Shown piece after piece: positions 1-64,000 of a stretch of 64,000 nucleotides of DNA. The notes beneath the pieces are model-generated. The model did not search any database and was not told where the DNA came from. It worked only from the letters and a program-made list of their open reading frames with translations. Within the stretch, counting starts at the first letter, position 1. The number at the start of each line of letters is the position of its first letter. The stretch comes from Alkalicoccus daliensis (GTDB lineage: Bacteria; Bacillota; Bacilli; Bacillales; Salisediminibacteriaceae). The position numbers and the translations under genes were made by a program. Location: positions 62,001-126,000 of the forward strand of contig NZ_FNIL01000002.1 in NCBI RefSeq assembly GCF_900103955.1, given 5' to 3'.

Positions 1-17
1 TTAAAAACCTGGGTTAA
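1..17 (+). CDS. icd: C-terminal end of isocitrate dehydrogenase (partial)
   Basis: The first 17 bases can be read as the last codons of an open frame, Lys-Asn-Leu-Gly followed by TAA at 15-17. In Bacillus the gene directly before mdh is icd, whose product ends in a similar Ile-Lys-Asn tail. The assignment rests almost entirely on gene order (citZ-icd-mdh) because only four residues are visible. Confidence 0.45.
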
Positions 18-63
18 TAAATTGTTCCGCAGGAATGTTTAAGCAGAGGGAGCGTGTATAAAT

Positions 64-1002
64 ATGGCTTCAATCAAACGCAGAAAAATCACTGTGGTAG
101 GAAGCGGCTTCACTGGTGCCACTACTGCGCTTATGACAGCGCAGAAGGAACTTGGTGATGTAGTGCTTGTAGATATTCCAAACAACGAAGATCCCACAAA
201 AGGTAAGGCACTGGATATACTTGAGGCAGGTCCGGTACAGGGTTTCGATGCAAGGATTACCGGGACTTCCAACTATGCGGATACGGCAGATTCCGATGTA
301 GTAGTGATTACTGCCGGTATTCCCCGTAAGCCTGGAATGAGCAGGGATGATCTCATCAGTACGAACGCTGGCATTATGCGCAGTGTTACGAAAGAGATCG
401 TAAAGTATTCTCCGGAATGCTTTATCATCGTGCTTACCAACCCGGTGGATGCAATGACTTATGCTGTATTTCAGGAAGCAGGATTTCCTAAAAGCCGGGT
501 AATCGGCCAGTCAGGAGTTCTGGACACTGCCCGGTTTAACACATTTGTAGCGGAAGAATTAAATGTATCAGTGGAAGACGTGCAGGGATTTGTGCTGGGC
601 GGCCATGGGGATGATATGGTGCCGATGCTGCGCTATAGTTCCGTAGGCGGAATTCCAGTCAGCAAGCTGATCCCGGAAAAGCGTCTTCAGGAAATTGTGG
701 AACGAACTAGAAAGGGCGGAGGAGAAATTGTAGGCCTTCTTGGTAACGGAAGCGCCTACTATGCTCCTGCTGCCTCTATCGTCCAGATGGTAGAAGCAAT
801 TGTGAAGGATAAAAAACGTATCCTGCCCGCGATTGCCTATTTGGAAGGGGAATATGGCTACTCTGATATTTATCTGGGAGTCCCTACCATTATAGGTGGA
901 GCTGGGTTAGAGAAAATTTTTGAGCTGGAGCTTACAGATGAGGAAAAAGCAGATCTGGATAAGTCTGCAGATTCTGTTAAAACTGTAATGAAAGCTTTAT
1001 AA
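64..1002 (+). CDS. mdh: Malate dehydrogenase (lactate-dehydrogenase-like type)
   Basis: NAD-dependent oxidation of malate to oxaloacetate, the last step of the TCA cycle, in the cytoplasm. The 312-residue protein has the N-terminal Rossmann motif [10 protein letters not shown] (residues 13-22), the substrate-binding loop [11 protein letters not shown] (near 86-96), the NPVD segment (near 121) and the catalytic His in GGHGDDMVP (near 180). Length matches the Bacillus enzyme (312). The ATG at 64 follows a GAGGGAGCG ribosome site. It probably belongs to a citZ-icd-mdh operon whose earlier genes lie outside the window. A MaoC-like gene follows after about 85 bases. Nothing looks damaged. Confidence 0.97.
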
Positions 1003-1086
1003 TAGTAAGAAGTGGACGGCTGGGGCTTACCCGGCTTTCCCTTGCATCAATATTGTAAGCGCTTTCTTAGAGAGGGGAGGATATGT

Positions 1087-1566
1087 ATGTTTTCGAAAAG
1101 AAAACGTTTGGGAAAACTGATTGAAGAAGTAAAATCCGGGGATACATTTATTGCAGAATACAAAATTAAAGACAAAGATATTCTGCTGTATTTAGGATTC
1201 AGTGATGATTCAAACCCGGCTTATATTCAGCATGACTATGCCGCAAGAACTCCGTATAAACGCCCCATTGTGCCGCAGCTGATGCTTACCGGCTATATTA
1301 CATCCGCAGTATCGATGCATTTACCGGGGCCGGGCAGCGTGATGAAAGAGCAGAATATCCGGTTTTTAAAACCGATGTACCATTATGGCCTATTTAAATT
1401 AAAGCTTGTTGTAACTGAAGTGAATAAAGAGCTGAACGAAGTTACATTGGATGCAGAAGGTCTGGATGAGTATGATGATTTAGTATTAACAGCAAAATTA
1501 ATAGTAACTCCACCGTATCCCTGGAAACCAATGACAGAGGAAACAGGTACATTCGAGAACTTCTAG
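1087..1566 (+). CDS. MaoC-like hot-dog domain protein
   Basis: A 159-residue protein with the single hot-dog fold of MaoC/R-hydratase proteins. Family members hydrate or dehydrate acyl-CoA substrates. The start was placed at the ATG at 1087, preceded by GAGAGGGGAGG, because upstream residues of the longer frame (from 1012) are not protein-like and lie before the ribosome site. The motif DSNPAYIQHDYA (residues 41-52) corresponds to the family signature D-x-N-P-x-H-x-D-x-x-Y-A, but the usual catalytic His is Tyr46. It may therefore be a non-catalytic or divergent member. Similar genes sit between mdh and phoP in other Bacillaceae (from memory). Substrate unknown. Confidence 0.75.
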   Translation: MFSKRKRLGKLIEEVKSGDTFIAEYKIKDKDILLYLGFSDDSNPAYIQHDYAARTPYKRPIVPQLMLTGYITSAVSMHLPGPGSVMKEQNIRFLKPMYHYGLFKLKLVVTEVNKELNEVTLDAEGLDEYDDLVLTAKLIVTPPYPWKPMTEETGTFENF

Positions 1567-1734
1567 CTTGCTCTGCTGTAAATCACGAAACGACTGCAGT
1601 GAAGTTTTACCATATCCATTATGGAACTGAACAGAGACACTCATGCAAAATTTTTGCACCATGAAGTATGAAAATTAATACTGCTGTGTAACGAAGGAGA
1701 GGGCGCACCAGCGCCGTTCAAGAATTTATTTTGG

Positions 1735-2110
1735 CGGACGTTCTTTCCGTCAAAATTAGTCGAGAACAAGCCCTTGGGTAAGCCGCTCCGAAAGTGAAGC
1801 AGCAGTATTACTTCTTTTTAGCGGAACTTTTATTTTCAAGGTAGTAAAACAATAAAAGCTCTTCACTACAGAAAGAGGTGGATTGCTGAATGGAAGCAGA
1901 AAAATTTTTGAAATGATCTTCACTCCGGACGGGGGTTGTCTGCCACTCATTATTCCCCCGTTAAACGCGACCGCATTTTCAGATTTTGCTTAACCCGTAC
2001 GATTTGAAGATCAACCCAGGCAGATTAGCTGAAAGAATATCTTCCGGAACTCGTACATTCGAAGACAGAGAATAAAAGCGTATATTCTCTCAGAAAATTA
2101 CTGTTTTAAC
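1735..2110 (+). repeat. Intergenic modular repeat, copy with two modules
   Basis: The 690-base gap between the MaoC-like gene and phoP holds no gene. Positions 1735-1845 resemble, in inverted orientation, 4915-5020, sharing a stretch that reads AAATTAGTCG...AAGCC...GCTCCGAAAGTG and ending in an ACTTTTATTTTCAA block. That block also recurs at 32106-32150. Positions 2008-2100 match the right-hand module of the copies at 19030-19130 and 45125-45215 (AGATTAGCTGA, TTCCGGAA, TTCGAAGACA). Divergence between copies is considerable. Confidence 0.7.
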
Positions 2111-2119
2111 GCCTGAAAA

Positions 2120-2150
2120 GATCCTTTCCACTTTCTGGAGAGGATTTTTT
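2120..2150 (+). terminator. Rho-independent terminator
   Basis: GATCCTTTCC (2120-2129) pairs with GGAGAGGATT (2137-2146), followed by a T-run to 2150. It sits at the right border of the intergenic repeat and insulates phoP from upstream transcription. Confidence 0.8.
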
Positions 2151-2159
2151 AATGGAATC

Positions 2160-2187
2160 TTGTCATAAGAAAAAAGTATAGTAAGAT
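2160..2187 (+). promoter_or_regulatory. Probable sigma-A promoter of phoP-phoR
   Basis: TTGTCA (2160-2165), 16-base spacer, TAAGAT (2182-2187), between the terminator and the phoP start. No clear PhoP-box array (repeated TTAACA-like hexamers) was recognised nearby. Confidence 0.55.
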
Positions 2188-2260
2188 AAAAGGACGGGGA
2201 AAGTTCGTATATTTCAGCTTAAAGAAGCCGGGGGGCTTTGAGCAGACGGGGAGGATTAAC

Positions 2261-2977
2261 GTGGTGCAAAAACTACTAGTGGTAGATGACGAAGAATCAA
2301 TACTTACATTACTGCAGTTCAATCTGGAACAGGGAGGGTTTGAAGTAGACCTTGCCATGGATGGACGGGCTGCGCTTAACAAAGCAACAGAAGAAAAATT
2401 CGACCTGATTGTTCTGGATCTTATGCTGCCTGAATTAAATGGGCTGGAAGTCTGTAAAGAATTAAGGCAGAATAAAATAACTACACCTATTCTGATGCTG
2501 ACGGCAAGAGATGATGAATTCGACAAAGTGCTTGGACTGGAACTTGGAGCAGATGATTATTTAACAAAACCGTTCAGTCCCCGCGAAGTGGTAGCTAGAG
2601 TACGGGCAATTCTCCGGAGGTCACATTCCGCAGTGCCGCCAGTGGAAAAGCAGGAAGAAGATGCGAAGCTTACGATAGGAAAAGTAGAAATTTTTCCAGA
2701 TAATTATGAAGTGTTTTTGGAAGGAGAAGCTTTAGAGCTTACGCCTAAGGAATTCGAGCTTCTACTGTACTTAGTAAATAATAAAGGCAGAGTGCTGACA
2801 AGAGACCAGCTGCTTAATTCGGTCTGGAATTATGATTTTGTCGGAGATACGAGAATCGTAGATGTTCATATCAGCCATCTTCGGGAGAAAATAGAACCAA
2901 ATACAAAAAAACCTGTCTATATAAAAACAGTTCGTGGTCTTGGGTATAAGCTGGAGGATCCGGCAAAAGATGAATAG
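2261..2977 (+). CDS. phoP: Phosphate response regulator PhoP
   Basis: OmpR/PhoB-family response regulator. The receiver domain (about 1-120) shows the acidic pocket VVDDEES and the phosphoacceptor Asp53 in VLDLMLPE; the conserved Lys is in the LTKPF motif. The C-terminal winged-helix DNA-binding domain (about 140-235) ends with the typical VRGLGYKLE. It controls phosphate-starvation genes when phosphorylated by PhoR. The GTG at 2261 is preceded by GGGGAGG; a second in-frame GTG lies at 2264. The stop codon overlaps the phoR start by eight bases, so the two are translationally coupled. Assignment as phoP rather than another OmpR member rests on the position after mdh and before phoR/polA, as in B. 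subtilis. Confidence 0.93.
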   Translation: MVQKLLVVDDEESILTLLQFNLEQGGFEVDLAMDGRAALNKATEEKFDLIVLDLMLPELNGLEVCKELRQNKITTPILMLTARDDEFDKVLGLELGADDYLTKPFSPREVVARVRAILRRSHSAVPPVEKQEEDAKLTIGKVEIFPDNYEVFLEGEALELTPKEFELLLYLVNNKGRVLTRDQLLNSVWNYDFVGDTRIVDVHISHLREKIEPNTKKPVYIKTVRGLGYKLEDPAKDE

Positions 2978-4748
2978 CTACAGATTTCGCCTGATTGTTC
3001 CTTTATCACTGATTATTTTAATTGTGCTGTCGAGTCTCGGAGCACTGCTTGGACCTTTTATTCAGGAATTTTATCAGGAGCGGATGAATGACCGTGTACA
3101 GAAAGAGGCATCTATTGTCTCTTTTGCATTGGCACAGGTTGATTACACAGATGAAGAAATTCTGCAGGAGACGACTATGGAGCTCTCGCAGAGGCTGGAT
3201 GCAAGAATTACGATTATCGCAGCGGATGGGGAAGTACTTGCAGAAAGTGCTGTCGATCCGGCACAAATGGAAAATCATCTGGATCGTCCGGAAATTATTG
3301 GTGCGCAGGATGATACTAATCCTTTCGAAGTCCGTTACAGTGACACGATAAACAGAGAGCTTTTATTTTACGCAGAACCTCTCGTAATTGAAGAGGAAAA
3401 CATAGGGTATCTGCGGCTTGGCCTGGAAATGCGGGAACTGAACGAGGTGTATCAGAATATCTGGACCCTGCTGATCATTTCTTTTTTTATTGCATTTATT
3501 GTCATTCTTTTATTTATTACGAAAGTTACTAATCAGCTGATCAAACCAATAGAAGATGCGCGGCGTGTGGCAAATGAACTGGCAAGAGGAAATTTCAGTG
3601 CGAGAACCTATGAGGGGCTGCATATTGAAACTGGGGAATTAAACCGGTCTATTAATGTCCTTGCAGAAAATCTTGATCAAATTACAAAAACTTATGAAAA
3701 TCAGCAGGAGCGATTAGAAACACTCATTGAAAATATGGGGAGCGGCTTAATCCTTATCAATTCAAAAGGTGATATTACCTTAATGAACAGATCCTGTAAG
3801 GATATTTTTGAGGAAGATACGGACGAATGGAAAAACCAGCTCTATTACCACGCTATTCAGCAGAAAAAAGTCATCAAATTTATACAGGAATTATTTCTGA
3901 TTGAGAAGCCAATCAGAAAGCAGATGAAATGGTCTGCGGGTATTTATATTCGACATTTTGATGTACATGGTGCTCCTATAGTTGGGAATGATGGACAGTT
4001 AAAAGGTATGGTACTTGTATTTCATGACATTACAGAGCTGAAAAAGCTGGAACAGGCACGGAAAGATTTTGTAGCAAATGTTTCCCATGAGCTGAAAACA
4101 CCAGTTACCTCATTGAAAGGATTTACAGAAACACTGTTAGATGGGGCAATGCATGATGAAGCGCTCCGGGAAAAATTTCTCACAATTATTGCAAAAGAAT
4201 CTGTGCGCCTGGAGGAGCTTATCGGTGATCTGCTGGAGCTTTCCCGAATTGAAGGAGAGCATTTTGAATTAAATTGGGAAGAAGTGAATCTGCAGGAATT
4301 AACTTCGGAAGTCTCGCTGATGCTGTCTGAAAAAGCACGCGCCAAAAAAATGGAAATTCACACAAAGTCTGAAGGGGATGTGACTATCCCTGCGGATGCT
4401 TCCAGACTGAAGCAGGTAATGATTAACTTAATCAATAACGCTATTGTGTATTCCCCGGAAGGCGGAGAAATTTTCGTTCGTCTAAAAGGGCAGGAAGAAA
4501 ATGTTGTAATGGAAGTGACAGATACCGGAATTGGTATATCCAAAAAAGAGATTCCCCGTATTTTTGAAAGATTTTACCGGGTGGACAGGGCAAGGAGCAG
4601 GAATTCCGGGGGGACCGGACTGGGTCTTGCAATTGTAAAACACCTTGCAGAAGCCCATCATGCAAAGCTTTCAGTAGATTCAAAACCTGGGAGGGGCACT
4701 ACTTTCCGTATGGTATTTTTAAGAAAACCGTTTGGAGATGAAAAGTAA
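2970..4748 (+). CDS. phoR: Phosphate sensor histidine kinase PhoR
   Basis: Membrane sensor kinase, 592 residues. Order of parts: transmembrane helix near 9-28, extracytoplasmic domain, second helix near 165-188, HAMP (around 190-245), PAS (around 250-355), HisKA with the phosphorylated His in NVSHELKTP (residue 373), and an ATPase domain with the N box (LINNAIVYS), DTGIGI and GGTGLGLAI motifs. The start is the ATG at 2970, which overlaps the end of phoP and has GGAGG 12 bases upstream; the longer frame from 2934 is only read-through in phoP. Forms the PhoPR phosphate-starvation pair. Confidence 0.94.
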   Translation: MNSYRFRLIVPLSLIILIVLSSLGALLGPFIQEFYQERMNDRVQKEASIVSFALAQVDYTDEEILQETTMELSQRLDARITIIAADGEVLAESAVDPAQMENHLDRPEIIGAQDDTNPFEVRYSDTINRELLFYAEPLVIEEENIGYLRLGLEMRELNEVYQNIWTLLIISFFIAFIVILLFITKVTNQLIKPIEDARRVANELARGNFSARTYEGLHIETGELNRSINVLAENLDQITKTYENQQERLETLIENMGSGLILINSKGDITLMNRSCKDIFEEDTDEWKNQLYYHAIQQKKVIKFIQELFLIEKPIRKQMKWSAGIYIRHFDVHGAPIVGNDGQLKGMVLVFHDITELKKLEQARKDFVANVSHELKTPVTSLKGFTETLLDGAMHDEALREKFLTIIAKESVRLEELIGDLLELSRIEGEHFELNWEEVNLQELTSEVSLMLSEKARAKKMEIHTKSEGDVTIPADASRLKQVMINLINNAIVYSPEGGEIFVRLKGQEENVVMEVTDTGIGISKKEIPRIFERFYRVDRARSRNSGGTGLGLAIVKHLAEAHHAKLSVDSKPGRGTTFRMVFLRKPFGDEK

Positions 4749-4856
4749 ATTTACATTTTCTTAACGCTGTCTTTATAATTACTTATTATTGGAAGTTTAT
4801 AATAAAGGTGAACTAGATATCTGAAGGACACACATCCCCTCAGATACATCCCCTAT

Positions 4857-4899
4857 AAAAAGAGAGAAGGCCATCCCCCCTGAGCCTTCTCTCTTTTTT
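4857..4899. terminator. Strong rho-independent terminator after phoR
   Basis: AAAAAGAGAGAAGGC (4857-4871) pairs with GCCTTCTCTCTTTTTT (4884-4899). The A-run before and T-run after the stem would allow function on both strands. Confidence 0.9.
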
Positions 4900-4914
4900 G
4901 ATTTGGCTGTATTG

Positions 4915-5035
4915 AAAATAAAAGTTTTGTTTTAAAGGAATAATAACGCTGCTACACTTTCGGAGAGGCTTATCCATAGGCTTGGTAGCGACTAATTTGG
5001 GAGGAAAGAAAGTTCGGCAATACAAATTTTCAAAC
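4915..5035 (-). repeat. Intergenic modular repeat, inverted partial copy
   Basis: Read on the minus strand this segment matches 1735-1845, with shared blocks TTTCTTTCC, AAATTAGTCG, AAGCCTCTCCGAAAGTG and ACTTTTATTTTCAATA. The 475-base gap between phoR and polA otherwise holds only the phoR terminator and a weak polA upstream region. Confidence 0.7.
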
Positions 5036-5223
5036 AATGCGACTGAGGGTCCTTTTCTTCGCTTCCCGTGGAGGAATCTTTCAGCTGTCAATCACTTTCA
5101 CCTGTAAACACTGCACATTAATAGAGCCGTTGTTTTACACCTGCAGAGAGAAGACATGCCATCTGAATTGTTTCATGATAAAATAGCAGAACAGAAAAGA
5201 ATCTATGAATCGGGGTGTTCAGT

Positions 5224-7854
5224 TTGACGAATAAATTAGTACTGGTGGACGGGAACAGTATTGCATACCGTGCATTTTTTGCGCTTCCTTTGTTAAACAA
5301 TGATAAAGGAGTTTATACAAATGCTGTTTACGGATTTACTACCATGCTGTTAAAAGTATTAGAAGATGAAAAACCGACACATATGCTTGTAGCTTTTGAT
5401 GCCGGGAAAACTACTTTCCGTCATGATACTTATAAAGAATACAAAGGAACCCGGCAGAAAACGCCGCCGGAATTATCTGAACAGCTTCCCTTGATGCGGG
5501 ATCTTCTGCAAGCTTTTAATATTGCCTTTGAGGAAGTTGAAAATTATGAGGCTGATGACATCATTGGGACCCTTGCAAAACGGGCAGCAGCTGACGGATG
5601 GGACACAAAAATATTCACCGGAGATAAAGACCTGCTTCAGCTGGTAGACAAAAATATTCTCGTCTCTCTTACTCGTAAAGGAATTACGAACGTAGATACA
5701 TATGATCTGGCTGCTTTAAATGAAAAATATGGATTGAAGCCTGCACAGATTATAGATCTGAAAGGATTAATGGGGGACAGCTCAGATAATATTCCCGGCG
5801 TTCCGGGAGTAGGGGAAAAAACTGCCTTGAAACTCCTTGCTGCGCACGAAACAGTGGAAGGGGTATATGAAAATATTGAAGCAGTTTCCGGAAAAAAAAT
5901 GAAAGAAAAGCTGATTGAAAATGAAGATCAGGCTTATATGAGTAAAAAGCTTGCTACTATTTTGACCGAAGTTCCCCTGAAAACAAAGCCGGAAGATCTT
6001 CCACTGGGAGAACGCAACATGGAGCAGCTGACAGAATTGTTCAAAGAACTTGGTTTTCAATCTCTTTTAACCCGCATCGGCGGCGAAGAAGCAGAGGAAA
6101 CAATCGAGATGGAAGATCTGGAAGTGGAAAAAGTTACCGAGCTGACTTCCGGCATGTTTACCGAAGAGTCGGCCCTGGTTATTGAATCGCTCGAAGACAA
6201 TTATCATCATGCGGAAATTATCGGCGGGGCTGTAGCAAATGATAAAGGAGTATTTTATCTAACGCCGGAATTAATAAAAGAAAACAGTACTTTTAAAGAG
6301 TGGGCAAAAGATCCTGATAAGAAAAAAATTGTATTTAACGCAAAACGTGCAGTAGTAAGCCTTGGATGGCAGGATATCCCACTTGCCGGCGCTGCTTTCG
6401 ATGTGCAGATGGCTTCTTATTTACTGGATCCTGGTGCTTCCTCGCATGACATGGCAGATATTGCAATACGCAAAAACGGAATGCAGGTGCAGGCAGATGA
6501 GGCAGTGTACGGAAAAGGCAAGAAGCAGCAGGTGCCTGGAGAAGAAGTACTCTCACAGCATCTGGGTCGAAAAGCTGCCGCACTGCTGGACCTGAAAAAA
6601 GAACTGGAAAAAGAGCTCGAGGAAAATAAACAGCTGGAATTGTTAACGGAACTTGAAATGCCGCTTTCCCTGATTCTTGGAAGAATGGAAAAGCACGGGG
6701 TAGCTGTCGATAAAGAAGAGCTTCGAAAACTTGGAGACAGCTTGACAGAACGGCTGAACGAGATGGAAGCAAAAATTCATGACCTGGCAGGCACATCTTT
6801 TAACATTAACTCTCCAAAACAGTTAGGAGAAATATTGTTTGATAAACTGCAGCTGCCTGTAATCAAAAAAACAAAAACAGGATATTCTACTTCTGCAGAT
6901 GTATTGGAAAAACTCGCAGATCAGCATGAAATCATCCAGGAGATTCTGTTATACCGCCAGTTGGGCAAGCTGAATTCAACTTATATTGAAGGCCTGTTAA
7001 AAGCAATTAATGATAAAACAGGTAAAATTCATACGATGTTTAACCAGGCACTCACGCAGACCGGACGCTTAAGTTCGACTGAGCCGAATCTGCAGAATAT
7101 TCCAATCCGGCTGGAAGAGGGGCGGAAGATCCGTCATGCATTTGTTCCGTCAAAAGATAATTGCTTGATTCTTGCAGCGGATTATTCCCAGATAGAGCTG
7201 CGTGTACTCGCGCATATTTCCCAGGATAAAACGCTGATTGAAGCATTCCGGCATGACATGGATATTCATACGAAGACGGCGATGGATGTGTTTGAAGTAG
7301 AGAAAGAGGAAGTAACCTCTGAGATGAGACGGACTGCGAAAGCAGTTAACTTCGGCATTGTTTATGGAATTAGTGATTATGGCCTCTCCCAGAGCCTGGG
7401 TATTAATAGAAAACAGGCACAGCGGTTCATTGATAAATATTTGGAAAGCTATCCCGGGGTTCGAGATTATATGCAGAACAGTATAGATGAAGCCAGAGAA
7501 AACGGCTACGTAACGACAATGATGCAGCGCCGCAGGTATCTTCCTGATATGACAAGCCGTAATTTCAACTTGCGCAGCGCAGCAGAAAGAACAGCAATGA
7601 ATACGCCGATCCAGGGCACCGCAGCAGACATTATTAAAAAAGCAATGGTGGACATGGATGAAGCACTGGAGAAATCAGGGATTGATGCAAAAATGCTTCT
7701 GCAGGTACACGATGAATTGATATTTGAAGTGCAGGAATCCCAGGTAGAGGAGCTCTCAAAGCTTGTAATCAAAGTAATGGAACAGACACTGGAACTCGAT
7801 GTTCCCTTAAAAGTAGATGCTGATTACGGGAAGACCTGGTACGATGCGAAGTAA
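5224..7854 (+). CDS. polA: DNA polymerase I
   Basis: Repair and Okazaki-fragment polymerase, 876 residues. The 5'-3' exonuclease domain (about 1-290) begins LVLVDGNSIAYRAFF. The middle 3'-5' exonuclease region (about 300-460) lacks recognisable metal-binding acidic motifs, as in the B. subtilis enzyme, so proofreading is probably absent. The polymerase domain carries motif A DYSQIELRVLAH (near 652), motif B RRTAKAVNFGIVYG (near 702) and motif C QVHDELIFE (near 828). I chose TTG at 5224 because CGGGGTG lies about seven bases upstream; the alternative GTG at 5215 overlaps that ribosome site. Followed 20 bases later by mutM, probably in one operon. Confidence 0.96.
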   Translation: MTNKLVLVDGNSIAYRAFFALPLLNNDKGVYTNAVYGFTTMLLKVLEDEKPTHMLVAFDAGKTTFRHDTYKEYKGTRQKTPPELSEQLPLMRDLLQAFNIAFEEVENYEADDIIGTLAKRAAADGWDTKIFTGDKDLLQLVDKNILVSLTRKGITNVDTYDLAALNEKYGLKPAQIIDLKGLMGDSSDNIPGVPGVGEKTALKLLAAHETVEGVYENIEAVSGKKMKEKLIENEDQAYMSKKLATILTEVPLKTKPEDLPLGERNMEQLTELFKELGFQSLLTRIGGEEAEETIEMEDLEVEKVTELTSGMFTEESALVIESLEDNYHHAEIIGGAVANDKGVFYLTPELIKENSTFKEWAKDPDKKKIVFNAKRAVVSLGWQDIPLAGAAFDVQMASYLLDPGASSHDMADIAIRKNGMQVQADEAVYGKGKKQQVPGEEVLSQHLGRKAAALLDLKKELEKELEENKQLELLTELEMPLSLILGRMEKHGVAVDKEELRKLGDSLTERLNEMEAKIHDLAGTSFNINSPKQLGEILFDKLQLPVIKKTKTGYSTSADVLEKLADQHEIIQEILLYRQLGKLNSTYIEGLLKAINDKTGKIHTMFNQALTQTGRLSSTEPNLQNIPIRLEEGRKIRHAFVPSKDNCLILAADYSQIELRVLAHISQDKTLIEAFRHDMDIHTKTAMDVFEVEKEEVTSEMRRTAKAVNFGIVYGISDYGLSQSLGINRKQAQRFIDKYLESYPGVRDYMQNSIDEARENGYVTTMMQRRRYLPDMTSRNFNLRSAAERTAMNTPIQGTAADIIKKAMVDMDEALEKSGIDAKMLLQVHDELIFEVQESQVEELSKLVIKVMEQTLELDVPLKVDADYGKTWYDAK

Positions 7855-7874
7855 GAGTAAGGAGGAAAAAAGAA

Positions 7875-8717
7875 ATGCCCGAGTTACCTGAAGTAGAAAC
7901 GGTCAAGCGCACCCTTTCTGCACTGATCATTAATAAACAGATTGAAGATGTAGTAATAACACTGCCACGCATCATACAGCGTCCGGATGATGTGGAGGAA
8001 TTCCGTTCGGAGCTGCAGGGGCAGACTTTTGAAAGCGTGGAGAGGAGGGGGAAGTTTCTCCGTTTTATCCTTTCAGACAGTGTAATGGTTTCGCACCTGC
8101 GAATGGAAGGAAGGTACGGTGTATTTGAAAAAGGAGAGCCGGTAGATAAACATACGCACGTAAGATTTGTGTTTACGGATGGATCTGAACTGCGCTATAC
8201 AGATGTCCGTCAATTCGGCACCATGCATATTTTTGAAAAAGGTACGGAATTTGAGCATCTTCCTTTAAGCCAGCTTGGTCCCGAGCCTCTGGAAGAAAGT
8301 TTTACAGTAGAAGTATTACGTTCGAAGCTGGGTTCGACAAGAGCGATTAAAACTTTGCTTCTTGACCAGACAAAGCTAGTTGGACTTGGAAATATATATG
8401 TGGATGAAGCTCTTTTTCTCGCGGGGATTCATCCGGCTGTACCTGCACATGATTTAACTCAGGAAAACACAGAAGCTTTATACAAAGCAATTAAAACAAC
8501 GCTTCAGGGAGCGGTAGATGCAGGGGGTTCTTCTGTAAAATCATACGTGAATGGCCAGGGTGAAATGGGAATGTTCCAGCAGCAGCTGAGAGTTTACGGC
8601 CGCAAAAACGAAGCGTGCCGGGAGTGTGAAGATGTGATAGAGCGGTTCGTTCTCGGCGGACGCGGCACCCACATTTGTCCAAGCTGCCAGCCTATGCAAA
8701 AGCAGGTGCGTGTATGA
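7875..8717 (+). CDS. mutM: Formamidopyrimidine-DNA glycosylase
   Basis: Base-excision repair glycosylase/AP lyase that removes 8-oxoguanine and formamidopyrimidines. The 280-residue protein starts with MPELPEVETVKR, supplying the catalytic Pro2 and Glu3. The helix-two-turn-helix segment lies around 150-225, and the C-terminal zinc finger has CREC followed about 18 residues later by CPSC. The ribosome site AAGGAGGAAAA precedes the ATG. Stop overlaps the coaE start (ATGA). In B. subtilis ytaF lies between these two genes; it is absent here. Confidence 0.96.
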   Translation: MPELPEVETVKRTLSALIINKQIEDVVITLPRIIQRPDDVEEFRSELQGQTFESVERRGKFLRFILSDSVMVSHLRMEGRYGVFEKGEPVDKHTHVRFVFTDGSELRYTDVRQFGTMHIFEKGTEFEHLPLSQLGPEPLEESFTVEVLRSKLGSTRAIKTLLLDQTKLVGLGNIYVDEALFLAGIHPAVPAHDLTQENTEALYKAIKTTLQGAVDAGGSSVKSYVNGQGEMGMFQQQLRVYGRKNEACRECEDVIERFVLGGRGTHICPSCQPMQKQVRV

Positions 8718-9310
8718 GATTAGGCCTTACAGGAAGCATCGCTACTGGTAAAAGCACAGTTGCAGAAATGCTGAAGCAGCGGGGATGTCCTATTATAGAC
8801 GCAGATGTTATAGCCCGGGAGGTGGTAATGCCGGGAACCGGGACGCTGCAGAAAATCAAGGAACATTTCGGAGATGAAATTCTTCAGGAAGACGGGACGC
8901 TTAATAGAGAAAAACTCGGCAGTATTGTCTTTGAGAATCCTGAAGAAAGAACACATTTAAACGAGATAATTCATCCTGCAATTCGTGGTGAGATGAAAAG
9001 GCAGGCAGAAGCAGCTGAATCGCAGGGGGCAGAAATAATCGTTCTCGATATTCCGCTTCTTATGGAAAGCAAACTGGAGTATCTTGTAGATAAAGTATTA
9101 GTTGTATATCTACCGGAAGAGCTGCAGAAAAAGAGGCTGATAGAAAGAAATGGGTACTCTGAGAAGGAAGCAGTGCAGCGTATTTCTTCCCAGATGTCTA
9201 TTGAAGAAAAGCGCCAGAAAGCGGATGAAATTATAGATAACAGCGGTTCGATCGAAGCAACTGAAAAGCAGGTAAAACAGCTGATAGAGAAATGGGAAGC
9301 GTCGTCTTAA
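8714..9310 (+). CDS. coaE: Dephospho-CoA kinase
   Basis: Last step of coenzyme A synthesis: ATP-dependent phosphorylation of the 3'-hydroxyl of dephospho-CoA. The 198-residue protein has the P-loop GLTGSIATGKST (residues 3-14), the DADVIAREV segment and the LDIPLLMES motif typical of CoaE. The ATG at 8714 overlaps the mutM stop by four bases; the longer frame from 8675 only reads through the mutM end. Followed directly by a terminator, so it is likely the last gene of the polA-mutM-coaE operon. Confidence 0.95.
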   Translation: MRLGLTGSIATGKSTVAEMLKQRGCPIIDADVIAREVVMPGTGTLQKIKEHFGDEILQEDGTLNREKLGSIVFENPEERTHLNEIIHPAIRGEMKRQAEAAESQGAEIIVLDIPLLMESKLEYLVDKVLVVYLPEELQKKRLIERNGYSEKEAVQRISSQMSIEEKRQKADEIIDNSGSIEATEKQVKQLIEKWEASS

Positions 9311-9328
9311 ACAGGACGGCGTTTTTTT
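9300..9328 (+). terminator. Terminator after coaE
   Basis: CGTCGTC (9300-9306) pairs with GACGGCG (9315-9321) with one G-T pair, followed by seven T. The stem includes the end of the coaE coding sequence. Confidence 0.8.
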
Positions 9329-9439
9329 GTGGTCTTTTCACAGCAGCAAATATCTCTATAGAAAAAAGGGCTCCTCACCACGAATTGTAGTTAACGAATG
9401 AATTTATTTATATTCACTAAAATGGAGAAGAAATGTTAC

Positions 9440-9690
9440 GGGAAGAAAAGTACTGACAGACTGATCTTTCTGCGAAGAAACTAGGTTTTCACCGGAGTGT
9501 CCGGCGTGTACTCCGGGATTTAAGCGAAGTCTGATGCAGACAGGGAAATAGCTGAAGAGGAGCCCCACGGCAAGCTTCCGCCGGTAAGTGCAGGAGAAAC
9601 CCCTGCCATAAAGATAAATAATAATACGCTGAAGGAAATCATTTTCGCTTCGGTTTTCTTTCTTTATTATTGTCATCTACATGTTATGGT
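9440..9690 (-). repeat. Intergenic modular repeat, inverted copy
   Basis: Read on the minus strand it shows the left module of the long copies: GCGGAAGCTTGCCGTGGGG, TCTTCAGCTATTT, then a block like AGACTKCGCTTAAATCCC, in the same order as the copy at 44780-44890. The left end is more diverged. No gene is seen in 9331-9811 apart from the gapB control region. Confidence 0.75.
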
Positions 9691-9737
9691 AAATAACCGA
9701 AAAAAAGAAATAATTTCCTGGGAAAGGTATAGTCATA

Positions 9738-9759
9738 TATAATATTAATGTGCTATACT
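9738..9759 (+). promoter_or_regulatory. gapB promoter region with CcpN-type operator
   Basis: TGTGCTATACT at 9749-9759 fits the published CcpN consensus TRTGHYATAYW at every position. It coincides with a possible extended -10 element (TGC-TATACT, 9751-9759); another -10 candidate TATAAT is at 9738-9743. CcpN represses gluconeogenic genes on glycolytic carbon in B. subtilis, so this placement before gapB is what is expected. No strong -35 is visible. Confidence 0.65.
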
Positions 9760-9811
9760 AAATTCATGAAAACGCTTAATAGAATAACACATTAGCCTGG
9801 AGGGGTATTCT

Positions 9812-10840
9812 ATGGTACGAGTAGCAATTAATGGATTTGGCAGAATTGGGCGGATGGTTTTTAGGAAAGCAATTCTTGACGAAAAGGTGGAAATCAAAGC
9901 TGTGAACGCAAGTTATCCTGCTGAAACACTTGCCCACCTTGTCAATTATGATACAATTCATGGTCCATTTTCAAAAAGAGTAGAAGCTGAGGGAGATCAG
10001 CTCCTGGTGGATGGAAAGGTTATACAGATCGTACATTCCAGAAATCCGGAAGAACTGCCTTGGAAAGAGCTTGATATTGATATCGTTCTGGAAGCTACAG
10101 GGAAATTCCGGGAAAAGAGTGAAGCGGAAAAACACCTGAAAGCAGGAGCAAAAAAGGTGATCATCACCGCACCTGGAAAGAATGAAGACGTCACTATTGT
10201 TTACGGAGTGAACGAGGGCGATTATGATCATGAGAAGCACCACATCTTATCAAACGCTTCCTGCACTACTAATTGTCTGGCACCGGTAGTAAAGGTGCTT
10301 GATAAAGAGTTTGGAATTATTTCCGGAATGATGACAACGATCCATTCCTATACCGGCGATCAGAGAAATATCGATAACCCTCACAAAGATCTGCGAAGAG
10401 CCCGTGCCTGCGGCCAGTCTATTATTCCGACTACAACGGGAGCTGCAAAAGCGATTTCTTCCGTGCTTCCTGAAATGGCAGGGAAACTTCACGGCTTGGC
10501 GTTGAGAGTGCCGACGCCGAACGTTTCGCTGGTGGACCTTGTCATTGATGTAGAAAGACATACAACCTCCCGGGAAGTGAATGAAGTCCTGAAGCTTTCC
10601 TCGGAGAATACCATGCAGGGAATTATAGGATACACTGACGATCCTCTCGTATCTGTAGATTTTAATGGAGATGCCCGATCCGCAATTATTGACGGCCAGT
10701 CTACAATGGTAATTAATGATAAACAGGTGAAGGTGCTTGCCTGGTACGACAACGAATGGGGTTATTCCTGCCGGCTGCTGGACCTTGTATATTACGTAGG
10801 AAGCTATCTGCATGTGGAACAGAACACATATGCTTCCTGA
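9812..10840 (+). CDS. gapB: Glyceraldehyde-3-phosphate dehydrogenase, gluconeogenic type
   Basis: Phosphorylating GAPDH, 342 residues. Rossmann start VAINGFGRIGRMVFR; catalytic Cys151 in NASCTTNCLAP; the second signature HSYTGDQ. After the second strand the protein reads VNASYPAETL rather than the VND of NAD-specific glycolytic GapA, which fits the NADP-preferring GapB that runs in the gluconeogenic direction. The ribosome site GGAGGGG precedes the ATG. The CcpN-type operator upstream supports the same role. In B. subtilis gapB and speD are also neighbours. Confidence 0.93.
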   Translation: MVRVAINGFGRIGRMVFRKAILDEKVEIKAVNASYPAETLAHLVNYDTIHGPFSKRVEAEGDQLLVDGKVIQIVHSRNPEELPWKELDIDIVLEATGKFREKSEAEKHLKAGAKKVIITAPGKNEDVTIVYGVNEGDYDHEKHHILSNASCTTNCLAPVVKVLDKEFGIISGMMTTIHSYTGDQRNIDNPHKDLRRARACGQSIIPTTTGAAKAISSVLPEMAGKLHGLALRVPTPNVSLVDLVIDVERHTTSREVNEVLKLSSENTMQGIIGYTDDPLVSVDFNGDARSAIIDGQSTMVINDKQVKVLAWYDNEWGYSCRLLDLVYYVGSYLHVEQNTYAS

Positions 10841-10984
10841 GCCTTTCCAATATCTTTGGAGACTGGAAACAGCGGGAGACCGGCCGGCATCAGTTTATCA
10901 TGAAGGAGCTCGTCCACGGCAGGCCGGATTGCAGCGCAGTTTTCTCTTATTAACAATAAGCATTAACAGAGCTTTTTTCTAAGC

Positions 10985-11062
10985 TGCAGGTGAGAGAGTT
11001 CCCTTCGAAAACAAAGGACAGAAGTGTCTACTTATTAAGAAAAAGTGCTTTTTCAACAGCCT
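10985..11062 (+). repeat. Intergenic modular repeat, right-end fragment
   Basis: GCAGGTGAGAGAGTTCCCTTCGAA and the final AAAAAGTGCTTTTTCAACAGCC match the right end of the copy at 45125-45226. The stretch 10841-10984 shows no gene. Confidence 0.65.
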
Positions 11063-11065
11063 TAC

Positions 11066-11094
11066 AAACTGCCTCTTGAGGGGGCAGTTTTTTT
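11066..11094 (+). terminator. Terminator between gapB and speD
   Basis: AAACTGCC (11066-11073) pairs with GGCAGTTT (11083-11090), followed by a T-run. It lies directly after the repeat fragment and some 225 bases after gapB. Confidence 0.8.
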
Positions 11095-11126
11095 GTTGAC
11101 GGAAAAGAAAATAAAAAACAAAATGA

Positions 11127-11155
11127 TTGCATTCGACATAGAAAGACAGTATACT
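11127..11155 (+). promoter_or_regulatory. speD promoter
   Basis: TTGCAT (11127-11132), 17-base spacer, TATACT (11150-11155). It implies a 5' untranslated leader of about 130 bases before speD. Confidence 0.75.
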
Positions 11156-11162
11156 GATTTTC

Positions 11163-11290
11163 GTAAACTCCTCGCAGATGGCGTGATGATGTGAAAGGGT
11201 CAGGATCTCTTAGGACTAACTTTCCCCCGTGAATCATTACGATGTATAACAAAAGTGCTGAGGATGATTTATCGCTTAATATAAGGGGGA
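11163..11290 (+). ncRNA. Candidate structured leader of speD
   Basis: The transcript leader contains GTGATGAT (11182-11189) that pairs with ATCATTAC (11233-11240) over eight base pairs, and within it GAAAG can pair with CTTTC. Reading 11160-11240, the enclosed part includes GTCAGGATCTCTTAGGAC. I recognise no known riboswitch class here. It could be a regulator of SAM or polyamine synthesis or simply a stable 5' leader. Confidence 0.4.
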
Positions 11291-11296
11291 ACCGGA

Positions 11297-11689
11297 ATGG
11301 ATACTATGGGCAGACATGTAATTGCTGAATTATGGCAGTGCAATATTGATAAATTAAATGATATAAATTTTATTGAACGAGTATTTGTAGATGCTGCGCT
11401 CGAAGCAGGAGCAGAAGTACGTGAAGTAGCTTTTCACAAATTTGCTCCACAGGGGGTAAGCGGTGTTGTAATTATCAGTGAATCACACCTGACAATTCAC
11501 AGCTTTCCTGAGCATGGTTATGCAAGCATTGATGTGTATACGTGCGGTGACCGCATTGATCCAAATGTGGCTTCTGATTTTATCGCAAACGCGCTCGGTG
11601 CAGGTAAATCTGAAGTGGTGGAAGTACCAAGAGGCATCGGGCCTATTGAAGTAACTCCACGAAAAACAGAAAAAACCTATACGAAATAA
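11297..11689 (+). CDS. speD: S-adenosylmethionine decarboxylase proenzyme
   Basis: Supplies decarboxylated SAM, the aminopropyl donor for spermidine. The 130-residue proenzyme self-cleaves to create a pyruvoyl group: the site is Glu62-Ser63 in [12 protein letters not shown], and the conserved [17 protein letters not shown] follows. Length and sequence match the short bacterial class-1b form. The start has GGGGGAACC upstream. It stands alone between two terminators with its own promoter and a long leader. Confidence 0.96.
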
Positions 11690-11722
11690 TTTTAAAATAA
11701 AATAACACAAAGCTTTCTCCCA

Positions 11723-11754
11723 TATCCGCCGGCTGAATCCGGCGGGTATTTTTT
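11723..11754 (+). terminator. Terminator after speD
   Basis: TATCCGCCGG (11723-11732) pairs with CCGGCGGGTA (11739-11748), then a T-run. Confidence 0.85.
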
Positions 11755-11830
11755 ATATTCAATTGCCAAAGACACTGATTGAAGTATCTTAGTTTTCTTG
11801 CTATGATTTAAAGAGGTGAGGTGGAGACTA

Positions 11831-12235
11831 ATGGGATTAAAACAAACACTACAAAAAATCGGGAAGAAAACAGAAACAGCAGAAGATCATTTTGATAAAA
11901 CGCTTCAAACTCATTATTATAAAGCGATGAAAGATAATGTTATTAAGGAACTGCAGACAATGTTCGGACAGCGTCAGGGCTTTGAGGTAGCTTCAGTCTC
12001 TGATGAGCATGGCGAAGTAATTGTAAATGTAAGAAAAGGTAAAAAGGCATTTATGGTGATTACAGTAATTATGGTTCGTCCTTACCGTACTGCGGTGGAT
12101 TTTTCCGTGAATACGGATACTGTATTATTTACTGATTTTGGCTACAGTGCAAAGCTCGTCCGTGAACTTTATAAGGAACTGAACGGAAGACTCACGTTTG
12201 TCGGGACCGCTCTTGGCAGTGAGCTGAGCCGTTAA
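11831..12235 (+). CDS. Conserved cytosolic protein of unknown function
   Basis: A 134-residue soluble protein, [15 protein letters not shown] at the N terminus, with a predicted helical first third and a beta-rich second half. No signal peptide or membrane segment and no motif I can name. The ATG at 11831 was chosen because AGAGGTGAGG lies about ten bases upstream and the five extra residues of the longer frame overlap it. It is 17 bases upstream of nrdR and may be cotranscribed with it. The corresponding place in B. subtilis has no such gene, as I recall, though related proteins occur in other Bacillaceae. Confidence 0.6.
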
Positions 12236-12252
12236 AGAGAGGGGAACCCGCC

Positions 12253-12714
12253 ATGAAGTGTCCGCACTGTGATCATAACGGCACGAAAGTACTTGATTCA
12301 CGGCCAAGCGATGAAGGCCGGGCGATACGCCGGAGGAGAGAATGTGAAAGCTGCGGCTATCGGTATACTACATTTGAACGTGTGGAAAAAACACCTCTCA
12401 TTGTAGTGAAAAAAGACGGTAATCGGGAAGAGTTCAGCCGGGAGAAATTGTTGCGCGGCCTTGTAAGAGCCTGCGAAAAACGGCCGATTCCGCTTGAACG
12501 CCTGGAAAAACTGACGACAGAAGTAGAGAAAGAAATGCGTAACCGCAGTGTTTCCGAAGTCAGCAGCAATGACATTGGTGAATACGTAATGCAGCACCTT
12601 GCAGATATTGATGATGTTGCATATGTAAGGTTTGCATCTGTGTATAGACAGTTTAAAGATATTAATGTATTTGTAGATGAATTAAAGGATTTAATCAATC
12701 GTGAAAATAAATAA
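12253..12714 (+). CDS. nrdR: Transcriptional repressor NrdR
   Basis: Nucleotide-sensing repressor of ribonucleotide reductase genes. The 153-residue protein has an N-terminal zinc ribbon with Cys3, Cys6, Cys31 and Cys34, followed by an ATP-cone (about 49-139). Length and start [18 protein letters not shown] are typical of the family. The ribosome site GAGAGGGGAACC precedes it. Position before dnaB is as in B. subtilis (ytcG). Confidence 0.96.
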
Positions 12715-12729
12715 AGTTTAGCCAAAACC

Positions 12730-12762
12730 GGGGCTGTCCCAAATGTGTTTCGGGACAGCTCC
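12730..12762 (+). terminator. Hairpin between nrdR and dnaB
   Basis: GGGGCTGTCCC (12730-12740) pairs with GGGACAGCTCC (12752-12762). The tail is short (TTTCC), so it may only attenuate. The same type of hairpin lies before uvrC. Confidence 0.6.
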
Positions 12763-12783
12763 TTTCCGCGTGGAGGGATGAAT

Positions 12784-14163
12784 ATGCAGTGGCAGGAAAT
12801 TGTTCCGGCGACTCCATTTACTGCGTTTGCAACAGGGACTTTTTCAGAAGAACGGATGCAGTCAATGACTATGCTTTACCAGCCTCTCATTGGTCCCGTA
12901 GCTTTCAGCTTGTACGTCACGCTGATGACCGAAATAGAAATGACGCCGAAACATTGTATTAAAGGAATTCACAAGCAGTGGATGACGCAGACCGGGCAGC
13001 ACCTTTCCATGCTGTTTGAAGAACGAAAAAAGCTGGAAGCAATCGGGCTTCTGGAAAGCTATAAAGATGATGCGGAAGAGCCGGCAATGGTATATGAACT
13101 TCTGATGCCGCTCCTACCCAAAGAATTTTTTCTGGATGAAATGCTGAGTGTATACTTATATAACAGGATAGGAAGTAAAGAAAGATACAGGAAACTGCGC
13201 GGGTTTTTCACCCGGGAGCAGGTAGAACTGGAAAAGTATCAAAGGGTTACCAAAGGATTCAGCGACGTATTTACGTCTGTGCACCCTTCCGAAATGAAAA
13301 GCACGTCCAGTGAAATGCAGGGGATTATTTCTCCTTCAGCGAATATCAGCGGTACAGATAAGACAGCCTCCTATGATTTTCAATCAGAGTCTGTTCCTAT
13401 GCAGGATATTGCAGCGTTCCTCCCTTCTTTTGTGAACAGGGACGAATTATTTAAACCAGCGAATGAAAAATGCATACAGCAGATAGCATTTTTATATAAA
13501 TTTACCGCAGAAGAACTTGCCTACATGATTCAGGACACGATGCTCCATACAGATTACCTGGATATTAAAAAACTCAGGGAATCTGCAAAACGGAAATACC
13601 GGCTGCAGGAAAGCGATAAACCTCCGATGCTTGGACTTCGTACACAGCCGCCGGGGCTTCACAGTCTGAAAGGCGAACCGAAGACAGAAGAAGAAGCGCA
13701 GATGCATTATTTTGATACGACTTCGCCTATTGAATATCTGCACGCATTAAGTGACGGAGCAAAAGTATTTCCCGGGGATATCGATATTATTGAAGAATTA
13801 ATGCACGACTATGCGCTGCCTGCGGGTGTGGTGAATGTACTGATAGATTACATTTACATGGTCAATAACGGAAACCTTGCAAAAGCCTATGCTTTTAAAA
13901 TAGCAACCCAGTGGAAAAGGAAAAAGATAAATACAGTAGCAGAAGCTATGACCCTTGCAAAGCAGGAGCATGAAGAGCGAAAAAACTTTAAACAGAAGCA
14001 GACTTCAAAGACAAAAACGCAGGAGCCGCTGCCAAAGTGGATGAAATCGAAAGAAGAAACTACTCTGGAAAAGCAGGCACCTGAAGAAGATCTGACGAAA
14101 TCAAAAGCAGAAGCTGCAAAATACCGCGAGCTTTTAAAACGTAAGAAAGAGAAGAAAGGGTGA
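12784..14163 (+). CDS. dnaB: Replication initiation and membrane attachment protein DnaB
   Basis: Firmicute DnaB (not the E. coli helicase), which with DnaD and DnaI loads the replicative helicase at oriC and at restart sites. The 459-residue protein has the two DnaB/DnaD-type domains; the second, with YxxxIxxW-like features, lies around 310-400, followed by a charged Lys/Glu-rich tail. Two ATG codons lie close together (12778 and 12784). GGAGGG ends at 12777, so only 12784 has usable spacing. dnaI begins seven bases after the stop. Confidence 0.92.
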   Translation: MQWQEIVPATPFTAFATGTFSEERMQSMTMLYQPLIGPVAFSLYVTLMTEIEMTPKHCIKGIHKQWMTQTGQHLSMLFEERKKLEAIGLLESYKDDAEEPAMVYELLMPLLPKEFFLDEMLSVYLYNRIGSKERYRKLRGFFTREQVELEKYQRVTKGFSDVFTSVHPSEMKSTSSEMQGIISPSANISGTDKTASYDFQSESVPMQDIAAFLPSFVNRDELFKPANEKCIQQIAFLYKFTAEELAYMIQDTMLHTDYLDIKKLRESAKRKYRLQESDKPPMLGLRTQPPGLHSLKGEPKTEEEAQMHYFDTTSPIEYLHALSDGAKVFPGDIDIIEELMHDYALPAGVVNVLIDYIYMVNNGNLAKAYAFKIATQWKRKKINTVAEAMTLAKQEHEERKNFKQKQTSKTKTQEPLPKWMKSKEETTLEKQAPEEDLTKSKAEAAKYRELLKRKKEKKG

Positions 14164-14169
14164 TCCAGC

Positions 14170-15108
14170 ATGGATCCAATTAATGCAGCTCTCCACCGGT
14201 TCGGAGGCGGGAAGTTTCAGGAACAATTCCAGGCGTTGAAAAATGAAGTGACTGCAGATCCGCGGGTGAAAGCTTTTTTAAAGGAGCACCCGGAGCTTGG
14301 GCAAAATGAGCTGGAAACCGGGCTGAATGATCTTTATCAATATAAAGAACAATGGCAGAATTGTGATAACTGTCCGGGACTGGACAAATGTCCGAATTTA
14401 ATGCAGGGTTATCAGCCGATAGTGAACGTGAGCCGCGGGAAAATAAACCTCACTTATCAATCCTGTCCTTTAAAGCGCAGAGATGATGAAAGAAAAAGGC
14501 ATCAGTCGTTTATGAAAAGCCTGTATATCCCGAAAGATATGCTCACAGTAACATTTGATGATTTTGAGGAAGATAATAAGTCCAGAACGGAAGCTTGTGT
14601 AAGAGCTCTTGCTTTCTGTTCAGAAGCAAAGCCCGGGGAAAAAGGCGAAGGATTGTATATTCACGGGCCTTTCGGGGTTGGGAAAACCTTTTTGGTAAGT
14701 GCGATTGCCAATGAGTTTGCCGACCAGGAAGTTGAAACGATGCTCGTCTATACCCCGGATTTTCTGCGGGAATTAAAATCGGGAATTTCCGATGGGTCCT
14801 ACCAGGACAAACTGGACAACGTGAAGCGGGCAAAAGTATTGATCCTTGATGATATCGGTGCGGAAACAATGACTCCCTGGGTCAGGGATGAGGTGCTTGG
14901 TGCACTGCTGCAGTTCCGTATGATGGAAAAACTTCCGACGGTTTTCACCTCGAATTTTGATCTGGAAGAGCTGGAACTCCATCTGGCTTCTACACAGAAG
15001 GGCGGAGCTGAAAAGGTGGATCAGCTGAAAGCAAAAAGGATCATGGAGCGGATTCGTCATTTAACGGAAGAAATTCCTATGCAAGGTTCCAATAAAAGGT
15101 TGACATAA
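14170..15108 (+). CDS. dnaI: Primosomal protein DnaI, helicase loader
   Basis: AAA+ ATPase that loads the DnaC helicase ring. The 312-residue protein has the N-terminal zinc-binding region with clustered Cys in NCDNCPGLDKCPN (near 59-71) and the later SCPL Cys, then the ATPase domain with Walker A GPFGVGKTF (near 165) and Walker B VLILDDIGAE (near 224). Operon partner of dnaB. Confidence 0.95.
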   Translation: MDPINAALHRFGGGKFQEQFQALKNEVTADPRVKAFLKEHPELGQNELETGLNDLYQYKEQWQNCDNCPGLDKCPNLMQGYQPIVNVSRGKINLTYQSCPLKRRDDERKRHQSFMKSLYIPKDMLTVTFDDFEEDNKSRTEACVRALAFCSEAKPGEKGEGLYIHGPFGVGKTFLVSAIANEFADQEVETMLVYTPDFLRELKSGISDGSYQDKLDNVKRAKVLILDDIGAETMTPWVRDEVLGALLQFRMMEKLPTVFTSNFDLEELELHLASTQKGGAEKVDQLKAKRIMERIRHLTEEIPMQGSNKRLT

Positions 15109-15214
15109 TTTGGATGTTTTTTCGATGAATGAAGCTCTTTATTTTTATTGAAGTCTTTATTTATGATAGGATAGTGGCAGAGATCGTTAGAAATGGTGAA
15201 TGGGGGATACGAAT

Positions 15215-16321
15215 ATGAGTATAGATGATATTCTTACGCGAGCCAGAAATGGAGAGCGGATTACAACTGAAGATGCTATTCGCTTATATGAAAGTGATGA
15301 AGTAGAAAAGATGGGTGAGGTGGCAAATGAAAAGATGCTGCAGTGGCACCCGAAGCCGGAGACAACATTTGTGATCGGCCGAAATGTAAACTACACAAAC
15401 TTCTGTGATACTTACTGCCGGTTCTGTGCATTTTACCGTCCGCCTACAGCGGATGACGGCTACGTGCTGGATAATGAAGTGATTTTTGAAAAGATTCAGG
15501 AAACAAAAGATTTTAACGGTACCGAAATACTTATGCAGGGCGGAACAAACCCAAATCTGTCTTTTGACTATTACACGAATTTACTGCGTGAAATTAAAAA
15601 GCGCTTTGATATTACAATGCATGCATTTTCTCCAGCGGAAATTTATAAAATGGTGGACGTTTCCGGTCTGCCGCTGGATGAAGTACTCGCACAGCTCAAA
15701 GAAGCCGGGCTTGATTCTGTTCCGGGCGGCGGCGCGGAAATTCTTGATAACCGTACACGCCGGCGTATCAGCCGTTTGAAAGGCACTTGGGAAGAATGGA
15801 TTGACTGCATGAAAGCTGTTAAGCGTGCGGGAATGCATGGCACAGCCACAATGGTGATCGGTTTTGGAGAGACAATGGAAGAACGTGCGCTGCATTTACA
15901 GCGTGTCCGTGATGCGCAGGATGAGTCTGATTGCTTCCTTGCATTCATTTCCTGGACATTCCAGCCGGAAAATACAAATATGAAAGGTGTAAAAATTACG
16001 CCGCGTGAATATTTGAAAAACCTGGCGATTTCCCGTATTTTCCTTGATAATGTACCAAACTTCCAGTCCTCCTGGGTAACGATGGGCCCTGAAGTTGGAA
16101 AGCAGTCTCTTTCCTACGGCTGTAATGACTTCGGCAGCACCATGATTGAAGAGAATGTTGTATCTGCTGCAGGGGCAACCTACAAAGTTGATACAAACCT
16201 GATTCTTCGTCTTATCCGGGAAGCAGGAAAAACTCCTATTCAGCGGAATACGAAGTATGAGCACCTTAAGGTGTATGAAGAAGGAGAAATTGTAGAAAAC
16301 GACTTTACGATGCAGAACTAA
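15215..16321 (+). CDS. mqnC: Dehypoxanthine futalosine cyclase MqnC
   Basis: Radical SAM enzyme of the futalosine route to menaquinone; it converts dehypoxanthine futalosine to cyclic dehypoxanthine futalosine. The 368-residue protein shows the 4Fe-4S motif CDTYCRFC (about residues 65-72), then MQGGTNP, HAFSPAEI and PGGGAEIL blocks characteristic of MqnC, and the WTFQPENT segment. GGGGG at about 15203 places the start at ATG 15215, since the upstream ATG at 15200 contains the ribosome site. It occupies the place of ytxB/ytxC between dnaI and thrS in B. subtilis, which uses the classical men pathway instead. No other mqn gene is in the window. Confidence 0.92.
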   Translation: MSIDDILTRARNGERITTEDAIRLYESDEVEKMGEVANEKMLQWHPKPETTFVIGRNVNYTNFCDTYCRFCAFYRPPTADDGYVLDNEVIFEKIQETKDFNGTEILMQGGTNPNLSFDYYTNLLREIKKRFDITMHAFSPAEIYKMVDVSGLPLDEVLAQLKEAGLDSVPGGGAEILDNRTRRRISRLKGTWEEWIDCMKAVKRAGMHGTATMVIGFGETMEERALHLQRVRDAQDESDCFLAFISWTFQPENTNMKGVKITPREYLKNLAISRIFLDNVPNFQSSWVTMGPEVGKQSLSYGCNDFGSTMIEENVVSAAGATYKVDTNLILRLIREAGKTPIQRNTKYEHLKVYEEGEIVENDFTMQN

Positions 16322-16344
16322 ATCATCTTGATTTTCATATTAAG

Positions 16345-16618
16345 TAGAGCTATACTGTTGCAAAGAGATGTTAACAGCACGGAAGAGGACATGAGTATAA
16401 ACTAGCGGATCCGCCAGAGAGGGAAGCAGCCTGCTGAGAGCTTCCTGGATTTCCTTTTATACTTACCACCTTTGAGCTTTGTTTCTGAACAGATGAGTAG
16501 GAAGCAACGGATCCGCCGTTACCGGAAGAATGAAGCGGGCACCCAGGTGTCCGGAACAAGGGTGGAACCACGGTTACACACTCGTCCCTTACGATTGTTA
16601 AGGGACGAGTGTTTTTTT
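16345..16618 (+). ncRNA. T-box riboswitch of thrS (threonine)
   Basis: The leader carries the conserved T-box AGGGTGGAACCACGG (16559-16573), which pairs with the uncharged tRNA acceptor end through its antiterminator. The specifier region reads CTTACCACC (16462-16470), giving ACC threonine codons. The upstream GCGGATCCGCC hairpin and AGAGAGGGAAG...CTTCC elements fit T-box stem parts. It ends with the terminator 16578-16618. Low charged tRNA-Thr should allow read-through into thrS. Confidence 0.93.
16578..16618 (+). terminator. T-box terminator of thrS
   Basis: ACACTCGTCCCTTA (16578-16591) pairs with TAAGGGACGAGTGT (16599-16612), followed by a T-run. It competes with the antiterminator formed by the T-box sequence. 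Confidence 0.92.
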
Positions 16619-16644
16619 ATGTAAATTTTGAGGAGGATGAACTG

Positions 16645-18582
16645 ATGGCACAGGTAACATTAACTTTCCCGGATGGAGCAAAAAAAGAATTTGAGGCTGG
16701 AGTAACTACGGAAGAAATTGCGCAGTCCATTTCCCCGGGACTGAAAAAAAATGCGTTAGCAGGCAAGTGGAATGGAGAAGATATCGATCTTCGTATGCCG
16801 ATTCAGGAAGACGGCGATATTGAGATTATTACTTATAATTCTCCGGAAGGACTGCATATTCTGCGGCACAGCACTGCACACCTGCTTGCACAGGCGGTGA
16901 AGCGTCTTTACGGACAGGAAAACGTACAGCTGGGAGTAGGTCCGGTAATAGAAGAGGGATTTTATTACGATATTGATGTAGACGAAACAATTACAAGTGA
17001 GGATCTCCCAAAGATTGAAAAAGAAATGAAAAAAATCATTGATGAAAATCTGGAGATCAGACGGGTGGAAGTAACAAGAGAAGAAGCAGTGGAGCGCTAT
17101 AAAGAAATCGGAGATGAGCTGAAGCTCGAACTGCTCGAGGATATTCCGGAGGGAGATAAGATCTCCATATATGAGCAGGGGGAATTTTTCGATCTCTGCC
17201 GCGGGGTACACGTGCCGCAGACGAGCAAATTAAAGAAATTTAAGCTGATGGCAATCAACGGTGCTTATTGGCGCGGGAACAGCGACAACAAGATGCTGCA
17301 GCGAATTTACGGAACTGCTTTTGTAAAACAGCAGGAGCTGGATGATCATCTGCAGCTGCTCGAAGAAAGAAAGGAGCGGGACCACCGGAAATTAGGAAAA
17401 GAGCTCGGCATTTTTGCTTTAAATCAAAAAGTAGGGCAGGGTCTGCCTCTTTGGCTTCCAAACGGTGCTACAATCCGCCGTATTGTAGAACGCTATATTG
17501 TAGATATTGAAGAGCGCCTCGGCTATAACCACGTGTATACACCGGTGCTCGGCAGTGTCGACCTTTATAAAACTTCCGGTCACTGGGACCACTACCAGGA
17601 TGATATGTTCCCGGTAATGGAAATGGATAACGAAGATTTAGTGCTCCGCCCGATGAACTGTCCGCACCATATGATGGTGTATAAAAATGAGAAACACAGC
17701 TACCGAAATCTTCCGCTGCGAATTGCAGAGCTTGGTACCATGCACCGGCACGAAATGTCCGGAGCGCTTGCTGGACTGCAGAGAGTACGCGCAATGACAC
17801 TGAATGATGCCCATATTTTCTGCCGTCCGGACCAGCTGAAGCAGGAATTTATCCGCGTAGTAGAGCTGATCCAGGCAGTTTACAAAGATTTCGGTATCGA
17901 CGATTACTACTTCCGTTTATCCTACCGTGATAAGGAAAACAAAGAAAAATACGTGGATAATGATGAAATGTGGATCAAGGCCCAGGACATGCTCAAGGAA
18001 GCAGTAGATGAGATGGGTGTTGAATATGTTGAAGCAGATGGAGAAGCTGCTTTCTACGGTCCGAAGCTGGATGTACAGGTGAAAACAGCACTCGGAAAAG
18101 ACGAAACGCTTTCCACAGTGCAGCTTGATTTCCACCTGCCAAACCGCTTTGACCTGACATATACAGGAGAAGACGGCAAGGACCACCGTCCGGTAGTAAT
18201 TCACCGCGGTGTAGTTTCCACAATGGAACGTTTTATCGCTTTCTTAATCGAAGAATATAAAGGTGCCTTTCCAACCTGGCTTGCCCCTGTGCAGGTAAAA
18301 GCAATTCCTGTAAGTGAAGTCCACATGGATTATGTGCGGAAAGTGGAAGACAGACTGCGTGCAGCAGGAATCCGCATTCAGCTGGATACGAGAGATGAAA
18401 AGCTCGGCTATAAAATCCGCGAAGCGCAGATGCAGAAAATTCCTTACCTGCTTGTATTGGGAGATAAGGAAATAGAAGCAGAGGGTGTAAATGTAAGGCG
18501 CTACGGAAGCCAGGACACGGAAGAGCAGAGCCTGGACGCATTTGTAGAACATCTGAAGCAGGTAATCGATTCAAAAGCTTAA
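16645..18582 (+). CDS. thrS: Threonyl-tRNA synthetase
   Basis: Class II synthetase, 645 residues. N-terminal TGS domain (about 1-62), editing domain with [11 protein letters not shown] (near 73), class II core with [10 protein letters not shown] and MHRHEMSG, and a C-terminal anticodon-binding domain (about 540-640). The start is the ATG at 16645 after GAGGAGGATG; an upstream frame extension from 16609 would lie in the terminator. The length agrees with the B. subtilis enzyme (about 643). Controlled by the T-box. Confidence 0.97.
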
Positions 18583-18639
18583 CTCTTTTCTTCATGCTCT
18601 AACGGCGCAGCTTGTGGACATAGTAAGTAGTGTGTATAG

Positions 18640-19140
18640 GTGTGATTTTCTCTGTATAGGTTCTCCGTCGCTTCCCGGCGGAAGCTTGGGTGGGGCTTGT
18701 CTTCAGCTATTTGAAATGCCTGCTGGATAGAACAAAATAAGAAGAGCATGGGTCCGCGCAGCCACCTCCATCTCGGAAAAAGCATACGAGATGGAGGCAA
18801 ATCCCTGGCTGGCTTCCCTCATGCTGTGAGAAAATGTCCCAAAAAATCGTTTGGACATTCTCTCACAGACTGCGTTTAAATCCCACAGGCGTCCCCGCCG
18901 GGCGCTATGGAGAAAAGTTATTTCCGAAGAAAAAGTGTTCGTATCTCTGCGGTTTCGTATAAAACCATTCTCTCCCTTAATTATGCTGCAGTCGCAGACG
19001 GCCGACTCCGAGAGGGATTAGAACGATTCGAAGATCCATCTGCCAACGGCAGATTAGCTGAGAGAGTTCCCTCCGGAAAGCGTGCCTTCGGAGACAAAAG
19101 CATAGAACCGTATACTTATACATAAAAATTACTCTTTCAA
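18640..19140 (+). repeat. Intergenic modular repeat, long copy 1
   Basis: Left module TATAGGTTCTCC...GGCGGAAGCTT...TCTTCAGCTATTT; insert AGCATG...CATGCT at 18745-18825 with internal CCATCTC/GAGATGG pairing; a second hairpin, TGTGAGA...TCTCACA, at 18824-18869; a middle module GCGCTATGGAGAAAAGTTATTTCCGAAGAA; and the right module AGATTAGCTGAGAGAGTTCCCTCCGGAAAGCG...CGGAGACAAAAGCATA. The same modules recur at 36885-37150, 44731-45226 and 52981-53335. It fills the gap between thrS and the infC promoter. Confidence 0.9.
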
Positions 19141-19149
19141 AATCTGAAG

Positions 19150-19178
19150 TTGACATGCCATCTTAGAGTTGATATACT
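19150..19178 (+). promoter_or_regulatory. Promoter of infC-rpmI-rplT
   Basis: TTGACA (19150-19155), 17-base spacer, TATACT (19173-19178): close to the sigma-A consensus. Confidence 0.88.
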
Positions 19179-19184
19179 AATTTG

Positions 19185-19316
19185 GTGAACATTATACGGA
19201 AACCAAAGCAAGAAGAAGCGCCCGCTTCTCACCTGTATCGTCAGCATACGTTCAGGTTACTGAATTAATACATCGATGTGATGAAGTGTGGGCGATTTTT
19301 CTCCCGCGCTTTTTTT
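19185..19316 (+). ncRNA. L20-type leader with attenuator terminator
   Basis: The leader before infC has AGAAGCGCCCGCTTCTCACC and, about 70 bases on, a terminator GTGTGGG (19286-19292)/CCCGCGC (19303-19309) with a T-run. In Bacillus this leader binds ribosomal protein L20 and controls the operon by transcription termination. Assignment is by position and layout; the L20-binding fold was not modelled. Confidence 0.82.
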
Positions 19317-19384
19317 ATGCTGTTTAAAATAAACAGCAGCAGAACATCTTGCTTTGCTCCGCAAAATCATGGAGGTGGCTCAAT

Positions 19385-19906
19385 ATTAGTAAGGATACGT
19401 TCGTTAACGAAAACATTCGTGCTCGAGAAGTCCGTTTGATTGGTGCCAATGGAGATCAAATCGGCGTAAAGTCGAAGCAGGAAGCATTGGAAATGGCCCG
19501 CACTGCTGACCTGGACCTCGTCATGGTTGCACCAAACGCGAAGCCGCCCGTATGCCGTATCATGGACTACGGAAAGCATCGTTTTGAACAACAAAAGAAA
19601 GAAAAGGAACAGCGTAAAAAGCAGAAGATTATTCATCTCAAAGAAGTTCGTCTCAGCCCGAACATCGAAGAGCATGACTTTAATACAAAGCTTCGAAATG
19701 CACGCAAGTTTCTTACAAAAGGAGATAAAGTAAAAGCTGCGATCCGTTTCCGCGGACGTGCGATTACTCACTCCGAACTCGGACGCGACGTGCTTATGCG
19801 CCTTGCAAAAGAGTGTGAAGATGTAGCGGTCATCGAATCAAAACCGAAAATGGAAGGCCGCAGTATGTTCCTGATACTTGCGCCTAACGCAGAAAACGAA
19901 AAATAA
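19385..19906 (+). CDS. infC: Translation initiation factor IF-3 (AUU start)
   Basis: Binds the 30S subunit and monitors start-codon fidelity. The best start is ATT at 19385 (sequence [20 protein letters not shown]), with GGAGGTGG seven bases upstream; the B. subtilis protein starts at the equivalent ATT. Rare AUU initiation lets IF-3 repress its own translation. This gives 173 residues, the normal length. The linker is Lys/Gln-rich ([17 protein letters not shown]). First gene of the infC-rpmI-rplT operon. Confidence 0.96.
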
Positions 19907-19988
19907 GACGACCGTGATTCAGCCCGCGGCCTGATTTTATTTCACCAGACAACGACAACAATAACCTTGTATAGGAAGGATGTTCAAC

Positions 19989-20180
19989 ATGCCAAAGATG
20001 AAGACGCACAGCGGTGCATCAAAACGTTTTAAGAGAACTGGTACAGGCAAGCTTAAGCGTGGCCACGGCTACACAAGCCACCTTGCAGCAAACAAATCGC
20101 AGAAGCAGAAGCGTAAGCTTCGTAAAGCAGGACTTGTATCCAAAGGTGATCAGAAGCGCATCAACGACATGGTTCAGTAA
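19989..20180 (+). CDS. rpmI: Ribosomal protein L35
   Basis: A 63-residue basic protein starting [15 protein letters not shown], with the conserved [16 protein letters not shown]. The ATG at 19989 follows AGGAAGGATG; three upstream residues of the longer frame are unlikely. Second gene of the infC operon. Slightly shorter at the C-terminus than the B. subtilis protein (66). Confidence 0.96.
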
Positions 20181-20226
20181 AACCGTTCGGGTAAAAATAA
20201 ATTAAACAATAAGAGGAGGGATTACG

Positions 20227-20583
20227 ATGGCTCGAGTTAAAGGCGGATATGTTTCCCGTCGTCGTCGTAAAAGAGTATTAAAATTAGCAAAAGGTTACGT
20301 GGGTTCCAAACACCGTTTATTCCGTACAGCACAGGATCAGGTAATGAAGTCCCACCTGTACGCATACCGTGACCGCCGTCAGAAAAAGCGTGATTTCCGT
20401 AAGCTTTGGATCACACGTATTAACGCGGCAGCTCGTATTAATGGTCTTTCTTACAACCGTCTAATGCACGGTTTAAAGACGGCAGGAATTGATATGAACC
20501 GTAAGATGCTTGCAGATCTTGCAGTAAATGACGAAAAAGCATTTGCAGATCTTGCTTCAAAAGCAAAAGAAAACTTAAAGTAA
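20227..20583 (+). CDS. rplT: Ribosomal protein L20
   Basis: A 118-residue basic protein, [24 protein letters not shown] at the start, essential for early 50S assembly and the feedback regulator acting on the operon leader. Ribosome site AGAGGAGGG. Length matches the family. Last gene of the operon before the terminator at 20594. Confidence 0.97.
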
Positions 20584-20593
20584 TAACACAGAG

Positions 20594-20637
20594 GGGGCTG
20601 CTTTCAGTAAAGTAATTTACTGAAGGAAGCCCCTTTT
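20594..20637 (+). terminator. Terminator after rplT
   Basis: GGGGCT...TTCAGTAAA pairs with TTTACTGAA...AGCCCC (20594-20633), followed by TTTT. Confidence 0.88.
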
Positions 20638-20733
20638 AAAATTTCACTTTTTTATGGCAGCCTGCGTTTTTAAAGAGTGAATTAATACATAGGTGGCATA
20701 CGAAAAGATTAATTTGCAGAGGAGACAGCGCTC

Positions 20734-21012
20734 ATGGGGTGGATAATATTATGGGCTGCGCTGAATATTTATGGCGGAATTCTTTTTGTATTTGATAAAA
20801 GGCGTGCGGTTAAAGGTGGAAGAAGAGTATCCGAAAAATCACTGCTCACATGGGCAGCTTTCGGAGCTGCTCCCGCTATGTGGTTTGCTTCAAAAGCAGT
20901 AAGGCACAAAACAAGAGTAAAGAAATTCGTAATTATGCTTCCCTTATTTATATGTATGCAGGCAGCAGCCGTTTTGATTATTTTATGGCAGCTTGGTTTA
21001 TTAGCAGTATAA
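20734..21012 (+). CDS. ysdA: DUF1294 small membrane protein (YsdA-like)
   Basis: A 92-residue protein with hydrophobic segments at about 3-20, 40-52 and 66-90 and a basic loop FDKRRAVKGGRRVSEKSLL typical of DUF1294. Function unknown. Position directly after rplT equals ysdA in B. subtilis. GGAGAC lies upstream of the ATG. Confidence 0.85.
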   Translation: MGWIILWAALNIYGGILFVFDKRRAVKGGRRVSEKSLLTWAAFGAAPAMWFASKAVRHKTRVKKFVIMLPLFICMQAAAVLIILWQLGLLAV

Positions 21013-21058
21013 ACATTTATCCAAAGTATATAAATATTTGAGGGAGAAGGAGGGGCGT

Positions 21059-21631
21059 ATGGAAGATATACAGGAAACTATTTTTAATCTTATAGATCAG
21101 ACAGGGTGGCTGGCTCCCGTTATTTTTATCCTGCTTCATCTGCTGCGCCCGCTTCTTTTCCTGCCTGTAGTGCTCGTATGCATGGCAGGAGGCTATTTCT
21201 TTGGGCTGGTGCAGGGAAGCATTTATTCTATTGCAGGACTGAGCCTGATGAGCGCCGTATTTTATCTGATCGTGAACCATTTTCCGAGATTCAGGGACCG
21301 GATTGCACGCTTAAAAAAGAAAGTGTTTCAGGACAGGGAGATAACAATTGGGCAGGTAATGGTCTTACGAATGCTTCCGTTTGTGCATTTTCATCTCCTG
21401 TCTCTGTATTTAATGGAAATGACGAGAAATTTCCGTGAATACATGATTTTTTCCATTTTAGGAATTGTAATTCCGGCAGTTTTATTTACTGGATTCGGAC
21501 ATCTGCTGCTGGAACTTACCTGGGGGATGACAGTTCTTCTGGTAGGACTGCTTGCAGTCATTTTCTTTTATCTCGGAAAACGCGCAGAACGCCCGGAAAA
21601 AAGAATACCAAAAAAGAGTCTTTCCTCATAA
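21059..21631 (+). CDS. TVP38/TMEM64 family membrane protein
   Basis: A 190-residue protein with about five to six hydrophobic segments and the family features of DedA/SNARE-associated proteins: LLRPLLFLPVV in the first third, GGYFFGLVQGSIYS, and a later LRMLPFVHFHLLSLYL. Family members are linked to lipid flipping or membrane homeostasis. The start is the ATG at 21059 after GGAGGGG. B. subtilis carries another TVP38 gene (ytxB) near dnaI/thrS; this may be its relocated counterpart, or an independent member. Confidence 0.78.
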   Translation: MEDIQETIFNLIDQTGWLAPVIFILLHLLRPLLFLPVVLVCMAGGYFFGLVQGSIYSIAGLSLMSAVFYLIVNHFPRFRDRIARLKKKVFQDREITIGQVMVLRMLPFVHFHLLSLYLMEMTRNFREYMIFSILGIVIPAVLFTGFGHLLLELTWGMTVLLVGLLAVIFFYLGKRAERPEKRIPKKSLSS

Positions 21632-21645
21632 AAGGAGAGACTCTT
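21614..21645. terminator. Bidirectional terminator between convergent genes
   Basis: AAGAGTCTTTCCT (21614-21626) pairs along 13 bases with AGGAGAGACTCTT (21633-21645). It separates the TVP38 gene from ysdB. Confidence 0.85.
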
Positions 21646-21650
21646 ATTAA

Positions 21651-22055
21651 TTACTTATGCTCTTTTTCAAGTTTGCGGAGAATGTCAGCAATGGGCTGCC
21701 GCCACTCTATTTCCGCTTTTGGATAGCGAACTGTTAATTCCTTTTCTATCGAATGAAAATCCTGGCTTGTCATACCGCGGAGTTTGTCTAAATCTTCTGT
21801 CTGCATAGTAATAGAAGTGACTTCAACAGACTGCTCTGTTGTTCCAAGAAATTTTTCTCCTTCAAACATGGCGCCGCGAACAGTAAGAAAAATATTTTTA
21901 CGCACATTGTCGGAATCATCAAGAACATAAAAGTCTTCATTACGGTGGGCACGTTCTAATTTCCGGCGCGGATCAGTCAGATACCGCATCACGCTGTACA
22001 ATATAATGCCGACAGCAATCAATAGGAACAGGCGGAATATTAACACCGTAAACAT
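21651..22055 (-). CDS. ysdB: YsdB-like membrane-anchored protein
   Basis: A 134-residue protein with one N-terminal transmembrane helix (about 3-22) and a soluble C-terminal part of about 110 residues. In B. subtilis ysdB belongs to the sigma-W envelope-stress regulon; function unknown. The start was placed at the ATG at 22055 because AGGGGAG lies eight bases upstream on the minus strand; an extended frame to 22124 is rejected. I did not find a convincing sigma-W promoter (TGAAAC/CGTA) upstream, so regulation may differ here. Confidence 0.75.
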   Translation of the reverse strand: MFTVLIFRLFLLIAVGIILYSVMRYLTDPRRKLERAHRNEDFYVLDDSDNVRKNIFLTVRGAMFEGEKFLGTTEQSVEVTSITMQTEDLDKLRGMTSQDFHSIEKELTVRYPKAEIEWRQPIADILRKLEKEHK

Positions 22056-22209
22056 AGTCATCTCCCCTTCTCTGGCTCCTGCTATATAACCTCTGGATAT
22101 AATCGTACACCTTAAAGATTTCACGCGTAAAGAAATCGCTCTTATATGTTACGATGGAGTCTGTAGAAAGTTTCAGAAACAGAGAAATAAATTTAAGGAG
22201 ATGTGGATT

Positions 22210-22710
22210 ATGCAGTTACAGGAATTATTTGAAAAACAGCAGCAGCTGGATACATATATTGAAAATAAGCGGGGAATCGAGAACAATGAGGTGTTTGAAG
22301 AAAAGCTGCTCGCCTTTATGGTAGAAGCAGGAGAACTTGCAAATGAAGTGCGCAGCTTTAAGTTCTGGAGCAGCAAAGCCCCTTCAGAGAAAGAAATCAT
22401 ACTGGAAGAGTATGTAGACGGCCTGCATTTTCTTGCTTCCATTGGAAATACGCTTGAAGTGCAGCCGCAGTCAGATTCGGTGGATACGGAGGTCCAGGAA
22501 GCTTCTAAAAAAGAAATTACCAGCGCGTTTCTGGAGATTTTTGGTACGGTTTCCTTACTTAGAATAGAACCTTCTCCGGCAGTATTCGGCTCTCTTTTCA
22601 GCGCCTACATTGAACTTGCCGGCCTTCTTGGATATTCATGGGAAGAAGTCACTGCTGCTTATCAGGAGAAAAACAAAGAAAATTATTCGCGCCAGGAAAA
22701 CGGCTATTAA
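22210..22710 (+). CDS. Dimeric dUTP diphosphatase (dUTPase_2 family)
   Basis: A 166-residue all-helical NTP pyrophosphohydrolase related to MazG. The metal-binding helix pattern is visible as LLAFMVEAGELANE (near 36-49) and EEYVDGLHFLAS (near 66-77), supplying the EExxE and ExxD residues. Hydrolyses dUTP (or dCTP) to keep uracil out of DNA. AAGGAG upstream places the start at ATG 22210 rather than 22201. Divergent from ysdB. Confidence 0.85.
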   Translation: MQLQELFEKQQQLDTYIENKRGIENNEVFEEKLLAFMVEAGELANEVRSFKFWSSKAPSEKEIILEEYVDGLHFLASIGNTLEVQPQSDSVDTEVQEASKKEITSAFLEIFGTVSLLRIEPSPAVFGSLFSAYIELAGLLGYSWEEVTAAYQEKNKENYSRQENGY

Positions 22711-22727
22711 TTCGAATCCCGAAGGAA

Positions 22728-22756
22728 TTGTTTCTGAAAATTAAAACCGTTATACT
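22728..22756 (+). promoter_or_regulatory. Probable promoter of the M42 peptidase gene
   Basis: TTGTTT (22728-22733), 17-base spacer, TATACT (22751-22756). Confidence 0.55.
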
Positions 22757-22792
22757 AAAAGAGTACATATAAAAGATGCAGGAGGTAATAAG

Positions 22793-23872
22793 ATGAATGA
22801 AATGCTGAATATGCTGAAAGATTTAACTGATGCAAACGGTATCCCCGGAAATGAAAGAGAGCCGAGGGAAGTAATGAAACGCTATATTGAGCCTTTTGCT
22901 GATGAAGTAGAAACAGATCAGCTGGGAAGCCTGATTGCTAAAAAACATGGTTCTGTAAACGATGGACCAAAGATAATGGTAGCCGGACATTTAGATGAAA
23001 TTGGATTTATGGTGACAAATATTGACGATCAGGGGTTTATTAAATTTCAGGCTGTCGGCGGCTGGTGGGAGCAGGTAATGCTTGCACAGCGCGTAACAAT
23101 CATGACGAAAAATGGAAATATTCCCGGCGTTATCGGCTCCAAGCCGCCACATATTCTTGCGCCGGAAGCACGGAAAAAATCAGTGGATAAAAAGGAAATG
23201 TTTATCGATATCGGGGCCGCAAGCAAAGAAGAAGCGAAAGAGTTCGGTGTGCGTCCCGGAGATTCCATTGTACCGGTCTGTGAATTTACCGTAATGAAAA
23301 ATGAAAAGCTGCTGATGGCTAAAGCATGGGATAATCGCATCGGCTGCGCCATCGCAATTGAAGTCCTGCGCAGACTGAAGGATGAAGATCACCCAAACAC
23401 AGTGTATGGGGTAGGTACGGTACAGGAAGAAGTTGGACTGCGGGGGGCAAGAACTTCTGCCCATCAAATCAAGCCGGATATCGGCTTTGGAGTAGACGTT
23501 GGTATTGCAGGCGACACGCCGGGAGTATCTGATAAAGACGCTTTGGCAAAAATGGGAGAAGGGCCACAGATCATCGTTTATGATGCTTCCATGGTATCTC
23601 ATAAAGGACTGCGTGATTTTGTTACTGATACAGCGGATGAAAAAAATATTCCGTACCAGTTCGACTCTGTACCAGGCGGAGGAACTGATTCAGGAGCAAT
23701 TCACTTAACTGCCAATGGTGTACCTGCACTTTCCATCACGATCGCTACAAGGTACATTCATACACATGCAGGAATTTTACACCGTGATGATTTTGAAAAT
23801 GCGGTAAAACTGATTGTAGAAGTAATTAAAAAGATGGACCGGGACACAGTGAATAAAATTACTTTTGATTGA
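22793..23872 (+). CDS. ysdC: M42 family metallo-aminopeptidase (YsdC-like)
   Basis: A 359-residue cytosolic dinuclear metal peptidase of the M42/glutamyl-aminopeptidase group. Metal and catalytic motifs: [12 protein letters not shown] (near 63), AWDNRIGC (near 180), [11 protein letters not shown] (Glu-Glu, near 209), the DVGIAGD segment and HTHAGILH near the C-terminus. GCAGGAGGT precedes the ATG. Position after ysdB matches B. subtilis ysdC. Confidence 0.92.
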
Positions 23873-24308
23873 GCAGTTTACCCCAGAAAACAATTGGAAT
23901 AAATTTTATATGTCTCGCTTGCAGCACTGCTGCATCTCAGAAATAATGTTTCTGCAGACGTAATTTTTGCGTGGAGGATTCGACTAATTCTGCCGGAGAG
24001 ATTGATTTTCAGGCTCCGTCGAACTCCTGCTTCATTCGATTGTTCGTAATGTAACTGACCACACTTCAAAAATAATTTGTTTTCCATGATGATCGCGAAA
24101 AATTTTTGTGTAGTTTAATTTCCAATGCCCTTTGATGAATTTTGTCAGAGGGCATTTTTATGTGTGCGGAAATAATGAAACAACTCAGCAGAAGGAGTGG
24201 CGGAGACTGCTCGATGGCCTGCAGAAGATATTGTTTCTTCCCGCGGGGCTTCCGGGTAGAAATTTATGTCAGGTGCGCAAAATCTAAAAATGCGAAAACC
24301 TTTAAGTA
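23873..24308. other. Gene-free interval with degenerate repeat-like sequence
   Basis: No protein-coding signal. Positions 23930-24060 have GC-rich islands (GCAGACGTAA, GGAGGATTCGACTAATTCTGCCGG) that look like a heavily decayed copy of the intergenic repeat family, but the match is weak. A terminator at 24124-24160 and the yitT-family promoter at 24309 complete the interval. Confidence 0.4.
24124..24160 (+). terminator. Terminator
   Basis: AATGCCCT (24124-24131) pairs with AGGGCATT (24149-24156), with TTTTTA at the end. It lies 250 bases beyond ysdC. Confidence 0.75.
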
Positions 24309-24337
24309 TTGACGAACTCTTCCTACTTGCCTATAAT
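24309..24337 (+). promoter_or_regulatory. Promoter of the YitT-family gene
   Basis: TTGACG (24309-24314), 17-base spacer, TATAAT (24332-24337): near-consensus sigma-A promoter. Confidence 0.85.
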
Positions 24338-24376
24338 GCAAGAGTTGTCTACTAACAGAAGAAACGAGGTGCCCCC

Positions 24377-25198
24377 ATGAACTATTTTGGTAAACTATCC
24401 ATTATCGTCGCAGCATCTATTTTACTCGGAGTTGCCTTTAACGTATTTTTACTTCCACATGAAGTTTTAACAGGCGGAGTAACCGGTATTGCCATGATTT
24501 TTGGTCTTTTAACACCAGTGAACTCAGGAATTTGGATTATTGTTTTAAATATACCGATCATTATTCTTGGGTGGATGAAACTCGGCAAAGAATTTATTAT
24601 GAACAGCATAATTTCAGTTGCAGTTACTGCTGTTTCCATGCTTTATATTCCTATTGTCAGCCTGACAGAGGATGCGCTGCTGTCTTCCGTATTCGGTGGT
24701 GTGATTACAGGGGTCGGTATCGGACTGATTATTAGAAATTACAGTTCGACAGGCGGATTTGATGTTGTCAGTCTTATATTAATTAAGAAGTGGGATATGC
24801 CGCTCGGCGGTCTGATTTTTGTATTAAATTCCATCGTAGTTGTTATTTCAGGTTTTTTCTTCGGATGGGAATTAGCGATGTATACGATGTTATCTATTTA
24901 TATTACAGGAATAGTAATTGACAGAATTCATACTCGTCATGTAAAACTTAATTTAATGGTAGTTACAAATAAAGGTGAGGAAGTGCGTCAGGCATTTTTA
25001 GATAACCTGGTCCGTGGAGTTACAATTATTGATGGACAGGGTGCTTTTTCCAGAGAAGAGAAAAAAGTTTTGTTTTCTGTAATAACACGATATGAGCTCG
25101 CCGTAATCCGAGCAGTGTTAGCTGATAAAGATCCGGATGCTTTCGTAAGTATCAGTCAGAGTATGCAGGTGATGGGGAACTTCCGAAAAGACGATTAA
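24377..25198 (+). CDS. YitT family membrane protein (DUF161/DUF2179)
   Basis: A 273-residue protein with about five to six membrane segments in the first 190 residues (including LLGVAFNVFLLPHEVLTGGVTGIAM-type family start, conserved PHEVLTGGVTGI and NYSSTGGFDVV) and a soluble DUF2179 domain at the end (about 190-270). Bacilli carry several paralogues (YitT, YqfU, YpjC, YvjA, YxkD). Proposed as transporters, substrate unknown. It lies where B. subtilis has other genes before ysgA and has its own strong promoter. Confidence 0.85.
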   Translation: MNYFGKLSIIVAASILLGVAFNVFLLPHEVLTGGVTGIAMIFGLLTPVNSGIWIIVLNIPIIILGWMKLGKEFIMNSIISVAVTAVSMLYIPIVSLTEDALLSSVFGGVITGVGIGLIIRNYSSTGGFDVVSLILIKKWDMPLGGLIFVLNSIVVVISGFFFGWELAMYTMLSIYITGIVIDRIHTRHVKLNLMVVTNKGEEVRQAFLDNLVRGVTIIDGQGAFSREEKKVLFSVITRYELAVIRAVLADKDPDAFVSISQSMQVMGNFRKDD

Positions 25199-25227
25199 AG
25201 CAGGACGGAGGAAGGAGAGTTAAGAAG

Positions 25228-25983
25228 ATGGAGCCAATTTCATCGATTCAAAATGCTCGCATAAAAGCCTGGAGGAAACTGTTTAAGAAAAGAGAGCGGG
25301 ACCGGTCCGGGCTCTTCCTCGTGGAAGGGGTGCATCTTGTAGAAGAAGCACTGAAAGCACCTGTGAATGTAAAAGTGATTGTGCTGGTGGAAGGTAAAGA
25401 TATACCGGAACAATGGAAAGTGAAGAATACAGAAATTGTTTACGTGACAGAAAGAGTACTGCAGGAACTTTCAGAAACCGAAACGCCGCAGGGAATGATT
25501 GCGGTGTGCGAGCAGCCAGAGCTGAAAAACATTGTATTTGATCAGGGGAAATATGTGCTGCTGGATAATATACAGGATCCAGGCAACTTAGGAAGTATTC
25601 TCCGTACTGCAGAGGCTGCAGGAATACAGGGAGTTATCTTCGGAGAAGGCTGTGCAGACCCTTACAACGGCAAAGTGGTGCGTGCTACACAGGGAGCGCT
25701 GTTTCATATTAGTGTGCAGCGTATGGACCTTTCTGAAGCAGTGGACCTGTGCAAAGAAAATAATATCCCGGTGTTTGGCACCAGCCTGTCCGGAAGTACG
25801 TATTCAGCCATTGCTCCGCAGGATTCCTTTGCACTGATATTAGGAAATGAAGGCGCCGGGGTACATCACGATTTATTGCACAAAGCAGATCAAAATTTAT
25901 ACATTCCTATATACGGGCAGTCAGAATCCCTGAATGTAAGTGTGGCAGCCGGGATTCTCATATACCATCTCCGGGGAGATTAA
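25228..25983 (+). CDS. ysgA: TrmH/SpoU family RNA methyltransferase (YsgA-like)
   Basis: A 251-residue SPOUT methyltransferase. N-terminal RNA-binding domain (about 1-95), then the three SPOUT motifs: DNIQDPGNLGSILRTAEAAG (near 112-131), LILGNEGAGV (near 205) and IPIYGQSESLNVSVAAGI (near 228-245), which form the trefoil knot and bind SAM. Likely 2'-O-methylates rRNA or tRNA. GAAGGAGAG precedes the ATG. Sits before pheST as in B. subtilis; the sspI gene found beside it in spore-formers is absent. Confidence 0.88.
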   Translation: MEPISSIQNARIKAWRKLFKKRERDRSGLFLVEGVHLVEEALKAPVNVKVIVLVEGKDIPEQWKVKNTEIVYVTERVLQELSETETPQGMIAVCEQPELKNIVFDQGKYVLLDNIQDPGNLGSILRTAEAAGIQGVIFGEGCADPYNGKVVRATQGALFHISVQRMDLSEAVDLCKENNIPVFGTSLSGSTYSAIAPQDSFALILGNEGAGVHHDLLHKADQNLYIPIYGQSESLNVSVAAGILIYHLRGD

Positions 25984-26035
25984 TAAAAAATTCATTTGAA
26001 ATAACTTGATAAACCTTATATAATTAGCGACATAC

Positions 26036-26284
26036 GAATGAAAGACGTTGAAAGAGACAAGTAGGCGAATTATTTTTTTGACAGGGAGACTGTGCCATTG
26101 ATTGAAAGCACAGTTCAAAAAAACCGCTGAATTCACTCTGGAGTTGGTGCTGTAATGGTACCCCGGCAAAAGGCCGTTATCCTTTCTTGACCAAATGAAG
26201 CGAATGGAGGAAAGATCTCCATTAATAAGGGTGGTACCGCGAAGTCTTTCGTCCCTTGATAAGAGGGAAGAAAGGCTTTTTTTC
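26036..26284 (+). ncRNA. T-box riboswitch of pheST (phenylalanine)
   Basis: T-box AAGGGTGGTACCGCG at 26227-26241; specifier region GCTGAATTCACT with the Phe codon TTC at 26132-26134; 5' segment with the typical GAAAGAGAC-AAGTA start of stem I. Terminator at 26244-26283. Uncharged tRNA-Phe should prevent termination. Confidence 0.93.
26244..26283 (+). terminator. T-box terminator of pheST
   Basis: GTCTTTCGTCCCT pairs with AGGGAAGAAAGGC, followed by a run of seven or more T. Confidence 0.9.
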
Positions 26285-26339
26285 GTGTTCATAAAGTATA
26301 ATTTGCAGCAGAAGCTGCAGAATAGGGGAGGCAGAAGCG

Positions 26340-27374
26340 ATGATAGAACGATTACAGGAACTGCATGATGAAGCAATGATAAAAGTAGCAGAAGCAGAAG
26401 ATCTCAATTCGCTGCAGCAGGTGCGTATCGCTTACTTAGGTAAAAAAGGACCAATCACAGAAGTAATGAAAGGGATGGGAAAACTTTCAAACGAAGAACG
26501 CCCATTAGTCGGAGCGAAAGCGAATGAAGTGAGACAATCCCTGCAGAGAATGATCGAAGAAAAAGAAAAAGCATTCGAAGAAGCAAAAGTGTTAAAACAG
26601 CTGGAAGAAGAAAGTATTGATGTAACGCTTCCAGGCAGGCCGGTGACAAAAGGAAGCCGTCATCCGCTGACGTCTGTAGTGGAAACGATTGAAGATGTAT
26701 TTATCGGTATGGGGTTCCAGGTGGCAGAAGGCCCGGAAGTAGAAACGGATTATTATAATTTTGAATCTCTCAACCTGCCAAAGCATCATCCGGCAAGAGA
26801 TATGCAGGACACTTTCTTTGTTTCCTCTGATCTATTGATGAGGACCCAGACTTCTCCTGTGCAGACAAGAACCATGGAGAAGCACCAGGGCAAAGGGCCA
26901 GTTAAAATTATCTGTCCCGGGAAGGTATACCGCCGTGATGAAGATGATGCGACGCACTCTCATCAGTTCATGCAGATTGAGGGGCTTCTTGTGGACGAGG
27001 GAATCCGCATGAGTGATTTAAAAGGAATTTTTGAAGCATTTGTAAAAAGCTATTTTGGAGAAGACAGAGAGATTCGTCTCCGCCCGAGTTATTTCCCGTT
27101 TACAGAGCCTTCAGCTGAGCTGGATATCTCCTGCGCTATCTGCGGAGGAAGCGGATGCAGAACCTGCAAAGGCACCGGCTGGATAGAAGTATTAGGTTCC
27201 GGAATGGTGCACCCGAACGTGCTTCGAATGGGTGGATTTGATCCGGAAAAATATTCAGGTTTTGCTTTTGGAATGGGAGTGGAGCGGTTTGCTATGCTGA
27301 AATACGGCATCGATGATATCCGTCACTTCTACACAAATGACACCAGATTTTTAGACCAGTTTAAACACGAATAA
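26340..27374 (+). CDS. pheS: Phenylalanyl-tRNA synthetase alpha chain
   Basis: Catalytic alpha subunit, 344 residues, of the alpha2-beta2 enzyme. N-terminal coiled coil (about 1-85), class II motifs including [42 protein letters not shown] and the C-terminal [17 protein letters not shown] (motif 3). GGGAGG is ten bases before the ATG. pheT follows after 21 bases. Confidence 0.97.
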
Positions 27375-27395
27375 ACATACAGGGAGGAAACAGTT

Positions 27396-29810
27396 TTGCT
27401 AATTTCTTATGAATGGCTGAAAGAATATATAGATCTATCGGACGTTTCGCCGGAAGAGCTGGCAGACAAACTTACACTGCATGGTGTAGAAGTGGATGCT
27501 GTCACACATCTTGATGCAGAAATTTCGAACCTGGTAGTAGGAGAAGTCATCTCATGTGAGCCGCACCCGGATGCAGATAAGCTGAAAATATGTGAAGTAA
27601 ATATTGGCGAAGAAGAGAATGTGCAGATTGTCTGCGGAGCAGCAAACGTTGCCCAGGGACAGTTTGTACCTGTAGCAAAAGTGGGCGGCAGACTGCCTGG
27701 AGGCGTAAAAATAAAGCGGGCAAAACTCCGCGGCCAGGTGTCTGAAGGAATGATCTGCTCGCTGCAGGAATTAGGTTTTGAAGGAAAGGTAGTTCCGAAA
27801 AAATACAGCGAGGGTATTTATGCTTTTCCAGAAGAAGTAATTCCAGGCATGGACGCGGTGGAAGTGCTTGGACTGCGCGACACAGTACTGGAACTTGATT
27901 TAACACCGAATCGTTCTGACTGCTTAAGCTTGCTGGGTGTAGCATATGAAGCTGGGGCAATTCTGGACCGCGAAGTACATGTGCCGGAACCTAAAATTGT
28001 GCCGGCAAAGGAAGCAGCGGAAGATTATGTGAAAGTTACAGTAGAAGCGAAAGATGCAAATCCTTATTATGGAGCAACAATGATCCGTGATATTCATATC
28101 AGCGAATCGCCACTTTGGCTGCAGACTGCTTTAATGGCAGCGGGGGTGCGTCCGTTAAACAACGTAGTGGACATTACGAATTATGTGCTGCTTGAATACG
28201 GACAGCCGCTCCACGCATTTGATTTTGATCGTTTCGGCTCAAATGAAGTTGTTGTAAGACGCGCACGGGAAGAGGAAAGCATGACTACCCTGGACGGAGA
28301 AGAGCGGACGCTGTCAAGCAGCCATCTTGTCATCACGAACGGCCAGGCACCAACTGCACTGGCAGGAGTGATGGGGGGCGCCACTTCAGAGGTAGAAGAT
28401 GACAGTGTAAATATTTTACTGGAGGCTGCATACTTCGATCCTGCAGTTGTTCGCCAGGCGCAGCGGGATCTTGGTATCCGAAGCGACTCCAGCATCCGTT
28501 TTGAAAAGGGAGTCGATCCGAACCGTGTAGTAAAAGCGGGGGAGCGTGCTGCATCACTGATTCAGCAGCTTGCCGGGGGAAGCGTACTTTCGCAGCCGGT
28601 GGAATATGATGAATTAAACAGAGAAGAAAAAGAACTGGATATTACGTTAGACCGCATTAATCATTCGCTGGGCACATCGCTCTCAGAGGAAGACACGATG
28701 AACATACTGGAGCGGCTGAAGTTTGATGCAACTGTTAAAAATGGAACGTTCAGCATTAACGTTCCTACAAGACGCCAGGATATAAGCATTGAACCGGACA
28801 TCGTGGAAGAAGTAGCCCGTCTGTTCGGTTACGACAATATTCCTGTGACACTGCCTAATACACCATCAACTAAAGGAGGCCTGACTGCTGCGCAGAAACA
28901 AAAGCGCAGTGTAAGACGCTATCTTGAATCCTGCGGTCTGCATGAAGCGGTCAGCTATTCGTTAACTACGCCGCAGAAAGAAGCAGCATTCGAAGCATTG
29001 TCAGCTCCCCGCGTGCATGTAGCACTGCCGATGAGCGAGGAAAGAAGCAGCCTGCGAACAACATTACTTCCGCACCTTCTTGATGCTCTCAGTCATAACA
29101 GAAACCGGAATTTATATAATGTTTCTCTTTATGAGATCGGCTCTGTATTCCATACGGATGCAGATATTGTGACGGAACAGCCGGAGGAAAAAACGTATCT
29201 GGCCGGAGCTTTTACGGGACTGTGGGAAGAACATGCCTGGCAGGGAGAAAAGAAACAGGTAGATTTCTTTGTCGTAAAAGGTATTTTGGAAGGATTGCTT
29301 GCTGAGCTTAAAGCAGACGTTGCTTTTGAAAAAGCAGAACAGCAGGGAATGCATCCAGGCAGAACGGCAAACGTTCTAGTAAATGGTGAAGTTGCAGGTA
29401 TTATCGGACAGCTTCATCCAGTGACTGCAAAAGAATGGTCGCTTCCGGAAGTGTACGTATTTGAATTGAATTTAGCTGGGCTTCTTGGAAAGCAGGAGGA
29501 TGTGATGCGCTATCAGGCAATTCCCCGTTATCCTGCAATTGAACGGGATATAGCACTGGTAGTTGATAAATCAGTGAGTGCAGGGACGCTCGAAAGGGTT
29601 ATCCGCGAAAACGGTGGAAATCTTCTTGCAGATGTCCGCTTGTTTGACCTTTATGAAGGGGAACATGTTGCCTCTGATAAAAAATCAGTCGCATTTTCAC
29701 TGCGCTACCTTGACCGGGAAAAGACACTGACTGATGAGGACGTAGCAGCAGTCCACGAACAAGTACTGGAAGGACTAAGAGAAGAAACCGGCGCAGTACT
29801 GCGTGCTTAG
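27396..29810 (+). CDS. pheT: Phenylalanyl-tRNA synthetase beta chain
   Basis: Beta subunit, 804 residues. Order: N-terminal domain, EMAP/OB tRNA-binding domain (about 40-150), B3/B4 editing domain with NNVVDITNYVLLEYGQPLHAFD-type motif near 250, B5 domain, inactive class II-like core, and the C-terminal anticodon-binding fold (about 710-804). Translation starts at TTG (27396) with GGGAGG upstream. Same length as B. subtilis PheT. Confidence 0.96.
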   Translation: MLISYEWLKEYIDLSDVSPEELADKLTLHGVEVDAVTHLDAEISNLVVGEVISCEPHPDADKLKICEVNIGEEENVQIVCGAANVAQGQFVPVAKVGGRLPGGVKIKRAKLRGQVSEGMICSLQELGFEGKVVPKKYSEGIYAFPEEVIPGMDAVEVLGLRDTVLELDLTPNRSDCLSLLGVAYEAGAILDREVHVPEPKIVPAKEAAEDYVKVTVEAKDANPYYGATMIRDIHISESPLWLQTALMAAGVRPLNNVVDITNYVLLEYGQPLHAFDFDRFGSNEVVVRRAREEESMTTLDGEERTLSSSHLVITNGQAPTALAGVMGGATSEVEDDSVNILLEAAYFDPAVVRQAQRDLGIRSDSSIRFEKGVDPNRVVKAGERAASLIQQLAGGSVLSQPVEYDELNREEKELDITLDRINHSLGTSLSEEDTMNILERLKFDATVKNGTFSINVPTRRQDISIEPDIVEEVARLFGYDNIPVTLPNTPSTKGGLTAAQKQKRSVRRYLESCGLHEAVSYSLTTPQKEAAFEALSAPRVHVALPMSEERSSLRTTLLPHLLDALSHNRNRNLYNVSLYEIGSVFHTDADIVTEQPEEKTYLAGAFTGLWEEHAWQGEKKQVDFFVVKGILEGLLAELKADVAFEKAEQQGMHPGRTANVLVNGEVAGIIGQLHPVTAKEWSLPEVYVFELNLAGLLGKQEDVMRYQAIPRYPAIERDIALVVDKSVSAGTLERVIRENGGNLLADVRLFDLYEGEHVASDKKSVAFSLRYLDREKTLTDEDVAAVHEQVLEGLREETGAVLRA

Positions 29811-29855
29811 CAAATAAAATAGATACTTTCATTATTGCAGTTTGACAGAAAAAGA

Positions 29856-29884
29856 GAGCTGGCCTTTATAAGGTCAGCTCTTTA
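29856..29884. terminator. Terminator between convergent pheT and rnhC
   Basis: GAGCTGGCC (29856-29864) pairs with GGTCAGCTC (29872-29880), followed by TTTATCTTT; A-rich sequence on the other side may serve rnhC. Confidence 0.8.
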
Positions 29885-29887
29885 TCT

Positions 29888-30826
29888 TTATAACACCCGC
29901 TGTGTATTGGAAAAGTGCCATTTGACAGATTTATAAAGGGCGTCTTTCCCATGGGAAAGATAAATTTCTTTTGCGATTTTATCTACATGGGCGCCTGCTC
30001 CTTTGGGAATAGGTACACCGAGCGAAGCAGCAAGCTTGTCCATTTCCTGCAGAAATGCATAACGTGCCAGAATAGAACCGGCGGCAACAGAAGGATGCAG
30101 CCCTTCTGCTTTTGTGGCAAAATAAATTGGTATTTCTCCAGGCCACTTTTTACCGCTTTTTCTGAGATAATTAAAATATCCTTCGGGCTTTACAAACTGA
30201 TCAATCAGCACACCGCTGAAAGGGGCATTCTCATTCCTGAGCTTCGTTACTACATTTTTAATCGCTTCGTGGTGAAGAAGTGCTTTCATCTGTCCCTGAT
30301 TCATTCCCTCGGCCTGTAACTTATTGTACTTTTCATTTCTAAGTACAGTTAAGCTGTAGGTACACAATTTTAAAAGTTTCGGCGCAATTTGCTTGATTTC
30401 AGGATCTGTAATTGTTTTGGAGTCACGCAGTCCCAGTGATTCTGTTTCTTTCAGCTGTGTTTCGTTTAAATGTGCAGCTACTACTGTCATCGGGCCAAAA
30501 TAATCTCCGGTACCTGTTTCGTCGCTTCCGATTAAAAGGGAATTTTGAATATCTTTCGGTGGAGCATACTGATGCTGGTCAACTCCCGGCTTTTTCACAG
30601 CAGCCCCTGCCTTCTTCCCTGCAGCCGTGTTCCATTTAGCAGCTTCATGTGTGCTAGCAGGACCTTGAAAAAGCACTTTGCCGGATTTATATGCCGTAAT
30701 GTGACAGCCATCAGTTTTTGCTGCGAAGACGGCTCCCGGAGGGAGATTGCGGACGGACCCCTTTTTATAGAAATCACTGATTTTTTTTATGTCTGCTGGT
30801 GAAGCTTTAATAACCTGCTGGCTCAT
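29888..30826 (-). CDS. rnhC: Ribonuclease HIII
   Basis: Cleaves RNA in RNA-DNA hybrids. The 312-residue protein has the N-terminal TBP-like substrate-binding domain (about 1-90, typical of HIII) and the catalytic domain with SDETGTGDYFGPM (Asp102, Glu103). GCAGGAGGG lies upstream of the ATG. Encoded opposite to its neighbours, as in B. subtilis. The terminator is shared with pheT. Confidence 0.95.
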   Translation of the reverse strand: MSQQVIKASPADIKKISDFYKKGSVRNLPPGAVFAAKTDGCHITAYKSGKVLFQGPASTHEAAKWNTAAGKKAGAAVKKPGVDQHQYAPPKDIQNSLLIGSDETGTGDYFGPMTVVAAHLNETQLKETESLGLRDSKTITDPEIKQIAPKLLKLCTYSLTVLRNEKYNKLQAEGMNQGQMKALLHHEAIKNVVTKLRNENAPFSGVLIDQFVKPEGYFNYLRKSGKKWPGEIPIYFATKAEGLHPSVAAGSILARYAFLQEMDKLAASLGVPIPKGAGAHVDKIAKEIYLSHGKDALYKSVKWHFSNTQRVL

Positions 30827-30984
30827 TTATAACCCTCCTGCAAAATTTCTATGTACCCTGATAGATTGTATCAGAAAAACGAAAATATGCCATCTGCTGC
30901 TTTTATAGTGAATTTATTTTATTCCTGCGCATGTCATGTTATGATAAAAAGTAGAATTTCTACGCATTGTCAGGGGGGAACGCG

Positions 30985-31236
30985 GTGGAGCAGAAAGACG
31001 GAAGAATTCGTACAGTTGTCAAAATCGGCAATCAGACGTATACGGTGGTAGGAAAAGAACCATCTGATCACGTTCTTGAAGCGTCCGGGCTCGTTGATGA
31101 TAAGATAAAAGAATTAAAAAATAAAAATCCGTATCTTACTACAACACAGCTTGCTGTTCTGGCTGCGTTAAATATTAGTAACGAATATGTTGCACTGATG
31201 CATCGTATCGAGGAAGAAAAGAAAGAAGAGGATTAA
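30985..31236 (+). CDS. zapA: Cell division protein ZapA
   Basis: Stabilises FtsZ protofilament bundles at the Z ring. An 83-residue protein: N-terminal beta part (VVKIGNQTYTVVG) and a C-terminal helix (about 45-80) for tetramer coiled coil. GTG at 30985 was chosen because GGGGGG is six to ten bases upstream; the extended frame would include the ribosome site. yshB starts five bases after the stop. Confidence 0.9.
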   Translation: MEQKDGRIRTVVKIGNQTYTVVGKEPSDHVLEASGLVDDKIKELKNKNPYLTTTQLAVLAALNISNEYVALMHRIEEEKKEED

Positions 31237-31241
31237 CGACT

Positions 31242-31784
31242 ATGTTGAGTTTATTTTTGCTTATTTGGCTTGTGATCAGTTTTTTCGTTGGATACCGCCG
31301 TGGTTTCGTGCTGCAGGCTGTACATATTGCCGGACTCGTATTGGCGTTTATAGCTGCCTGGCTTTATTATGAAGAATTAGCGAATATTATACAATTGTGG
31401 ATTCCTTTTCCGCAGCTGCCGGATGAATCATCATGGTCTTTGCTAAATGAAGCGTTTGGCAGAGAAATGGTCTATTATAACGGCATTGCTTTCGTATTGA
31501 TTTTTATCGTGGTAAAAATTATTGCACAGATTATAGGGTCAATGTTTGATTTTATCGCGAACCTTCCAATTCTGCACTTTTTTAATAATTGGCTCGGCGC
31601 AGTATTAGGTTTTATCGAAGGGCTGATTATTTTATCCATTCTGCTTCATCTTGCTGCTTTGATCCAGGTGGATCTTGTGCAGGAAATACTGCAGACTTCA
31701 TCAATAGCACAGTGGATTTATTATTATACTCCGATCGTTTCCGAAGAAATCCGGGATCTTTGGATTGAAGGAACAAGGAATTAA
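31242..31784 (+). CDS. yshB: CvpA family membrane protein (YshB-like)
   Basis: A 180-residue protein with four hydrophobic segments (about 2-15, 24-42, 82-105, 125-150). CvpA-domain proteins are linked to colicin V production in E. coli and to envelope maintenance; function in Bacillus unknown. Downstream of zapA, as in B. subtilis. A terminator follows. Confidence 0.85.
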   Translation: MLSLFLLIWLVISFFVGYRRGFVLQAVHIAGLVLAFIAAWLYYEELANIIQLWIPFPQLPDESSWSLLNEAFGREMVYYNGIAFVLIFIVVKIIAQIIGSMFDFIANLPILHFFNNWLGAVLGFIEGLIILSILLHLAALIQVDLVQEILQTSSIAQWIYYYTPIVSEEIRDLWIEGTRN

Positions 31785-31796
31785 AGCTAGTTAAAG

Positions 31797-31847
31797 CCTG
31801 TTTTACTGTCTGTGCCCAGTGCACGTAGGAAAACAGGACTTTTTTTC
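31797..31847 (+). terminator. Terminator after yshB
   Basis: CCTGTTTT (31797-31804) pairs with AAAACAGG (31830-31837), followed by ACTTTTTTT. Confidence 0.75.
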
Positions 31848-32084
31848 GTCTGTGGAAATCTTCGTTAGGAGAGTCTTGGTTTCTGCCTGGGAGACGCCGG
31901 CATTAAATAGATGAAGCTTTAAATTAGTGAAAAGCCTCTAAATCGAAAAAATAATTTTTGCTGGCGCAGCGGAAGGGAATAAGAATGAGAATGCATTTAT
32001 ATAAATCCAATTTATTTTTATTACAAGCTTTTCTATCAACAAAATGAAGACAAGGCGATTTGACAGCTGAAGAATTTCTCTGCG

Positions 32085-32155
32085 GCAAGCGCAGAAAAAG
32101 GAGCCGCAGTATTACTTCTTTTTAGCGGAACTTTTATTTTCAATGTAGCCTTATT
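32085..32155 (+). repeat. Intergenic modular repeat, partial copy
   Basis: GCAGTATTACTTCTTTTTAGCGGAACTTTTATTTTCAA at 32106-32144 is almost identical to 1799-1837. The rest of the 400-base gap before polX (31848-32084) shows no gene and only weak resemblance to other copies. Confidence 0.8.
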
Positions 32156-32186
32156 AAAAAATGCAGGAAATGTGAAGGAGGAAGCT

Positions 32187-33887
32187 ATGAATAAAAAACA
32201 GGTTTTACAAAAACTTGAACTGATTGCGGTGCACCTGGAAATACAGGGGGAGAATGCCTTTAGAGTTTCAGCTTACAGAAAAGCTGCGCAGGCATTGGAA
32301 CGGGATGAAAGAAGTCTGGAAGAAATAGATGACTTAACGAAAATCAGCGGTATTGGAAAAGGTACTGCAGGTATTATTGAGGACCTGAAAGCAACGGGAA
32401 CTACCGAACTGCTGGATGAGCTGCAGGAAGCAGTGCCGGAAGGGTTGATTCCGCTTCTGAAGCTTCCTGGACTCGGTGGAAAGAAAATTGGAAAGCTGTA
32501 TCAGCAGTTAGGAATCACGAGTGCAGAGGAACTGAAAAAAGCCTGTGAAGCTCATGATGTGCAGGGGCTTGCAGGATTCGGCAAGAAAACGGAAGAAAAA
32601 ATTCTTGCTGCAGTAAATGATATGGGAACGCGTCCAGAACGCCTGCCTATTTTTGACGTGATGCCTGCTGTGGAAGATATCAGTGCGCAGCTGAATAAAA
32701 CAGAGAAGGTGCAACGGTGGGAGTTGGCAGGAAGCTTCCGCAGAGGAAGGGAAACTGTGAAGGATCTTGATTTTATTATCTCCACGAAAGATCCTGCCAA
32801 GGTGAAAGAAGCACTGCTGGCGTTTGAAAATATAGAAGAAATTATCGGCCAGGGAGATACAAAAATTTCTTTGGAGCTCCGATATGACGATATTATTGTA
32901 CCTGTAGATTTCCGTTTAATAGAAGATGAATCATTTGCTACGACCCTTCACCATTTTACCGGTTCAAAAGATCATAACGTTATGCTCCGTCAGCTTGCAA
33001 AAGAACGCGGAGAAAAGATCAGTGAATATGGAGTGGAGAAGGAAGAAACCGGGGAAGTACTCCACTTTGAAACGGAAGAAGAATTTTTTGCCCACTTTAA
33101 CCTTCCTTTTATTCCTCCGGAAGTACGGGAAGGAATGTACGAGCTGGAAGAAAATCACGATAACTTAGCGGTTCTGGAAGATATTCAGGGAGATCTGCAT
33201 ATGCATACGACCTGGAGTGACGGGGCGCAGTCACTGGAAGAAATGATCGATCAGTGTGCTTCCAAAGGTTATAATTTCATGGCAATTACGGACCACTCCC
33301 AGTATTTAAAAGTTGCCAATGGCCTTACAGTAGAACGCCTGGAGCGGCAGCATAAAGAAATTAAAGAACTTCAGAAGAAAAAAGAGATCCGGGTATTCAC
33401 AGGAATTGAAATGGATATTCTGCCGGATGGGTCGCTCGATTATGAAGATGAGGTATTGGAAAAAGTGGATTTTGTTATTGCTTCGATCCATTCTTCCTTT
33501 CAGCAGAGCGAAGAAGAGATCATGGCAAGGCTGGAAAATGCCTGCAGAAATCCTAATGTAAATATGATTGCCCATCCTACCGGACGCCTGATTGGCAAAA
33601 GGGAAGGATATGCTGTAAATATAGAACGCCTGTTAAAAATAGCGGCAGAAACAAATACTGTCCTGGAGCTTAACGCGAACCCGCACCGGCTTGATTTATC
33701 TGCAGAAGTATTAAAGAAAACGATAGATGCAGGTGTAAAAGTCGCAATTAATACGGATGCGCACCATTACGATATGCTGGAAGATATGGCTGTAGGAGTA
33801 AAAACTGCACGCCGGGCAGGGCTGCCGAAAGAAAATATCATTAATACCTGGTCCGTGGAAAAGCTGGAAAAATTATTTAAGATATAA
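32187..33887 (+). CDS. polX: DNA polymerase/3'-5' exonuclease PolX
   Basis: Family X repair polymerase, 566 residues. N-terminal helix-hairpin-helix and palm regions: GIGKGTAGI (near 57), GLGGKKIGKLY (near 95), nucleotidyltransferase motif GSFRRGRETVKDLDFII (near 182-198). The C-terminal PHP domain (about 330-566) carries metal-binding HMHTTWSDGA, DHS and NTDAHH motifs and gives the 3'-5' exonuclease and AP-endonuclease activities known for Bacillus PolX. AAGGAGG supports the ATG at 32187. mutS2 follows after 44 bases. Confidence 0.94.
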   Translation: MNKKQVLQKLELIAVHLEIQGENAFRVSAYRKAAQALERDERSLEEIDDLTKISGIGKGTAGIIEDLKATGTTELLDELQEAVPEGLIPLLKLPGLGGKKIGKLYQQLGITSAEELKKACEAHDVQGLAGFGKKTEEKILAAVNDMGTRPERLPIFDVMPAVEDISAQLNKTEKVQRWELAGSFRRGRETVKDLDFIISTKDPAKVKEALLAFENIEEIIGQGDTKISLELRYDDIIVPVDFRLIEDESFATTLHHFTGSKDHNVMLRQLAKERGEKISEYGVEKEETGEVLHFETEEEFFAHFNLPFIPPEVREGMYELEENHDNLAVLEDIQGDLHMHTTWSDGAQSLEEMIDQCASKGYNFMAITDHSQYLKVANGLTVERLERQHKEIKELQKKKEIRVFTGIEMDILPDGSLDYEDEVLEKVDFVIASIHSSFQQSEEEIMARLENACRNPNVNMIAHPTGRLIGKREGYAVNIERLLKIAAETNTVLELNANPHRLDLSAEVLKKTIDAGVKVAINTDAHHYDMLEDMAVGVKTARRAGLPKENIINTWSVEKLEKLFKI

Positions 33888-33931
33888 AATGCGAAACGGA
33901 TCGTAACTATTTGAGAGAAGGGAAGATTTTC

Positions 33932-36295
33932 ATGTTAGAAAGAGTCAGTCGTGTGCTAGAATACGACAAAATGAAGGAGCAGCTGCTTCCCTTCGCCAGT
34001 TCGTCGCTGGGAAAACAAAAAGTAAAGCAGTTACAGCCTTCTTTTGATTATGAAGAAGTAAAAGAAAATCATGCAAGAACCTGGGAAGCTGCAAAAGTGC
34101 TCCGTTTAAAGGGAAATATACCGTTAGGCGGACTTCGTGATATTAGAGCTTCCATCAAACGAGCAGAAATTGGCGGGCAGCTGAACGCCGGAGAACTGCT
34201 CGAAGTATCTTCCACAATTTACGCAAGCAGAAGGTTTAAATCTTTTATCGCTAATATGGTGGAGGATGGGGTGGAACTGAACATCTTTCCAGCACTTACA
34301 GAAGAGATTGCTGACCTTAAAGAACTGCAGCAGGAGATCAATGCGGCAATTGATGAAAACGGCGGAGTGCTCGACTCTGCGAGTACAGAGCTGAGGTCGA
34401 TCAGGCAGCAGATCCGCTCGCATGAGTCTGCAGTACGCTCCCGCCTGGACAATATTACCCGTTCTTCTTCGGGAAGGAAAATGCTTTCTGACGCTATCGT
34501 GACCATCCGTAACGACCGGTATGTCATCCCGGTAAAAGCAGAATACCGCGGACATTTCGGCGGTATTGTTCATGACCAGTCTGCTTCCGGCGCTACGCTG
34601 TTTGTGGAACCGGAAAGTGTTGTACAGACAAATAACCAGCTGAGAGAAGCAAGAACGAAGGAAAAATATGAAATTGAACGGATTCTGCAGGTGCTTTCCG
34701 GCAGCGTAATGGAATATACAAGTGAACTGAATTTCATTGTACAGACGATGACCGAAGTAGATTTTATGTTTGCGAAAGCCTTGTATGCACATTCAATTAA
34801 TGCGACAGCACCTAAATTAAACGAGACCGGATTTTTAGAAATGAAAGGGGCGCGGCACCCTCTTATTCCTGACGAAGAAATAGTGCCTATAGACATTGAG
34901 CTTGGCGGAGATTTTTCCTCTTTAGTCATTACCGGACCCAACACGGGTGGTAAGACAGTTACCTTAAAAACGGTGGGACTGCTGACGCTGATGGTGCAGT
35001 CAGGACTGCATATTCCTTGTAAGGAAGGTTCTACTGCAGCCGTTTTTCAGCAGATTTTTGCTGATATCGGAGATGAGCAGTCTATTGAGCAGAGTTTGAG
35101 TACGTTCTCCTCTCATATGACGAATATCGTTCAGATTATGGAGAAGGTCGATTTTCAGTCCCTGGTGCTGTTTGATGAACTCGGGGCCGGCACAGATCCT
35201 ACAGAAGGGGCGGCCCTTGCAATTTCCATTCTGGACCACGTTTATAATGTAGGTGCAAAAGTAATTGCTACAACACACTATAGCGAATTAAAAGGGTATG
35301 CCTACAACCGGGAGGGCGTAGTCAATGCAAGTGTGGAATTTAACGTGGAAACTCTTCGTCCTACTTACCGCCTGCTTATTGGAGTACCCGGAAGAAGTAA
35401 TGCATTTGCAATCAGCAGCCGGCTTGGACTGAGCGAAAAAATTATAGAAGCAGCAAAAGGACAGATTTCGACCGAAACAAATAAAGTGGAAAATATGATC
35501 TCTTCTTTGGAAGACAGCAGAAAAGAAGCAGAACAGGAACTGGAACATGCTGCAGAATTAAGAGAAGAAGCTGCCCGGCTGCATCGGGAACTGGAAAATA
35601 AACTGCTGCAGTGGGAAGAAGAAAAGGACCGGCTGCTGCAATCTGCAGAAGATCAGGCCGCCGGGTATGTGTCGAAAGCGAAAAAAGAGGCTGAAGAAAT
35701 TATCAGTAATTTAAGAAATATGCAGAAGAATAATCCGGCAATAAAGGAGCATCAACTGATTGATGCAAAAAAACAGCTGGAAGAAGCGGAACCTGACTTT
35801 GCTTCCAAACGTAAAAAGCCTAAGCCGAAAAAAGAAAAGCCGACAGTGCACACATTAATTGCCGGAGATGAAGTAAAAGTCGAAAGCATTCAACAAAAAG
35901 GAACGATTGTAGAAAAGGTAAATGAAAAAGAATATACGGTGCAGCTTGGCATGATGAAAATGAAAGTAAATAAAAACGACCTTGTTTATCTCAGCAGGCC
36001 GAAACCTGTAGAGACGCGCCCGATGGCAATGGTACAGGGAAGAAACGCAGCAGTAAAAACGGAGCTCGATTTGCGTGGGGAGCGTTATGAAAGTGCAATG
36101 ATGGACGTAGAAAAATATATTGATGAAGCGACACTTGCGGGTTATCATCAAGTTTCGATCATTCACGGGAAAGGTACAGGAGCGCTTCGTAAAGGAGTGG
36201 AAGAGCTGTTGAGAAGCCACCCGAACGTGGCAGAAATGAGAATGGGGTCACAGGGAGAAGGCGGCTCAGGAGTCACTATCGCTAAGTTGAAGTAA
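33932..36295 (+). CDS. mutS2: MutS2 recombination/ribosome rescue ATPase
   Basis: A 787-residue protein. MutS core helices (about 1-310), ABC-type ATPase with Walker A GPNTGGKTVTLK (near 335) and the LFDELGAGTDPTEG Walker B (near 412), a long charged coiled coil (about 520-640), and a C-terminal Smr domain (about 710-787) with LDLRGERYESA and IIHGKGTGALRKGV. Family members suppress recombination and, in B. subtilis, split collided ribosomes. Start at ATG 33932 after AGAAGGGA. Confidence 0.95.
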   Translation: MLERVSRVLEYDKMKEQLLPFASSSLGKQKVKQLQPSFDYEEVKENHARTWEAAKVLRLKGNIPLGGLRDIRASIKRAEIGGQLNAGELLEVSSTIYASRRFKSFIANMVEDGVELNIFPALTEEIADLKELQQEINAAIDENGGVLDSASTELRSIRQQIRSHESAVRSRLDNITRSSSGRKMLSDAIVTIRNDRYVIPVKAEYRGHFGGIVHDQSASGATLFVEPESVVQTNNQLREARTKEKYEIERILQVLSGSVMEYTSELNFIVQTMTEVDFMFAKALYAHSINATAPKLNETGFLEMKGARHPLIPDEEIVPIDIELGGDFSSLVITGPNTGGKTVTLKTVGLLTLMVQSGLHIPCKEGSTAAVFQQIFADIGDEQSIEQSLSTFSSHMTNIVQIMEKVDFQSLVLFDELGAGTDPTEGAALAISILDHVYNVGAKVIATTHYSELKGYAYNREGVVNASVEFNVETLRPTYRLLIGVPGRSNAFAISSRLGLSEKIIEAAKGQISTETNKVENMISSLEDSRKEAEQELEHAAELREEAARLHRELENKLLQWEEEKDRLLQSAEDQAAGYVSKAKKEAEEIISNLRNMQKNNPAIKEHQLIDAKKQLEEAEPDFASKRKKPKPKKEKPTVHTLIAGDEVKVESIQQKGTIVEKVNEKEYTVQLGMMKMKVNKNDLVYLSRPKPVETRPMAMVQGRNAAVKTELDLRGERYESAMMDVEKYIDEATLAGYHQVSIIHGKGTGALRKGVEELLRSHPNVAEMRMGSQGEGGSGVTIAKLK

Positions 36296-36307
36296 GGGGT
36301 TCTCAGA

Positions 36308-36712
36308 ATGAAAACAATATTTGAACACGAGTATCTCTATACCGCAGGAATTTACAGCATTGTTGTTGTCTCAATAATATTGGCGCTTGCTGTGTTTGAA
36401 TGGATTACTTCTTATAATACGTGGGAAGAATTTCAAAAAGGAAATGTTGCGGTCGCATTAGCTACTTCCGGAAAAGTATTTGGATTAGCCAACATTTTCC
36501 GATATTCTGTAGAAGCTAATGATGCAGTGCTTGAGATGCTCGGCTGGGGAGCATTTGGATTTTTACTGCTGCTTTTTGTATATTTTATTTTCGAGTTTAT
36601 GACTCCCAGCTTTAAAGTGGATAAAGAATTATCTGCAGATAACAGAGCGGTAGGGCTCCTCTCTTTTATTCTGTCCGTGTCACTCTCCTATGTGATAGGA
36701 GCGAGTATTTAA
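36308..36712 (+). CDS. yshE: DUF350 membrane protein (YshE-like)
   Basis: A 134-residue protein with four hydrophobic segments (about 13-30, 47-65, 76-97, 112-132), as in DUF350. Function unknown; related domains occur in membrane-stress proteins. Twelve bases after mutS2, so likely cotranscribed with polX-mutS2. B. subtilis yshE holds the same place. Confidence 0.85.
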   Translation: MKTIFEHEYLYTAGIYSIVVVSIILALAVFEWITSYNTWEEFQKGNVAVALATSGKVFGLANIFRYSVEANDAVLEMLGWGAFGFLLLLFVYFIFEFMTPSFKVDKELSADNRAVGLLSFILSVSLSYVIGASI

Positions 36713-36732
36713 GTTAATTGGGGGATTAGTAT

Positions 36733-36816
36733 ATGGAAAGGCTTGCTAAGATACTCATGGTTCTCTGCGCCGGATTCCTCATCGGTGGAATAATTTACTG
36801 GGTATGGTTTATTTAA
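36733..36816 (+). CDS. 27-residue single-helix membrane peptide
   Basis: An open frame of 27 codons, MERLAKILMVLCAGFLIGGI then IYWVWFI, starting at ATG 36733 with GGGGGAT eight to ten bases upstream and ending just before a terminator. The composition is that of one transmembrane helix with a short charged N-terminus. It follows yshE by 20 bases. No homologue is known to me; evidence is the ribosome site, the hydrophobic pattern and the location. Confidence 0.6.
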   Translation: MERLAKILMVLCAGFLIGGIIYWVWFI

Positions 36817-36849
36817 ATCGGAAGCATAAATACTGGTACAACGCAGAAA

Positions 36850-36879
36850 GGCATAAAGCTTCCGGCTTTATGCCTTTCT
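36850..36879 (+). terminator. Terminator after the yshE group
   Basis: GGCATAAAGC (36850-36859) pairs with GCTTTATGCC (36865-36874), tail TTTCT. Confidence 0.82.
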
Positions 36880-36884
36880 ACGTG

Positions 36885-37150
36885 TTTGTAAAGCAAGAAA
36901 TTTTTTATATTTATGATTTGCTGTGTATGGGTTCTCCTCCGCTTTCCGGCGGAAGCTTGCCGTGGGCTGGCCTTCAGCTATTTGCAATGCCTGCCGGATA
37001 GAACAAAATAAGAAGAGCATGGGTCCGCGCAGCCACATCCATCTCGGAAAAAGCATACGAGATGGATGCAAAACCCTGGCTGGCTTCCCTCATGCTTGGA
37101 TCCCGCTGTCACCGCCGGGCGCTATGGAGAAAAGTTATTTCCGAAGAAGA
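36885..37150 (+). repeat. Intergenic modular repeat, long copy 2
   Basis: Starts GTGTTTGTAAAGCAAGAAATTTT, then the left module CTCCGCTTTCCGGCGGAAGC, TTCAGCTATTTGCAATGCC, the insert AGCATG...CATGCT (37016-37096, nearly identical to 18745-18825), and the middle module GGGCGCTATGGAGAAAAG with TTATTTCCGAAGAA. The right module is missing. It follows directly after a terminator. Confidence 0.9.
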
Positions 37151-37241
37151 GAGGAACGATAAATAGAAGAATCAGTTTCTAGCAAAGTTATTATCATTTC
37201 AGCAATACAATTTTAAAAATATAAGAATAATTCATATTAAA

Positions 37242-37258
37242 GAATGAACATTCATTCA
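37242..37258 (+). promoter_or_regulatory. FadR box 1, upstream of the first acyl-CoA synthetase
   Basis: GAATGAACATTCATTCA is a near-perfect inverted repeat of the FadR (YsiA) operator type (TGAATGA...TCATTCA). It lies 184 bases before the gene. Confidence 0.85.
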
Positions 37259-37294
37259 GAAATTTCAAGAAAATGAAAGATTCCTATTTCTTTT

Positions 37295-37308
37295 TGAATG
37301 CGTTTTCA
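37295..37308 (+). promoter_or_regulatory. Candidate CcpA site (cre)
   Basis: TGAATGCGTTTTCA matches TGWNANCGNTNWCA except at position 5. Fatty-acid degradation genes of B. subtilis are under carbon catabolite repression, so the position is plausible. Confidence 0.45.
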
Positions 37309-37441
37309 TTACAATGACTATAAGAGGGAATGTTTGACTATTTTGTGACGAATAAGAAACTTTACTGCATTCTCAGAGAATAGTCTCGAGGCATCTAGAG
37401 CTGTCAGAGGGAGTGATAGGAAAAACAGGGAGGGTATTGTC

Positions 37442-39127
37442 ATGACAACACTGATGCAAAAGCCGTGGCTGGAATCTTATCCACAAGAAATACCGGAAAC
37501 GATTGATTACGATAAACAGACACTCCAAAGTTATCTTAAACGTGCCGCAGAACAGTTTCCTGATAAAGGTGCATTTCATTTCATGGGGAAAGAAATGACA
37601 TACAGCGCTGTTTATGAGGAAGCTTTGAAGCTGGCGAATCAGCTGAGAAAATACGGTATCACACAGGGAGACAGGGTTGCTGTTATGCTTGCAAATACAC
37701 CGCAGGCAGTAATCAGTTATTACGGAGCACTTCTCGCAGGAGCAGTGGTAGTGCAGACAAATCCTCTATATGTAGAGAGGGAAATTGAGCATCAAATGAA
37801 TGATTCCGGTGCCAAGATCATGATTTGTCTGGATCTCGTGTATCCGCGTGTAGCGAAAGTAAGAGAGAAAACTTCACTGACGCATATTATTGTTACAGGA
37901 ATTAAAGACTATCTGCCTTTTCCAAAAAATAAAATTTATCCATTCATTCAAAAGAAGAATACAGGGATTAAAGTAGACCTGACTTATTCAGATACTCTTT
38001 TATCTTTCAGCAAAGTGATCGAAAGCGGAGCAGCTAAAGAAATCGAGCTTGATATTGACCCGGTGAACGACCTTGCGCTCCTCCAGTACACAGGGGGGAC
38101 CACAGGGCCGGCAAAAGGAGTAATGTTAACGCATTATAATCTTGTGGTCAACACGCAGCAGTGTGAAGAATGGATGTATAAACTGGAACCTGGAAAAGAA
38201 GTTGTAATGGCAGCACTTCCATTTTTCCATGTGTACGGCATGACCACGGTGATGAATCTCGCGGTCCGGATGGCGTTTAAAATGATTATTATGCCAAAAT
38301 TCGATCCGAAGGGAATACTGAAGGCAATTGAAAAACATAAAGCGACTCTTTATCCTGGAGCGCCTACTATGTACATCGGGCTGCTGAATCATCCTGATAT
38401 TAAAAAGCATGATCTATCTTCGATTAAAGCTTGTATCAGCGGTTCTGCACCGCTGCCTCTGGAAGTCCAGACGGGATTTGAGGATACTACACATGGGCGG
38501 CTGGTAGAAGGCTACGGTTTAACAGAAACTTCCCCAGTTGCTATTGCAAATCTGCTCTGGGGAAAACGAAAGCCGGGATCGGTTGGAATGCCCTGGCCGG
38601 ATACAGATGTGAAAATACTTTCTGCTGAAACCGGGGAAGATGCAGCACCAAACGAAGTTGGAGAAATTATGATTAAGGGCCCTCAGGTAATGAAAGGCTA
38701 CTGGAAGCAGCCCGAAGCAACACAGGCAAGCTTCCGCGGAGAGTGGTTTTTATCGGGGGACATGGGTTATATGGATGAAGAAGGTTTCTTTTATATCGTT
38801 GACAGAAAAAAAGACATGATAATTGCAGGCGGATTTAATATTTATCCGCGGGAAGTGGAAGAAGTATTATATGAGCATGAAGCTGTTCAGGAAGTCTGTG
38901 TAATCGGAGTGCCTGATCCTTACCGTGGGGAGACGGTAAAAGCATTTGTTGTGCTGAAAGAAGGAGCATCGGCAACTGAGGATCAGCTGGATGAGCACTG
39001 CAGGAATGAACTTGCTTCCTTCAAGGTGCCAAAATACTACGAATTCCGTGAGGAGCTGCCGAAAACAATGGTCGGTAAAATACTGCGGCGGGTTCTGGTA
39101 GAAGAAGAAAAAGAGAAAAGAAAATAA
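37442..39127 (+). CDS. lcfA: Long-chain acyl-CoA synthetase (first of tandem pair)
   Basis: Activates fatty acids with ATP and CoA for beta-oxidation. The 561-residue AMP-forming enzyme has P-loop-like YTGGTTGPAKG (near 217), YGLTETSP (near 360), GDMGYMDEEGFFYIVDRKKD (near 440) and the catalytic Lys in PKTMVGKILRR close to the C-terminus. GGGAGG is upstream. Controlled by FadR box 1 and perhaps by CcpA. A terminator separates it from the second copy, so each is its own transcription unit. B. subtilis has one lcfA at this place. Confidence 0.93.
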   Translation: MTTLMQKPWLESYPQEIPETIDYDKQTLQSYLKRAAEQFPDKGAFHFMGKEMTYSAVYEEALKLANQLRKYGITQGDRVAVMLANTPQAVISYYGALLAGAVVVQTNPLYVEREIEHQMNDSGAKIMICLDLVYPRVAKVREKTSLTHIIVTGIKDYLPFPKNKIYPFIQKKNTGIKVDLTYSDTLLSFSKVIESGAAKEIELDIDPVNDLALLQYTGGTTGPAKGVMLTHYNLVVNTQQCEEWMYKLEPGKEVVMAALPFFHVYGMTTVMNLAVRMAFKMIIMPKFDPKGILKAIEKHKATLYPGAPTMYIGLLNHPDIKKHDLSSIKACISGSAPLPLEVQTGFEDTTHGRLVEGYGLTETSPVAIANLLWGKRKPGSVGMPWPDTDVKILSAETGEDAAPNEVGEIMIKGPQVMKGYWKQPEATQASFRGEWFLSGDMGYMDEEGFFYIVDRKKDMIIAGGFNIYPREVEEVLYEHEAVQEVCVIGVPDPYRGETVKAFVVLKEGASATEDQLDEHCRNELASFKVPKYYEFREELPKTMVGKILRRVLVEEEKEKRK

Positions 39128-39133
39128 ATTGCC

Positions 39134-39174
39134 GGAAGCACTGCCTGTTTACAGGGGAGGGCAGTGCTTCCTTT
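39134..39174 (+). terminator. Terminator between the two acyl-CoA synthetase genes
   Basis: GGAAGCACTGCC (39134-39145) pairs over 12 bases with GGCAGTGCTTCC (39160-39171). Confidence 0.85.
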
Positions 39175-39249
39175 AGTAACAAAAGAGGCACTTCCATCAC
39201 AATGTGCAGTTGACAGGTATAGAAAGAATAGTAACGAAGTAAAGGTCCA

Positions 39250-39440
39250 GTTAATTTAAAAAATACTTTTTCTGCAGCCGACGTGGAAATGGAGCGGCTC
39301 CAAGGCGGGTAAGGCCGAATCAAAGATTTGTTCCTCCCGACGAGCCGGGGGAGCGGAATGAGCAGAGATCGATCCGCCGGGAAAGCTTCCCCATGGATAC
39401 AAAGGCTTTGTGAGAAAGGAAAGTTCTTCGTTGTATTTCA
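39250..39440. repeat. Probable decayed intergenic repeat
   Basis: AAAAATACTTTTTCTGCAGCC (39260-39280) equals the right end of other copies, and AAAGGAAAGTTCTTCGTTGTATTTCAA near the end resembles the 4985-5025 block. The central part is diverged. No gene seen in 39175-39519. Confidence 0.5.
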
Positions 39441-39519
39441 ATTGCATATTATGGAGAAGACCATATAAAAAAGAGAGAGTTCTTTCAACTATTGGTAAGG
39501 AATTTCAGGAGGAATACAC

Positions 39520-41226
39520 ATGCCATCAATATCATCTGCAAGACCATGGTTAAAACAGTATCCGGAAGAAATTCCCGAATCAATACAATATGAAAAGAAA
39601 ACACTGCCCGAATATTTGAAAGAAGGGGCGGAGGAAGAACCTAATAAAGAATTGCTTCATTTTATGGGGAAAACTATGACATTTGGGGAAGTTTATAAAG
39701 CTGCCTGCGCATTCGCTGCAGGTCTGCAGAAACTGGGAGTACATAAGGGTGACCGGGTTGCGATCATGCTTGCGAATACGCCGCAGTCAGTAATCAGCTA
39801 TTATGGCACACTGCTTGCGGGAGGAGTGGTTGTACAGACGAATCCGCTGTATGTAGAGCGGGAGCTGGAGCACCAGCTGATAGATTCTGAAGCAAAAGTA
39901 ATGATCTGCCTGGACCTTGTGTATCCAAAAGTACAGGCAGTGCAGAAAAAATCGAAGCTTGAACATGTAGTGGTGACAAAAATTAAAGACTATCTTCCTT
40001 TCGTAAAAGGACTTATTTATCCTTTTATCCAGAAGAAAAATACTGGCATCGATCCGGATATTTCTTATGGCAATACGACACATAATTTTCAGTCGTTTCT
40101 GCGTAATGCTCCCAAAATGCCAACCCCGGTGGAGGTAGCACCGGATAAAGATTTAGCATTGCTGCAATACACTGGCGGCACGACCGGGGCCGCAAAAGGC
40201 GTGATGCTGACGCATCTGAATCTGGTGGCCAATACCACCCAGTGCAGCCAATGGATGTATAACATGAAACAGGGAGAAGAAGTAATTCTCTGTGCACTGC
40301 CATTCTTTCACGTTTACGGCATGACAGTCGGTATGAATTATTCAGTAATGGAACGGTCGAAAATGGTTATTCTGCCGAAATTCGATACCACGCAGACTTT
40401 AAAAGCCATTCAATCTCAGAAGGTAACAATTTTTCCTGGTGCTCCAACGATGTATGTTGGCCTGATCCATGATGAGAATGTGAATAAATATGATCTGTCT
40501 TCCATTAAAGTATGTATCAGCGGTTCTGCGCCCCTGCCATTAGAAGTGCAGCAGCGATTTGAACAATTGACGGGTGGAAAGCTTTCTGAAGGCTTTGGGT
40601 TAACAGAAGCTTCACCGGTAACGCATTTTAATCTCATGTGGGGGAAAAGACCTCCGGGCAGTATCGGCCTGCCATGGCCCGATACAGATGTAGTCGTATG
40701 GAATGCAGAAGCGGAAGAAGAAGCTGATCCGGGAGAAGTGGGAGAGTTATTAATACGCGGCCCTCAGGTGATGCAGGGCTACTGGAAACGTCCGGAAGAA
40801 ACTGCTTCTGCGCTTCAGAATGGCTGGCTGTACACAGGAGATATGGGCTATATGGACGAAGAAGGCTATTTTTACATTGTGGATCGAAAAAAGGATATGA
40901 TTATTGCCGGAGGATTTAATATTTATCCACGGGAAATTGAAGAAGTTCTCTACGAGCATGAAGCTGTAAAAGAAGCAGTCGCAATGGGCATTCCCGACCC
41001 TTACCGGGGAGAAACCGTAAAAGCCTATATTGTCGTAAAAGAAGGGCAGAAAGTAACTGAGAAAGAATTAGATCAATACTGCCGTTCACAGCTGGCTTCC
41101 TACAAAATTCCGAGAAAGTATGAGTTCCGTGAAGAGCTGCCAAAAACAATGGTGGGGAAAGTTCTCAGACGGGCGCTCCAGGAAGAAGAAAAGGAAAAAG
41201 AAAAGGAACGCCAAAAATCTGGCTAA
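39520..41226 (+). CDS. Long-chain acyl-CoA synthetase (second of tandem pair)
   Basis: A 568-residue AMP-forming synthetase clearly paralogous to the preceding gene: the same N-terminal PWLKQYPEEIPE start, YTGGTTGAAKG (near 217), GFGLTEASP, GDMGYMDEEGYFYIVDRKKD and PKTMVGKVLRR. The ends differ and the tail is extended and charged (EEEKEKEKERQKSG). CAGGAGGA precedes the ATG. It lies just before fadR but has no FadR box that I could find directly upstream. Probably arose by tandem duplication and may differ in chain-length preference. Confidence 0.92.
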   Translation: MPSISSARPWLKQYPEEIPESIQYEKKTLPEYLKEGAEEEPNKELLHFMGKTMTFGEVYKAACAFAAGLQKLGVHKGDRVAIMLANTPQSVISYYGTLLAGGVVVQTNPLYVERELEHQLIDSEAKVMICLDLVYPKVQAVQKKSKLEHVVVTKIKDYLPFVKGLIYPFIQKKNTGIDPDISYGNTTHNFQSFLRNAPKMPTPVEVAPDKDLALLQYTGGTTGAAKGVMLTHLNLVANTTQCSQWMYNMKQGEEVILCALPFFHVYGMTVGMNYSVMERSKMVILPKFDTTQTLKAIQSQKVTIFPGAPTMYVGLIHDENVNKYDLSSIKVCISGSAPLPLEVQQRFEQLTGGKLSEGFGLTEASPVTHFNLMWGKRPPGSIGLPWPDTDVVVWNAEAEEEADPGEVGELLIRGPQVMQGYWKRPEETASALQNGWLYTGDMGYMDEEGYFYIVDRKKDMIIAGGFNIYPREIEEVLYEHEAVKEAVAMGIPDPYRGETVKAYIVVKEGQKVTEKELDQYCRSQLASYKIPRKYEFREELPKTMVGKVLRRALQEEEKEKEKERQKSG

Positions 41227-41279
41227 ACTGCAGATAATAACGTATGATAAAAAAAGATGATTATTTTCCACTCCGGTAA

Positions 41280-41308
41280 TTGACACACGGGGTGGAATTC
41301 GATATGAT
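41280..41308 (+). promoter_or_regulatory. Promoter of fadR-fadB
   Basis: TTGACA (41280-41285), 17-base spacer, TATGAT (41303-41308). Confidence 0.85.
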
Positions 41309-41316
41309 CATTATAT

Positions 41317-41333
41317 GAATGAATGGTCATTCA
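41317..41333 (+). promoter_or_regulatory. FadR box 2, autoregulatory site
   Basis: GAATGAATGGTCATTCA, directly downstream of the -10 element of the fadR promoter, where binding would block initiation. Confidence 0.88.
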
Positions 41334-41366
41334 TTTTCAACTGAGGCTGAATGGGAGTCGGTAAAG

Positions 41367-41975
41367 ATGGGGAAAAAAAGAGGACCTAAATACGATAAAA
41401 TTATTGATGCCGCTGTAAAAGTAATTGCGGAAAACGGCTATCACCATTCGCAGGTATCAAAAATTGCAAAAGAGGCCGGTGTGGCTGATGGAACAATATA
41501 TCTCTACTTTAAAAATAAAGAAGATATATTAATCTCGCTTTTTGAAGAAAAAATGGGAATATTTGTAGAGTTTATTGAAGAAGAAATAAAAAATGCGACT
41601 TCTCATGAAGAAAAGCTGTTCATATTAATCAATATGCATTTGGCACAGCTTGAAAAAGATCACGATCTTGCACTGGTAACCCAGTTGGAATTGAGACAGT
41701 CCAATATTTCCATCAGGATTAAAGTGAATGAAGTTTTAAAGAACTATCTTGGCTTGATCGATTCAATAATTGAGCAGGGAAAAGAAGAAGGAAAATTTGA
41801 TACTGACATTGATACGAGAATGATGCGTCAGGTTATATTCGGAGCGATTGATGAAGTAGTAACGAACTGGGTAATGAAGGAACATCGGTATGATCTGACC
41901 CCATTAGCTGACTCTCTTCATAAATTTTTGCTTAAAGGTTTGCAATCTCCCCAGAGAATGGAGGAAACGACATGA
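41367..41975 (+). CDS. fadR: Fatty-acid degradation regulator FadR (TetR family)
   Basis: A 202-residue TetR-type repressor that releases DNA on binding long-chain acyl-CoA. The N-terminal helix-turn-helix (about 10-55) reads VSKIAKEAGVADGTIYLYFKN, as in B. subtilis FadR (YsiA), and the TQLELRQSN segment of the ligand domain is also conserved. The start is ATG 41367; a longer frame from 41319 would overlap the FadR box. Its stop overlaps the fadB start (ATGA), so the two are coupled. Confidence 0.94.
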   Translation: MGKKRGPKYDKIIDAAVKVIAENGYHHSQVSKIAKEAGVADGTIYLYFKNKEDILISLFEEKMGIFVEFIEEEIKNATSHEEKLFILINMHLAQLEKDHDLALVTQLELRQSNISIRIKVNEVLKNYLGLIDSIIEQGKEEGKFDTDIDTRMMRQVIFGAIDEVVTNWVMKEHRYDLTPLADSLHKFLLKGLQSPQRMEETT

Positions 41976-42754
41976 CCAGCTGGCAGCATATTTCTACAAA
42001 AGTCGAAGACAGAATCGCAGTAATTACATTGGATAAACCACCTGCAAATGCGTTATCCCGCAATATGATTGTGGAAATTGGAGAAGCAGTGGAAGGATTT
42101 ATGGAAGATAATGAAGTAAAAGTAATTGTAATGCACGGAGAAGGCAGATTTTTTGCAGCCGGGGCTGATATTAAAGAATTTACTGATATTAAACACGGAA
42201 GCGAGTTCGCTGACTTAGCGAGAGACGGCCAGCGGATCTTCCGGCAGATTGAAACTGCGCCGAAACCAGTAATCGCCGCTTTACATGGAGCTGTACTAGG
42301 CGGAGGCCTGGAGCTTGCAATGTCCTGTCATATGAGAATTGCCTGCGAAAATACAAAGCTGGGTCTTCCGGAATTATCGCTGGGATTAATTCCGGGTTTT
42401 GCCGGAACCCAGCGGCTGCCTAAATTTGTCGGAAAAGCAGTAGCAATGGAAATGCTGCTATCTTCAGATCCTATCACTGCTGAAGAGGCCGCAAAGCATG
42501 GGCTGGTAAATCGTGCAGTAGCGGAAGGCACTCACTTAGAGGAAGCTATGAAGCTGGCGGGTATTATCCGCCGTAAAGGATCGAAAACGATTCAGGCAGT
42601 GGTGGAACTGCTCCAGCATGCAGAGACTGATCCGATAGAAAGAGGACAGGAGAAAGAAGCTGTAAGATTTGGAGATGTGTTTGAATCCAGCGATGCGAAA
42701 GAAGGAATAAATGCATTTTTGGAAAAGAGAAAACCACAGTTCAAAGATAATTAA
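41972..42754 (+). CDS. fadB: Enoyl-CoA hydratase
   Basis: Second step of beta-oxidation: hydration of trans-2-enoyl-CoA. The 260-residue crotonase-fold protein has the oxyanion-hole segments FFAAGADIKEF (near 66) and HGAVLGGGLELAMSCH (near 106), and the catalytic Glu region LPELSLGLIPGFAGTQRLP (near 134). Overlaps fadR by four bases. Position matches B. subtilis fadB (ysiB). Confidence 0.92.
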   Translation: MTSWQHISTKVEDRIAVITLDKPPANALSRNMIVEIGEAVEGFMEDNEVKVIVMHGEGRFFAAGADIKEFTDIKHGSEFADLARDGQRIFRQIETAPKPVIAALHGAVLGGGLELAMSCHMRIACENTKLGLPELSLGLIPGFAGTQRLPKFVGKAVAMEMLLSSDPITAEEAAKHGLVNRAVAEGTHLEEAMKLAGIIRRKGSKTIQAVVELLQHAETDPIERGQEKEAVRFGDVFESSDAKEGINAFLEKRKPQFKDN

Positions 42755-42778
42755 GCTGTTCAGGCAGCTTTATTATAA

Positions 42779-42882
42779 ACAAGTAAATAAACGTATTTAC
42801 TTTTGGAAGCGTTATCTTAAAACATCAGCTCGATTTCAATATGAAACGAGTTTTTCCAGATGTTATTTGTAAACGCTTAAAT
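42779..42882 (+). promoter_or_regulatory. Hairpins and cre-like site between fadB and etfB
   Basis: AAGTAAATAAACGTATTTACTTTT (about 42780-42803) and CTCGATTTCAATATGAAACGAGTTTTT (about 42828-42855) are two hairpins with T-runs that may reduce read-through from fadB. TGTAAACGCTTAAA (42868-42881) matches the CcpA consensus except at one of the last positions. Confidence 0.45.
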
Positions 42883-42912
42883 AAAATGAATAACTATTAG
42901 GAGGGTAATATT

Positions 42913-43683
42913 ATGAATATTTTTGTAATCATGAAAAGAACTTTTGATACAGAGGAGAAAATTCAAATTGAAAATGGAGAAGTTGTAGAAGATGGAGCGG
43001 AATTTATCATTAACCCATATGATGAATACGCTGTTGAAGAAGCCATCCAGCTGAAAGAGGAACACGGCGGAGAGGTAACTGTAGTATCTGTAGGTGATGA
43101 AGAAACTGAAAAGCAGATCAGAACTGCACTTGCGATGGGAGCGGACAAAGGCGTATTGATTGAAGATGAGGAAATTGACGGTGCAGATACATTCACGGTC
43201 CAGGAACTGCTGAAAGCTTACTTCAAGGAGCAGGAAGTAGATATCATTCTTGGAGGAAATATCGCAGTGGACGGTGGATCAGGACAAATTGGTCCACGGT
43301 TGGCTGATCAGCTTGGCATCAATTATGTAACTTCTGTAACAGACCTGAAAATCGAAGATGGAACTGCAAAAATTGAAAAAGATGCGGAAGGCGATCAAAT
43401 CATGATTGAAGTACCGCTTCCAGTTCTAATAACTGCACAGCAGGGGTTAAATGAGCCGCGCTATCCTTCTTTACCAGGAATTATGAAGGCGAAGAAAAAG
43501 CCGCTGGAAACTTTGGACCTGGATGACCTTGATCTCGATGAGGAAGACGTGGAGCCAAAAACAAAAACAGTGGACCGCTATCTGCCGCCAGAGAAACAGG
43601 CAGGGAGAAAGCTGGAAGGCGAATTGGACGAGCAGGTTGCTGAACTCGTATCTCTTCTTAAAAACGAAGCAAAAGTAATTTAA
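42913..43683 (+). CDS. etfB: Electron transfer flavoprotein beta subunit
   Basis: Accepts electrons from acyl-CoA dehydrogenase during beta-oxidation together with EtfA. The 256-residue protein has the AMP-binding beta-subunit fold, with VSVGDEETEKQIRTALAMGADKG (near 56-78) and ILGGNIAVDGGSGQIGPRLADQLG (near 112-135). GGAGGG precedes the ATG. etfA follows after 35 bases. Confidence 0.94.
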   Translation: MNIFVIMKRTFDTEEKIQIENGEVVEDGAEFIINPYDEYAVEEAIQLKEEHGGEVTVVSVGDEETEKQIRTALAMGADKGVLIEDEEIDGADTFTVQELLKAYFKEQEVDIILGGNIAVDGGSGQIGPRLADQLGINYVTSVTDLKIEDGTAKIEKDAEGDQIMIEVPLPVLITAQQGLNEPRYPSLPGIMKAKKKPLETLDLDDLDLDEEDVEPKTKTVDRYLPPEKQAGRKLEGELDEQVAELVSLLKNEAKVI

Positions 43684-43718
43684 TCGCACATTACTAATAG
43701 ATGAAAGGGTGACTTTAT

Positions 43719-44681
43719 ATGTCGAAGCAATTAGTTATCGGAGAAGTAAGTGATGGAGGATTTCGTAACGTTTCCTTTGAAGCAATTGCAGCAGCAAAGC
43801 AGCTGGATGAAAGTGCGGAGGTTGTAGGAGTAGTAATTGGAGAGTCTGTAGCTTCTATTGCTGAAGAAATGGTAAAGTACGGTGCAGACAGAGTTATTAC
43901 TGTGGAGTCTGATAAATTAAAAGAATATACGCCGGAGGCCTATTCTCAAGTGTTAATGGAAGTTATTGAAAAAGAATCTCCGGAAGGCATCGTAATGGGC
44001 CACACCTATATTGGACGTGACATCGCGCCTAAGCTTGCAAGCAAACTCGGCTCCGGTCTTGTGTCTGATGTTACAGCGATTGAGGGAAGCTCACAGTTTA
44101 TCCGTCCGATCTATTCTGGTAAGGCTTTCGAAAAAGTGGAAATTGAAGAAGGACTGCAGTTCATAACGATTCGTCCAAACAATATTCCTGCATTGGAAAA
44201 AGATGAGGGCAGAAATGGAAACGTCGAGGCGCTGGACGTAGAAGTAAAAGATCTGCAGATGATCATTAAGGATGTAGTAAAGAATACAACTTCGGGTGTT
44301 GATCTATCGGAAGCTTCCATTATTGTTTCCGGAGGAAGAGGTTTGAAGAGTATGGAGAATTTCAAGATTCTCGATGAGCTCGCTGAGGTACTGGGAGCTG
44401 CAGTAGGAGCATCCCGCGGCGCCTGTGACGCAGAATACTGTGACTACGCCCTTCAGATCGGACAGACGGGGAAAGTAGTAACACCGGACCTTTATATTGC
44501 AGTCGGACTCAGCGGAGCAATCCAGCACGTAGCAGGGATGTCTAATTCCAAAGTGATCGTGGCAATCAATAAAGATCCGGAAGCAGAAATCTTCCAGATT
44601 GCTGATTACGGAATTGTTGGCGACTTGTTTGATATCGTGCCGAAACTGACGGAAGAGTTTAGAAAAGCAGTTGTTTCATAA
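43719..44681 (+). CDS. etfA: Electron transfer flavoprotein alpha subunit
   Basis: A 320-residue FAD-binding partner of EtfB. The C-terminal FAD domain (about 200-315) shows SGGRGLKSMENF (near 207), GASRGACD (near 226), GQTGKVVTPDLYIAVGLSGAIQH and NKDPEAEIFQIADYGIVGD. End of the fadR-fadB-etfB-etfA cluster, followed by a terminator and a long repeat. Confidence 0.95.
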   Translation: MSKQLVIGEVSDGGFRNVSFEAIAAAKQLDESAEVVGVVIGESVASIAEEMVKYGADRVITVESDKLKEYTPEAYSQVLMEVIEKESPEGIVMGHTYIGRDIAPKLASKLGSGLVSDVTAIEGSSQFIRPIYSGKAFEKVEIEEGLQFITIRPNNIPALEKDEGRNGNVEALDVEVKDLQMIIKDVVKNTTSGVDLSEASIIVSGGRGLKSMENFKILDELAEVLGAAVGASRGACDAEYCDYALQIGQTGKVVTPDLYIAVGLSGAIQHVAGMSNSKVIVAINKDPEAEIFQIADYGIVGDLFDIVPKLTEEFRKAVVS

Positions 44682-44700
44682 CACAGGGGGTTCAATATAA

Positions 44701-44727
44701 ACACGGCGGGCTTTCCCGCCGTGTTTT
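44701..44727 (+). terminator. Terminator after etfA (left hairpin of a flanking pair)
   Basis: ACACGGCGGG (44701-44710) pairs with CCCGCCGTGT (44715-44724), then TTT. A near-copy lies at 45228-45255 on the other side of the repeat. Confidence 0.88.
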
Positions 44728-44730
44728 CAG

Positions 44731-45226
44731 GGTGTTTATAAAGTAAGAAATTTTGTATGTTTATTATTTGCTGTGTATAGGTTTTCCTCCGCTTTCCGGC
44801 GGAAGCTTGCCGTGGGGATAGTCTTCAGCTATTTGCAATGCCTGCCGGCATTACAAAGGATCTTCAGACTGCGCTTAAATCCCACAGGCGTCCCCACCGG
44901 GCGCTATGGAGAAAAGTTATTTCCGAAGAAAAAGTGTTCGTAGCTCTCCGGTTTCGTATAAAAGCGATTGCCTCCCTTAATTATGCTGCAGTCGCAGTAG
45001 AGTCGACTCCTGGAGGATGAAGAACGAATCTTATATCTTCCCAGGCGTTCTTACTCGGAAGATATAGTAAGCATGTGCGAAACCAGCCAGTGATTTGGCT
45101 GCGTGAAGCCATGCTCCTCTTTTAAGAAGGCAGGTTCGCTGAGAGAGTTCCCTCCGGAAAGCGACACTTCGGAGACAAAAGCATAAAATCGTATACTCAT
45201 ACAAAAAGTACTTTTTCTACAGCCTG
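44731..45226 (+). repeat. Intergenic modular repeat, long copy 3
   Basis: The most complete copy: GTGTTTATAAAGTAAGAAATTTTG start, GGCGGAAGCTTGCCGTGGGG, TCTTCAGCTATTTGCAATGCCT, GACTGCGCTTAAATCCCACA with GGCGTCCCC, GGGCGCTATGGAGAAAAG, TGCTGCAGTCGCAG, two nested palindromes (45031-45069 with ATATCTTCC/GGAAGATAT; 45070-45115 with AGCATG/CATGCT), then GCTGAGAGAGTTCCCTCCGG and the AAAAAGTACTTTTTCTACAGCC end. The insert at 37016-37096 in copy 2 is absent here at the equivalent position. The 970-base gap to trxA has no gene. Confidence 0.92.
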
Positions 45227-45227
45227 T

Positions 45228-45258
45228 ACACACGGCGGAAAATCCCGCCGTGTGTTTG
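45228..45258 (+). terminator. Second GCCG hairpin, right flank of repeat copy 3
   Basis: ACACACGGCGG (45228-45238) pairs with CCGCCGTGTGT (45245-45255), followed by TTGTT. Stem sequence nearly duplicates the etfA terminator. Confidence 0.8.
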
Positions 45259-45516
45259 TTATTTCTTTCTATGATTGTAATGTTTAAAAGTGTTCCTTAG
45301 TGAAAGAAGGCTGCTTTTAATAGATGAATTTACAGATAATAAGCGCAACATTAAAAAATCAGCCTTAGGTGAGGCTTTCCGGTTGGTTTATTCTCCTCGA
45401 ATTAGAAAAAACGCAGGAAATTGATTATGTTTTGTTTTTAATATGACTGGGAAAATAAAATTGAAAGTTCATTTAAACAATATTTTTATTCGCAATCCCA
45501 AATACAGGCAGTTTTT

Positions 45517-45545
45517 TTGCAAGATCAATTCTGTTGCGATAAAAT
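45517..45545 (+). promoter_or_regulatory. Probable trxA promoter
   Basis: TTGCAA (45517-45522), 17-base spacer, TAAAAT (45540-45545), about 107 bases before trxA. The interval 45259-45516 shows no gene. Confidence 0.65.
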
Positions 45546-45652
45546 AAACTCAGCGCTGAAAAAAAGCTTTGAGCAGGGTGTTTTCAACACTGCGGCGTTC
45601 AAGTTATACTGTATTTAACAGCTGAGGCTGATATATGAAGGAGGAATTTTAA

Positions 45653-45967
45653 ATGGCAATTACAAATGTAACTGATCAAAATTTTGGAACTGAGACAAGT
45701 GAAGGCGTAGTACTCGCAGACTTCTGGGCACCTTGGTGCGGACCTTGTAAAATGATTGCACCAGTTCTTGAAGAGCTGGATGGAGATATGGGTGACCAGG
45801 TGAAAATCGTAAAACTCGATGTTGATGAAAACCAGGAAACAGCGAGTAAATATGGTGTAATGAGCATTCCTACACTTCTTGTAATGAAAGATGGAGAAGT
45901 GGTTGACCAGGTAGTAGGATTTAAGCCGAAAGAAGAGCTTGCAAATACACTTAATAAGCACCTTTAA
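45653..45967 (+). CDS. trxA: Thioredoxin
   Basis: General cytosolic disulfide reductase, 104 residues, with the active site [10 protein letters not shown] (Cys29, Cys32) and the cis-Pro loop SIPTLLV (near 74). AGGAGG precedes the ATG. Follows the etf genes as in B. subtilis. Confidence 0.97.
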
Positions 45968-46070
45968 TTTACTGAGGATCTGTATCTGTTTTTAGGGACT
46001 TTACAATTGTTTCGAAAAAGCAGTATTTATCCAAAGCCAATAAGAAAATACACCGGAACTCCGGTAATTG

Positions 46071-46108
46071 GAGAGGCTGTCCCCTGCTTTGACGGGCAGC
46101 CTCTTTCT
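46071..46108 (+). terminator. Terminator after trxA
   Basis: GAGGCTGTCCC (46073-46083) pairs with GGGCAGCCTC (46094-46103), tail TTTCT. Confidence 0.75.
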
Positions 46109-46133
46109 GTACTTTCACGCAGGAGGAATTGTG

Positions 46134-47915
46134 ATGGAATCATTGAAAGATAAACTGCAACTGCTGCCGGCACAGCCGGGATGCTACCTGATGAAAAATA
46201 AGCAGGGCATAATCATTTATATCGGAAAAGCAAAAGTACTGAGAAATCGTGTGCGCTCTTATTTTACCGGTTCTCATGACAGGAAGACCCAGCATCTTGT
46301 CAGCGAAATTCACGACTTTGAATATATCGTTACTTCGTCCGATCTGGAAGCACTGGTGCTGGAGCAGAATCTCATAAAAAAATATGAGCCGCGCTATAAT
46401 ATTTTATTAAAGGATGATAAATCCTATCCATTTATTAAAATAACGAAGGAGAAACATCCTAGGCTGATTACTACCCGCAAGGTGAAAAAAGACGGGGCGA
46501 AATACTTCGGGCCTTATCCGAATGCACAGGCAGCTAATGAGACGAAAAAGCTACTGGACAGGCTTTATCCGCTTCGAAAATGCAGAACGATGCCCGACCG
46601 GGTCTGTTTGTACTATCATATAGGCCAGTGTCTCGCGCCGTGTGAGTTCACCGTGACGCAGGACCAGAACCAGCAGATGATCAAAGAAATGGCGCAGTTT
46701 TTAAACGGCGGACACAAAGAAATCAAAAAGAATATTACACAAAAAATGTACGATGCATCTGAAGCGATGGATTTTGAAAGAGCGAAAGAATATCGTGACC
46801 AGGTGAAGCATATTGAATCAGTGATGGAAAAGCAGAAAATGACGATGACGGAGCAGACGGACAGAGACGTATTTGGGTACTATGTAGACCGTGGCTGGAT
46901 GTGTATTCAAGTATTTTTTGTCCGGCAGGGAAAACTTATTGAGCGAGATGTTTCGATGTTTCCAACCTACCAGGATCCTGTCGATGATTTTTACACTTTT
47001 CTCGGTCAGTTTTACCTGGAAGAGCAGCACAAAAAGCCTTCTGAAATTTTTGTGCCGAACGAAGCGGATGCAGACATGATCAGTGAGTTTCTCCAGATAA
47101 AAACATTGCAGCCGAAGCGGGGACAGAAAAAAGAACTTGTTGAACTTGCAGTGAAAAACGCAAAAATGGCGCTTTCTGAGAAATTCCAGCTGATTGAACG
47201 AGATGAAAAGAAAACAATTCATGCAATAGATAAGTTAGGGAAAGCAATGCAAATTGATACACCTCATCGAATAGAAGCATTCGATAATTCTAATATTATG
47301 GGAGTGGATCCGGTCTCTGCGATGGTATCTTTTCTTGATGGAAAGCCGGATAAGAAAAATTATCGTAAATACAAAGTGAAAACAGTACAGGGGCCGGATG
47401 ATTATGAATCGATGCGGGAAGTCGTCCGAAGAAGATATTCCCGGCTTTTGAAAGAGGAGCAGCCGCTGCCGGATTTAATTGTCATTGACGGCGGGAGCGG
47501 ACAGATTTCTTCTGCACAGGAAGTATTGGAACATGAACTGGGATTGGATATACCTGTCTGCGGCCTGGCAAAGGATGACCGCCATAAAACATCGCAGCTT
47601 ATGATGGGAGATCCGCCGACACCAGTGGAATTATCCAAGACAAGTGAAGAATTTTATCTGCTGCAGCGGATTCAGGATGAAGTGCACCGCTTTGCCATAA
47701 GTTTTCACAGAAATGTTCGAAAGCAGTCTATGTTTACCTCCGTCCTTGATAATATCGAAGGAATAGGAGAAAAAAGAAAGCGTATGCTTTTAAAAGAGTT
47801 CGGCTCACTGAAACGATTAAAAGAGGCGTCTGCGGAAGAAATCGAGAGAGTTGGAATCCCTAAGCAAGTTGCCCGGTCCTTAGCGAAGGCTATACAGGAA
47901 GAAACCGATAAATAG
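46134..47915 (+). CDS. uvrC: Excinuclease ABC subunit C
   Basis: Makes both incisions in nucleotide excision repair. The 593-residue protein has the GIY-YIG nuclease ([24 protein letters not shown], shown in part by [10 protein letters not shown] near 22), the UVR motif (about 195-230), the RNase H-like C-terminal nuclease with [10 protein letters not shown] (near 382) and [10 protein letters not shown] (near 452), and terminal helix-hairpin-helix motifs ([16 protein letters not shown]). GCAGGAGG supports ATG 46134; an in-frame GTG at 46131 is the only close alternative. An upstream extension to 46068 lies in the hairpin. Confidence 0.95.
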
Positions 47916-48073
47916 ACGATTAAGCGATTTGTCAATAAACCTTCCCTTTGTTACGCTTTTATAGGTGTTGTTTTTACCAGAAAAAAAGAAATATTCAGGT
48001 TTTCTTTTGCGCGTAAGCAGGTAATTAATAATTGAAGCGCAGCTGTGTAAATATGTGAAGGAGGGCGTACAAA

Positions 48074-49324
48074 TTGGCTACAATTGTTCAAAAATTCGGT
48101 GGTACTTCCGTCGGAGATACCGACAAGATCAAACGGGTTGCTCAAGGAATTAAGCAACGTATGGATGAGGGGCACAAAGTTGTCACCGTCGTATCTGCGA
48201 TGGGAAAATCAACGGACAAGCTAGTTGAATTAGCAGATGAAATTACGGAAGATCCAGATCCTCGTGAAATGGATATGCTGCTGACAACAGGGGAACAAGT
48301 AACAATTTCACTTGTCGTAATGGCGTTAAAAGAAATTGGCGTTGATGCAGTTTCTCTGACAGGCTGGCAGGCTGGAATTGTCACGGAAGAAGTTTATCAG
48401 GACGCACGTATCACAGATATTCAGACAGAAACTCTGGATCAACATTTGAATGAGGGAAAAGCGGTGCTAGTAGCTGGATTCCAGGGGGTAAGTGAAGAAG
48501 GCAATATTACCACCCTTGGGCGTGGAGGCTCTGACACGACAGCGGTAGCACTTGCTGCTGCACTGGATGCAGAATCTTGCTCTATCTATACTGACGTAAC
48601 AGGAGTTTATACTTCTGATCCAAGGTATGTAAAAAATGCGCGGCAGCTCAGCAGTATTTCTTATGATGAGATGCTGGAACTCGCTTATCTTGGAGCAGGT
48701 GTCCTTCATCCGCGTGCAGTGGAATTTGCGAAGAATTACAATGTGAAGTTAGTGGTGCGTTCCAGTATGGAAAATGTGGAAGGCACAATTGTTGAGGAGG
48801 AAGCTTCAATGGAACAAAATCTTACGGTGCGGGGACTTGCTTTTGATGATAACATTACAAAGGTTACAGTAGAGCGTCTTCCAAACCATTATGATACGAT
48901 GTCAAATCTGTTTAAACTTTTGTCTGAAGAAGGTATCAATATAGACATTATCATTCAGCAGATGACTTCTGACCATGGAATTAATGTGTCATTTACCATT
49001 GATTCCTCTAAACTGGGGAAAACAATGGACTTAATTCATGCAAACAGAGAGACACTCTGTTACAGTGAAGTGCATCACGAGAGTTCTTTATCGAAAGTTT
49101 CTATCGTTGGCTCCGGGATGATTTCCAACCCGGGCGTAGCTGCAGATATGTTTAAAGTACTTGCAGAAGAAGAAGTAGCTATTAAAATGGTAAGTACTTC
49201 AGAAATTGCAGTATCTTCTGTAGTACCTGAAAAGGATATGATACGTGCTTCGGAAGCACTGCATTCCTTCTTCGGACTGGATGCACAGGAACAAGAAAAA
49301 ATTGAGCTTGCAAAACAAGCATAA
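48074..49324 (+). CDS. lysC: Aspartokinase (LysC type) with internal beta-subunit start
   Basis: Phosphorylates aspartate, entering lysine, threonine, methionine and diaminopimelate synthesis. The 416-residue protein has the kinase motif VQKFGGTSVG, GRGGSDTTAVALA and two ACT domains (about 265-400). Translation starts at TTG 48074 after GAAGGAGGG. As in B. subtilis LysC, a second in-frame start is visible: GAGGAGG at 48794 and ATG at 48809 (codon 246), which would give a 171-residue beta subunit. Only 158 bases separate it from uvrC, and I see none of the lysine riboswitch that precedes lysC in B. subtilis. Confidence 0.93.
   Translation: MATIVQKFGGTSVGDTDKIKRVAQGIKQRMDEGHKVVTVVSAMGKSTDKLVELADEITEDPDPREMDMLLTTGEQVTISLVVMALKEIGVDAVSLTGWQAGIVTEEVYQDARITDIQTETLDQHLNEGKAVLVAGFQGVSEEGNITTLGRGGSDTTAVALAAALDAESCSIYTDVTGVYTSDPRYVKNARQLSSISYDEMLELAYLGAGVLHPRAVEFAKNYNVKLVVRSSMENVEGTIVEEEASMEQNLTVRGLAFDDNITKVTVERLPNHYDTMSNLFKLLSEEGINIDIIIQQMTSDHGINVSFTIDSSKLGKTMDLIHANRETLCYSEVHHESSLSKVSIVGSGMISNPGVAADMFKVLAEEEVAIKMVSTSEIAVSSVVPEKDMIRASEALHSFFGLDAQEQEKIELAKQA
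48794..48811 (+). promoter_or_regulatory. Internal ribosome site and start for LysC beta subunit
   Basis: GAGGAGG (48794-48800), eight-base spacing, ATG 48809 in frame with lysC, beginning MEQNLTVRGLAF. The alpha/beta arrangement is established for B. subtilis aspartokinase II. Confidence 0.75.
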
Positions 49325-49330
49325 TAAAAC

Positions 49331-49371
49331 GCCCGTCTTCTGCTGTAAAAGCAGGAAACGGGCTTTTTTTT
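49331..49371 (+). terminator. Terminator after lysC
   Basis: GCCCGTcttCTGCT pairs with AGCAGgaaACGGGC (49331-49363), followed by eight T. Confidence 0.88.
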
Positions 49372-49494
49372 GCTATGTTGAGGATTGGTCTGGGGAGGCA
49401 GTATAAGTCGCTGATGAAAGGAAATATTCCTCCTCTGAGGCACGTGCTTAAGATTCTTTCCAAGGACTTAAACTGCTGAAAACAAGAGATATAG

Positions 49495-49572
49495 GAGCTG
49501 GCAGTCTGCCGAAGGAAAACAGAGGCGGCCCCATACATAAATATACAAACTTCCATACTTCATAAATAATTT
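49495..49572 (-). repeat. Intergenic modular repeat, left-end remnant
   Basis: Read on the minus strand: TTTATGAAGTATGGAAGTTTGTATATTTATGTATGGGG, resembling the first 50 bases of the copies at 44731 and 53335 (TTTATAAAGTTAGGAATTTTGTATATTTATGATTTGC). The sequence beyond it toward 49390 is more diverged. Confidence 0.55.
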
Positions 49573-49575
49573 GAA

Positions 49576-49607
49576 AAGCACTGCTTCAGGAATGAGAAGC
49601 AGTGCTT
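49576..49607 (-). terminator. Terminator downstream of the MMPL transporter
   Basis: Minus strand: AAGCACTGCTTC pairs with GAAGCAGTGCTT, followed by TT-rich sequence (49576-49607). Confidence 0.8.
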
Positions 49608-49624
49608 GTTATTACTGAGTTTCT

Positions 49625-52444
49625 TTATTTTCTTCCAGGCGCTTTGAATGGCAGCCAGTTATTTTCCCCAAACAGGCGAACCATTAGAGGGATGAATAAT
49701 GGCAGCATTACAAACGCATAGAGCAGCAGTCCAGTAAGCACCAGCGTACCTATTTGCACGAGTGAAAGTACGCCGGATGGCATCATTGCACCGAACGTTC
49801 CCGCTAGTATAATCGCTGCGGAAAGAATGACTGTCCCTATTTTCGTCATGGCACCGAGCAAGGCATCATGCACAGAGTGGTCTTTCATATTTTCTGCAAA
49901 ACGGCCCATTAAGAAGATAGAGTAATCGACCCCGAGAGCCATCAGCATGACAAATCCAAAGAATGGTACGGCCCAGCTGATGCCGGGATATCCCAGGATT
50001 GTCACAAAGATAAGTTCAGTGACAGCCATTGAAATTATATATGTTCCGATAAGAGAAGCTAATATATAAACGGGCATAATCAATGAACGGAGCATAACAA
50101 CAAGTACGAGAAAAATACCACTCAGCATTATTGCCGCTGTACGATAAAAATCCTGATCAGATATTTCTGCAAGGTCTGCATTTGTGGCAGGAAGACCTCC
50201 CAGGGAATATCTAAACTCATCCGGCCATTCAGACAATGCACGAGCAATTTGTTCATCTATTTCGTTTACCGTATCCATCGCAGCATTGCTGTAGGGATCA
50301 ATTGCCAGTACTACGTCAAGCGTCGTGACAAGTTCATTTGGTGTAGTGAATGCAGAAGTAAGCTCATCCATCTCATCATCCTCGAATGCTTCCGCAGGTA
50401 CATAGAAGCCTTCGAGCGGATGCGCAGGCTGGGAGGCAATTTCATCTAGCAGTTCATTAACCTCTTCCATTCCTTCAAGAATTTCTTCTGTTCCTTCAGC
50501 GATTTCATCTACTGCATCAGCAATTTCAACAAATGCTTCGCCAATATCAGAGAAACCTTCAGCGAGATCTGTCTGGCCATCGCTGATTTCTGTCTGTCCT
50601 GCAGCGGCTTCAGAAATGCCGTTTTGAATTTCTTCCTGCCCCTCTGCAAGTTCATTAGTACCGCCGGCCGTTTCCTGGAGTCCTGTTTCCAGTTCATTTA
50701 AGCCGCCGCTTAATTCTTCCAATGTTCCGGCAGTCTGGGGATCAAGTGCTGGATTTTGAGCAATTTCAGCAATAGCACCCTGAATACCTGCCATTTCCTC
50801 TGCGATATTTCCCTGCGCAGCAGCAAGTTCCCTTGCCCCCGCTGCTGATTCTTCCAACCCATCGGCAGACTCGTTCAGACCTTCCTGGAGTTCTGCAGAG
50901 CCTTCCGCAAGATCTGCGGCACCATCTGCGGCTTCATCTGTCGCGTCCTGTTCTTCCCGCAGATTTTCACTGAGTTCATTTAAGCCGTCTATAATTTCTT
51001 CCAGGCCTTCTTCCATCTCTTCCGTGCCATCCGCAGCTTCTCCCATTAAATAAGGGATGCTGAACTCTTCAACCGTTTCTCCATCCGGGCGGGAAAAACT
51101 TCTCACTTCTTCAACTTCTTCAATCATCGATACCTGTTGAGAAACTTGTTCGATGACCGGCAGCATTTCAGATTGATTCCACGGTTCTTCCGACTCCATG
51201 ACTACCTTGACCGGGAAAGAGTGCCCGACACCAAAACGGTCGGAAACAATTTCTATCGCTTCCACAGATTCAAAATCGCTTCCTATTTCATCAAGTGAGT
51301 GGAAAGAAAGCCGCTGTTCATAAAATAAAAATGAAGGGACCAGGAGGGCAATCAGGATCAGAGAGGTCCATCCTGGACGGACGAAAGAAAATTTTCCTAA
51401 CCCTTTCCAGATTCTGCTGTCCGTATCTTCCAGCGCACGTTTCGAAGGCCAGAAAATTTTCTCTCCAAGAAGCAGCATTGCTACAGGGACCCAGACGACT
51501 AAAGCTAAAACGAGCAGTACAATTCCCACTGCCACACCTGCGGCAGACTGGTACAGATCAAAATCTGCCAGGCCAATTGCAGCAAAGCCGATAAATCCTG
51601 TTAATGCACTTGAAAATACAGTAGGTCCCACAGCGCGATAGGTTTCTTTTACAGCCGTGACACGATTATCCTGTTTCGCAAGCTCTTCTTTAAATCGATT
51701 TAAAAGAAGAATACAGTAATCAGTCCCTATACCGAATAAAATTGCTACGATAAAAATCTGCGTAAAGTTGGATACAGGGAAGTCCCAGCCGTCTATCATA
51801 AAAGAAACGACCGGAATGGTAATAAAATAAGCAGCTCCCACAGTAACTAATGGTACTAATGGAGCTACCACAGAACGGAATACAAACAACAGGATAGTGA
51901 TTACAAATACAACTGTAATAATTTCCGTGGTTGCAAGGCCTTCTTCCGAACTGATAATTACGTCATCTTCTATAATTGCTTCCCCGCTGACGAAGGTTTC
52001 CACCTCTTCGTTTAATGCAGCAGCTTCTACATCAGGCCGGACAGTCGGGACATCGTTCAGTGTCATATCAAGTGTAATGACTGCCATCAAGGTAGTTTCA
52101 TCATCACTGATCAGCGCACTGCTTTCTTCGTTTTCAAAGGGGGAGGTAATATCCACTACCGGGAATCCCTGAATTTCTTCCGGGAAATCATTCAGCGTAT
52201 CTTCTACGGAGTTAAGCTGATCCTCGGTAAAGCCGTCATCTTCCACATAAACCAGCAGGATTTCTTCTCCGGAAGCTCCTTCATTCTCGGCAAGAATATC
52301 TGCTGTGACAGCAGTCTGGTAATTATCAGGTATATCAAATTGTCCTCTTTCCCTGACTAGCTGATCGAGATCCGGGCTCGCGAGAAACAGCCAGATTCCA
52401 AGGCCGATCCAGAGAAAAGGAAATATATAAATCAGGCGGCGCAT
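49625..52444 (-). CDS. MMPL/RND family membrane transporter (YdfJ-like)
   Basis: A 939-residue transporter with two homologous halves: first transmembrane helix near 5-24, a helix group near 175-365, and a second group near 745-930. Characteristic GIGTDYCILLLNRFKEEL (near 238) and ALGVDYSIFLMGRFAENM (second half) motifs mark the proton relay. Between the halves (about 470-690) is a long Glu/Ala/Leu-rich stretch of repeating short units (variants of LAEGSAEL, EELSGGLNELETGL), probably an extended coiled coil outside the membrane. Start overlaps the MarR gene by one base (TAATG), so the regulator and transporter form one operon. Likely exports lipids or toxic compounds; substrate unknown. Confidence 0.9.
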   Translation of the reverse strand: MRRLIYIFPFLWIGLGIWLFLASPDLDQLVRERGQFDIPDNYQTAVTADILAENEGASGEEILLVYVEDDGFTEDQLNSVEDTLNDFPEEIQGFPVVDITSPFENEESSALISDDETTLMAVITLDMTLNDVPTVRPDVEAAALNEEVETFVSGEAIIEDDVIISSEEGLATTEIITVVFVITILLFVFRSVVAPLVPLVTVGAAYFITIPVVSFMIDGWDFPVSNFTQIFIVAILFGIGTDYCILLLNRFKEELAKQDNRVTAVKETYRAVGPTVFSSALTGFIGFAAIGLADFDLYQSAAGVAVGIVLLVLALVVWVPVAMLLLGEKIFWPSKRALEDTDSRIWKGLGKFSFVRPGWTSLILIALLVPSFLFYEQRLSFHSLDEIGSDFESVEAIEIVSDRFGVGHSFPVKVVMESEEPWNQSEMLPVIEQVSQQVSMIEEVEEVRSFSRPDGETVEEFSIPYLMGEAADGTEEMEEGLEEIIDGLNELSENLREEQDATDEAADGAADLAEGSAELQEGLNESADGLEESAAGARELAAAQGNIAEEMAGIQGAIAEIAQNPALDPQTAGTLEELSGGLNELETGLQETAGGTNELAEGQEEIQNGISEAAAGQTEISDGQTDLAEGFSDIGEAFVEIADAVDEIAEGTEEILEGMEEVNELLDEIASQPAHPLEGFYVPAEAFEDDEMDELTSAFTTPNELVTTLDVVLAIDPYSNAAMDTVNEIDEQIARALSEWPDEFRYSLGGLPATNADLAEISDQDFYRTAAIMLSGIFLVLVVMLRSLIMPVYILASLIGTYIISMAVTELIFVTILGYPGISWAVPFFGFVMLMALGVDYSIFLMGRFAENMKDHSVHDALLGAMTKIGTVILSAAIILAGTFGAMMPSGVLSLVQIGTLVLTGLLLYAFVMLPLFIPLMVRLFGENNWLPFKAPGRK

Positions 52445-52887
52445 TAAAATTCCTCCTCGTGCAGCATTTGATTCAGTTTATGATAAACACTTAAAAAAAC
52501 TTCCAGTTCTTCTTCATCCAGTCTGGAAAAGTAGGGTTCAATAAAATCAGTCATTGCTTTTTTTCCTTCTTCCAGAGCAGCTTCTCCAGCAGCAGTAAGT
52601 TCGATTAAAATACTTCGTCTGTCTGCATGGCCGGAAGTGCGCTGCACAAATCCTCTTTCTTCCAAACGCGCCACTTTACTTGTCACGGCACTTTTATGTA
52701 CATCCGTTTCCTGCGCTACTCTCTTCGCAGAAATGGCACCTTCTTTTTTCAGCACTCTTAATATTCCGAACTGTTCCAGTGAAATAGGCATTGCCTGATC
52801 TACGAGCACCCGGTCTATTTTTTTGGTGGCAAACAAGTATACATTTGCATACTGATCGATCAGTTCCTGTAATCTTTCTTTATCCAT
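52444..52887 (-). CDS. MarR family transcriptional regulator
   Basis: A 147-residue winged-helix regulator. The recognition helix region AQETDVHKSAVTSKVARLEERGFVQR and the wing SGHADRRSILIELT are typical of MarR. Start ATG at 52887 has AGGAG eight bases upstream; GTG at 52896 is a less likely alternative. It precedes and overlaps the MMPL transporter gene, and a perfect inverted repeat overlies its promoter, so autorepression with release by an exported compound is likely. Confidence 0.9.
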   Translation of the reverse strand: MDKERLQELIDQYANVYLFATKKIDRVLVDQAMPISLEQFGILRVLKKEGAISAKRVAQETDVHKSAVTSKVARLEERGFVQRTSGHADRRSILIELTAAGEAALEEGKKAMTDFIEPYFSRLDEEELEVFLSVYHKLNQMLHEEEF

Positions 52888-52919
52888 TCTAATCACTCCT
52901 GAAAAATATCAACTGCAAA

Positions 52920-52950
52920 TTAGTTTACCCCATAAACTAAAAATGTTCAA
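52920..52950 (-). promoter_or_regulatory. MarR-type operator over the marR-mmpL promoter
   Basis: TTAGTTTA (52920-52927), five bases, TAAACTAA (52933-52940): a perfect 8+8 inverted repeat. On the minus strand TTGAAC (52950-52945), 17-base spacer and TAAACT (52927-52922) form a promoter overlapped by the operator. Confidence 0.8.
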
Positions 52951-52980
52951 AATAAACACCTGAAAAATAAATTTTCAGGT

Positions 52981-53335
52981 GTCAAGTCTGTTAAAAAATT
53001 TTTCTATATTAAGTATGCGCTTTTATGCTTTGCCTTCGAAGGTACGCTTTCCGGAGGGAACTCTCTCAGCTAACCTGCCTCTGGCAGGTGGATCTTCGAA
53101 TCGTTCTAAATCCTCCCGGAGTCGACCTTCTGCGACTGCAGCTGAGAAAAAAGAGGACTAGATTTTATATAGTGTCTCCAGTACAAGCGCAGTCTTCAGC
53201 TATTTCTTCTGCCCCAGGGGACAGTAGAAATAGCTGAAGACGAGCAGGCAAGGTTCCGCAAGAGAGCGGAGGAAAACCCATACATAGCAAATCATAAATA
53301 TACAAAATTCCTAACTTTATAAACACTCTGAACAC
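52981..53335 (-). repeat. Intergenic modular repeat, long copy 4 (inverted)
   Basis: On the minus strand it starts GTGTTTATAAAGTTAGGAATTTTG and ends with the right module GTTAGCTGAGAGAGTTCCCTCCGG...AAAAGC. It has TGCAGTCGCAG and the CGATTCGAAGATCCACCTGCC block shared with copy 1. At 53192-53241 the motif GTCTTCAGCTATTTC is present in inverted duplicate, forming a 50-base hairpin. Both ends abut similar hairpins (52956-52982 and 53335-53357). No gene in 52951-53471. Confidence 0.9.
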
Positions 53336-53357
53336 CTGAAAAAATAAAATTTTCAGG
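53335..53357. other. Hairpin CCTGAAAA/TTTTCAGG, flank of repeat copy 4
   Basis: CCTGAAAA (53335-53342) and TTTTCAGG (53350-53357) form a hairpin that nearly duplicates ACACCTGAAAA...TTTTCAGGTGT at 52956-52982 on the other side of the repeat. It may terminate yslB transcription. Confidence 0.7.
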
Positions 53358-53471
53358 ACTCAGGTTTTATTAAGTTTCAATTCAAGGGCTCATATTGGAT
53401 ACTTTGCGCTGCAACCCTTAATTAATTTAGTTAGCCTCAAAAAATTCACCGCAGTTCATATGTCTCCGGGC

Positions 53472-53900
53472 TTAGGTAAGGGGAGCATTCGGTGCTGTCG
53501 GGTCTTTCTTATCCCAGCGGACAGTGATTTGAAAAACTACTGGCTTTTTCTTTTTGACTTCGTAGGAAGCTTCAGCGAGCAGCTCTTTTTCCAGCTCCAC
53601 CATCTGGGCGATAAAGCCTGTTTCCAATGAATATGGACGGTCCGCCTCATAGCTTGAGGTCGTCACTTCATATGTTCGTTCATTCTTTTTATCTTTAATA
53701 AGCTCCAGCCGCCCCCAGTTTGCTTCCTGAAACCAGTTTTGCAGGGCTTCTGTTTCCATCAGCTTATGCTTTCTTGCGAGAGATTTCCCTCCCCAGTATA
53801 AAATGATATTTTCTTCTTCTCCGAGCAGAATTGGAAGCAGCTCATGTCTCAGTACATCATAACTGTAAGGGGAAATTAGATTTTGCGTTTCGTCTGGCAT
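53472..53900 (-). CDS. yslB: YslB family protein (DUF2507)
   Basis: A 142-residue soluble protein of unknown function; related to the V4R-like DUF2507 family as judged by YSYDVLRHELLPILLGEEENIILYWGGKSLARK-type start and the later ETGFIAQMVE segment. The start is the second of two ATG codons (53900), eight bases from AAGGA; the first (53909) touches the ribosome site. In B. subtilis yslB lies between lysC and sdhC, as here, and is tied to the sdh region only by position. Confidence 0.8.
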   Translation of the reverse strand: MPDETQNLISPYSYDVLRHELLPILLGEEENIILYWGGKSLARKHKLMETEALQNWFQEANWGRLELIKDKKNERTYEVTTSSYEADRPYSLETGFIAQMVELEKELLAEASYEVKKKKPVVFQITVRWDKKDPTAPNAPLT

Positions 53901-54054
53901 GCATCTCATCCTTCACTGATTAATTATCTTCATATTTTAACATACTATTGGATTTTACAAAGTCCTCAGAAAAGAAACTGAGAAATAACGTGGAAGAAGC
54001 AGGAAGAACATGATATACTAAAGCGCGAATTCACTGGAAAGATAGGTGTTACAT

Positions 54055-55404
54055 ATGCGCCTTGGGCTCAATAAATTTTTAACGCCGTTTCGTATTATTG
54101 TAATTTCCTACGTAGTGGCGATGTTTTTTTTCAGTCTGTTATTATATTTACCTTTTGCCTCTCAAGCTGGCGTAACTGTGTCATATTGGGATGCACTTTT
54201 TACCTCAGTCAGTGCAGTGAGTGTCACAGGGCTTAGTGTAGTAAACGTATCAGAAACTTATAATTGGCTCGGAGTAATTTTTCTTGCACTGGGAATTCAA
54301 TTGGGTGGAATTGGAGTTATGACGCTCGGTACATTTGTGTGGATGGTACTGGGGCGGAAAATTGCCCTCTCCCAGCGAATGCTTATCATGGTGGACCAGA
54401 ACCAGATTTCTTTTTCCGGCCTGGTAAGGCTCATGCGGGGGATTCTCGGGGTTGCAATAGGAATTGAACTTATTGGCGCAATGATTCTCGGTACTTATTA
54501 CCTCAACTATTTTGATACTGCTTTTGAAGCTTATTATCAGGGGGCGTTCAGCGCACTAAGTGCTTTTACGAATGCAGGATTTGATATTACCGGTCAGTCT
54601 CTCATTCCTTTTGCGGATGACTATTTCGTGCAGCTTGTTCATATTCTGCTTATTTTTTCGGGAGCTATCGGATTTCCTGTACTGATGGAGCTGAGGGAAT
54701 ATTTTTCACCGAAAAATCCAAATTTCCGCTTCAGCTTATTTACCAAAATTGCTACTTCCACTTATTTTATCGTTTTCTTTTTTGGAGTAATTATTTTATG
54801 GCTGATTGAAAGAACAGAATTTTATGACGGCATGCCTTGGCATCAGCAGCTGTTTTTTTCGATGTTTAACTCAGCAACAGCACGCAGCGGCGGGCTGGCA
54901 ACCATGGATATGAATGAACTTACCCTTGCAAGTCTTCTGCTGCTTTCAGCATTGATGATCATCGGTGCAAGTCCCTCCAGTGTGGGCGGGGGGATTCGTA
55001 CGACGACGCTCGCAGTCATGTTTCTGACAATCCGAAGCTTTGCTATGGGACGCGGCGATGTAAAAGTATTCGGAAGGGAAATTCATCCGGAAGATCAGCA
55101 GAAAGCCTTTATTGTCCTATCGGTTTTTGCGGTGGGATTGGTTGGAGCGATCATATTGATTGCAGGCTTTGAGGGCACCGGGCAGTTTCAGCTGATGGCA
55201 ATCATCTTTGAAGCAAGCTCTGCTTTTGGAACATGCGGACTGTCGATGGGGATCACCCCGGACTTGTCCAAACCGAGCCAGGTAGTTCTCATGATTCTGA
55301 TGCTTATCGGCCGGGTGGGTCTGGTGGCATTTATGTTCTCGATCCGGGCAGAAGAAAAGAAAACTCATTACAAATATCCAACAGAAAGAATCATTATCGG
55401 TTAA
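54055..55404 (+). CDS. Ktr-type potassium uptake channel subunit (KtrB/KtrD family)
   Basis: A 449-residue SKT-superfamily protein with four M1-P-M2 repeats. The selectivity-filter glycines are seen in VSVTGLSV (near 65), FTNAGFD (near 180), TARSGGLAT (near 280) and FGTCGLSMG (near 395). Takes up K+ (often with Na+) when paired with a cytosolic KtrA/KtrC subunit, which is not in the window. Important for osmotic adaptation. ATAGGTG places the start at ATG 54055. B. subtilis does not have ktr between yslB and sdhC, so this is an insertion relative to it. Confidence 0.9.
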   Translation: MRLGLNKFLTPFRIIVISYVVAMFFFSLLLYLPFASQAGVTVSYWDALFTSVSAVSVTGLSVVNVSETYNWLGVIFLALGIQLGGIGVMTLGTFVWMVLGRKIALSQRMLIMVDQNQISFSGLVRLMRGILGVAIGIELIGAMILGTYYLNYFDTAFEAYYQGAFSALSAFTNAGFDITGQSLIPFADDYFVQLVHILLIFSGAIGFPVLMELREYFSPKNPNFRFSLFTKIATSTYFIVFFFGVIILWLIERTEFYDGMPWHQQLFFSMFNSATARSGGLATMDMNELTLASLLLLSALMIIGASPSSVGGGIRTTTLAVMFLTIRSFAMGRGDVKVFGREIHPEDQQKAFIVLSVFAVGLVGAIILIAGFEGTGQFQLMAIIFEASSAFGTCGLSMGITPDLSKPSQVVLMILMLIGRVGLVAFMFSIRAEEKKTHYKYPTERIIIG

Positions 55405-55410
55405 TGCAGA

Positions 55411-55440
55411 GACGGGGACTTCTCCTCGTCTTTTATTTTT
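55411..55440 (+). terminator. Terminator after the Ktr gene
   Basis: GACGGGGA (55411-55418) pairs with TCCTCGTC (55423-55430), followed by TTTTATTTTT. Confidence 0.8.
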
Positions 55441-55603
55441 GTAAAAATTTAGATCTAAAAAGAATGGGTTTTCAGGAAATTCATAGGACCATAATAAAAC
55501 GAAAGTAAAAAACTCATATTTGTGAGGATAAAAGCACTTTATATAGAATCTTTTAATTAGAAATATTCTCTTTTAAGAAATTATCTTTTATTTCCGGAAA
55601 AGT

Positions 55604-55632
55604 CTTAAATTTTACTATATTTATGGTACAAT
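55604..55632 (+). promoter_or_regulatory. Probable promoter of sdhCAB
   Basis: Extended -10 TGG-TACAAT (55624-55632) with a weak CTTAAA-type -35. It implies a leader of about 210 bases before sdhC in which I identify no known RNA element. The rest of 55441-55846 shows no gene. Confidence 0.5.
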
Positions 55633-55846
55633 TTTAATCGGAAAACGCGTTCGCTGAATTATGGTAAATATTTACATATGAAAGGTACTCTGAATCCGCT
55701 TTCTTGACGAAGAAGTGGTCGAGGAGTAAAATTAAGTTTGTTAAGTGTCATTGGATTAAAGGTTTATTTTCAGCTTTCAGGCCGCTTAACAAACACTGTA
55801 TTTATTGTAATTCATCGATCGTAATCATCGTTTAGGGGGAAGAAAG

Positions 55847-56461
55847 ATGTCATCAAATCGTGAGTTTTTGTACCGCAGGCTTCATTCACTTTTGGGAGTA
55901 ATTCCAATTGGAGTATTTTTGATCGTTCACCTGACTGTTAACTGGTTTGCCACTCGTGGGCCGGAAGCTTATAATCAGGCCACCACTTTTATGGAGGGAC
56001 TTCCTTTCCGCTACGTCATGGAAGCATTCATCATTTTCATTCCTATAATTCTCCACGCAGTTTATGGTTTATACATTGCTTTCCAAGCGAGAAACAACAC
56101 ATCTAAATATGGATACTTCCGCAACTGGATGTTCCGTTTACAGCGTGTTACTGGAGTCCTGGTGCTGATTTTTATTACCTGGCACGTCTGGGAAACACGT
56201 GTAGCTGCTGCATTCGGCGCAGAAGTAAATTTCCAGATGATGGAAGATATCGTTTCCAACCCTGTAGCGCTTATTGCTTACATTATTGGTATTACCGCAA
56301 CAACTTTCCATTTCGCAAACGGCCTCTGGTCCTTTGGGGTAACATGGGGTATTACTATTACGCCAAAATCTCAGCGTATTTCCAGTTTCGTAAGCTTAGC
56401 AGTATTTTTAGCGCTGACGTTTATCGGTATCCGTTCCATCCTCGTATTCGCAGGTATCTAG
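55847..56461 (+). CDS. sdhC: Succinate dehydrogenase cytochrome b558 subunit
   Basis: Membrane anchor of complex II, 204 residues, with five hydrophobic helices and the His residues expected to ligate two b hemes (for example HSLLGVIP, IVHLTVN, ILHAVYG, TWHVWE, FHFANGLW). Passes electrons from SdhB to menaquinone. The start follows AGGGGGAAGAAAG. First gene of the sdhC-sdhA-sdhB operon. Confidence 0.95.
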   Translation: MSSNREFLYRRLHSLLGVIPIGVFLIVHLTVNWFATRGPEAYNQATTFMEGLPFRYVMEAFIIFIPIILHAVYGLYIAFQARNNTSKYGYFRNWMFRLQRVTGVLVLIFITWHVWETRVAAAFGAEVNFQMMEDIVSNPVALIAYIIGITATTFHFANGLWSFGVTWGITITPKSQRISSFVSLAVFLALTFIGIRSILVFAGI

Positions 56462-56484
56462 CATAATAGAAGGAGTGTCGTATC

Positions 56485-58257
56485 ATGAGTAAAGGTGATG
56501 TGATTGTTGTCGGCGGCGGACTGGCCGGATTAATGGCAACAATTAAAGCAGCAGAAAAAGGTAAGCACGTGAAATTATTTTCAATCGTTCCTGTAAAACG
56601 TTCTCACTCTGTATGTGCACAGGGAGGAATTAATGGAGCGTTAAATACAATGGGGGAAGGCGATTCCACCTGGGAACATTTTGATGACTCTATATACGGA
56701 GGAGACTTTCTTGCGAATCAGCCGCCGGTAAAGGCGATGGCAGATGCAGCGCCTGGAATTATTCATCTTCTGGACCGCATGGGAGTTATGTTTAACCGGA
56801 CACCGGAAGGGCTTTTATCACTTCGGCGTTTCGGAGGAACTCAGCATCACCGTACAGCTTATGCCGGTGCGACTACCGGCCAGCAGCTTTTATATGCCCT
56901 TGACGAGCAGGTGCGCCGTCATGAAGCCAACGGTCTTGTAACAAAATATGAGGGCTGGGAATTTCTTCACGCAGTACTTGATGATGATGGTGCCTGCCGC
57001 GGTATTACAGCGCAGAACCTGAATTCTTCCGAGATTGAATCTTTCCGGTCCGATGCTGTAATTATGGCAACCGGCGGTCCTGGAATTGTGTTCGGTAAGT
57101 CAACGAATTCCATGATCAATACAGGGTACGCTGCTGCGGCTGTGTACGAGCAGGGTGTATATTACGCGAATGGGGAATTTATTCAAATTCACCCAACTGC
57201 GATCCCGGGAGACGATAAACTTCGTCTGATGAGTGAATCTGCCCGAGGAGAAGGCGGCCGTGTATGGACATATGATGAAAACGGTAAGCCGTGGTACTTC
57301 CTGGAAGAAAAATATCCAGCTTACGGAAACCTTGTCCCGCGTGATATTGCAACACGTGAAATTTTCCACGTATGTGTGGATCTAAAGCGTGGTATTAATG
57401 GAGAAAACATGGTATACCTGGATCTTTCCCATAAGGATCCAAAGGAACTCGACATAAAGCTTGGCGGTATTATGGAAATTTACGAAAAGTTCATGGGCGA
57501 CGATCCGCGTAAAGTTCCGATGAAAATTTTCCCTGCGGTTCACTATTCAATGGGCGGCCTTTGGGTGGATTACGATCAAATGACAAATATCCCTGGTCTT
57601 TTTGCTGCCGGCGAAGTGGATTATTCTATCCACGGTGCAAACCGCCTCGGCGCAAACTCGCTTCTTTCTTCTATATATGGAGGAATGGTTGCCGGGCCGA
57701 ATGCGGTGAATTATATTAATGATCTGGAGCATTCTGCTGAGGACCTTCCAAGCGAAATTTATGATCGTCAAGTGAAAGAAGACCAGAATCTTTTCGATAA
57801 AGTTCTCAATATGAAAGGGAACGAAAATGCGTTCCAGATTCATCAGGAGCTTGGGCAGCTGATGACGGAGAATGTTACTGTTGTCCGTGATAATAAGAAG
57901 CTTAAAGAAACAGATGAAAAAATCAAGGAACTGCTGGAACGCTTTGAAAATATTAATTTGGCTGATACAGCAAAATGGACGAATCAGAGTGCGATGTTTG
58001 TCCGTCAGCTGAAATCTATGCTGAACTTAGCGCGCGTAATTACCATTGGCGCCTACAACCGTAATGAAAGCCGGGGGGCACACTATAAGCCGGAGTTCCC
58101 TGAGCGTAATGACGAAGAATGGCTCAAGACTACGAAGGCGAAGTATAACCCTGTCACTAAAGATCCTGAGTTCGAGTACGAAGAGGTTGATACTACATTA
58201 ATTAAACCTCGTAAGCGTGACTATAGTGCGAAGAAAAAGGCGGGTGAGAAAGCATGA
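56485..58257 (+). CDS. sdhA: Succinate dehydrogenase flavoprotein subunit
   Basis: Oxidises succinate to fumarate; 590 residues. FAD-binding start VVGGGLAGLMATIKAAEKG, covalent-FAD region HSVCAQGGINGA (near 44-55), active-site GARGEGG-like SARGEGGRVW (near 252) and HYSMGGLWVDY (near 353), C-terminal RNESRGAHYKPEFPERND. sdhB overlaps its stop by four bases. Confidence 0.97.
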   Translation: MSKGDVIVVGGGLAGLMATIKAAEKGKHVKLFSIVPVKRSHSVCAQGGINGALNTMGEGDSTWEHFDDSIYGGDFLANQPPVKAMADAAPGIIHLLDRMGVMFNRTPEGLLSLRRFGGTQHHRTAYAGATTGQQLLYALDEQVRRHEANGLVTKYEGWEFLHAVLDDDGACRGITAQNLNSSEIESFRSDAVIMATGGPGIVFGKSTNSMINTGYAAAAVYEQGVYYANGEFIQIHPTAIPGDDKLRLMSESARGEGGRVWTYDENGKPWYFLEEKYPAYGNLVPRDIATREIFHVCVDLKRGINGENMVYLDLSHKDPKELDIKLGGIMEIYEKFMGDDPRKVPMKIFPAVHYSMGGLWVDYDQMTNIPGLFAAGEVDYSIHGANRLGANSLLSSIYGGMVAGPNAVNYINDLEHSAEDLPSEIYDRQVKEDQNLFDKVLNMKGNENAFQIHQELGQLMTENVTVVRDNKKLKETDEKIKELLERFENINLADTAKWTNQSAMFVRQLKSMLNLARVITIGAYNRNESRGAHYKPEFPERNDEEWLKTTKAKYNPVTKDPEFEYEEVDTTLIKPRKRDYSAKKKAGEKA

Positions 58258-59030
58258 CTACAGAAACACAAAATAAAATGATTGAAATGATCATCGTCAG
58301 GCAGGCTGATCCAGAAAGTGAACCTTTTGAAGAAAAGTTTTCCATTCCTTACCGCTCGAATATGAACGTGATTTCAGCTCTCATGGAAATTCGCCGTAAC
58401 CCTGTAAATGCTGCCGGTGAAGATACTACCCCGGTAGCATGGGATGCAAGCTGTTTGGAAGAAGTCTGCGGCGCCTGCTCTATGATCATAAACGGAAAAC
58501 CCCGTCAGTCATGTACTGCATTGATTGATAAATTGGAGCAGCCGATCCGGCTGGAGCCGATGAATACTTTTCCAATCATGCGGGACTTAACGGTAGACAG
58601 AAGCCGAATGTTCGATTCGCTGAAAAGGGTAAAGGCCTGGGTACCAATCGATGGCACGTATGATCTTGGACCGGGACCGCGTATGCCGGAAGCAAAACGC
58701 CAGTGGGCGTATGAACTTTCCAAATGTATGAGCTGCGGTGTATGTCTTCAGGCATGCCCGAATGTGAATGATAAAACTGAATTTATCGGTCCAGCAGCAC
58801 TTTCACAGGTGCGTCTGTTCAATGCACACCCAACAGGTGCAATGCATAAGGCAGAGCGTCTCCAGACAATTATGGATGGTGACGGAGGACTTGCGCAGTG
58901 CGGTAACTCACAGAACTGTGTAGAATCCTGCCCGAAAGAAATTCCATTGACAACTTCTATTGCAGCCTTGAATAGAGAAACTACGCTGCAGTCGTTTAAA
59001 AACTTCTTTGGTTCTGACAATACTGTGTGA
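58254..59030 (+). CDS. sdhB: Succinate dehydrogenase iron-sulfur subunit
   Basis: Electron-transfer subunit, 258 residues. The 2Fe-2S cluster Cys are in CLEEVCGACSM and a later QSC; the 4Fe-4S and 3Fe-4S ligands are in CMSCGVCLQACP and CGNSQNCVESCPKEIP. Translationally coupled to sdhA by a four-base overlap. Succinate and menaquinone are linked through SdhC. Confidence 0.97.
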   Translation: MTTETQNKMIEMIIVRQADPESEPFEEKFSIPYRSNMNVISALMEIRRNPVNAAGEDTTPVAWDASCLEEVCGACSMIINGKPRQSCTALIDKLEQPIRLEPMNTFPIMRDLTVDRSRMFDSLKRVKAWVPIDGTYDLGPGPRMPEAKRQWAYELSKCMSCGVCLQACPNVNDKTEFIGPAALSQVRLFNAHPTGAMHKAERLQTIMDGDGGLAQCGNSQNCVESCPKEIPLTTSIAALNRETTLQSFKNFFGSDNTV

Positions 59031-59045
59031 TCTGCATCATAATCT

Positions 59046-59077
59046 CCGGCCGTTCTTTTAAAGGACGGCCGGTATTT
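59046..59077 (+). terminator. Terminator after sdhB
   Basis: CCGGCCGTTC (59046-59055) pairs with GGACGGCCGG (59063-59072), then TATTT; the tail is short. Confidence 0.7.
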
Positions 59078-59089
59078 AACAATTATTAT

Positions 59090-59106
59090 GAATGAACAAT
59101 CATTCA
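59090..59106 (+). promoter_or_regulatory. FadR box 3, upstream of the thioesterase
   Basis: GAATGAACAATCATTCA differs by one base from box 1 and keeps both GAATGA/TCATTC half sites. It lies 18 bases before the thioesterase start codon. Confidence 0.82.
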
Positions 59107-59124
59107 ATAAAGGGAGTGAATATA

Positions 59125-59568
59125 ATGGCAACACCTGTATACATAGAAAATTTTGAAAGCTGGCAGGAAGACTTTAGTTATTTTGATTCTATTTCTGTGC
59201 GTTTTTCTGAAACAGATGCTTTCGGGCACGTAAACAATACAGTGGCTTTTATTTATTTTGAACAGGCGAGAATTAATTATTTTTATTCCCTCGGCTTAAT
59301 GGATGAGTGGGTGAAAGGGCCTTATATGATAGTAACCGGAGATCTGCAGTGTGATTACCGGCGCCAAGTAGCGTTTGGAGATAAACTACAGGTAGGAGTG
59401 AAAATTGCTTCCATTGGCAGAACTTCCATTGATGTACATTACCTTGTGAAGAACCAAAAGAATCAAATATGTATGACAGGCAGGGGGAGGATTGTGCAGG
59501 TGGAAAAAAAGACAGGCGCTTCCACTCCGTGGCAGAACGAATTATTAGGAATGCTGGAAAAAGCATAA
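59125..59568 (+). CDS. ysmA: Acyl-CoA thioesterase, 4-hydroxybenzoyl-CoA type (YsmA-like)
   Basis: A 147-residue hot-dog thioesterase. The catalytic motif SETDAFGHVNN (near 28-38) is the 4HBT active-site Asp motif. It probably hydrolyses acyl-CoA. AGGGAGTG places the start at ATG 59125; a longer frame would run into the FadR box. The FadR box suggests expression together with fatty-acid degradation, perhaps to balance CoA. In B. subtilis ysmA follows sdhB and precedes gerE; gerE is not here. Confidence 0.87.
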   Translation: MATPVYIENFESWQEDFSYFDSISVRFSETDAFGHVNNTVAFIYFEQARINYFYSLGLMDEWVKGPYMIVTGDLQCDYRRQVAFGDKLQVGVKIASIGRTSIDVHYLVKNQKNQICMTGRGRIVQVEKKTGASTPWQNELLGMLEKA

Positions 59569-59631
59569 CTACTTGCACCGTCTTTTCGAACTCGATATGA
59601 TAAAGAGATAAGACAGCAGGAGGCGGGCAGT

Positions 59632-60474
59632 ATGGATGGAACTTTCTCAGTGACGAAAGCGCTTAATAATAACGTGGTTATATGCGAAGCGTCTTCCGGC
59701 AGTGAGGCGATTTTTATTGGGAAAGGCATCGGCTTCGGAAAAAAGCGGGGAGATACGTTTGATGAGACTACGTACGACAAAGTCTATTCCCTCGTCAGTG
59801 AACAGGAAAGAGAGCAGTATTCAAAGCTGGTCACCCGGGAAACAGAAGAAACAATGCTGTTAATTCATGAAGCCATCTCAAGAATTCATGACGCAATAGG
59901 GAGGCAGCTGAACGAAAGAACTTTATTTGCGCTGACACAGCATATTGTGCTTGCACTGCAGCGGACCAGGGATCAAACAGAAATTCAAAATCCCTTCCTG
60001 ATTGAAACGAAATGGCTGTATCATGAGACATATGGTATCGCAGAGGAAGTAGTTGCATTTATAGAGGCGGAGACAAAAGTGAAGCTCCCCGAAGCAGAAA
60101 TCGGCTTTATTACGCTTCATATTCAAAGTGCGATAGATCCGCCGGACAGGCATGCACCCGATCTAATTACAAGGTGCATCCACTATGCAGAGGAAAAATT
60201 GGAAAAGGCTTTTATAAGAGATTCAGAAGCGTTCCGGCGTCTCGTGCAACATCTGCGCCAATCGGCAGAGCTTCCTCTTACCAGCCCGGAAACAAATATT
60301 GATCATCAGATATATTTATTGTTGAAAAAAGAACATCCGCTGTGCTACAATATTTCTCGGAACGTTATCCGCATGATTGAGAAATCTACAGGTGTTCCCG
60401 CGGCAGAAAGAGATATTGTACAGACAATGTTTTATCTGCTTACAGCGGCTTCCTATTCATATGAAAATGCGTAA
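59632..60474 (+). CDS. glcT: PRD-containing antiterminator, GlcT type
   Basis: BglG/SacY-family RNA-binding antiterminator, 280 residues. The CAT RNA-binding domain (about 1-58) contains NNVVICEA and GKGIGFGKKRGD; PRD1 (about 70-170) has His104 and His163; PRD2 (about 175-280) has His207 but a Gln-Thr-Met at the usual place of a second His (near 266). In B. subtilis GlcT controls ptsG in response to glucose through HPr and EII-Glc. AGGAGGCGGG precedes the ATG. Here a RAT sequence and terminator follow directly, before ptsH, and no ptsG is present. Confidence 0.9.
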   Translation: MDGTFSVTKALNNNVVICEASSGSEAIFIGKGIGFGKKRGDTFDETTYDKVYSLVSEQEREQYSKLVTRETEETMLLIHEAISRIHDAIGRQLNERTLFALTQHIVLALQRTRDQTEIQNPFLIETKWLYHETYGIAEEVVAFIEAETKVKLPEAEIGFITLHIQSAIDPPDRHAPDLITRCIHYAEEKLEKAFIRDSEAFRRLVQHLRQSAELPLTSPETNIDHQIYLLLKKEHPLCYNISRNVIRMIEKSTGVPAAERDIVQTMFYLLTAASYSYENA

Positions 60475-60477
60475 TTT

Positions 60478-60508
60478 ACGTGTTACTGATACGATCAGGC
60501 ATAAGTAA
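60478..60508 (+). promoter_or_regulatory. RAT (ribonucleic antiterminator) target of GlcT
   Basis: ACGTGTTACTGATACGATCA then GGCATAAGTAA (60478-60508) is, from memory, nearly identical to the RAT in the B. subtilis ptsG leader. Its 3' part overlaps the 5' arm of the terminator below, so RAT folding and termination are mutually exclusive. It starts just four bases after the glcT stop codon. Confidence 0.85.
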
Positions 60509-60575
60509 ATGAGCAGGATTATCAGTGTACTGGCAGTATTCCGATAAATTCCTCCGTTTACTTATGTCTTTTTTT
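60499..60575 (+). terminator. GlcT-controlled terminator before ptsHI
   Basis: GCATAAGTAAA (60499-60509) pairs with TTTACTTATGT (60557-60567) over a loop of about 47 bases, then CTTTTTTT. Confidence 0.85.
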
Positions 60576-60587
60576 ATGTGCAGAAAC

Positions 60588-60616
60588 TTGCGAATGAAAG
60601 CGTTCATTTGTATGAT
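60588..60616 (+). promoter_or_regulatory. Internal promoter of ptsHI with palindromic spacer
   Basis: TTGCGA (60588-60593), 17-base spacer, TATGAT (60611-60616), downstream of the GlcT terminator. The spacer holds AATGAA-AGCG-TTCATT (60593-60608), an inverted repeat also resembling a CcpA site (one mismatch to WTGNAANCGNWNNCW). Confidence 0.7.
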
Positions 60617-60693
60617 AAGAAGCAGGTACATGATGATTTCCTTTTCATCGGAAATAAAAATAAATTTCAACTAATTTGAAGGAGTGTTTTAAC

Positions 60694-60957
60694 ATGGCAG
60701 AACAAACTTACAAAATCACAGCAGAAACAGGGATTCACGCTCGACCAGCTACACAGCTCGTTAACAAAGCAGGACAGTATGAGTCTGAAATTACACTTGA
60801 ATACAAAGGGAAATCTGTAAATCTTAAATCTATCATGGGCGTAATGTCTCTTGGTGTCGGCCAGGGTGCGGAAGTAACAATCAAAGCGGAAGGCCCAGAT
60901 GAAAAAGAAGCACTCAGCGCGCTTGATGAAGTAATCAAGAAAGATCTGGCTGAATAA
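60694..60957 (+). CDS. ptsH: Phosphocarrier protein HPr
   Basis: Central PTS phosphocarrier, 87 residues. His15 (GIHARPAT) takes phosphate from enzyme I; Ser46 ([12 protein letters not shown]) is the HPr-kinase site that makes HPr a CcpA co-repressor. AAGGAG supports ATG 60694 over 60676. TAATG overlap with ptsI. Confidence 0.97.
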
Positions 60958-62672
60958 TGAGTAAAACGCTGACGGGAATTGCAGCTTCTGCTGGAATCGC
61001 CATCGCAAAAGCTTTCCGCTATGAAGAGCCGGACCTTACGGTAGAAAAGAAAACAGACGTAGATGTTAAATCTGAAATCCAGACTTTTGACGCTGCACTT
61101 GAAAAATCAAGAGCAGAGCTGGAGGACATTAAGACAAAAACAATGGAAAGCATGGGCGAAGAGCATGCGGAGATTTTTTCTGCGCACCTGCTTGTCCTGC
61201 GTGATCCGGAATTTGTTGATGCGATCCGCCAAAAAGTACAGGACGATGCTGTCAATGCTTCGTTCGCACTTGATGAACTTACTACACAGTTCGTTACTAT
61301 GTTTGAGAGTATGGACAATGAATATATGCGCGAAAGAGCTGCAGATATCCGTGACGTTTCCAAGCGTCTGCTTTCTCACCTTCTCGGTAAGCCAATTGTC
61401 TCTCTGGCAGAGCTGAATGAAGAAGTAATTATTGTGGGAGAAGATTTAACACCATCTGACACTGCGCAGCTGAACAAAGAATTTGTAAAAGGATTTGTCA
61501 CAAATATCGGCGGACGTACTTCACACTCTGCGATTATGGCAAGATCCCTGGAAATTCCTGCGGTCGTAGGGACGAAAACAGTCACTTCTGATACAGCACA
61601 GCATGCCACAGTAATTATAGATGGCATTTCAGGAACGGTGATTATCGATCCTTCCCCGGAAGAATTGAAAGAATACGAAGAAAAGCATAAGCAGTATGAA
61701 GAACAGAAAAAAGAATGGGCGAAGCTGAAAAATGAACCTTCTGTTTCTAAAGACGGCACCCATGTAGAACTTGTTGCAAATATTGGTACACCGGAAGATC
61801 TTGTAGGTGTTCATGATAATGGCGCTGAAGGTGTCGGTCTTTACCGGACGGAGTTCCTGTATATGGGAAGAGATGATTTCCCTACAGAAGAAGAGCAGTA
61901 CGAGGCTTATAAGAAAGTCGTGGAATCTCTTGATGGGAAACCGGTAGTGATTCGAACGCTTGATATCGGTGGAGATAAGGAACTTTCCTACCTTGATCTT
62001 CCGGAGGAAATGAATCCGTTTCTTGGGTTCCGTGCGATTCGGCTCTGTCTGGAAATGACGGATATGTTCCGCACACAGCTCCGTGCTTTATTAAGAGCAA
62101 GTGCCTTCGGCAACCTGAAAATCATGTTCCCGATGATTGCAACTCTGCAGGAATTCCGTGAAGCAAAAGCTTTGCTTGAGGAAGAAAAGCAGAAGTTAAT
62201 TTCTGAAGGGGTCGAAGTGAGCGAGGAGCTGGAAGTGGGTATAATGGTAGAAATACCATCTACCGCAGTGATGGCTCCGCAGTTTGCGAAAGAAGTTGAT
62301 TTCTTCAGTATCGGTACGAATGATTTGATTCAGTACACGATGGCTGCCGATCGTATGAATGAAAGAGTATCTTACCTGTATCAGCCATACAGCCCGGCTA
62401 TTTTAAATCTTGTGAAGATGGTAATTGATGCCTCTCATAAAGAAGGAAAATGGACTGGAATGTGCGGCGAAATGGCAGGAGACGAGGTAGCAATTCCTTT
62501 ACTCTTCGGTCTCGGCCTGGATGAATTCAGCATGAGTGCTACTTCCGTGCTTCCTGCACGAAGCCAGCTGCTGCAGCTGACGAAAGAGGAAGCTGCGCAG
62601 GTGGCGGAACAAGCACTGACGCTGCAGACGGCAGAAGAAGTTCAGGACCTGGTAGAAAAGAAATTCTTATAA
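60957..62672 (+). CDS. ptsI: PTS enzyme I (phosphoenolpyruvate-protein phosphotransferase)
   Basis: Transfers phosphate from PEP to HPr. 571 residues: helical HPr-binding part, the phospho-His domain with [21 protein letters not shown] (His190), and the C-terminal PEP-binding barrel with [16 protein letters not shown] and MCGEMAGD (active-site Cys). Overlaps ptsH by one base. Expressed either from glcT read-through or from the internal promoter at 60588. Confidence 0.97.
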
Positions 62673-62682
62673 ATATGTTTAT

Positions 62683-62714
62683 CCGCTCTCTGATCTTTCA
62701 GGGGGCGGTTTTTT
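62683..62714 (+). terminator. Terminator after ptsI
   Basis: CCGCTCTCTGA (62683-62693) pairs with TCAGGGGGCGG (62698-62708) including three G-T pairs, followed by six T. Confidence 0.85.
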
Positions 62715-63122
62715 AAAAGAACGAAAGCATCAAGCCCATGCGCATATGCGTGAAAAAATGTGTGAAGATTACCCGGTATTCAGTCGGTGCTTTTTCCGCG
62801 GCAAGGGGAGAAATTGAAGCTGTATGAAGTTTTTTTTAGTAAATGGATGATCTACTGTCGTGCTATTAGGCAGTACATAAAATAAACATAAAGGATTATT
62901 CGCTGACCTGGAAAGTCCAATGAGAAATTAGAGATATTCACAAAAATGATAAAAAATATTTATAAAATATTCATTAAATTATCCAATTTAGGAAGAGACC
63001 CTGTTAAAATGAAGAAGATCAAAGATGAGAAAGTGCAAATTTTCTCTGGGGACTTTGGGTAATTATTTAAAAAGGACAACATAAAAAGATAATATTCGCT
63101 TTTCAACGAAAGGGAGAGGGAA
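62715..63122. other. Gene-free interval before the MarR gene
   Basis: AT-rich, with no coding frame of convincing composition and no copy of the repeat family. The ribosome site AAAGGGAGAGGG before 63123 is clear; a promoter was not assigned. Confidence 0.5.
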
Positions 63123-63602
63123 ATGACAAATAAGCAGGAAGCTTTAAAAACAGATCTGGAGCAGGTAGCGGTAATCGAAAAATCATTACGAATGGTTTCA
63201 GATATAATCAAGCAGAAGGGGCGGGAAATTTTAAATGAATTCCCTATTACGCCGCCGCAGTTTATTGCGCTCCAATGGCTTCATGAGTTTGGAGATATGA
63301 CAATTGGGGAACTTTCTTCAAAAATGTACCTTGCCTGCAGCACGACCACAGATTTAATCGATCGTATGGAAAAAAATGAACTGGTCGAACGTGTCAAAGA
63401 TACAAATGACCGAAGAGTTGTGCGAATTCACCTGCTGGATAAAGGAAAGAAAATTATTCGTGAAGTGATCCAGCAGCGCCAGGTGTATTTACAGAATGTG
63501 CTTGAAGATTTTTCGCAGGATAACGTAGACTTTTTAGAGCAAAGCTTAAATGTTCTTCTTGAAGAAATGAAAAAAGATGCAGAAACATGGAAATCATTTT
63601 AA
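63123..63602 (+). CDS. ysmB: MarR family regulator (YsmB-like)
   Basis: A 159-residue MarR-type winged-helix protein: ELSSKMYLACSTTTDLIDRMEKNELVER (recognition region, near 65-92) and DTNDRRVVRIHLLDKG (wing). Regulatory target unknown. Twenty-one bases before racE, matching ysmB-racE in B. subtilis, so likely one operon. Confidence 0.87.
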   Translation: MTNKQEALKTDLEQVAVIEKSLRMVSDIIKQKGREILNEFPITPPQFIALQWLHEFGDMTIGELSSKMYLACSTTTDLIDRMEKNELVERVKDTNDRRVVRIHLLDKGKKIIREVIQQRQVYLQNVLEDFSQDNVDFLEQSLNVLLEEMKKDAETWKSF

Positions 63603-63623
63603 AGATGGAAAGAGGAAGTTGAT

Positions 63624-64000
63624 GTGAAAGCAGAAGATTTGCAGACGCGGCCGATTGGTGTGATCGACTCCGGTGTCGGCGGTTTAACAGTGGCTTCCGA
63701 ACTGATGCGGCAGCTGCCGAAGGAAGAGATTATTTATGTAGGGGATACATCCCGCTGTCCTTATGGACCGAGGCCTGAGGAAGAAGTAAGGTCTTATACA
63801 TGGGAAATGATAGATTATTTACGTACGAAAAATATTAAATTACTTGTCATTGCCTGCAACACTGCTACGGCAGTCGTACTGGAAGAAGCCAAGCGCCTGC
63901 TTCCCTTTCCTGTGCTCGGAGTAATTCATCCAGGTGCAGTCGCAGCATTGAAAGTCACTAAGCAGGAGCATATTGGGGTAATAGGAACAGAAGGAACAAT
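63624..64000 (+). CDS. racE: Glutamate racemase (5' part, cut by window end)
   Basis: Produces D-glutamate for peptidoglycan. The visible 125 residues start at GTG 63624 after GAGGAAG, with the family motifs [14 protein letters not shown] (near 10), [12 protein letters not shown] (near 39) and the catalytic Cys in VIACNTATA (near 73). The gene is open to the window end. An ATG at 63622 is out of frame and stops at once. Confidence 0.95.

What the first reader, a model, noticed from the sequence alone, without database searches (positions are those of the whole stretch)
1735..53335. Family of dispersed, modular intergenic repeats in both orientations
At least ten copies or remnants (1735-2110, 4915-5035, 9440-9690, 10985-11062, 18640-19140, 32085-32155, 36885-37150, 44731-45226, 49495-49572, 52981-53335) share ordered modules: a left block with GCGGAAGCTTGCCGTGGGG and TCTTCAGCTATTT, a middle block GGGCGCTATGGAGAAAAG, and a right block GCTGAGAGAGTTCCCTCCGG ending AAAAAGTACTTTTTCTACAGCC. 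They lie only between genes, often next to terminators, and code for nothing. Density of about one per 6 kb in core DNA is high. They may be non-autonomous mobile elements or structured RNA units; similar repeats are hinted at in other Bacillaceae but I know of no described function.
Basis: seen in the sequence. Interest (0 to 1): 0.75.

Follow-up and report, generated by a model that had tools for sequence, protein, structure and literature searches.

The report
Terminator-doubling mobile DNA repeats
These repeats are small mobile elements without a gene of their own that appear to insert into the stop signals of transcription and copy the whole stop signal to both of their sides; they also carry a folded module seen in many related bacteria.

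Summary
The repeats are real: 66 genome places match the right block (reversed-pattern control 0), and 31 copies have both ends. They are best read as non-autonomous relatives (MITEs) of an IS1182-family insertion sequence. 20 of 31 lie between two direct copies of a whole terminator-like hairpin (27-39 bp, 8-16 pairs), against 2 of 930 swapped flank pairs. Two sister species differ at one site by exactly one element plus one hairpin (476-bp gap; 524 of 530 other positions identical). IS1182 elements of other Firmicutes have the same type of end (CAG..TGT) and the same duplication in 45 of 58 loci examined. Inside the repeats lie one or two ~100-nt covarying hairpin cores, facing each other. 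Such cores also occur in some of these IS, in 77 of 299 genomes sampled from the class, and resemble part of Rfam tsr24. No IS1182 gene was found in this genome. The finding mixes at least two families: 1716-1860, 4893-5035 and 32089-32148 belong to a younger one showing no terminator duplication. Whole-hairpin duplication was proposed in a published model (PMC5678879); the MITEs and the core did not turn up in ten literature searches.

The parts
44698..44727 (+). left copy of the duplicated terminator-like hairpin (target-site duplication)
   Evidence: aligned with 45227-45256, 24 of 30 identical, 12 pairs
44728..45226 (+). full MITE copy (499 bp) with ends CAGGGTGTTTATAAAGTA and TTTTTCTACAGCCTG
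   Evidence: one of 31 copies with both ends
44798..44902 (+). structured core (left, forward)
   Evidence: covariance model R1, 82.1 bits; this copy (as L009) is itself in the model's alignment
45128..45179 (-). right block, read as remnant of the second, inverted core (interrupted by an inserted hairpin module)
   Evidence: repeat pair with 53029-53080, which overlaps an inverted R1 match; inference for this copy
45227..45256 (+). right copy of the duplicated terminator-like hairpin
53331..53365 (-). terminator-like hairpin at the left end of the second full copy
   Evidence: 30 of 35 aligned positions identical with the other side
52984..53330 (-). full MITE copy, minus strand (right end uncertain by a few bases)
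53164..53260 (-). left core of that copy
   Evidence: R1, 26.3 bits
53039..53133 (+). right, inverted core of that copy
   Evidence: R1, 50 bits
52955..52983 (-). duplicated terminator-like hairpin at the right end
18638..19140 (+). older copy with diverged left end and an inserted hairpin module; cores at 18677-18773 (+, 18.7 bits) and 18994-19088 (-, 47.9 bits)
   Evidence: not among the 31 full copies, no duplication seen by eye
36847..36877 (+). terminator-like hairpin directly before a truncated copy
   Evidence: read by eye
36882..37148 (+). copy truncated at its right end
   Evidence: R1 20.3 bits at 36948-37120
9499..9601 (-). remnant with core
   Evidence: R1 26.5 bits
   Evidence: R1, 34.6 bits; sequence
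49536..49607 (-). left-end remnant next to a terminator-like hairpin (49576-49607)
   Evidence: 83% to 53293-53332; hairpin
11003..11069 (+). weak remnant of the right end
   Evidence: 75% identity
2018..2115 (+). diverged right block of the main family, beside second-family sequence
   Evidence: 74% identity
1716..1860 (+). second, younger repeat family
   Evidence: 42 matches in the genome; boundaries by eye
4893..5035 (-). second family, diverged copy
32089..32148 (+). second family, partial copy

Best explanation
The main family is a set of non-autonomous transposable elements (329-666 bp in 30 of 31 full copies) mobilised in trans by an IS1182-family transposase. The enzyme chooses its target by shape: the stem-loop of an intrinsic terminator. 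[quoted passage not shown] repair then copies the whole stem-loop to both sides. Because a terminator remains on both sides, the gene upstream keeps its stop signal and the insert is insulated, which would explain why copies persist between genes. The element reads as the ends of such an IS, with one or two facing copies of a structured core, without the transposase gene. Shown here: ends, hairpin duplication in MITEs and in IS1182 elements, a filled/empty pair, gene context, shared core, its covariation and orientation. Inferred: the foot-of-hairpin joining chemistry (published model), mobilisation in trans, the source of the transposase (none found in this genome), harmlessness, and that the hairpins terminate transcription.
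For: Ends: 31 copies with sharp ends, consensus CAGAGTGTTTATAAAGTAAGAAAT and, from the other side, CAGGCTGTTGAAAAAGTATTTTTT. Duplication: 20 of 31 copies have a direct repeat (score at least 34, threshold set after seeing the scores) with 8-16 base pairs; 2 of 930 swapped flank pairs reach that score; 6 of the 20 are identical on both sides; each of the 20 exceeds all of 200 shuffles. Context: 18 convergent, 13 co-directional, 0 divergent gene pairs. Filled/empty pair: G007 (L287) and G001 (L293) align with one 476-column gap block in G001 (element plus one hairpin) and 524 of 530 other columns identical, G001 having the hairpin once. Transporter-gene site: G002 and G003 have one hairpin and gaps of 70 and 76 nt with no end-like sequence; the own genome has 573 nt with the hairpin twice; G006 has 789 nt with a different hairpin twice, round an element whose end is CAGGCTGTTGAGAAAGTC. 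IS1182 elements: 45 of 58 loci have CAG-type ends abutted by a direct repeat of 16-42 bp (median 23), palindromic (median 0.85 of positions paired, shuffled mean 0.27). The transposase of L133 scores 500 bits against the NF033551 cut-off of 270. Core shared by MITEs and IS.
Against: No IS1182 transposase in the own genome. Of 20 IS1182 matches listed in the genus only five loci were fetched, three of them partial, and none of the five had the MITE ends. 11 of 31 copies show no duplication, and 13 of 58 IS loci none by my rule (one, L205, shows it). In 4 of the 45 the repeat as cut by my rule was not centred on the palindrome (fraction below 0.4). The MITE left end differs from IS ends at several bases. 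At the transporter site G001 and G007 have one terminator but carry end-like sequence (PWM 16.4 and 10.4), so they may be decayed insertions, not empty sites. In the G001/G007 pair the empty state could be a later loss by recombination between the two hairpins, because G005 is filled at the same site. No baseline of gene orientation was computed, and no transcription data were available.
Confidence: 0.86

Rival explanations
1. The repeats are structured RNA elements kept by the host for a function (mRNA stability or 3'-end control); mobility is secondary or ancient.
For: The core has covarying base pairs (13 pairs with changes on both sides; covariation 0.366 against 0.054-0.112 when slid) and resembles positions 130-203 of Rfam tsr24, an S. 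aureus small RNA (28.7 bits, below the gathering score of 50).
Against: Target duplications, the filled/empty pair and an independent insert at one orthologous terminator point to mobility. Copies lie in either orientation. The core also sits inside transposase-bearing IS. Conservation of positions across species was looked at for two sites only.
Confidence: 0.1
2. The MITEs are moved by an unrelated transposase that happens to prefer hairpins.
For: No IS1182 gene in the genome; the left end diverges from IS1182 ends.
Against: Same CAG..TGT ends, same position of the duplication and same core as IS1182 elements; the G006 element has the exact 18-nt IS end CAGGCTGTTGAGAAAGTC.
Confidence: 0.08
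3. The doubled terminators arose by recombination or assembly error and not by transposition.
For: Repeats can recombine, and the genome is in 28 contigs.
Against: The hairpin differs from locus to locus but matches across each insert; swapped flanks rarely match (2 of 930). The same is seen in records titled as complete sequences of other species (L167, L229).
Confidence: 0.02

Closest known systems
IS1272 / TnSha1 (IS1182 family, staphylococci). PMC5678879: abstract, part 1 of 2 of the Discussion and passages seen; PMC4923244: 12 of 13 passages seen
   Same: IS1182 family; targets stem-loops, often terminators, without primary-sequence specificity.
   Different: IS1272/TnSha1 are reported to delete or replace the stem-loop and to leave no duplication; here the whole stem-loop is duplicated. 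Duplication is pathway b of the model in PMC5678879, offered there as a possibility.
Short structured repeats such as bcr1 of the Bacillus cereus group (named in passages of PMC2267715) and RUP and BOX of pneumococcus (start of the abstract of PMC3049150 in the listing)
   Same: Short, non-coding, interspersed, intergenic; BOX is also modular (recalled).
   Different: Other sequences; I recall no terminator duplication for them. Not compared at sequence level.
Rfam RF02577 tsr24 (S. aureus small RNA)
   Same: Positions 130-203 align to the reverse complement of the core with matching stems.
   Different: Score below the gathering threshold; Rfam types it as an sRNA gene. No paper on it was found in the one search made.
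Bhal-1 stem-loop family of Bacillus halodurans (PMC2267715, passages seen)
   Same: Repeated intergenic stem-loop family in a related genus.
   Different: 74 bp, 36 copies in that paper; not compared at sequence level here.

Membership tests
IS1182-family-derived MITE | terminal inverted repeats shared with an autonomous element | tested here: met
   CAG..TGT ends shared in type with IS1182-group elements; identical 18-nt end in the G006 element; left end of own copies diverges
IS1182-family-derived MITE | same target choice and duplication as the autonomous element | tested here: met
   20 of 31 MITEs, 45 of 58 IS loci
IS1182-family-derived MITE | no transposase gene inside | tested here: met
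   31 copies of 329-1128 bp; only two overlap any ORF above 150 aa (178 and 182 aa, not identified); no NF033551 match in the genome
IS1182-family-derived MITE | partner transposase in the same genome | tested here: not met
   0 matches in own genome at E 0.001
IS1182-family-derived MITE | movement in trans | not testable with these tools
   needs an assay
IS1272-type stem-loop replacement | stem-loop removed on insertion, no duplication | tested here: not met
   hairpin duplicated in 20 of 31 and 45 of 58; the copies without duplication were not tested for replacement
Rfam tsr24 (RF02577) | score at or above gathering threshold (50 bits) | tested here: not met
   28.7 bits for L222, 28 for L164; not listed for the window copy at E 5
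Structured RNA motif | covariation beyond sequence conservation | tested here: met
   but 'further pair types' did not exceed shuffles (274 of 500), and the sequences were picked by a pattern that fixes the GGG and CCC columns
Structured RNA motif | transcription and RNA function | not testable with these tools
   no expression data

The most novel reading that the evidence does not exclude
The ~100-nt core is an independent structured module that serves IS1182-type elements in cis. It may be a folded DNA or RNA that the transposase or host machinery reads, or a shield against read-through, and it has spread widely by sitting, always facing inwards, at one or both ends of these elements and their MITEs. 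A small RNA catalogued in S. aureus (tsr24) would be one of its descendants. Together with terminator doubling this would be a mobile-element strategy built on hairpins: hairpin target, hairpin duplicate, hairpin core.
Probability: 0.15. Interest if true: 0.85.

Novelty: new variant of a known kind. Interest (0 to 1): 0.62.

Why it matters
It gives many natural examples of an insertion mode that a published model offered as one possible outcome (whole stem-loop duplication), and it suggests why a bacterial repeat can reach high copy number between genes: the target's stop signal is kept on both sides. It also ties intergenic repeats found in many genomes of the class, and possibly one catalogued S. 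aureus sRNA family, to a transposon group, so such repeats should be tested for mobility before they are read as regulatory RNAs.

Tried and rejected
A structured-RNA-only reading was dropped as the main one after the flank duplications appeared. IS1182 in the own genome: none. Rfam at the gathering score: only two T-box and one L20 leader. A strict de novo detector (CAG..TGT / CTG plus duplicated palindrome) found 66 places in the 1.17 Mb fetched by then and 0 in the reversed sequences, but none in the window and 3 among L242-L271, because MITE ends vary; not used for counts. That the core is needed for hairpin duplication: weakened, since 29 of the 45 IS loci with duplication show no R1 match inside the IS at E 0.01; 29 is an upper bound, since leaders of L224, L226, L228, L230 and L240 look core-like by eye, but those of L166, L177, L195 and L206 are only 108-129 nt long. 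Second family: 25 copies tested, none with a doubled terminator above its shuffles, looking at most about 840 nt upstream, so it is not claimed for this mechanism. The L040 site could not be compared in other species because the downstream gene did not match. On re-checking I dropped two of three 'empty sites' at the transporter gene (G001, G007: end-like remnants) and added G003, first left out because its locus was unoriented. Literature: ten searches (one search returned nothing); passages of PMC9208149, PMC1590033 and PMC2864571 were also seen without anything on this family. No paper on IS1182 MITEs or this core in Bacillaceae appeared in the listings. The library lacks most subscription papers, ISfinder was not available, and I recall that ISfinder lists 0-60 bp repeats for IS1182, so curators may know the IS-level duplication.

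Full report
1. The observation. The blocks named in the finding are present. The right-block pattern GCTGAGAGAGTTCCCTCC has 66 places in the 3.78-Mb genome with up to 3 mismatches and 0 for the reversed pattern. The 516-bp copy at 44720-45235 has 63 matching stretches, with 40 of 129 candidates scored. I merged the listed places into 72 sites, fetched the 66 outside the window, and found 31 copies with both ends, two of them in the window (L060 and L093 were left out because they overlap L061 and L092). The other sites are partial or did not meet the end rule and are not in the counts below.

2. Ends. The left end reads CAGAGTGTTTATAAAGTAAGAAAT and the right end, from its own side, CAGGCTGTTGAAAAAGTATTTTTT (consensus of 31). 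They are imperfect inverted repeats. The 516-nt strand folds better than all of 100 shuffles (z -4.99).

3. The flanks are the key. In 20 of 31 copies the same hairpin stands directly left and right of the element. The direct repeats are 27-39 bp long, form 8-16 pairs, and 6 of 20 are identical on both sides. Each of the 20 beats all of 200 shuffles. If left and right flanks of different copies are paired, 2 of 930 reach the score (34, set after seeing the scores; highest 38). 11 of 31 show no such duplication. The hairpins look like intrinsic terminators; one search lists those at 45228-45255 and 52983-52955 among 14 terminator-like sites (8.0 expected in shuffles). 18 copies lie between convergent genes, 13 between co-directional, 0 between divergent genes; genes were taken from ORFs of 80 aa or more, and no genome baseline was computed.

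4. Empty and filled sites. A joined probe of eight gene ends gave loci in the seven other species of the genus. (a) L061 site: G007 and G001 have the same flanking DNA (524 of 530 aligned positions identical) and differ by 476 columns: G007 has an element between two copies of a hairpin, G001 has the hairpin once. G005 also has an element there between two hairpin copies. So the unit gained or lost is the element plus one hairpin; a later precise loss in G001 by recombination between the hairpins is not excluded. (b) L088 site, after a gene that resembles a glycine-betaine binding protein (recalled, not searched): the own genome has 573 nt between the neighbours with the hairpin twice; G002 and G003 have 70 and 76 nt, one terminator and no end-like sequence. 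G006 has 789 nt with a different hairpin, twice, round an element that begins CAGGCTGTTGAGAAAGTC and ends TTTATCAACACTCTG: the same terminator was hit independently. G001 and G007 have one terminator but also an end-like stretch (scores 16.4 and 10.4), so they may be decayed insertions. G005 and G004 have one terminator followed by core-bearing DNA (R1 42.6 and 26 bits; 35.4 bits).

5. The partner. No IS1182 transposase (NF033551) is found in the own genome at E 0.001. In the 35 genomes of the family that were held, 31 have a match, 17 over the cut-off. L133, L134 and L136 have CAG-type ends and doubled hairpins. Five genus loci were examined (L137, L141, L153, L157, L159); none had the MITE ends. 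A scan of named genomes with an alignment of four such transposases kept 80 of 217 relatives. I examined 58; 22 were dropped beforehand for short flanks, partial matches or runs of N. 45 of 58 have ends directly abutted by a direct repeat of 16-42 bp, median 23, palindromic (median 0.85 of positions paired, shuffled mean 0.27; 4 of 45 below 0.4). 13 did not meet the rule; one of them (L205) shows the repeat. Most are Bacilli by their titles; L204 is a Tissierellia record. Matching coordinates suggest that G015, of the same family as the window's genome, is Evansella halocellulosilytica; inference.

6. Mechanism. PMC5678879 (abstract, part 1 of 2 of the Discussion, passages) proposes outcomes for IS1182-type insertion at a cruciform. 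IS1272 removes the stem-loop (pathway a); joining at the 5' feet would duplicate it (pathway b). PMC4923244 (passages) reports partial deletion and no duplication for TnSha1. The elements here look like pathway b. The target's hairpin stays on both sides, which I infer makes the insertion mild.

7. The core. Within the element lies a ~100-nt module, GGCGGACGCTTTCCGTGGG ... CTTCAGC ... GATCTTCAGACTGC ... CCCACAGGAGTCGCCGCC. It is found in MITEs, in IS leaders and alone. On 20 sequences the structure has 91.4% standard pairs, 13 pairs with changes on both sides (shuffles 9.8, 5 of 500 reach 13), 75 such cells (shuffled mean 27.2; slid versions 7-31), and a covariation score of 0.366 (slid 0.054-0.112). 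'Further pair types' did not exceed shuffles (274 of 500), the structure derives from the same alignment, and the pattern used to collect most sequences fixes the GGG and CCC columns. Model R1 finds 8 places in the window at E up to 1. Nine of 33 MITE loci searched (L055, L077, L081, L090, L092, L095, L104, L285, L287) and two window copies show a forward core at the left and an inverted one at the right; the others show one, or none, above threshold. Of 29 R1 matches in 62 IS loci, 25 lie in the IS region: 17 upstream of the transposase gene, all forward, and 8 downstream, all inverted; L132/L184 and L134/L163 are the same insertions seen in two collections. 29 of the 45 IS loci with duplication have no R1 match inside, so the core seems not to be needed for it. 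In 299 genomes sampled from the class, 77 have matches at E 0.001, in 27 of 119 genera; stricter filters, at most 12 candidates scored per genome. Rfam tsr24 aligns to it with 28.7 bits, below its threshold of 50.

8. The second family. 1716-1860, 4893-5035 and 32089-32148 belong to another repeat: 42 matches in the genome with 40 of 175 candidates scored, several at 97-99% identity, ends near CAGACTTTAACAGAGACACTC and TTTTATTTTCAAGGTAGC by eye. Copies L310, L311, L315 and L321 overlap R1 matches of 33-41 bits; L314 only 13.9. 25 copies were tested and none shows a doubled terminator above its shuffles, so its mode of movement is open.

9. Verdict. The main family is best read as a MITE family of IS1182 type with whole-terminator duplication: a new variant of a known kind. 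The duplication outcome itself was proposed in print; the MITEs and the shared core did not appear in ten library searches.

Noticed in passing
window 1716-1860, 4893-5035, 32089-32148; L306-L331: A second, younger repeat family (42 matches among the scored candidates, up to 99% identity) with a diverged core and no terminator duplication; in L308 a copy sits inside another element that by eye has its own doubled hairpin.
   Followed up: partly
   Followed up: partly
L162-L166, L169, L177 (5' ends): The IS end itself forms a terminator-like hairpin, e.g. CAGGCTGTTGAGAAAGTCTTCTCAACAGCCTG followed by a T run in L164, so the IS would be insulated from inside as well.
   Followed up: no
L258 and L243, L246, L249, L252 (Evansella): Cores also sit in other repeat frames; in L258 near TGAATGAATTTCATAA, which resembles the inverted ends of another IS1182 subgroup in L148-L150 and L152.
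   Followed up: no
L222 2323-2419, L164 2331-2432: Rfam tsr24 (S. aureus sRNA) matches the core below threshold but with matching stems.
   Followed up: partly
L287 (G007), L285 (G005), L293 (G001): At one site two species are filled and a third, very close to one of them, is empty: either a recent gain or a precise loss by recombination between the doubled terminators.
   Followed up: partly
window 37442-39127 and 39520-41226: Tandem paralogous ORFs (repeat families D1, D3, D8, 70-77% alike).
   Followed up: no
window 16371-16592, 26039-26259, 19204-19321: Two T-box leaders and an L20 leader; the repeat at 18638-19140 lies just upstream of the L20 leader.
   Followed up: no
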